From Prevotellaceae bacterium (GTDB taxonomy: Bacteria; Bacteroidota; Bacteroidia; Bacteroidales; UBA932): a DNA stretch of 23,768 nucleotides. The stretch covers positions 1-23,768 of the forward strand of contig JAITVR010000020.1 of the NCBI GenBank assembly GCA_031285695.1, given 5' to 3'. Below the pieces are notes generated by a model that ran no database searches, was not told the DNA's origin, and saw only the letters and a list, made by a program, of their open reading frames with translations. A program made the position numbers and the translations under genes. Shown here one piece after another: positions 1 to 23,768 of the stretch. Position 1 is the first letter of the stretch, and the number at the start of each line of letters is the position of its first letter.

Positions 1-2
1 CC

Positions 3-572
3 TGGGGCTTAAGCCGCATTGCTGACCTTGTGTTGAGCAATAAACGAGTGGACGATAAACGGGTATCGGTCATCGGTTTTTCACGCTTGGGCAAGGCCTC
101 CTTGTGGGCCGGGGCTACCGACGAGCGTTTTGCTGCTACCATTAGCGAGTGCTCCGGCGCGGGCGGAGCCAAATTATTTCACCGAAATGAGGGGGAAAAG
201 GTGCGCAACTTAGTTGGCGTAGGCTACTGGTTTTGCCGCAATTTTGCGCAGTACGCCGGCAGGGATACAGCGCTGCCGTTCGATGCCCACGAAATGATGT
301 CCCTCATTGCCCCGCGCGCCCTTTACGTGGCCAGCGCCACGGCTGACGGCTACGCTGACCCGCAGGGAGAATACGCCGCGCTGCAGCTCACAGCTCCGGT
401 GTACAAGCTGCTGGGGCACCGCTCAAATTTACCCGCCGATTTTCCTGCAGCCGATACCCCCGTGGGCGCCGGAGCCCGCTTGGGCTATCACGTGCGCACG
501 GGCAAGCACGATGTTACGCCGCAGGATTGGGAGTATATTCTCTCTTTTCTCGACAAGCTGAAAATAGAATGA
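3..572 (+). CDS. CE15-like carbohydrate esterase (glucuronoyl esterase family), 3' part, gene runs off the window
   Basis: The reading frame is open to the left window edge, so only the C-terminal ~190 residues are seen. The nucleophile elbow GFSRLGK (Ser codon 81-83), the SGAGGA segment about 20 residues later, the VASATADGYADPQGE stretch and GKHDVT near the end (His codon 507-509) match family CE15 alpha/beta hydrolases, which cleave esters between lignin and glucuronoxylan or act as acetylxylan-type esterases. Compared with the usual ESGxGG motif, Cys stands at the position of the canonical catalytic Glu, with Glu one residue earlier; the acid may instead be an Asp in the YADPQGE region, as reported for some bacterial members. 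A signal peptide cannot be judged because the N-terminus is missing. The gene ends just before a strong terminator. Substrate is inferred only from family. Confidence 0.8.
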   Translation, partial: WGLSRIADLVLSNKRVDDKRVSVIGFSRLGKASLWAGATDERFAATISECSGAGGAKLFHRNEGEKVRNLVGVGYWFCRNFAQYAGRDTALPFDAHEMMSLIAPRALYVASATADGYADPQGEYAALQLTAPVYKLLGHRSNLPADFPAADTPVGAGARLGYHVRTGKHDVTPQDWEYILSFLDKLKIE

Positions 573-580
573 TTAGTAGT

Positions 581-619
581 AAAAAAAGCCAAGACAAAAA
601 ATCTTGGCTTTTCTTTTTT
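581..619. terminator. Bidirectional intrinsic terminator
   Basis: A perfect 11-bp stem AAAAGCCAAGA / TCTTGGCTTTT (584-594 with 602-612) has a 7-base A-rich loop, with an A tract on the left and a T tract on the right. It lies between the stop of the CE15 gene and the stop of the converging flavoprotein gene and can serve both. Confidence 0.9.
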
Positions 620-644
620 ACCTAATAAATTTTGTCCACTGCCT

Positions 645-1235
645 TTACGCCTCTTTTTCGGGAATGGGGGCTGCGCCCGAGCTGAGATTTTTGAGCATCC
701 ACGCCATGTTGTTGCCCAGCACGCGCATTACCTGCATGCCCTCGGCGTCTTGCTTGGCCTCGCCGGGCTTTGCGCCGTGCACAAAGTTCCAGTACTGCGA
801 GGGCACCACCGGCATGTTGTTAATGGTAAAGTACTTATTCAGCCTATCGAAGGCTGCGCTTGCGCCGCCGCGGCGGCAAACTGCCACAGCGGCAGCAGGC
901 TTGTAGGCCAGCAGCCTTCCGCCGGAGTAAAAAAGGCGGTCGAGTAGGGCGCACAGCGCGCCGTTGGGGCCGGCGTAAAATACGGGCGAGCCAACAATAA
1001 ATCCGTCGGCCTCCTTTACCTCTTCAAGCACTTTTTCGTACAGCTCATCTTTAAAAATGCAGCGACCCAGCTCGCCACACTTGTTGCAGGCAATGCAGCC
1101 CTGCACAGGCTTGTTGCCAATGCTGATAATTTTTGTTTGCACGCCGTTTTTTTCGAGCGCACCGGCCACCTCGGTAAGGGCAGCAAAGGTATTGCCCTCC
1201 TTGCGCGGGCTACCGTTGAGTAGTAAAACTTTCAT
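645..1235 (-). CDS. NAD(P)H-dependent FMN reductase / iron-sulfur flavoprotein-like protein
   Basis: This 196-residue protein has the flavodoxin-like fold of the FMN_red family: an N-terminal beta strand followed by the FMN phosphate loop GSPRKEGNT (residues 8-16), then GSPVFYAG (about 82-89), which lines the flavin. Cysteines at 47, 50, 53 and 59 form CX2CX2CX5C, the spacing of the compact 4Fe-4S motif of archaeal iron-sulfur flavoprotein (Isf). The usual role would be cytosolic electron transfer or reduction of quinones or other acceptors using reduced nicotinamide. It is a single gene on the minus strand, facing the CE15 gene across a shared terminator and divergent from the DUF4491 gene. 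Whether it really binds a cluster cannot be told from sequence; many FMN_red proteins keep parts of this motif. Confidence 0.85.
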   Translation of the reverse strand: MKVLLLNGSPRKEGNTFAALTEVAGALEKNGVQTKIISIGNKPVQGCIACNKCGELGRCIFKDELYEKVLEEVKEADGFIVGSPVFYAGPNGALCALLDRLFYSGGRLLAYKPAAAVAVCRRGGASAAFDRLNKYFTINNMPVVPSQYWNFVHGAKPGEAKQDAEGMQVMRVLGNNMAWMLKNLSSGAAPIPEKEA

Positions 1236-1268
1236 ATAGTGTTTTTGGTTTTAAAAATTTCCACCCTA

Positions 1269-1276
1269 CAAAAGTA
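1269..1276 (-). promoter_or_regulatory. Candidate Bacteroidota -7 box for the flavoprotein gene
   Basis: On the minus strand this reads TACTTTTG, a match to TAnnTTTG, about 30 bases upstream of the start codon at 1235. The nearest -33-like TTG (1292-1294) is only 15 bases away, shorter than the usual 19-21, so the upstream half is weak. Confidence 0.5.
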
Positions 1277-1326
1277 TAAAAATATCCGGCGCAAAAAGAT
1301 TTTCTCTAAAACATTAGGAAATACCT

Positions 1327-1334
1327 TACCTTTG
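1327..1334 (+). promoter_or_regulatory. Candidate -7 box for the DUF4491 gene
   Basis: TACCTTTG matches the Bacteroidota -7 consensus TAnnTTTG and lies 20 bases before the ATG at 1355, giving a very short leader. No clear TTG was found at the expected distance upstream. Confidence 0.5.
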
Positions 1335-1354
1335 CCGCTTCAAAAACAAAAATC

Positions 1355-1645
1355 ATGCTTGAAAATTTTACCGGCTTGGCCATTGGCTTGGCTACTTTTC
1401 TCACCATCGGGCTGTTTCACCCGCTGGTTATCAAGGCAGAGTACCACTTTGGCACGCGCTCGTGGATAGCGTTTTTTTTGTTGGGCGTGTTGGGTGCTGT
1501 CGTATCTTTTTTTTGCGAAAGCACGTTTTTTTCCGCCGTGGCGGGCGTATTTGCCTTTTCGTCGCTGTGGAGCATTCGCGAGGTTTTTCAGCAGGCCGAA
1601 AGGGTGCGCAAGGGTTGGTTTCCCGCCAATCCGCGCCGCAGTTGA
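1355..1645 (+). CDS. DUF4491 family small membrane protein
   Basis: The 96-residue product has about three hydrophobic segments (roughly residues 5-25, 38-53 and 58-72) with conserved-looking polar stretches between them: GLFHPLVIKAEYHFG after the first helix, and FSSLWSIREVFQQAERVRKGWFP at the end. This pattern is that of DUF4491, a family of short inner-membrane proteins found mainly in Bacteroidales; its function is unknown. The length fits the family. It has its own -7 box just upstream and sits between a divergent flavoprotein gene and the ribosomal superoperon. There is no sign that it is co-transcribed with rpsL, whose promoter lies about 100 bases after its stop. Confidence 0.85.
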   Translation: MLENFTGLAIGLATFLTIGLFHPLVIKAEYHFGTRSWIAFFLLGVLGAVVSFFCESTFFSAVAGVFAFSSLWSIREVFQQAERVRKGWFPANPRRS

Positions 1646-1671
1646 GGCCGATTTTTTATTTTCATTGTTAA

Positions 1672-1743
1672 TAACTTTAGCTAACTTTAGCTCGAAAAAT
1701 CCTTTTTTGGAAGAAAAAATAGAGCTAAAAAGCACGATAGCTC
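1672..1743. repeat. Tandem decamer and alternating TAGCTC/GAGCTA inverted repeats upstream of the rpsL promoter
   Basis: TAACTTTAGC is present twice in direct tandem (1672-1691). TTTAGCTC (1686-1693) pairs perfectly with GAGCTAAA (1722-1729), while the same GAGCTA (1722-1727) also pairs with TAGCTC (1738-1743), which ends against the -33 TTG. The two hairpins exclude each other. This could be a weak terminator for the DUF4491 transcript or an operator region; neither role is demonstrated. Confidence 0.6.
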
Positions 1744-1772
1744 TTGTATTTCCGAAAAAATGATTACCTTTG
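1744..1772 (+). promoter_or_regulatory. Main promoter of the ribosomal superoperon
   Basis: TTG at 1744-1746, an 18-base spacer and TACCTTTG at 1765-1772 match the Bacteroidota sigma factor consensus. Transcription would begin near 1777, leaving a leader of roughly 120 bases before rpsL. It is the best promoter match seen upstream of the operon; I found no comparable one in the internal gaps I inspected. Confidence 0.75.
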
Positions 1773-1896
1773 CAGCCCCGATTTTGTCAAATGTTCATAA
1801 CTTTTTGAACGGGGAGAGCAGAAAAAGGGTCAACACAACAAGTTGTAAGTATTTAAAAGTCAAATAGTTAAACGTAAAACGTTTTAGGATTAAGCA
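1773..1896 (+). promoter_or_regulatory. Transcribed leader of rpsL with small hairpins
   Basis: The leader holds three short inverted repeats: GTTCA/TGAAC (1793-1797 with 1806-1810), ACAAC/GTTGT (1835-1839 with 1842-1846) and an AACGT/ACGTT pair around 1871-1883. It could carry autogenous control of the operon, but no known ribosomal protein binding site is recognised. There is no clear Shine-Dalgarno sequence before the ATG at 1897. Confidence 0.4.
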
Positions 1897-2301
1897 ATGC
1901 CAACAATTCAGCAGTTAGTAAGAAAAGGAAGGACAGAGCTGGTGCAAAAGAGTAAGTCACCCGCCCTCAACTCGTGCCCGCAGCGCCGCGGCGTGTGTGT
2001 GCGCGTGTACACCACCACCCCCAAAAAGCCCAACTCGGCTATGCGTAAGGTAGCGCGCGTGCGCTTGACCAACACAAGGGAGGTTAACGCCTACATTCCG
2101 GGCGAAGGTCATAACCTGCAGGAGCACAGCATTGTGCTGGTGCGCGGCGGTCGTGTAAAGGACCTTCCCGGCGTACGCTACCACTTGGTGCGCGGCTCAC
2201 TTGATGCCTCGGGTGTTGAAGGTCGTCGTCAAAGCCGCTCGTGCTACGGCGCTAAGCGCCCAAAACCCGGAGCAGCAGCAGCACCGGCAAAGAAAAAGTA
2301 A
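1897..2301 (+). CDS. rpsL: 30S ribosomal protein S12 (uS12)
   Basis: S12 sits at the decoding centre of the small subunit and affects translational accuracy. The 134-residue product carries the hallmark [13 protein letters not shown] (residues 39-51) and [11 protein letters not shown] followed by [13 protein letters not shown] (to residue 96). The lysines at 43 and 88, whose replacement gives streptomycin resistance in other bacteria, are both wild type, and Asp89, the known methylthiolation site, is present. The C-terminus ends in a short Ala/Lys tail. It is the first gene of the superoperon, behind its promoter, and is followed by a hairpin repeat before rpsG. Confidence 0.98.
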
Positions 2302-2309
2302 TTTTTTAA

Positions 2310-2357
2310 TGGAAAGTTGAGAATTGAAAATGAATTCTCAACTCTCAACTCTCAACT
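2310..2357. repeat. Intergenic hairpin with CTCAACT heptamers (rpsL-rpsG gap)
   Basis: An 11-bp perfect stem AGTTGAGAATT (2315-2325) / AATTCTCAACT (2333-2343) encloses a 7-base loop. The right arm runs into three tandem copies of CTCAACT (2337-2357). The array fills most of the 64-base gap. Confidence 0.85.
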
Positions 2358-2365
2358 AAATAAAA

Positions 2366-2842
2366 ATGAGAAAAGCAAAGCCCAAAAAACGAATTCTACT
2401 TCCCGACCCCAAGTTTGGCGATGTGCTGGTAACGCGCTTCGTAAACGACTTGATGTTAGATGGTAAGAAGAGTATTGCCTACAGCATTTTTTACGATGCA
2501 ATTGACATGGTAGGCGAGAAGATGAAAGACGCAGACAAGGCTCCGCTCGACATCTGGAAAAAAGCGCTGGAGAACATCACGCCTTCAGTAGAAGTGAAGA
2601 GCCGCCGTATTGGTGGCGCCAACTTCCAAGTGCCCACCGAAGTGCGCCCCGAGCGCAAGGTGGCCATCAGCGTGAAAAACATGATTAAGTACGCGCGCAC
2701 CCGCAACGCCAAATCAATGGCCGAAAAGTTGGCCGCCGAATTTATGGCAGCTTACAACGAGGAAGGCGGCGCATTTAAGCGCAAAGAGGACATGCACAAA
2801 ATGGCCGAAGCTAACCGCGCATTTGCTCACTACAAAGTTTAA
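2366..2842 (+). CDS. rpsG: 30S ribosomal protein S7 (uS7)
   Basis: S7 nucleates assembly of the 30S head and lies near the exit site. The 158-residue product has the expected MRKAKPKKR start, [29 protein letters not shown], the [25 protein letters not shown] core and the helix with [40 protein letters not shown] at the end. The length is usual for Bacteroidota. It lies between rpsL and fusA, 15 bases ahead of fusA, as in the classical str operon. In Escherichia coli S7 represses its own operon; no matching site was identified here. Confidence 0.98.
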
Positions 2843-2857
2843 AAGAGGAAACACACA

Positions 2858-4984
2858 ATGGCAAGAGACCTAGCATATACGCGCAATATCGGCATCATGG
2901 CGCACATCGACGCGGGAAAAACCACCACGAGCGAGCGCATTCTTTTTTACACCGGCAAAACACACAAAATTGGTGAAGTGCACGAAGGCGGCGCTACCAT
3001 GGACTGGATGGTGCAGGAGCAGGAACGCGGTATTACCATTACCTCGGCGGCTACCACCACCTTTTGGAACTACAGCGGACAAACCTACCACATCAACCTT
3101 ATTGATACCCCGGGCCACGTTGACTTTACTGTAGAAGTTGAACGTTCACTTCGCGTGCTCGATGGCACAGTGGCTACGTTTTGCGCCGTTGGCGGCGTAG
3201 AACCCCAATCTGAAACCGTTTGGCGTCAGAGCGAAAAATACCACGTACCAAAGATTGCCTACATCAACAAGATGGACCGCACGGGCGCGGATTTTTTCAA
3301 CGTTATAAAGGAAATTAAGGAAAAGTTGGGTGCAAATCCTGTGCCCATCGTTCTTCCTATCGGTTCTGAAGATAAGTTTACAGGCTTGGTTGACCTCATT
3401 GCCAACAAGGCCATGATTTACGACTCAAACAGCAAGGAGCTCGTAAACTACACCATCGAAGAAGTACCCGCCGAAATGCAAGCCGAGGCTGCTGAGTGGC
3501 GCGGTAAGCTCATTGAATCTATTGCAGAGTACAATGATGCGCTTTTGGAAAAATTCTTCGAAAATCCCGACTCAATTACCGAGCAAGAAATTATTGATAC
3601 CATTCGCAAAGCTACCATTGGCATGAGCATTGTGCCGGTAATGTGCGGTTCTTCATTCAAGAATAAGGGCGTTCAGTACCTGCTCAACTCAGTAATTCGC
3701 TTCCTTCCCAGCCCGCTTGATAAGGGCGCAGTTGAAGGAACCGACCCCAGCGATGCTGAAAAAATGCTTTCGCGCAAGCCTTTGGTTACCGAACCTTTCT
3801 GCGGTTTGGCGTTTAAAATTGCTACCGACCCATTTGTAGGTCGTTTGGCTTTCGTGCGCGCCTACTCAGGTCGTTTGGACGCAGGTTCGTATGTTTTCAA
3901 TCCTCGTTCCGACAAAAAAGAGCGCATTTCGCGCTTGTACCAAATGCACTCCAACAAGCAAAATCCCATTGAGTTTTTGGAGGCCGGCGATATTGGCGCA
4001 TGCGTAGGTTTTAAAGACCTTCGCACGGGCGATACCGTGTGCGACGAAAAAGCGCCTATCGTGCTCGAATCAATGTCTTTCCCCGACCCCGTTATTGGTT
4101 TGGCTGTTGAGCCAAAAACCCAAAAAGACTTGGATAAGTTGGGCATGGGCTTGAGCAAACTCGCCGAAGAAGACCCCACGTTTACCGTGCGTTCTGACGA
4201 AGAAACCGGTCAAACCGTTATCAGCGGCATGGGCGAGCTCCACCTCGAAATTATTGTTGACCGTTTGCGCCGCGAATTTGGCGTTGAAATCAACCAAGGT
4301 GCGCCGCAGGTTAACTACAAGGAAGCTTTGCGCGGCTCGGTTGAGCACCGCGAAGTGTTCAAAAAGCAAACCGGTGGTCGCGGTAAATTTGCCGACATCA
4401 TTGTAGAAATTGCTCCTGCCGACGAAAACGTAGTGGGCTTGCAATTTGTTGATGTGGTAAAAGGCGGTAACATTCCCCGCGAATTTATTCCCGCTATCGA
4501 AAAAGGATTTAAGTCAGCCATGACAAATGGTGTGCTTGCCGGCTACGAAATTCCCTCCATGAAGGTAACCGTAAAAGACGGCTCGTTCCACCCGGTTGAC
4601 TCCGATGCGCTATCGTTCGAAATTTGCGCACGCGCAGCTTTCCGCCACGCTTGCCCCAAGGCAAATCCCGTAATCATGGAGCCCATCATGGCGCTCGAAG
4701 TGGTTACCCCCGAGGATTACATGGGCGATATTATTGGCGACTTGAACAAGCGCCGCGGTCAAATCCAAAACATGGACTCAAAGGGCAATGCCCGCGTAAT
4801 TAAGGCTAGCGTTCCGCTTTCGGAGCAGTTTGGCTACGTTACCGTGCTGCGTACGCTCAGTTCCGGCCGCGCAACTTCTTCAATGGAGTTTGACCACTAC
4901 GCTGAAGTTCCTGCCAACCTCGCTAAGGAAATTATCGAAAAGGCAGCAGGCAAGAAGAAGGGCGATAAGGACCTTGACGAGTAA
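2858..4984 (+). CDS. fusA: Elongation factor G
   Basis: EF-G is the cytosolic GTPase that drives translocation of tRNA and mRNA and, with the recycling factor, splits ribosomes. The 708-residue product shows the P-loop AHIDAGKT (15-22), switch [10 protein letters not shown] (83-90), NKMD (137-140) and, downstream, the complete domains II to V, including [10 protein letters not shown] and [12 protein letters not shown] near the end. A GAGG 9 bases before the ATG is a modest ribosome binding site, uncommon here. tuf, which follows fusA in many bacteria, is absent and rpsJ comes next, a Bacteroidota arrangement. Confidence 0.98.
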
Positions 4985-4985
4985 T

Positions 4986-5021
4986 AGTTCAACAGAAAAC
5001 AATTCAACAGTTCAACAACTG
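4986..5021. repeat. TTCAACA tandem units (fusA-rpsJ gap)
   Basis: The 41-base gap contains three copies of TTCAACA(G) with 7-15-base spacing, and a small hairpin CAGTT/AACTG (5008-5012 with 5017-5021). It is the shortest and weakest of the heptad arrays. Confidence 0.6.
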
Positions 5022-5025
5022 AAAT

Positions 5026-5331
5026 ATGAGCCAAAAAATTAGAATTAAGCTGAAATCGTACGACCACTCCTTGGTGGACAAGTCGTCGGAAAAAATCGTG
5101 AAAACGGTGAAGGCAACAGGCGCAGTAGTTAGCGGCCCCATACCCTTGCCCACGCAAAAGAAAATTTTCACGGTAAACCGTGCAACTTTCGTAAACAAAA
5201 AATCGCGCGAGCAGTTTCAGCTCAGCACCTACAAGCGCCTGCTCGACATCTACAGCTCAACGCCCAAAACCGTTGACGCGCTGATGAAGCTCGAGTTGCC
5301 CAGCGGCGTAGAAGTTGAAATCAAGGTGTAA
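5026..5331 (+). CDS. rpsJ: 30S ribosomal protein S10 (uS10, NusE)
   Basis: S10 is a head protein of the small subunit and, as NusE, a partner of NusB and NusG in antitermination and transcription-translation coupling. The 101-residue product matches along its length: [17 protein letters not shown] at the start, [17 protein letters not shown] (36-52) and the loop that packs against 16S rRNA, then [34 protein letters not shown]. It marks the join of the str block with the S10 block, and is followed by a 111-base gap holding a hairpin array. Confidence 0.98.
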
Positions 5332-5335
5332 GTTT

Positions 5336-5404
5336 CGACATGCGATAGCGCGACATGCGATGTGCGAATTTTCGCAAGTCGAGCAGTCGCAAATCGCACA
5401 TCAA
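5336..5404. repeat. GCGACAT/TCGCA heptad hairpin, family A copy 1 (rpsJ-rplC gap)
   Basis: Left units GCGATAG, GCGACAT, GCGATGT face right units TCGCAAG, TCGAGCAG, TCGCAAA, TCGCACA. A perfect 9-bp stem GATGTGCGA / TCGCACATC joins 5359-5367 with 5394-5402. The same vocabulary recurs near 14420 and 14960. Confidence 0.85.
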
Positions 5405-5442
5405 AAAGTTAGAATTTGTATTTTTCATTTTTATAAACAAAC

Positions 5443-6072
5443 ATGGCAGGAATTATTGGAAAAAAAATCGGAATGACCTCCGTTTTCGATGCAGCCGGGA
5501 AAAATATCCCCTGCACCGTTATTGAAGCTGGCCCATGTGTTGTCACGCAAGTTAAAACCGTTGAAAACGACGGTTATGCAGCAGTGCAGCTTGCCTATGA
5601 CGATAAGAAGGAAAAGAGCACCACTTCAGGCATGCTCGGACACTTCAAGAAAGCCGGAACCACCCCAAAGTACAAGGTGGTAGAGTTTCCCGTTTTTGCG
5701 GGAAAAGAAGACAAAGAGTTGGCAGCAGGCGACCAAGTTGGCGTTGACCTCTTTGAAGAAAACGATTGGGTTGACGTAGTGGGAACCTCCAAGGGTAAAG
5801 GTTTTCAGGGCGTTGTTCGCCGCCACAACTTTAGCGGTGTGGGTGGTCAAACGCACGGTCAGCACAACCGCCTTCGCGCCCCCGGTTCGGCCGGCGCATC
5901 ATCGTACCCTTCGCGCGTACTTCCGGGCCGCAAGCTCGGTGGCCGCATGGGTGGCGACCGCGTAAAGGTGCTCAACCTTGTAATTGTGAAGTTGATTCCC
6001 GAAAGCAACTTGATGCTGGTAAAGGGTTCAGTTCCCGGCGCAATAGGTTCTTACTTACTAATTGAGGATTAA
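5443..6072 (+). CDS. rplC: 50S ribosomal protein L3 (uL3)
   Basis: L3 binds near the 3' end of 23S rRNA and reaches towards the peptidyl transferase centre. The 209-residue product begins [14 protein letters not shown] and contains [14 protein letters not shown], then [15 protein letters not shown] and [15 protein letters not shown], the long loop that enters the subunit core. The final segment [22 protein letters not shown] is typical. It begins the S10-type run and is only 6 bases from rplD, suggesting translational coupling. Confidence 0.98.
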
Positions 6073-6078
6073 GGAATT

Positions 6079-6711
6079 ATGGAGTTATCAGTATATAGCA
6101 AAGAAGGAAAAGAAACCTCAAAAAAGGTAAGCCTTTCCGACGCGGTATTTGGCATAGAGCCGAATGACCACGCCATTTACCTCGATGTAAAGCAAATTCT
6201 TGCCAACGGCCGTCAAGGCACGCACAAGTCAAAGCAGCGCGCCGAGGTACACTACAGCACCAAAAAGTTGAAGCGCCAAAAGGGAACCGGCGGCGCTCGT
6301 GCAGGCAGCATTAAGTCGCCCCTGTTCGTTGGTGGCGGTCGCGTGTTTGGCCCCGTGCCCCGCGATTACAGCCACAAGCTCAACAAGAAGCAAAAGGCGC
6401 TTGCTCGCCGCAGCGCATTGGCACAAAAGGCATTAAGCAACAACATTCGTGTGGTGGAAAACCTCATGTTTGACGCTCCCAAAACCAAGGAATTTCTCAG
6501 CATGTGGGAAAACCAAAAGTTAGCAGGAAAAAAGTTGCTCGTAGTGCTGCCCGAGTCAAATAAAAACGTATATTTGTCGTCCCGAAATTTGCCCCACGTA
6601 AAAACCATAACAGCCAACGAGTTAAACACTTACGATGTTATGAATGCAAACGATTTGCTGCTTTTGGAAGGCTCGGTTGACGTTATTAACCAACTATTAG
6701 GGGCTGAATAA
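6079..6711 (+). CDS. rplD: 50S ribosomal protein L4 (uL4)
   Basis: L4 lines the peptide exit tunnel with its extended loop. The 210-residue product shows [37 protein letters not shown] and the following helix [10 protein letters not shown], the usual rRNA-binding region. In gammaproteobacteria L4 also represses the S10 operon through the leader; no corresponding leader is seen because this operon is fused to the str genes. It lies 6 bases after rplC and 13 before rplW. Confidence 0.98.
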
Positions 6712-6724
6712 GCTAAATTTAACA

Positions 6725-7018
6725 ATGAGTACACAACTGATTAAGCCACTTATAACCGAAAAAATGACGGCTCAGGGCGATAAGCTGAATCGTTACGGTT
6801 TTGTTGTTGAGCCATGTGCCAACAAGCTGGAAATCAAAGAGGCGGTAGAAAAAATGTATGGCGTTAAAGTTGAGGAAATCAACACCATGAACTACCGTGG
6901 CAAAACCAAAACCCGCTTTACCAAAGCAGGTATTCTTAGCGGCCGCAACGTACACCGCAAAAAAGCGATTGTAACCCTGGCCGAAGGCGATAAAATTGAT
7001 TTTTACAGTAACATCTAA
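6725..7018 (+). CDS. rplW: 50S ribosomal protein L23 (uL23)
   Basis: L23 sits at the mouth of the exit tunnel and docks trigger factor and the signal recognition particle. The 97-residue product has the usual IKPLITEKMT start, YGFVVEPCANKLEIKEAVEKMYGVKVEEINTMNYRGK, and an extended basic loop (KTKTRFTKAGILSGRNVHRKKA) before the last strand. The length and order after rplD are as expected. Only 6 bases separate it from rplB. Confidence 0.98.
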   Translation: MSTQLIKPLITEKMTAQGDKLNRYGFVVEPCANKLEIKEAVEKMYGVKVEEINTMNYRGKTKTRFTKAGILSGRNVHRKKAIVTLAEGDKIDFYSNI

Positions 7019-7024
7019 GAAAGC

Positions 7025-7849
7025 ATGGCGCTCAGAAAATTTAAACCCGTAACACCGGGTACAAGACATAAGGTAATCTCCGCTTTTGAAGAAATTACCT
7101 GCTCAACGCCCGAAAAATCGCTGCTCGAGCCAAGCAAAAGCAGCGGCGGACGTAACAACCAAGGCCGTATGACTATGCGCTACTTAGGCGGTGGTCACAA
7201 GCGTATGTACCGCGTTATCGACTTTAAGCGCGATAAGGACAGCTACGCAGCCACGGTTAAAACCATTGAGTATGACCCCAACCGCAACGCACGCATTGCA
7301 CTGGTAGCCTACGCCGACGGCGAAAAGCGCTACATCATTGCACCCGTGGGCTTGCAGGTAGGTCAGCAAATACAATCGGGCAAAGGCGTTGCTCCCGAAG
7401 TGGGCAACACACTTTTCCTTTCCGAAATACCTTTGGGTACGGTGGTGCACAACATTGAGCTTACGCCCGGACAAGGCGCAACCATGGCGCGCAGCGCAGG
7501 AACCTCAGCGCAGCTTTTGGCGCGCGAAGGCAACCACGCCGTGCTCAAGTTGCCATCGGGCGAAACGCGCATGGTGCTTACAACCTGCCGCGCAACCATT
7601 GGCTCGGTATCCAACCCCGACGCGCAAAACGAATCGCACGGTAAGGCCGGCCGCAAGCGTTGGTTGGGTCGCCGTCCGCGCAACCGCGGCGTGGCTATGA
7701 ACCCCGTTGACCACCCCATGGGCGGTGGCGAAGGTAAAAACTCCGGCGGTCACCCGCGCTCACGCAAGGGCTTGTTGGCTAAGGGTAAAAAGACCCGTAA
7801 CCCGAAGAAGACCACTTCGAAGTTTATTATTGAAAGAAGGAAAAAATAA
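7025..7849 (+). CDS. rplB: 50S ribosomal protein L2 (uL2)
   Basis: L2 is needed for subunit joining and peptidyl transferase activity. The 274-residue product shows the [20 protein letters not shown] region, [22 protein letters not shown] of the OB-like domain, LPSGETRMV of the SH3-like domain, and the C-terminal [24 protein letters not shown] that reaches the active centre. The second His of the common HPHGGGEG is Met here, a variant I believe is usual in Bacteroidota. It is followed by a palindromic array before rpsS. Confidence 0.98.
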
Positions 7850-7850
7850 T

Positions 7851-7901
7851 GGACAATGGACAATGAACAATGGATAATTATCCATTATCCGTTATCCATT
7901 A
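7851..7901. repeat. ATGGACA/TTATCCA heptad palindrome (rplB-rpsS gap)
   Basis: Two 24-base arms (7854-7877 and 7878-7901) are inverted repeats with about 19 of 24 pairs; the centre AATGGATAATTATCCATT (7869-7886) is a perfect 18-base palindrome. Each arm is three near-heptamers (ATGGACA, ATGAACA, ATGGATA on the left). Confidence 0.9.
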
Positions 7902-7916
7902 AAAAATTGAAACAAA

Positions 7917-8180
7917 ATGAGCCGTTCACTTAAAAAAGGACCATATATCGTTGCCAGCCTCGAAAAGAAGGTGGAAGCCATGAACACGAGCAAGAAAAAA
8001 GCCGTGGTTAAAACGTGGGCACGCGCCAGCATGATTCCGCCCGATTTTGTAGGTCACACCATTGCTGTGCACAACGGCAACAAGTTTATTCCGGTGTACG
8101 TTACCGAAAACATGGTAGGCCACAAGCTCGGCGAATTTGCGCCAACTCGTACCTTCAAGGGACACTCGGGCAACCGGTAA
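7917..8180 (+). CDS. rpsS: 30S ribosomal protein S19 (uS19)
   Basis: S19 is a head protein that contacts the A-site tRNA region and the bridge to the large subunit. The 87-residue product follows the family closely: [64 protein letters not shown]. It is flanked on both sides by gaps with repeat arrays (67 and 110 bases), which is unusual because rplB, rpsS and rplV are normally packed closely. Confidence 0.98.
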
Positions 8181-8183
8181 TCA

Positions 8184-8246
8184 TAGACAAAAGATGTAAA
8201 GACAAAAAGAGCAAGGACACTATAAGTCTTGTAGTCTTTATTCTTT
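8184..8246. repeat. AAGACAA/GTCTT repeat hairpin (rpsS-rplV gap)
   Basis: Left units AGACAAA, AAAGACA and AAGGACA face right units AGTCTTG, AGTCTTT and ATTCTTT, so the two halves are imperfect inverted repeats around about 8222. The remainder of the 110-base gap (8247-8290) is AT-rich with no structure I can name. Confidence 0.65.
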
Positions 8247-8290
8247 AAATCATTGTTCGTAAATAAAAAATTTAGCATAAATCCTAAGTA

Positions 8291-8728
8291 ATGGGTGCAA
8301 GAAAAAGATTAAGAGCTGAAGAGCTCAAGGCAGAGAAGAAGCAAAAGGCGGGAGCCGTGCTTCGCGATTGCCCCTCATCGCCCCGCAAAATGAGGCTGGT
8401 AGCCGACATGATACGCGGTGTTGAGGTAAACAAGGCGCTGGGAATTTTGAAATTCTCGAAAAAGCACGCCTCAATGGACGTGGAAAAGCTCCTCAAGTCG
8501 GCAATTGCCAACTGGGAAGCCAAAAACCAAGCCGACAAGCGTGATTTGGAAGAGGGCAGCGTTTTTGTAAAAGAAATTTTTGTTGACGGCGGCCGCATGC
8601 TGAAGCGCATTTCGCCCGCACCGCAAGGTCGCGCGTACCGCATTCGCAAGCGCTCCAACCACGTAAACATCGTGCTGGGCAGCAAGAAGGAAAAAGTAGA
8701 AGAAACCGTAACCGAAAAAGAAGCATAG
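8291..8728 (+). CDS. rplV: 50S ribosomal protein L22 (uL22)
   Basis: L22 has a beta hairpin lining the exit tunnel narrowing. The 145-residue product shows [30 protein letters not shown], the tunnel hairpin [32 protein letters not shown], and a charged tail [10 protein letters not shown]. It is slightly longer than the enterobacterial protein because of N- and C-terminal extensions. rpsC starts 3 bases after the stop, implying coupled translation. Confidence 0.98.
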
Positions 8729-8731
8729 AAG

Positions 8732-9541
8732 ATGGGACAAAAAATTAACCCGATAAGCAATCGCATAGGCATCATTCGCGGCTGGGATTCTAACTGGTAC
8801 GGTGGAAACAATTATGCAGGTAAAATCGTTGAAGACTCGAAAATTCGCAAGTACCTCAACGAACGTTTGGCCAAGGCAAGCCTTTCGCGCATCGTTATTG
8901 AGCGCACGCTAAAGCTCGTTACGGTAACCATCAACACAGCTCGCCCCGGTGTTATCATCGGCAAGGGCGGACAGGAAGTGGACAAGCTGAAGGAAGAGTT
9001 GAAAAAGCTCACCGGAAAAGATGTTCAAATCAACATTTTTGAGGTAAAACGTCCCGAATTAGACGCTACCATTGTTGCCAGCAACATTGCACGCCAGGTA
9101 GAAGGACGCGTTTCATACCGTCGCGCCATTAAAACAACCATGGCATCGACCATGCGCTTGGGTGCCGAAGGTATTAAGGTGCAAATTTCGGGTCGCGTAG
9201 GCGGCGTTGAAATTGCCCGCAGCGAAACCATTAAAGAAGGTCGCATACCCTTGCACACGCTTCGCGCCGATATTGATTACGCCTTGGCAGAAGCCTTGAC
9301 AAAAGTAGGTTTGCTCGGCATCAAGGTTTGGATTTGCAACGGCGAAGTTTACGGCAAGCGCGACTTGCTGCCCAACGTAGGCGTAGCAGCCGGTACAGCC
9401 GGTGCATCAGCCGGCGCAGGCAGCGATGACCGTCGCGGTGGACGCGGTGGCCGTGGTGGTGAGCGTCGCGGCGGCGGCGACCGTGGAGGTCGTGGCGGCG
9501 AACGCAGAAGCGGCGGCGAAGGTCGTGCTCCAAGAAGGTAA
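8732..9541 (+). CDS. rpsC: 30S ribosomal protein S3 (uS3) with RGG-rich C-terminal tail
   Basis: S3 forms part of the mRNA entry channel and its helicase activity. Residues 1-215 are a normal S3: [13 protein letters not shown], the KH domain with [20 protein letters not shown], then [15 protein letters not shown] and [12 protein letters not shown]. After [17 protein letters not shown] comes an Ala/Gly linker (about 218-230) and a tail of about 39 residues with six RGG triplets interspersed with ERR and DRG, ending APRR. Such arginine-glycine tails are typical of RNA-binding proteins and are absent from the enterobacterial S3. The tail codons follow the usage of the rest of the gene. It overlaps no other real gene. 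Confidence 0.97.
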
Positions 9542-9555
9542 GAAATTTTTAGCAC

Positions 9556-9632
9556 AAAGTTTGTAAAGTTGAAAGTTTGTAAAGTAACATTTCCACTTTA
9601 AACTTTAAGAACTTTAGGAACTTTAAGAACTC
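9556..9632. repeat. GTAAAGTT/AACTTTA heptad hairpin, family B copy 1 (rpsC-rplP gap)
   Basis: Left AAAGTT-TG-TAAAGT (9572-9585) pairs with ACTTTA-AACTTT (9595-9606), 12 pairs with a 2-base bulge, around loop AACATTTCC. A second left copy of AAAGTTTG (9556-9563) and two more AACTTTA units on the right extend the array. The same sequence family recurs before rpmJ. Confidence 0.85.
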
Positions 9633-9640
9633 AAAACAAA

Positions 9641-10072
9641 ATGTTACAGCCTAAAAAAACAACATACAGAAGGGTACAAAAGGGCAGAATGAAAGGCATT
9701 GCCCACCGTGGCAGCCAGCTTGCCTTCGGCTCTTTCGGTATCAAAACCTTGGAAACTTGCTGGATTACCGGTAAGCAAATAGAGGCAGCCCGTCAGGCCA
9801 TTACCCGCTACATGAAGCGTGAAGGTCAGCTGTGGATTCGCATATTCCCCGACAAGCCCATTACCAAAAAGCCCGCCGAAGTGCGCATGGGTAAAGGTAA
9901 AGGTGCTCCCGAAGGATTTGTTGCTCCGGTTACTCCCGGTCGCATGATTTTTGAAATAGAGGGCGTTCCCTTTGCCATAGCGCAAGAAGCGCTTCGCCTT
10001 GGCGCCCAAAAGTTGCCTGTTACTACCAAGTTTGTAGTGCGCAGGGATTACGTAATGGAAAAAGCAGAATAA
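9641..10072 (+). CDS. rplP: 50S ribosomal protein L16 (uL16)
   Basis: L16 helps position A-site tRNA and organises the central protuberance side. The 143-residue product shows [64 protein letters not shown], and [19 protein letters not shown], whose Arg is the site of hydroxylation in Escherichia coli. Length and order are usual, and the next gene starts 3 bases after the stop. Confidence 0.98.
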
Positions 10073-10075
10073 GCC

Positions 10076-10276
10076 ATGAAAGTAACCGAAGTAAAAGAAA
10101 TGACCACCAAGGAAATCTTGGAAAAGGTAGAGTTGGAAAAAGGTCAAATGGCCAAAATGCGCCTTAACCACGCCATATCGCCGCTCGAAAACCCAACAAA
10201 GCTGAAGCAAGCCCGCAAGGACGTTGCCCGCATGTTGACCGTTTTGCGCGAAAGAGAAATTAACGAGAAAAAGTAA
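10076..10276 (+). CDS. rpmC: 50S ribosomal protein L29 (uL29)
   Basis: L29 is a small two-helix protein at the tunnel exit next to L23. The 66-residue product has EVKEMTTKEILEKVELEKGQMAKMRLNHAISPLENPTKLKQARKDVARMLTVLREREI, matching the family's helix-turn-helix hairpin with the typical N-P-x-x-hydrophobic turn. It is tightly packed, 3 bases after rplP and 6 before rpsQ, so it is probably translated by coupling. Confidence 0.97.
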   Translation: MKVTEVKEMTTKEILEKVELEKGQMAKMRLNHAISPLENPTKLKQARKDVARMLTVLREREINEKK

Positions 10277-10282
10277 CAAGCA

Positions 10283-10546
10283 ATGGAAACCACTGAAAGA
10301 AGCCTTAGAAAGGAAAGAATAGGCGTTGTAACCAGCAACAAGATGGAAAAATCCATTGTGGTTGCCGTACAGCGTAAGGTAAAACACCCCGTTTACGGAA
10401 AGTTCCTCAAGCGCACCACCAAGTTTGTGGCGCACGACGAAAAGAACGAGTGCAGCGAAGGCGATACCGTAAAAATTATGGAAACCCGCCCGCTCAGCAA
10501 AAGCAAGCGCTGGAGGTTAGTAGAAATCTTAGAAAAAGTAAAGTAA
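10283..10546 (+). CDS. rpsQ: 30S ribosomal protein S17 (uS17)
   Basis: S17 is a primary 16S rRNA binder with an OB fold. The 87-residue product contains [75 protein letters not shown], including the GxVxSxKMxKTxxV-type start and the RPLSKxKRWR end that define the family. It lies 3 bases ahead of rplN. Confidence 0.98.
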
Positions 10547-10549
10547 GCC

Positions 10550-10915
10550 ATGATACAGCAAGAATCGAGATTACAGGTGGCCGACAACAGCGGAGCAAAG
10601 GAAGTACTTTGCATTCGCGTGCTCGGCGGCACAAAGAGGCGCTACGCCTCCATTGGCGACAAAATTGTGGTAAGCGTAAAGAGCGCATCAGCCGGTGGCG
10701 ACGCCAAAAAAGGCACCGTATCAAAGGCCGTAATAGTGCGCACCAGCAAAGAAGTACGCCGCGCCGATGGCTCCTACATTCGCTTTGACGACAACGCCTG
10801 CGTGCTTTTGAACAACCAGGGCGAAATCAAAGGAACCCGCATATTTGGCCCCGTAGCACGTGAGCTGCGCGACAGCTACATGAAAATTGTATCGCTCGCC
10901 CCCGAAGTGCTATAA
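10550..10915 (+). CDS. rplN: 50S ribosomal protein L14 (uL14)
   Basis: L14 is part of the subunit interface and the docking site of the silencing factor RsfS. The 121-residue product begins [37 protein letters not shown] and continues with the basic loop and [50 protein letters not shown], a full-length match. It follows rpsQ by 3 bases and precedes rplX by 32 bases. Confidence 0.98.
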
Positions 10916-10947
10916 GCAAAAACGTAAATTTTGAAAAACAGAAAACC

Positions 10948-11274
10948 ATGTCTGGTAAAGTAAAACTTAAAATAAAAAAAGGCGATAACGTTACCGTAAT
11001 TGCCGGCGACGACAAGGGCAAAAAGGGTCGCGTACTCGAAGTGCTCATTGACGAAAACCGTGCTATTGTAGAAGGCGTTAACATGGTGTCAAAGCACACC
11101 AAGCCCAACGCAAAGCACCCGCAAGGCGGCATCATCAAGCAGGAAGCACCGCTTCAAATTTCAAACTTGATGGTGAACGATGGCGAAGGCAATCCTACTA
11201 AAGTAGGCCGTCGCATGGGCGAAAAAGATAAATTAGTACGCTACGCAAAAACAACTCAAGCAGAGATTAAGTAA
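10948..11274 (+). CDS. rplX: 50S ribosomal protein L24 (uL24)
   Basis: L24 initiates 50S assembly. The 108-residue product contains the KOW motif ([25 protein letters not shown], residues 7-31), [32 protein letters not shown] and a C-terminal segment with KVGRR. The last base of its stop codon is the first base of the rplE start (TAATG), so the two genes are translationally coupled. The gene order after rplN is conserved across bacteria. Confidence 0.98.
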
Positions 11275-11876
11275 TGGCAAAAACAGCAACCCCGCAGGCA
11301 CAGGCGGCAGCGCAGGGATACATTCCTACGCTAAAGAAAAAATACAGGGAAGAAATCGTGCCCGCCCTTGTAAAAGAATTCGGCTACAAAAGCGTAATGC
11401 AAGCGCCCCGTCTCGAAAAAATCGTGATTAACCAGGGCGTTGGCATAGCTACTGCCGACAAAAAACTGATTGACGTAGCGCAAAACGAGCTAACCGCAAT
11501 TGCCGGACAAAAGGCAATGGTTACCCGCGCCACCAAAGATATTTCAAACTTCAAGTTGCGCAAGGGCATGCCCATTGGCGTAAAGGTAACCCTTCGCGAC
11601 CAGCGCATGTACGAGTTTCTCGAAAGGCTCATTCACATCTCACTGCCCCGTATCCGCGACTTCAGCGGCATCAGCGATAAGCTGGACGGACGCGGCAACT
11701 ACAACCTCGGTGTAAAGGAGCAAATCATTTTCCCCGAAATTGACATTGAAAAGGTAACCAAAATCATGGGCTTAGAAATGACCTTTGTTACCACCGCCGA
11801 AAAAGATGAAGAAGCTTACGCGCTGCTTCGCCACTTTGGCCTTCCTTTTAAGAACGCAAAAAAACAACAAGCATAA
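11274..11876 (+). CDS. rplE: 50S ribosomal protein L5 (uL5)
   Basis: L5 binds 5S rRNA in the central protuberance and contacts P-site tRNA. The 200-residue product has [74 protein letters not shown] and the [23 protein letters not shown] end. A short Ala/Gln-rich N-terminal extension (about 18 residues) precedes the conserved part. It overlaps rplX and rpsN each by one base. In Escherichia coli this is the site of S8 control; no such structure was recognised here. Confidence 0.98.
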
Positions 11877-12145
11877 TGGCAAAAGAATGCATGAAGGCAC
11901 GCGAAGTGAAGCGTGCAAAAATGGTGGCAAAGTACGCCGAAAAGCGTAAGGCACTGAAGGAAGCCGGCGACTACGCGGCCTTGGCCAAGTTGCCCAAAAA
12001 CTCAAGCGCCGTGCGCCTGCACAACCGCTGCATGTTAACCGGTCGCCCCAAAGGCTACATTCGCCAGTTCGGCATCAGCCGTATTACTTTTAGGGAAATG
12101 GCCAGCCAAGGTTTGATTCCCGGCGTAAGAAAGGCAAGTTGGTAG
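11876..12145 (+). CDS. rpsN: 30S ribosomal protein S14 (uS14), zinc-free long form
   Basis: S14 is a 30S head protein. The 89-residue length and [42 protein letters not shown] end mark the long form without the CXXC zinc ribbons of the short type. Its N-terminus ([20 protein letters not shown]) is normal. It starts on the last base of the rplE stop codon and is followed by an unusually long 163-base gap before rpsH containing a cloverleaf-like repeat. Confidence 0.97.
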
Positions 12146-12151
12146 AGTGCT

Positions 12152-12214
12152 TGTCATTCCGCGCTTGACGCGGAATCCCCATTGAGGAGATTGCGGGTCA
12201 AGCCCGCAATGACA
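12152..12214. repeat. Double-hairpin TGTCATTCCGCG repeat, family D copy 1 (rpsN-rpsH gap)
   Basis: Outer arms TGTCATT (12152-12158) and AATGACA (12208-12214) frame two 8-bp hairpins: ATTCCGCG/CGCGGAAT (12156-12163 with 12169-12176, loop CTTGA) and ATTGCGGG/CCCGCAAT (12190-12197 with 12203-12210, loop TCAAG). Elements of this type are dispersed in many bacterial genomes. A second copy lies between secY and map. Confidence 0.92.
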
Positions 12215-12308
12215 GCATAAGAAATAGTATTAGATAAAATAATTATTGGATATCGGGTGCGGACAATTTTGTTGCAGCGCTGAGTATATCGAAAAAACAT
12301 TTTTAAAA
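12215..12308 (+). promoter_or_regulatory. Rest of the rpsN-rpsH gap, possible structured leader of rpsH
   Basis: Nested inverted segments GATAT (12249-12253), TGC and ACAA face TTGT, GCA and ATATC (12286-12290), which could fold into an interrupted stem just upstream of the start codon. No TAnnTTTG box or Shine-Dalgarno sequence is seen. A protein-binding role is possible but speculative. Confidence 0.3.
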
Positions 12309-12704
12309 ATGACTGATCCAATAGCAGACTTCTTAACAAGAATTCGCAACGCCGTAAAGGCAGGACACAAGGTGGTGGAAATTCCCGCCTCCAACACCAA
12401 GAAGGAAATAACCCGCATTCTTCATGAAAAAGGCTACATTCTTAGCTACAAGTTCATGGAAGAAGGACCTCAGGGCAGCATTAAAATTGCCCTCAAGTAC
12501 CACCCCGAAACCAAGCGCAGCGCTATCAAGGATTTGAAGCGCGTGAGCACGCCGGGTCTTCGCCGCTACGCCGGCGTGGACACCATGCCCTCGGTGCTGA
12601 ACGGCTTGGGTGTGGCCATTGTTTCTACCTCAAAAGGTTTGATGACTGATAAGGAAGCACGCTTGCAAAACGTAGGCGGCGAAGTACTTTGCTACGTATA
12701 TTAG
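12309..12704 (+). CDS. rpsH: 30S ribosomal protein S8 (uS8)
   Basis: S8 binds the 16S central domain early in assembly and in Escherichia coli represses the spc genes. The 131-residue product from the ATG at 12309 begins [34 protein letters not shown] and ends [32 protein letters not shown], a complete family match. An upstream in-frame ATG at 12246 would add 21 residues unlike any S8 (with several Cys), so it is rejected. It is followed by rplF after 20 bases. Confidence 0.97.
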
Positions 12705-12724
12705 AAATTTCAAATTATAATTAA

Positions 12725-13285
12725 ATGTCACGTATTGGTAAATTACCTGTAAACCTGCCGCAAGGCGTTACCGTAACGGTAGCCGCCGGAAATGTGGTTG
12801 TGGTTAAAGGACCTCAAGGCGAGCTTAAGCAAGCGGTGGATAAAGACATCACCGTTGCCGTTGAGGGTGGTCAAGTAAAAGTTGCGCGTCCTACCGACCA
12901 GCCGCGCCATCGCTCCATGCACGGCCTGTACCGCGCACTCATCAGCAACATGGTGGTGGGCGTATCGGAAGGTTACACCATTCAGCAGGAGCTGGTGGGT
13001 GTGGGCTTCAAGGTTGAAGTAAAGGGACAAGTTTTGGAGTTGAGCCTCGGCTTTTCGCACGAAATTCACCTTATGCTTCCCAAAGAGGTAAAGGCCGAAG
13101 CGCCAGCCGTAAAGAAGGGCGAAGCGCCGCTTCTCATTCTTAAATCGGCAGACAAGCAGCTTGTAGGACAAGTTGCCGCAAAAATACGCTCGCTGCGCAA
13201 GCCCGAGCCGTACAAAGGTAAAGGTATTAAATTTGTTGGCGAACAACTTCGCCGCAAGGCCGGTAAATCGGCTGCATCTAAATAA
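12725..13285 (+). CDS. rplF: 50S ribosomal protein L6 (uL6)
   Basis: L6 lies near the factor-binding region of the large subunit. The 186-residue product begins MSRIGKLPVNLPQGVTV, has VKGPQGELKQAVDKDI and RHRSMHGLYRALISNMVVGVSEGYTIQQELVGVGFKVEVKGQVLELSLGFSHEI, and ends with LRKPEPYKGKGIKFVGEQLRRKAGKSAASK, all typical. A short extra stretch (VKAEAPAVKKGEAPLLIL) lies in the second domain. rplR follows after 15 bases that contain a strong Shine-Dalgarno sequence. Confidence 0.98.
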   Translation: MSRIGKLPVNLPQGVTVTVAAGNVVVVKGPQGELKQAVDKDITVAVEGGQVKVARPTDQPRHRSMHGLYRALISNMVVGVSEGYTIQQELVGVGFKVEVKGQVLELSLGFSHEIHLMLPKEVKAEAPAVKKGEAPLLILKSADKQLVGQVAAKIRSLRKPEPYKGKGIKFVGEQLRRKAGKSAASK

Positions 13286-13287
13286 GC

Positions 13288-13293
13288 AGGAGG
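13288..13293 (+). promoter_or_regulatory. Strong Shine-Dalgarno sequence of rplR
   Basis: AGGAGG lies 7 bases before the rplR ATG at 13301. Most genes of this window have no such motif, in line with Bacteroidota ribosomes whose anti-Shine-Dalgarno is reported to be sequestered, so this perfect match stands out. Confidence 0.85.
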
Positions 13294-13300
13294 ATAATCA

Positions 13301-13675
13301 ATGGCACTATCAAAAACAGAAAGAAGGCAGCGCATTAAGTACCGCATTCGTAAAACGATTAACGGTACGGCAGAGCGCCCGCGCATGGCGGTTTACCGCA
13401 GCAACGACCAAATTTACGTTCAGCTTATTGACGATACAGCTTGCGAAGGTCAGGGTTCGACCCTGCTTCAGGCCAGCTCGGTAGAAAAAGCAGTTGCTGA
13501 GCAAGTAAAAGGCAAAACCAAGCAGGAAATTGCCACAGCAGTAGGAAAAATTGCCGCTGAGCGCGCCGCTGCAAAAGGTATTAAGGAAGTGGTATTTGAC
13601 CGCGGAGGTTTCCTGTACCACGGACGTGTTAAATGTTTAGCCGACGCTGCCCGCGAAGGTGGCTTAAAATTCTAA
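13301..13675 (+). CDS. rplR: 50S ribosomal protein L18 (uL18)
   Basis: L18 binds 5S rRNA and helps mount it on the large subunit. The 124-residue product shows the basic start [44 protein letters not shown], the [36 protein letters not shown] end that defines the family, and a slightly enlarged middle. It is one of only two genes in the operon with a strong Shine-Dalgarno sequence. rpsE starts 7 bases later. Confidence 0.98.
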
Positions 13676-13682
13676 TAAGCGT

Positions 13683-14204
13683 ATGTCAGAAAATTCAAAC
13701 GTAAAAAAAGTAAAAACTACCGACCTTGAGCTTAAGGACAGGTTGGTGGCCATTCAGCGCGTTACCAAGGTAACCAAGGGTGGACGTCACTTCAGCTTTG
13801 CTGCCATTGTGGTAGTAGGCAACGAAAACGGCGTAGTAGGCTACGGCTTGGGCAAGGCCAACGAAGTTTCCATCGCCATCAGCAAGGGCATTGAGGACGC
13901 AAAAAAGAACTTGGTAAAAGTTCCGGTATTCAAGGGAACTATACCGCACGAGCAGGTGGCAAAATTTGGCGGTGCTCGCGTGTTCATGCGCCCCGCAGCT
14001 CCCGGTACTGGTGTTAAGGCCGGCGGCGCTATGCGCGCTGTGTTCGAGAGCGTGGGCATTCACGACGTGCTGGCTAAGTCAAAAGGTTCATCGAACCCGC
14101 ACAACCTGGTAAAAGCGACGGTAAACGCACTCCTCGAGCTGCGCGACGCCTATGCAGTGGCCAACGTTCGCGGCGTATCGCTAAGCAAAGTGTTCAACGG
14201 TTAA
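13683..14204 (+). CDS. rpsE: 30S ribosomal protein S5 (uS5)
   Basis: S5 lies at the back of the decoding region and the mRNA entry and affects accuracy. The 173-residue product contains [49 protein letters not shown] (double-stranded RNA-binding-like domain) and the second domain with [55 protein letters not shown]. Length and order are as expected. rpmD follows after 22 bases. Confidence 0.98.
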
Positions 14205-14211
14205 TTCTAAC

Positions 14212-14217
14212 GGAGGT
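14212..14217 (+). promoter_or_regulatory. Strong Shine-Dalgarno sequence of rpmD
   Basis: GGAGGT lies 9 bases before the rpmD ATG at 14227, the second strong ribosome binding site found in the superoperon. Confidence 0.8.
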
Positions 14218-14226
14218 AAAAAGAAA

Positions 14227-14409
14227 ATGGCAACAGTAAAAATCACACAGGTGCGCAGCCAAATTGGCGCCACCGACAAGCAAAAAGCCACGCTCCGCAG
14301 CCTGAAGTTGGGTAAAATCAACCGCAGCACCGAGCGCGACGATAGCGACACGGTAGTAAAAGGCATGATTGCCGCCGTGAGCCACTTGGTAAAAGTAGAA
14401 AAGGTTTAA
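14227..14409 (+). CDS. rpmD: 50S ribosomal protein L30 (uL30)
   Basis: L30 is a small peripheral protein of the large subunit. The 60-residue product MATVKITQVRSQIGATDKQ with TLRSLKLGKINRSTERDDSDTVVKGMIAAVSHLVKVEKV matches the bacterial short form: the I-G-x-x-x-K-Q-x-x-T-L-x-x-L-x-L turn and the final V-x-H-L-V-x-V strand. Its position between rpsE and rplO supports the call. A family A hairpin array fills the following 90-base gap. Confidence 0.97.
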   Translation: MATVKITQVRSQIGATDKQKATLRSLKLGKINRSTERDDSDTVVKGMIAAVSHLVKVEKV

Positions 14410-14420
14410 CGTTAGGACAA

Positions 14421-14490
14421 AGCGATATGCGATGTGCGACATGCGAAAAAGCAGGTCGCAAGTCGCAAGTCGAGAAGTCGCAAATCGAAT
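14421..14490. repeat. GCGATAT/GTCGCAA heptad array, family A copy 2 (rpmD-rplO gap)
   Basis: Left: GCGATAT, GCGATGT, GCGACAT, GCGAAAA in strict 7-base phase (from 14423). Right: GTCGCAA, GTCGCAA, GTCGAGA, then AGTCGCAA and ATCGA. GCGAC and GTCGC cores pair. The array ends 10 bases before the rplO start. Confidence 0.88.
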
Positions 14491-14499
14491 AAGGAAAAA

Positions 14500-14949
14500 A
14501 TGGAACTAAGCAATTTAACCCCCGCAGCGGGTTCAACACATAAGGAAAAGCGCATTGGTCGTGGCGAAGGCTCCGGTCGTGGAGGCACCTCTACGCGCGG
14601 TCACAAGGGTGCGCAATCTCGCTCGGGCTACTCGCGCAAAAAAGGTTTTGAAGGCGGCCAAATGCCGCTACAGCGCCGCCTGCCCAAGTTTGGCTTTAAG
14701 AACATCAACCGCGTGGAGTATAAGGCTATCAACCTGTATATGTTGCAGGTTTTGGCCGAAAAAACAAAGCTGGAAGTTATTACCGAAGCCACTTTTGTGG
14801 AGCACGGTTTAGCTTCAAAAAACGACAGAATTAAAATCTTGGGTCAAGGTCAGCTCAGCGCAAAGCTCGAAGTTTCGGCGCACGCCTTCTCAAAGTCAGC
14901 CATTGCCGCTATTGAGGCGCAGCAGGGTAAGGCTACCACGGTAAAGTAA
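14500..14949 (+). CDS. rplO: 50S ribosomal protein L15 (uL15)
   Basis: L15 is an assembly protein with a long extended N-terminus that penetrates the 23S rRNA. The 149-residue product from the ATG at 14500 begins MELSNLTPAAGSTHKEKRIGRGEGSGRGGTSTRGHKGAQSRSGYSRKKGFEGGQMPLQRRLPKFGFKN, a clear match, followed by the globular C-terminal domain. An in-frame upstream ATG (14434) would translate the repeat array into a basic extension unlike L15 and is rejected. Confidence 0.97.
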   Translation: MELSNLTPAAGSTHKEKRIGRGEGSGRGGTSTRGHKGAQSRSGYSRKKGFEGGQMPLQRRLPKFGFKNINRVEYKAINLYMLQVLAEKTKLEVITEATFVEHGLASKNDRIKILGQGQLSAKLEVSAHAFSKSAIAAIEAQQGKATTVK

Positions 14950-14959
14950 AAATCGGACT

Positions 14960-15030
14960 AAGCGATATGCGATATTCGACGTGCGAAAGAAGCTGTCGCA
15001 TATCGCAAGTCGAAAAGTCGCAAGTCGCAT
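14960..15030. repeat. GCGATAT/TCGCATA heptad hairpin, family A copy 3 (rplO-secY gap)
   Basis: A perfect 11-bp stem GCGATATGCGA / TCGCATATCGC joins 14962-14972 with 14996-15006. The right side continues with AGTCGAAA, AGTCGCA, AGTCGCA to 15029. It shares its unit vocabulary with the arrays near 5360 and 14430. Confidence 0.9.
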
Positions 15031-15039
15031 TATAAAGGC

Positions 15040-16356
15040 ATGAAGAAGTTTATTGAAACGCTAAAGAACATTTTTAGGATTGAAGACCTAAGAAAGCGCA
15101 TTCTGTTTACGCTGGCAATTTTGTTGGTGTACAGGTTGGGTTGCTACGTGGTAATTCCCGGAGTTGACCCTTCGCAACTTGCTGATTTGCAACAACAAGC
15201 AAGCGAAGGCTTGATGGGCTTGCTCAACATGTTCTCGGGCGGTGCGTTTGGCAACGCTGCTATTTTTGGACTTGGCGTAATGCCCTACATCTCGGCCTCC
15301 ATTGTGGTGCAGCTGCTGGGCATGATGGTTCCCTACTTCCAGCGCTTGCAGCGCGAAGGAGAAAGCGGTCGCCGTAAGATTAACCAAATTACAAGGTACT
15401 TGACGCTCGTTATTTTGTGCTTCCAAGCGCCGGCGTATTTGGCCAACCTACACATGCAGCTACCCCCCGAAGCCTTTATGATAAAGGGAGTTTACTTCAC
15501 TGTTTTCTCCACCATTGTGCTCATGGCAGGTACCATGTTCATTATGTGGTTGGGCGAAAAAATTACGGATAAAGGTTTGGGCAACGGCATTTCGCTCATC
15601 ATCATGGTGGGTATTGTGGCACGACTTCCCTTTGCTATTATTTCCGAATTTGGCTCGCGCTTTTCGCAGCAAGCCGGCGGTTTGATAATGTTTGTGGTAG
15701 AAATTGTAATACTGTTTTTGGTTTTTGTAGCCACTATTGCACTGGTGCAGGGCGTGCGCAAAATTCCTGTACAGTACGCTAAGCGAATTGTAGGCAACAA
15801 GCAGTACGGCGGCGTTCGTCAGTACATTCCGCTGAAGATAAACGCAGCAGGCGTTATGCCCATTATTTTTGCGCAGGCGCTCATGTTTTTGCCCATGATT
15901 TTCTCAAAGTTTGAGGCCACTTCTGCTATTGCGGTTGCGTTTTCAAACTACACCGGACTTTGGTACAACCTGCTCTTTGGCTTAATGGTGGTAGCCTTTA
16001 CCTACGCCTACACGGCGGTAACGGTTAACCCCACCAACATGGCCGAAGAAATGAAGAAAAACGGCGGATTTATTCCCGGAGTAAAACCAGGCAAGCAAAC
16101 TGCCGGCTATATCGACAGCATCATGTCGCGCATTACGCTGCCCGGCTCTATCTTCTTAGCATTTGTGGCTATTATGCCTGCTTTTGCCATGAAGTTGGGC
16201 ATCAGCAACCAGTTTGCGCAATTTTTTGGCGGAACATCGCTGCTCATTTTGGTGGGCGTGGTGCTCGATACGCTACAGCAAATTGAAAGTCACCTACTCT
16301 CGCGCCACTACGATGGCTTGATGAAAACAGGACGACTGAAGGGTAGAAACGGATAA
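15040..16356 (+). CDS. secY: Protein translocase channel subunit SecY
   Basis: SecY is the inner-membrane pore through which unfolded proteins are exported or inserted. The 438-residue product has the ten expected hydrophobic helices, starting with RILFTLAILLVYRLGCYVVIPGVD; GLMGLLNMFSGGAFGNAAIFGLGVMPYISASI forms the plug and second helix; QREGESGRRKINQ is the first cytosolic loop; RIVGNKQYGGVRQYIPLKINAAGVMPIIFA and NPTNMAEEMKKNGGFIPGVKPGKQT form the SecA and ribosome docking loops. The order rplO-secY is conserved; adk, often next, is missing. Confidence 0.98.
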   Translation: MKKFIETLKNIFRIEDLRKRILFTLAILLVYRLGCYVVIPGVDPSQLADLQQQASEGLMGLLNMFSGGAFGNAAIFGLGVMPYISASIVVQLLGMMVPYFQRLQREGESGRRKINQITRYLTLVILCFQAPAYLANLHMQLPPEAFMIKGVYFTVFSTIVLMAGTMFIMWLGEKITDKGLGNGISLIIMVGIVARLPFAIISEFGSRFSQQAGGLIMFVVEIVILFLVFVATIALVQGVRKIPVQYAKRIVGNKQYGGVRQYIPLKINAAGVMPIIFAQALMFLPMIFSKFEATSAIAVAFSNYTGLWYNLLFGLMVVAFTYAYTAVTVNPTNMAEEMKKNGGFIPGVKPGKQTAGYIDSIMSRITLPGSIFLAFVAIMPAFAMKLGISNQFAQFFGGTSLLILVGVVLDTLQQIESHLLSRHYDGLMKTGRLKGRNG

Positions 16357-16365
16357 AAATAGCGT

Positions 16366-16427
16366 TGTCATTCCGTGCTTGACACGGAATCCCCAACAGG
16401 AGATTGCGGGTCGAGCCCGCAATGACA
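16366..16427. repeat. Double-hairpin TGTCATTCCGTG repeat, family D copy 2 (secY-map gap)
   Basis: Outer arms TGTCATT (16366-16372) and AATGACA (16421-16427) frame ATTCCGTG/CACGGAAT (16370-16377 with 16383-16390) and ATTGCGGG/CCCGCAAT (16403-16410 with 16416-16423). Compared with copy 1 at 12152, one stem pair changed from C-G to T-A on both sides, so the fold is kept. Confidence 0.92.
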
Positions 16428-16456
16428 AGCAGGATAAAAAGTTCTTTGTAAGAAAA

Positions 16457-17245
16457 ATGGGACTGGTAAAAACCGCCGAGGAAATTGAGTTGCTGCGCGA
16501 AAACAATCAGCTGGTGTCGCGCACGCTGGCTGAGTTAGCCAAGCACATTGCTCCCGGGGTTACAGGCTTGCAGCTCGACAAAATAGCCGAAACGTTTATC
16601 CGCGATAACGGAGCAACGCCTGCGTTTTTAGGCTACGAAGGTTTTCCCAACTCGCTGTGCATTTCCATCAACGATGTGGTAATACACGGCATACCGAACA
16701 GCACTGAGCTGCGCGATGGCGACATCATTTCGGTAGATTGCGGAACGAGCATGAAAGGCTACATTGGCGATTCGGCTTATACATTTGCCGTAGGCGAAGT
16801 AAGCGACGAAGCCAAAAAATTGCTGCACGCCACCAAGGAAAGTTTGAAGCGCGGCGCAGCGCAAGCGGTGGAAGGAAATCGCATTGGCGATATTTCGAAT
16901 GCAGTGCAAAGTTACGTTGAAAGTTTAGGATATTCGGTGGTGCGCGAAATGGAGGGACACGGCGTTGGAGCGAAAATGCACGAGCGACCCGGAGTGCCAA
17001 ACTACGGTAAGCGCGGCGATGGAAAAAGGCTCATAAAGGGCATGACCATTTGCATAGAGCCGATGATAAACCAAGGCAAGCGCGATATTGTACAGGAGCG
17101 CGATGGCTGGACCATTAGAACAAAAGACCGCTCGCTAAGCGCGCACTTTGAGTACGCAGTGGCGGTGGGAAAAGATAGACCGGACATTCTTACAACGTTC
17201 GATTACGTTGAAGAAATTTTGAAGCAAAAAGGAAGTTTTTTTTAG
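16457..17245 (+). CDS. map: Methionine aminopeptidase, type I
   Basis: This cytosolic metalloenzyme removes the initiator methionine from new proteins. With the start at 16457 the product has 262 residues and all five metal ligands: D94 and D105 (SVDCGTSMKGYIGDSAYTF), H168 (EGHGVGAKMHERP), E201 (CIEPM) and E232 (HFEYAVAV). Substrate-side H75-like and H175 residues are also present. An in-frame upstream ATG at 16379 would translate the family D repeat (MTRNPQQEIAGRARN...) and is rejected. The gene follows secY as in most Bacteroidota and is 9 bases ahead of infA. Confidence 0.96.
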   Translation: MGLVKTAEEIELLRENNQLVSRTLAELAKHIAPGVTGLQLDKIAETFIRDNGATPAFLGYEGFPNSLCISINDVVIHGIPNSTELRDGDIISVDCGTSMKGYIGDSAYTFAVGEVSDEAKKLLHATKESLKRGAAQAVEGNRIGDISNAVQSYVESLGYSVVREMEGHGVGAKMHERPGVPNYGKRGDGKRLIKGMTICIEPMINQGKRDIVQERDGWTIRTKDRSLSAHFEYAVAVGKDRPDILTTFDYVEEILKQKGSFF

Positions 17246-17254
17246 AAAAAGTAA

Positions 17255-17473
17255 ATGGCAAAACAAACCGCCATAGAACGCGATGGAGTAATTGTGGAGG
17301 CGCTTTCGAACGCCATGTTCCGCGTGGAGTTGGATAACGGCCACGTGGTAACGGCGCACATTTCGGGCAAAATGCGCATGCACTACATCAAAATTTTGCC
17401 CGGCGATAAGGTAAAAGTCGAAATGACGCCCTACGATTTGACCAAGGGAAGAATTTCGTTCAGATACAAGTAA
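17255..17473 (+). CDS. infA: Translation initiation factor IF-1
   Basis: IF-1 is a small OB-fold protein that blocks the A site during initiation. The 72-residue product [26 protein letters not shown] continues with [46 protein letters not shown], a full-length match including the GKMRxxxIxILPGDxVxVExxPYDLxxGRIxxR signature. It lies 9 bases after map and before a 95-base gap with a repeat array. Confidence 0.98.
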
Positions 17474-17483
17474 AATAGCAAGA

Positions 17484-17558
17484 AGTTCGTAAAGTTTATA
17501 AAGCTACAAGTGGTTTGCCACTTTACAAACTTTAAGAACTTTACAAACTTTATAAACT
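17484..17558. repeat. GTAAAGTTTATAAAG hairpin, family B copy 2 (infA-rpmJ gap)
   Basis: Arms 17484-17503 and 17521-17540 pair in 18 of 20 positions, around an inner hairpin AAGTGG-TTTG-CCACTT (17508-17523). A further TTACAAACTTTATAAACT unit (17541-17558) repeats the right arm. The vocabulary matches the array before rplP. Confidence 0.92.
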
Positions 17559-17568
17559 CAACAAAAAA

Positions 17569-17685
17569 ATGAAAGTAAGAGCATCCATCAAAAAACGCAG
17601 CGAGGATTGCAAGATTGTAAAGCGCAAAGGTCGCCTGTACGTTATCTGCAAAAAGACCCCGAAGTTCAAAATGCGTCAGGGTTAA
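17569..17685 (+). CDS. rpmJ: 50S ribosomal protein L36 (bL36)
   Basis: L36 is a tiny 23S rRNA-binding protein. The 38-residue product runs from [17 protein letters not shown] through [21 protein letters not shown]. Of the four zinc ligands of the classical form (CX2CX12CX4H), only two Cys remain (C14 and C27); the first Cys and the His are replaced, so zinc binding is doubtful. This partly degenerate, probably zinc-independent form is close to what I expect in Bacteroidota. It lies between infA and rpsM, as usual, with rpsM 30 bases downstream. Confidence 0.95.
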
Positions 17686-17715
17686 TTTTAAACCGTTAAT
17701 TTTTAAAGCAACAAT

Positions 17716-18096
17716 ATGGCACGTATTTCAGGTATTGATTTACCTAAAAACAAGAGAGGCGAAATAGGGCTGACCTACATTTACGGCATTGGTCACAGCA
17801 CTGCGCGCAACATTTTAACCACCGCCGGTGTGGATTTCAACACCAAGGTAAAAGATTGGAGCGATGCGCAGGAAGCCGCCATTCGTAACGCCATTGCACA
17901 GGGCGGCTACAAGCTCGAAGGCGAGCTGCGCACCGTAGTGCAAATGAGCATCAAGCGCCTAATGGACATTGGCTGCTACCGCGGCATTCGCCACCGTTTG
18001 GGCCTGCCCGTGCGCGGACAAAGCACCAAAAACAACGCCCGCACGCGCAAGGGTAAGAAGAAGACAGTTGCAAACAAGAAGAAGGCAACGAAGTAG
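17716..18096 (+). CDS. rpsM: 30S ribosomal protein S13 (uS13)
   Basis: S13 is a head protein contacting the P-site tRNA and bridges to L5. The 126-residue product begins [34 protein letters not shown], has the central helices with [43 protein letters not shown] and ends in a Lys-rich tail (NKKKATK). It opens the alpha block and is followed by a 79-base gap with a family C array. Confidence 0.98.
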
Positions 18097-18100
18097 TAAA

Positions 18101-18171
18101 TTTAGTGATTAGTGATTAGTGATTAGAGGGTAACTCAAGTCGCAGGTCGCCAATCGCAAATCATAAATTCA
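18101..18171. repeat. TGATTAG triple heptad with TCGCAAATCATAAAT arm, family C copy 1 (rpsM-rpsK gap)
   Basis: AGTGATT is tandemly repeated three times (18104-18124). TTAGTGATTAGTGATT (18102-18117) pairs with AATCGCAAATCATAAA (18152-18167) with two G-U pairs and two A-A mismatches. The middle (TCGCAGGTCGCC) resembles family A units. Confidence 0.88.
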
Positions 18172-18175
18172 GAAA

Positions 18176-18565
18176 ATGGCAAAAAAACCAGGAACGACAA
18201 AAAAGAAGGTTGTTAAGATTGAGGCTGTAGGCGAAGCACACATTACCTCAACGTTCAACAACATCATCATCACGTTGACCAACGCCGATGGGCAAGCCAT
18301 CAGCTGGTCGTCGGCAGGCAAGATGGGATTTCGTGGCTCTAAAAAGAACACGCCCTACGCTGCGCAAATGGCCGCAAATGACTGCGCCAAAGTAGCCTTT
18401 GACTTAGGCTTGCGCAAGGTAAAAGCCTACGTGAAAGGTCCCGGTGCAGGTCGCGAATCGGCCATGCGCACCATCCACACCAACGGTATTGAGGTAACCG
18501 AAATTGTGGACGTAACCCCAATACCTCACAACGGATGCCGCCCAAAAGGTCGCCGCAGAGTGTAA
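18176..18565 (+). CDS. rpsK: 30S ribosomal protein S11 (uS11)
   Basis: S11 lies on the platform near the E-site mRNA. The 129-residue product contains [96 protein letters not shown], with the family's PGxGRE and PHNGCRPxxRRRV signatures. The sequence before its start codon is almost identical to that before rpsD. Confidence 0.98.
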
Positions 18566-18569
18566 GTAA

Positions 18570-18641
18570 TAATTAGTGATTAGCGATTAGTGATTAGAGA
18601 AAAGCTCAAATCGCAGGTCGCCAATCGCAAATCATAAATCA
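18570..18641. repeat. TGATTAG/CGATTAG array with TCGCAAATCATAAAT arm, family C copy 2 (rpsK-rpsD gap)
   Basis: TGATT-A-GCGATT (18577-18588) pairs with AATCGC-A-AATCA (18623-18634), 11 pairs with one A-A mismatch, extendable outward to 18572 and 18639. From CTCAA to the start codon it matches copy 1 at all but one base and one indel. Confidence 0.9.
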
Positions 18642-18645
18642 GAAA

Positions 18646-19254
18646 ATGGCAAGATATACAGGACCAACAACTAAAATCGCCCGTAAGTTTGGCTCGCCCA
18701 TTTACGGCGCCGATAAGGCATACGAAAAAAAGAACTACCCTCCCGGACAGCACGGCTTGGCAAAGAAGCGCAAAAAGGTATCGGAGTACGGCACGCAGCT
18801 TACCGAAAAGCAAAAGTTGAAATACACTTACGGCTTGCTCGAGCGCCAATTCCGCAACCTGTTTGAAAAAGCTTCGACCATGAAAGGCCGCAAGGGCGAC
18901 AACCTGCTTAAGCTGCTCGAAAGCCGCTTGGACAACGTTGTATTCCGCCTGGGCATTGCCCCCAGCCGCGCCGCAGCACGCCAGCTCGTAGGCCACCGCC
19001 ACATTGTGGTAAACGGCGATGTGTGCAACATTCCCTCAATGATTTTGAAGGAAGGCGATATTGTAAGCGTTCGCGAAAAGTCGAAGAGCCTTGAAGTAAT
19101 TCAAGAAACCTGCGGAACTTCGCGCTCAAGCCGCTTCTCGTGGATGGAGTGGGACAGCAACGCCATGAGCGGCAAGTTCCTCAACCGCCCCGAGCGTGCC
19201 GACATACCCGAGGCTGTGAACGAGCAGCTCATCGTCGAGTTGTACTCTAAGTAG
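18646..19254 (+). CDS. rpsD: 30S ribosomal protein S4 (uS4)
   Basis: S4 is a primary 16S binder, an accuracy determinant and in Escherichia coli the repressor of the alpha operon. The 202-residue product starts [21 protein letters not shown], has [43 protein letters not shown] and the S4 RNA-binding domain [41 protein letters not shown]. It lacks the N-terminal zinc-binding cysteines of some S4 proteins, so it is the zinc-free type. A heptad array separates it from rpoA. Confidence 0.98.
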
Positions 19255-19261
19255 TAATGGA

Positions 19262-19334
19262 TTTATTATTTATGATTTTCGATTTATAATTTTAAATCAT
19301 CAATCATAAATCATCAATCATAAATCAATCGAAA
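19262..19334. repeat. AATCATA/AATCATC heptad array with alternative stems (rpsD-rpoA gap)
   Basis: ATTTATGATT (19268-19277) pairs perfectly with either of two AATCATAAAT copies (19302-19311 or 19316-19325), while TTTCGATT (19277-19284) pairs with AATCGAAA (19327-19334). The right half is AATCATC and AATCATA alternating in 7-base phase. Confidence 0.88.
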
Positions 19335-19337
19335 GAT

Positions 19338-20330
19338 ATGGCAATATTAGCATTTCAAAAGCCCGATAAGGTTATCATGCTCGAGTCGAACGGCACGTTT
19401 GGCAAGTTCGAGTTCCGCCCGCTTGAGCCTGGTTACGGCATGACCGTAGGCAACGCGCTACGCCGCGTGCTGCTGTCGTCGCTCGAGGGCTACGCAATTA
19501 CTTCGGTAAAAATTAGCGGCGTTGACCACGAGTTTGCCGCTATCCCCGGCGTGCTTGAGGATATGGTCGAAATCATTCTTAACCTAAAGCAGGTTAGGCT
19601 GAAAAAAGTAGCCGAAGGCATTGATACTGAAAAGGTTAAGATAAATATTTCGGGGCAAAATCAGTTTAAAGCCGAGCTGCTGTCCAACAGCATGGTGGCG
19701 TTTAAGGTGCTGAATCCCGACTTGGTTATTTGCAACATGGAGCCCAACGTAAAGTTGCAAATCGAGCTTACCATCAACAAAGGTCGTGGCTACGTGCCGG
19801 CTGACGAAAACAAGGTGGAAGGTTCGGAAATTGGCACCATTGCAATTGACTCCATTTACACGCCCATTAAAAACGTGAAGTACGCAGTAGAAAACTATCG
19901 CGTGGAGCAAAAAACCGACTACGAAAAGTTGACCATGGAGGTTACCACCGATGGCTCAATTCTTCCAAAGGACGCGCTGAAGGAAGCCGCCAAAATTTTG
20001 ATTCACCACTTCATGCTTTTCTCTGACGAAAAGATAACGATTGACGTTGAAGAAAAATTTACCAACGACGATTTTGACGAGGAAGTGCTGCACATGCGCC
20101 AAATGCTGAAAACTAAGCTGACAGATTTAGATTTGTCGGTGCGCGCGCTGAATTGCCTCAAAACCGCTGAGGTGGAAACGCTGGGCGAGCTGGTAAAATT
20201 CCAGCGCAACGACCTGCTGAAGTTCCGCAACTTTGGTAAAAAATCGCTCACCGAGCTCGACGAAAAGTTGGTGCAGCTCAACCTAAGCTTCGGCATGGAC
20301 ATTACAAAGTATAAACTTGACAAGGAATAA
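19338..20330 (+). CDS. rpoA: DNA-directed RNA polymerase subunit alpha
   Basis: The alpha dimer is the scaffold for RNA polymerase assembly and binds UP elements and activators. The 330-residue product has the N-terminal domain with [27 protein letters not shown] and the assembly region [21 protein letters not shown], a linker near 235-255, and the C-terminal domain. In the latter, VRALNCLK keeps the Arg (269) and Asn (272) equivalent to the DNA-contacting R265 and N268 of Escherichia coli, and [16 protein letters not shown] follows. rplQ begins 6 bases later. Confidence 0.98.
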
Positions 20331-20336
20331 ACGAGA

Positions 20337-20837
20337 ATGAGACACGGAAATAAAATAAACCACTTAGGCGTAAAAACAGGACATCGCAGCGCGCTGCTAT
20401 CAAACTTAGCCTGCTCGCTGATTATGCACAAGCGCATTGAAACCACGCTGGCCAAGGCAAAAGAGCTGCGCGTATTTGTTGAGCCCATTATTACCAAGGG
20501 CAAAAGCGACACCACGCACTCACGCCGTATGGTGTTCAGCAGCCTCAAAAACAAGTATGCTGTAAAAGAACTTTTCAGCACCGTAGCCGAAAAAGTGGGC
20601 ACGCGCCCCGGCGGCTACACGCGCATTCTTAAGGTGGGCTTCCGCCAAGGCGATGCTGCCGAAATGGCCATGATTGAGCTGGTGGACTTCAACGAAACCT
20701 ACACGGTGGCAAAGAAGGCTGCTGCCAAAAAGACAACTCGCCGCGCCGGCGCCGCTAAAAAAGTTGCTGCTCCCGCTGCTGAAGTTGCTCCCAAGGCTGA
20801 AGAAGCGAAGGCAGAAGGCGAAGCTGCTGCAGAATAA
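20337..20837 (+). CDS. rplQ: 50S ribosomal protein L17 (bL17) with Ala/Lys/Glu-rich tail
   Basis: L17 lies near the exit tunnel. The conserved part (about residues 1-122) begins [45 protein letters not shown] and includes [37 protein letters not shown] tail of about 40 residues, first basic ([13 protein letters not shown]), then acidic and alanine-rich ([18 protein letters not shown]), extends past the enterobacterial length; such tails are common in Bacteroidota ribosomal proteins. This is the last gene of the superoperon, followed by a terminator. Confidence 0.97.
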
Positions 20838-20863
20838 TTTCAACAACGAATTTATTTCAACAC

Positions 20864-20897
20864 AAAAAACGGTTGCAAGAGATTGCAGCCGTTTTTT
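20864..20897. terminator. Intrinsic terminator of the ribosomal superoperon
   Basis: Arms AAAAAACGGTTGCA (20864-20877) and TGCAGCCGTTTTTT (20884-20897) pair in 13 of 14 positions plus one G-T, with loop AGAGAT and a terminal T tract. It lies 26 bases after the rplQ stop, and the A and T tracts make it usable in both directions. Confidence 0.92.
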
Positions 20898-20898
20898 G

Positions 20899-20906
20899 TA
20901 TATTTG
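20899..20906 (+). promoter_or_regulatory. -7 box for the GSCFA gene, abutting the terminator
   Basis: TATATTTG matches TAnnTTTG and ends only 4 bases before the ATG at 20911, so transcription would begin at or next to the start codon. The candidate -33 TTG motifs lie in the terminator stem (20873-20875 and 20883-20885) at spacings of 23 and 13, neither ideal. Confidence 0.55.
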
Positions 20907-20910
20907 CGCC

Positions 20911-21885
20911 ATGAATTTCCGTACCGCTGTAGATATTCCGCCTTTTGCAAAAAAGATGGGTTACGAGCATAAAATTTTGCTCGTGGGCTCGTGCTTTGCG
21001 GTAAGCATGGCAGCGCGGCTGCAAGGGCTAAAATTTGCCGCTGTGAGCAATCCTTTTGGCGTTTTGTACAATCCGCTATCGGTGGCGCAGAGCGTGCAAA
21101 TAATGGCCGAAAAACGGCTTTTGACCGAAGGTGATTTGCACCACGAGCAGGGATTGTGGTGCAGCTACACGCACCACAGCCGCTTTGCAAGCGCAGATAA
21201 GCAGGAGGCGCTGCGCAAAATAAATGAAAGCATTTTGCACGGCGCTTGGGCTTTAAAAACCGCCGATTTTTTAGTAGTAACGTTAGGTACAGCGTGGGCG
21301 TATCGCCTAAAAAAAACGGGAGAAGTGGTGGCAAATTGCCACAAAACTTCGGCCAAGGAGTTTGATAGATTTTTGCTATCGCCAAGCGAAATATCGGCTA
21401 CGCTTTGCGAAATGGTAGGCAGCTTGCAAGGCAAAAATCCGCAGCTGCAAATCATTTTTACGGTAAGCCCCATCAGGCATTGGAAGGACGGTGCGCACGG
21501 CAACCAGCTGAGCAAGGCCGCGCTGCTGTTGGCGGTGGAGGAGGTGCTGCAACGAACGCAAAATACCGCGTATTTTCCGGCCTACGAGCTTGTAATGGAC
21601 GAGCTGCGCGACTACCGTTTTTACGCGGCGGATATGCTGCACCCGTCGGAGGTGGCGGTGGAGTACATTTGGGAAAAATTTGTGCAGGCGGCGGTGAGCG
21701 AAAACGCGCAAAAAACAATGGCGGAAATCAAGTCGCTACTGGCAGCAAAGCAGCACCGGCCGTTTAACCCCGATACTGCGGAGCACCACGATTTTTTGCG
21801 AAAGCAGCGTATAAAGTTGCAGCAGCTTGCGCAGCAATATCCACACATAAATTGGGAAGATGAACTTCAATATTTTTTGGCATAA
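20911..21885 (+). CDS. GSCFA domain protein (GDSL-esterase-like)
   Basis: The 324-residue product has the name-giving GSCFA motif (residues 26-30, ILLVGSCFAVSMAARL) and NPFGVLYNPLSVAQ right after it, VVTLGTAWAY (about 125), TVSPIRHWKDGAHGNQLSKA, and DMLHPSEVA (Asp241, His244), the expected acid-base pair of an SGNH/GDSL-type hydrolase. No signal peptide is evident. The exact substrate of this family, widespread in Bacteroidota, is unknown. The start at 20911 was chosen because the longer frame would run through rplQ and the terminator. The zinc-ribbon gene follows immediately. Confidence 0.88.
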   Translation: MNFRTAVDIPPFAKKMGYEHKILLVGSCFAVSMAARLQGLKFAAVSNPFGVLYNPLSVAQSVQIMAEKRLLTEGDLHHEQGLWCSYTHHSRFASADKQEALRKINESILHGAWALKTADFLVVTLGTAWAYRLKKTGEVVANCHKTSAKEFDRFLLSPSEISATLCEMVGSLQGKNPQLQIIFTVSPIRHWKDGAHGNQLSKAALLLAVEEVLQRTQNTAYFPAYELVMDELRDYRFYAADMLHPSEVAVEYIWEKFVQAAVSENAQKTMAEIKSLLAAKQHRPFNPDTAEHHDFLRKQRIKLQQLAQQYPHINWEDELQYFLA

Positions 21886-21889
21886 AATT

Positions 21890-22276
21890 ATGGCTGCTCC
21901 TTGCCCGCACTGCGGCGAGGGAAAAGCCACGCTTAGCAAGCTGTGGTGGCTTGATGTGGACGTGTACCTTAGGTGCAGCCACTGCCGCGCGCGGTTGGCG
22001 CACGTAAATTTTTTTACCACCGCCATACTTTACGCGCTGGCGCTGCTGCTGCTGTACTGGGTGTTTCAGCGGTGGGGAGCGAGCCACAGCATTGCTGCCG
22101 CCAAGCGCATGACGGTGTTTATGTCCCTTATTTTTCTTGCGCTTGCTGCAGGCGTTCGGCTTGCTTTGGTGTGGCTGCTGTGGTGGTTCAAAACGCCGTT
22201 TTTTCAAAATATTTTTGATAAAGAAAAAGATGCAAGCCAAGAAGAACCTTGGTGGAAGCCGTTTGTGGAGGAGTGA
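21890..22276 (+). CDS. Small zinc-ribbon membrane protein, DUF983-like
   Basis: From the ATG at 21890 the product has 128 residues: two CXXC knuckles (C5/C8 in PCPHCGEGK and C29/C32 in RCSHC) likely bind one zinc, and two hydrophobic segments follow (about 41-59 and 73-99, rich in Leu and Trp), then a charged tail ending EEPWWKPFVEE. The layout CPxCGxG, then a second CXXC, then membrane helices recalls DUF983, but the match is not certain. An alternative ATG at 21860 would overlap the GSCFA gene by 26 bases and add ten residues before the zinc ribbon. The close spacing suggests co-transcription with GSCFA. Function unknown. Confidence 0.65.
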   Translation: MAAPCPHCGEGKATLSKLWWLDVDVYLRCSHCRARLAHVNFFTTAILYALALLLLYWVFQRWGASHSIAAAKRMTVFMSLIFLALAAGVRLALVWLLWWFKTPFFQNIFDKEKDASQEEPWWKPFVEE

Positions 22277-22284
22277 GGATTTGC

Positions 22285-22324
22285 TTGCACGCGTTGCAAA
22301 TTCTAAGCTAACTTTGTAACTTTG
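22285..22324 (+). promoter_or_regulatory. Overlapping double promoter of the N-acyltransferase gene
   Basis: TAACTTTG occurs twice back to back (22309-22316 and 22317-22324), both fitting TAnnTTTG. Each has a TTG at a fitting distance: 22285-22287 (spacer 21) and 22294-22296 (spacer 20). The leader to the ATG at 22368 would be about 40-45 bases. Confidence 0.7.
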
Positions 22325-22367
22325 AACTTTCGAAAGTTAAACCCGTACAACTAAAAAGAATTTATCT

Positions 22368-23309
22368 ATGCCCATTAAAGTTCGGGATTTTGAGGTGCGC
22401 ATGACGCGCACACCTTTGGAGAGAAAGCAAGTTCGCCGGCTGCGCTACGAATGCTTTGTGGAGGAAGAAAAAGCGTCCTGCACCGAAGAGCAAAAGCAGC
22501 TTGGCGAGGAGTACGATTCCTACGACCGCTTTGCCGAGTATATGGGCGTTTTTCATGGCGAAAAGCTGGTGGGCACCTACCGCATAATTGACAGAAGCGC
22601 TGCCGAAAAAATGGGCGGATTTTACACCGAAACCGAATTTGACATTAGCAAAATAAAGCGCGTGCGCGGAAATATTGCAGAAATGTCACGCGCTGCCGTG
22701 GCGCGCGATTATCGAGATAATGGTTTGGTAATGAGGTTGTTATGGGCTGGATTAGGCGAGTACATTGCAAAAAAAGAGGTTATGGTTTTATTCGGCGTAG
22801 CATCTTTTCTTGGAACTCGGCCGGTAAAATCGGCGCATGCAATATCCTACTTATACTACCACCACTTAGCCCCACAGCCTTTGCGCGCCACGGTCGAAAG
22901 CGGTAAAATGGCGGACGGCGTTAACCCAAAGCAAACCCGAATGAACATACTGCCGCGCGCCTTTGTGGACGAAAAAGACGCTTTTGCAGAAATGCCGCCG
23001 CTCGTGAAGGGATACCTGCGCTTGGGCGCAAAATTCGGCAAGGGCGTGTTTATCGATGCGCCGTTCAACTGCCACGATGTGTTTGTAACCGTAGAAACGC
23101 GCAAAATTTCGGCAAGCTATCAAAAGCATTTTTTGGGCTCGGAAAACGCGCTGAATCATTTGAAAGTAAAGGACGACATTGTGAAAGCCATTGGCAAAAT
23201 CATGCTTTTTCCGGTAACGGGGCCCTTCAAAGCCGTACAAACTTTTGTGCAGTCGCTGCTGCGCGATAGCGCCGCCGATGTTGAATATATAGAGGAAAAA
23301 TATGAGTGA
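22368..23309 (+). CDS. OlsB/GlsB-like N-acyl amino acid synthase (GNAT-type, Acetyltransf_5)
   Basis: The family moves a fatty acyl group from acyl carrier protein to the amino group of an amino acid, the first step to ornithine lipids (OlsB) or, in Bacteroides, glycine lipids (GlsB). In the 313-residue product RRLRYECFVEEE (about 23-34), YDSYDRFAEYMGVF, LVGTYRI, EFDISKIKRVRGNIAEMSRAAVARDYRDNGLVMRLLWAGLGEYI and VLFGVASFLGT appear in the usual order. A C-terminal stretch of about 60 residues has an amphipathic look and may bind membrane. The amino acid acceptor cannot be read from the sequence. No O-acyltransferase partner is visible nearby; the downstream gene overlaps by 8 bases. Confidence 0.82.
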   Translation: MPIKVRDFEVRMTRTPLERKQVRRLRYECFVEEEKASCTEEQKQLGEEYDSYDRFAEYMGVFHGEKLVGTYRIIDRSAAEKMGGFYTETEFDISKIKRVRGNIAEMSRAAVARDYRDNGLVMRLLWAGLGEYIAKKEVMVLFGVASFLGTRPVKSAHAISYLYYHHLAPQPLRATVESGKMADGVNPKQTRMNILPRAFVDEKDAFAEMPPLVKGYLRLGAKFGKGVFIDAPFNCHDVFVTVETRKISASYQKHFLGSENALNHLKVKDDIVKAIGKIMLFPVTGPFKAVQTFVQSLLRDSAADVEYIEEKYE

Positions 23310-23768
23310 TATATCGCGATATTTTTCGCAAAACTATAAATTTGCCACCGCGCGCTTTTTGGCCGATGCAAAAAAATTTGGCGAGGTTAAAATGTACTCC
23401 GACCCGGAATCGGAGTACGTTGTGCCCGTGCTGAAGGTTGGAAACGGCCCGAACAAAGTTGTTATAAACACAGGAATTCACGGCACCGAAGGATTTTTTG
23501 GCAGCGCCTTTTTTAGCCGCTGGCTGGAAAATGGCGCAAAGTTTTTGGACAAAAAATACAACGAAAAATTTACCGTAGCGCTGGTTCACGTCATCAACGG
23601 TTTTGGCATGGAGCACTACGTTCGCGAAAATGCGAATAACGTGGATTTGAACCGCAATTTTTGCGATTGGGCGGCTGATGCGCCAAAAAACTACATGTAC
23701 CGCGCCTCGCATGATTTGCTGGTATCAAAGCCGGGATTGTGGAAGCTCGTAAAGCTGCTGTGGTTTCG
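23302..23768 (+). CDS. DUF2817 / M14-like metallopeptidase-family protein, 5' part
   Basis: The frame starts at the ATG at 23302, inside the end of the acyltransferase gene (8-base overlap), and is open to the window edge (155 residues). GIHGTEGFFGSAFFSRW gives the HXXE zinc motif (H60, E63) and HVINGFGMEHYVRENANNVDLNRNF the substrate-binding N-V-D-L-N-R-N-F box, as in zinc carboxypeptidases and the DUF2817 group. Members of this clan cleave amide bonds of amino acids or N-acyl compounds, but the substrate here is unknown. The overlap implies co-expression with the N-acyl amino acid synthase; an opposing amidase activity is an attractive guess only. No signal peptide is seen. Confidence 0.8.
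   Translation, partial: MSDISRYFSQNYKFATARFLADAKKFGEVKMYSDPESEYVVPVLKVGNGPNKVVINTGIHGTEGFFGSAFFSRWLENGAKFLDKKYNEKFTVALVHVINGFGMEHYVRENANNVDLNRNFCDWAADAPKNYMYRASHDLLVSKPGLWKLVKLLWF

Follow-up and report, generated by a model that had tools for sequence, protein, structure and literature searches.

The window, the whole 23,768-nt stretch of Prevotellaceae DNA that was analysed, carries a ribosomal superoperon in which 33 intact ORFs were found; NCBIfam was used to check the products of 10 of them. Fourteen intergenic gaps of at least 41 nt separate these genes (Table 1), at all the places named in the preliminary description. The rpsN-rpsH gap is 163 nt long, and rpsH starts at position 12309. 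Gaps of 32 nt or fewer had been described as repeat-free; this held for the four of 20-32 nt, where repeat and fold signals were absent, while the other 14 short gaps are below 20 nt and too short for the test.

Each long gap had also been said to contain a repeat built mostly of heptamers. Using 100 dinucleotide shuffles per gap as the null and the 95th percentile as threshold, an inverted repeat (IR) was detected in 13/14 long gaps, giving them a terminal stem of the kind seen in an intervening sequence (IVS) or S23p element. The rpsS-rplV gap was barely above the threshold, and fusA-rpsJ was the sole exception, with neither its IR nor its tandem period significant. A period of seven (lag-7) was apparent in 8/14 gaps, namely those after rpsL, rpsJ, rplB, rpmD, rplO, rpsM, rpsK and rpsD (p ≤ 0.03, uncorrected for several tests), but when any lag of 4-11 was allowed (pany) the values for the rpsJ and rpsD gaps were 0.24 and 0.08, respectively. 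The rpsC and infA gaps had a 9-nt repeat unit, the rpsN and secY gaps a distinct, non-tandem palindrome of about 63 nt (GTCATTCC), and the rpsS and fusA gaps no significant tandem period at the lags tested.

The S23/IVP protein (PF05635) is widespread, has no assigned function and is familiar chiefly from rRNA intervening sequences. Table 1 includes the match of each gap to the arms of IVP genes in the same genome, judged at the 95% level of 40 shuffles. As a separate observation, IVP locus L212 of genome G017 has arms that by eye are similar to the rpsS-rplV palindrome.

Table 1. Long gaps of the superoperon, their repeats and the associated statistics (match = match to IVP arms of this genome; related sites refer to a 357-kb genome sample)
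Gap	Positions	Repeat	Evidence
rpsL-rpsG	2302..2365	AGTTGAG-type heptads, palindromic; arms 2302-2331/2334-2363	lag-7 14/14, p=0.005; IR 18, null max 11; match 23 to L198 arms, null max 19
fusA-rpsJ	4985..5025	TTCAACA x3; palindrome not significant	IR 5, null95 6; tandem pany 0.065; no match; no related sites
rpsJ-rplC	5332..5442	CATGCGA-type palindromic array, 5336-5396	IR 13, null max 12; match 24 to L191, null max 21
rplB-rpsS	7850..7916	GACAATG-type palindromic array, 7855-7900	lag-7 13/14, p=0.005; IR 15, null max 10; match 20 to L198, null max 17
rpsS-rplV	8181..8290	AAAGACAAAAAG-type imperfect palindrome, 8190-8254	IR 11, null95 10, null max 16; no match; related sites n=8
rpsC-rplP	9542..9640	AAGTTTGTA-type 9-mer palindromic array, 9556-9615	lag-9 13/14, pany 0.010; match 38 to L193, null max 22
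rpsN-rpsH	12146..12308	GTCATTCCGCG palindrome, non-heptad, 12152-12214	IR 19, null max 13; no match; related sites n=16
rpmD-rplO	14410..14499	CATGCGA-type palindromic array; top-scoring arms 14423-14444/14451-14472	fold z=-6.2; lag-7 13/14; IR 12, null max 8; match 21 to L191, null max 18
rplO-secY	14950..15039	CATGCGA-type palindromic array, 14962-15028	lag-7 12/14, p=0.005; IR 14, null max 11; match 20 to L191, null max 15
secY-map	16357..16456	GTCATTCCGTG palindrome, non-heptad, 16365-16428; same family as rpsN-rpsH	IR 18, null max 10; no match
infA-rpmJ	17474..17568	AAGTTTATA-type 9-mer palindromic array, 17483-17541	lag-9 12/14, pany 0.025; match 35 to L193, null max 22
rpsM-rpsK	18097..18175	left arm TTAGTGA, right arm TCGCAAA-type, 18099-18169	lag-7 14/14; IR 12, null max 9; match 20 to L191, null max 18
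rpsK-rpsD	18566..18645	array 18569-18635, near copy (by eye) of rpsM-rpsK array	lag-7 12/14; IR 13, null max 11; match 20 to L191, null max 18
rpsD-rpoA	19255..19337	AATCATA-type palindromic array, 19257-19329	IR 22, null max 17; match 21 to flank of L200 (weak, partial IVP match), null95 17, null max 21

Spread of the arrays in the genome and in relatives

Similar hairpins and heptads were found in same-strand gaps across the 357-kb genome sample, and 13/14 operon gaps had relatives elsewhere in it. The concentration in an essential operon that was originally claimed is weak: lag-7 arrays were indeed denser there (7/14 operon gaps compared to 20/112 other same-strand gaps, Fisher p=0.012), but hairpins were not (10/14 compared to 64/112, p=0.39). 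None of the 24 divergent gaps in the sample contained a lag-7 array. Rho-independent terminators or attenuators would also give hairpins following stop codons, and 17/20 convergent gaps had hairpins too; however, the arrays lie inside an operon requiring read-through, and a consensus scan of the 14 gaps gave no plus-strand terminator-like site. That explanation was rejected as highly improbable.

In eight same-genus genomes the homologous gaps were mostly array-free, with a heptad array in just 8/73, and in genome G033 the count was 0/14. Presence is thus mostly lineage-specific, yet the rplB-rpsS gap held an array in five same-genus genomes, there composed of different heptads. An rpsC-rplP array recurred in seven related loci of Chryseobacterium/Kaistella/Weeksellaceae. 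Since arrays at these two gaps recur, some appear to be kept or recurrent. Arrays were present in 20/305 long ribosomal gaps, at 13/80 loci, and recurrence at one gap in relatives could reflect function.

One such function, put forward originally, is that of intercistronic hairpins which tune ribosomal protein levels through processing or stabilisation of the polycistronic mRNA. The arrays do sit between cistrons, they show the higher density in the operon, the absence from divergent gaps and the recurrence given above, and the stem of the Coxiella IVS is described as being cut by RNase III (PMC4990558). Against this, stem mismatches showed no sense-strand G.U excess (56 GT and 59 AC; 64 and 82 in IVP arms; 4 and 12 in the operon), contrary to RNA-level selection on the stems, and no Rfam match was obtained to E 0.1, either to a ribosomal protein leader or to any other known RNA family. 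Because the arrays occur genome-wide in same-strand gaps, are few in same-genus homologous gaps and lack an RNA-strand mismatch bias, they are not special to the ribosomal operon; these results, with the lack of an Rfam match, leave mRNA tuning unsupported, and we regard it as unlikely.

The likeness to REP elements that had been noted raised the alternative of REP/BIME-type repeats mobilised by a Y1 tyrosine transposase (RAYT). The arrays are palindromic, intergenic and multi-copy, and a Y1_Tnp match was present in 41/60 genomes searched, a set which includes this one. In this genome (77% complete), however, the cognate Y1_Tnp gene was absent, as it was from G022 (94% complete), which has four IVP matches. 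Twenty Y1_Tnp flanks were fetched from relatives and two were dropped as too short; of the 18 scored, eight had inverted repeats of their own, but just two were adjoined by a tandem array. A RAYT origin of the heptads was rejected on these grounds and is quite improbable, although the non-heptad palindromes of the rpsN and secY gaps could be of the REP/RAYT kind.

IVP genes and their arms

This genome contains 10 PF05635 matches, nine of them over the cut-off, and the protein of locus L191 also exceeds the cut-off of TIGR02436, "four helix bundle protein". An IR of at least 16 spanned the ORF in 47/77 IVP ORFs, compared to 4/55 control genes and 178/2279 swapped pairs. A tandem array was found on either side of 61/77 IVP ORFs and 15/55 control genes, placing heptamers beside the ORF as in Coxiella; a period of 7 was best, followed by 8 and 9. 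At the thresholds used, 16/77 IVP ORFs had no array and 30/77 no strong IR. Because the arms paired better across the ORF than within either flank (61/77 IVP ORFs, compared to 18/55 controls), the IVP gene is placed in the loop. Among 16 plasmid IVP genes, 14 of them cyanobacterial, nine had paired arms (21/240 for swapped pairs) and seven did not; at L271 and L285 the arrays run in the same direction on both sides, as judged by eye.

The operon and the IVP genes have arm families in common. Ten of the 14 operon gaps resembled IVP arms of this genome, with the rpsD match merely at the null maximum, and four did not, including the rpsN and secY gaps, for whose palindromes no IVP-arm partner was found in this genome. 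Among the genomes compared, a strict lag-7 array in the ribosomal loci was seen in 11/34 with an IVP match and 0/16 without (Spearman 0.50, a value which ignores phylogeny). Arm similarity increased with IVP protein identity (Mantel p=0.002), which fits the ends and the protein travelling together. The gap between mutA and mutB (names from NCBIfam) is 460 nt with an IVP gene and arms in this genome (G000), 476 nt in G016 and 116 nt with an arm in G032, compared to 3-57 nt in 20 other loci measured; it looks like an insertion into a short gap. The ribosomal gaps of the window and those of ribosomal loci L001-L130 yielded no IVP ORF, so that the operon copies are ORF-less and no ribosomal site shows both full and ORF-less forms.

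The arrays could instead have arisen locally, the heptads by slippage and the palindromes perfected by template switching without transposition, with IVP genes merely inserting. The heptad sequence is often private to its site, swapped arms seldom pair, arrays of different heptads recur at rplB-rpsS, and the GT/AC symmetry is consistent with DNA-level templating. Such an origin sits poorly, however, with the relatives of 13 operon gaps elsewhere in the sample, the near copies in the rpsM and rpsK gaps, the tracking of IVP lineage by arm family and the mutA-mutB gap, and we consider it rather unlikely. In a related alternative, IVP could be a passenger inserting into palindromes made by another process.

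A candidate source element

The palindromes of the operon gaps resemble the ends of the kind of selfish element that interrupts rRNA genes in other bacteria. Most of the arrays are probably ORF-less copies of a dispersed, palindromic, IVS-like selfish element lying between co-transcribed genes, and the PF05635 genes situated between two such arms are their likely source. The earlier suggestion of tolerated selfish repeats, similar to the short tandem repeats (STRRs) of cyanobacteria, is therefore supported, with the IVP element as the candidate source. The full element would consist of an arm of tandem 7-9-nt repeats, an S23/IVP gene of about 120 codons and a reverse-complement arm; ORF-less copies would retain the two arms with a short loop between them. 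Insertion would be into the short gaps of co-transcribed genes, where it may do little harm, and in RNA the copies are expected to form a stem-loop which, by analogy with published rRNA IVSs, may be cut by RNase III. We infer that the ORF-less copies derive from, or were moved by, IVP elements. The GTCATTCC palindromes and the fusA gap fall outside this model.

The strongly basic character expected of a nucleic-acid binder was not seen in the IVP proteins, the median net charge of 78 proteins being +2. Movement by a resident reverse transcriptase, as in a diversity-generating retroelement with its Avd protein, was rejected: RVT_1 was absent from this genome (77% complete) and from the IVP-bearing relatives G028, G029, G037, G039 and G054, all at least 95% complete.

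Separate reports describe heptameric repeats in several groups, without agreement on their origin. We offer the hypothesis that the S23/IVP protein and these repeats each form half of a single element. Where STRR-type repeats come from, how mobile IVSs are and what the S23 pentamer does thereby become directly testable. The results suggest that one ribosomal operon can hold about ten insertions between essential genes, and that such elements may be the origin of many unexplained seven-base repeats.

Comparison with known systems

Cyanobacterial STRRs are intergenic heptamers in tandem, with more than one family represented, and the present arrays are like them in both respects. A search of the open-licence PMC literature found no link between STRRs and S23/IVP, nor any statement linking IVP to heptads beyond the Coxiella IVS. 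The words "repeat" and "heptamer" do not occur in a paper on CPR rRNA insertions (PMC11270868), and in the sections of PMC8700078 and PMC5524665 concerned, four helix bundle proteins appear solely in gene lists. The REP/BIME and RAYT system shares dispersed intergenic palindromes with the arrays, but differs in that tandem arrays are mostly missing from the Y1_Tnp flanks of relatives. PMC4692102 cites heptamers of Calothrix PCC7601; the GGGAATC heptamers of Xanthomonas, often in inverted pairs (70 cases in Xcc), are studied there as G-quadruplexes and reported to be generally without mobile-element association. TAACTGA repeats of Beggiatoaceae, Cyanobacteria and Bacteroidetes, described as proposed translational regulator sites (PMC4679880), are likewise intergenic heptamers, present in ribosomal protein operons among others, and close relatives have shorter, repeat-free gaps; unlike the arrays here, they are a single heptamer and nearly always direct repeats.

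The IVS in the 23S rRNA of Coxiella burnetii is described as having a terminal inverted-repeat stem, an S23p ORF in the loop, GACAGAT tandem heptamers of variable number beside the ORF, and cleavage by RNase III (PMC4990558). The same layout of stem, looped ORF and tandem heptamers of variable number, with arms paired across the ORF, was found at many IVP genes of this study, but the operon copies have no ORF and are located between protein genes instead of in rRNA helices; for that reason the arrays can be said to work like an rRNA IVS and not to be one. More tentatively, and with somewhat less than even confidence, the short palindromic heptad arrays seen in Bacteroidetes, Cyanobacteria and further phyla, among them STRRs, TAACTGA and repeats like these, might be the ends, and for the most part ORF-less remnants, of a single class of mobile element that has so far gone unrecognised. 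Its sole protein would be the Avd-like S23/IVP four-helix bundle, its movement would involve neither a known transposase nor a resident reverse transcriptase, and the rRNA IVSs would be its rRNA-inserted members.

Repeats in the operon gaps and across the genome

The assembly holding the window (at G000:C144) comprises 1.48 Mb in 255 contigs and is 77% complete. In a search with the L5 protein, its nearest named relatives were MAGs carrying the label Prevotellaceae bacterium. The 33 ORFs spanning rpsL to rplQ are all intact, and an NCBIfam check was made for 10 of them. Gap lengths agreed with the preliminary description, with 14 gaps of at least 41 nt and 18 of 32 nt or less. An inverted repeat, claimed for every long gap, exceeded the 95th percentile of shuffled sequences in 13 of 14, the exception being fusA-rpsJ. 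The claim that short gaps are repeat-free holds for the four tested, of 20-32 nt, which gave neither repeat nor fold signal. "Mostly heptamers" was partly upheld: eight gaps carried a lag-7 array (a tandem repeat with a 7-nt period) at uncorrected values of p ≤ 0.03, two (rpsC and infA) were built of a 9-nt unit, and rpsN-rpsH and secY-map have in common a non-tandem palindrome distinct from the heptads. The tandem signal of the rpsJ and rpsD gaps was not significant once any lag of 4-11 was allowed.

The rest of the genome was sampled in 60 of the 255 contigs (357,021 bases, genes called with a home-made codon model), comparing gaps of 41-300 nt with 150 coding stretches. Strong hairpins (fold z ≤ -2.5) were found in 64/112 same-strand, 17/20 convergent and 9/24 divergent gaps and in 2/150 coding stretches; the corresponding figures for lag-7 arrays were 20/112, 3/20, 0/24 and 0/150. 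The operon gaps had strong hairpins in 10/14, and hairpins are therefore not significantly enriched there (p = 0.39). Lag-7 arrays, at 7/14, are moderately enriched (p = 0.012), and only to this extent does the supposed concentration in an essential operon stand. Sequence relatives of 13 of the 14 operon gaps occur elsewhere in the sample. The arrays are not operon-specific.

Ribosomal gaps in relatives

Eight same-genus genomes (G001-G004, G007-G010; contigs incomplete) provided 73 homologous gaps, 24 of them under 41 nt and eight with a lag-7 array. In G033, a further relative with conserved gene order, lag-7 arrays were present in 0/14 gaps. There rplB-rpsS, rpsS-rplV, rpsC-rplP, rpmD-rplO, rplO-secY and rpsK-rpsD measure 21-47 nt, against 67-110 nt in the window; the rpsL, rpsJ, rpsN, secY, infA, rpsM and rpsD gaps are long but differ in sequence, those of infA and secY resembling decayed arrays by eye. 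The operon arrays are thus mostly not common to relatives. An array in rplB-rpsS is nevertheless present in five genomes (G001, G002, G003, G004 and G007), its heptads differing among the three same-genus genomes read. A wider set of 80 ribosomal loci, titled Bacteroidetes with few exceptions (gaps of 41-400 nt, no low-complexity filter), had arrays in 20/305 gaps spread over 13 loci, and seven of the 20 were one rpsC-rplP array common to related Chryseobacterium/Kaistella/Weeksellaceae loci. These two cases indicate that some arrays persist or recur.

In same-genus loci L111-L119, rpsS-rplV spans about 430-1480 nt and rpsN-rpsH about 650-770 nt where seen (110 and 163 in the window), and no PF05635 ORF was found in these long gaps. 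Many Bacteroidales loci (L002-L004, L006-L016) yielded neither rpsC nor any preceding gene upstream of rplP, as though the ribosomal cluster were divided at that point.

IVP genes between paired arms

PF05635, the 23S rRNA intervening-sequence protein (S23, here IVP), has ten matches in the assembly, nine above the curated cut-off, and their flanks carry array kinds seen in the operon gaps (see table). Among solved structures, 2GSC and 2RLD are relatives of the L191 protein.

Array families flanking IVP loci, and other features of the window
Feature	Position	Description	Operon counterpart
L191 IVP flanks		CATGCGA family	rpsJ, rpmD, rplO gaps
L193 IVP flanks		AAGTTTGTA family	rpsC, infA gaps
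L197 and L198 IVP flanks		GAGAGTTGA family	rpsL gap
GTCATTCCGCG... palindromes	12152-12214; 16365-16428	non-heptad family; 16 related sites in 357-kb sample; no match among IVP arms	
rpsC product, tail	9370-9538	~60 residues past family model (TIGR01009 spans 1-209 of 269); Arg/Gly-rich by eye	
rplQ product, C-terminal extension	20700-20834	rich in Ala/Lys (sequence reading)	

From 79 loci, 81 unique IVP ORFs were collected and four dropped for short flanks. Paired arms (pairing score ≥ 16 across the ORF) were present in 47/77, compared to 4/55 control genes and 178/2279 swapped pairs. The two arms within a copy match, but seldom with the arms of other copies. A tandem array lay on either side of 61/77 (controls 15/55). 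Pairing across the ORF exceeded that within either flank in 61/77 (controls 18/55), and the IVP ORF therefore sits in the loop between the arms. The more alike two IVP proteins were, the more alike were their arms (Mantel p = 0.002, with pairs from one genome included); the similarity mark was reached by about 7% of pairs at <35% identity, 26% at 45-60% and 51% at 60-80%.

The gap separating the small- and large-subunit genes of methylmalonyl-CoA mutase is 460 nt in the window's genome and 476 nt in G016, each with an IVP ORF plus arms of differing heptads. In G032 it is 116 nt, with a right arm resembling that of G016 by eye, and it is 3-57 nt in the other 20 of 23 loci measured (30 examined; four of the seven unmeasured were same-genus, with genes matched on separate contigs).

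An IVP relative is encoded by 37 plasmid records, and the organism name is cyanobacterial in 31. Among sixteen of these loci, 14 from cyanobacteria and one each from Azospirillum and Gemmatirosa, paired arms were found in 9/16, compared to 21/240 swapped pairs, the sole control, and 13/16 had a tandem array on at least one side. Arrays run in the same direction on both sides of L271 and L285 (by eye); L270 has none. For L271, L274 and L277, two cyanobacterial plasmids have the gene flanked by cas6 and cas4, and a third has it within a cmr operon.

Across 50 of the genomes from which the ribosomal loci come, IVP density correlated with strict lag-7 arrays at that locus (Spearman 0.50, p = 0.0002); an array was present in the locus of 0/16 genomes without an IVP match and 11/34 with one, phylogeny being ignored in both comparisons.

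Origin of the arrays and published systems

Counts of GT versus AC mismatches in the stems of the assembly were 56 versus 59 for same-strand gaps, 4 versus 12 for the operon and 64 versus 82 for IVP arms. As GT does not exceed AC in any of these, nothing points to RNA-level upkeep of pairing. The within-copy matching of arms suits DNA-level templating or ends inherited jointly. The suggested transposase lead gave nothing: no Y1_Tnp (the RAYT domain) was found in the 77% complete assembly, and relatives' Y1_Tnp genes, the specificity control, were flanked by a tandem array in 2/18 and by inverted repeats in 8/18. Reverse transcriptase was likewise not found in that 77%, nor in several near-complete relatives carrying IVP.

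PF05635 loci are a likely source of most of the operon arrays. The earlier alternative of tolerated selfish repeats is retained in a narrower form: most of the arrays are probably ORF-less copies of an IVS-like selfish element which would move, or would once have moved, with IVP, and whose copies may be tolerated between cistrons.

Heptamers are described in ribosomal operons (MacGregor 2015, PMC4679880) and as inverted pairs (Rehm 2015, PMC4692102); the available portions of both papers contain no link to IVP elements. PF05635 is likened, in part of a paper on diversity-generating retroelements, to Avd, a protein required for retrohoming. The Coxiella IVS, as given in the accessible part of PMC4990558, is a 428-nt rRNA element for which RNase III cleavage is described. 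Its terminal stem is 28 bp long and its loop contains S23p; tandem GACAGAT heptamers stand ahead of the ORF, and their number differs among strains.
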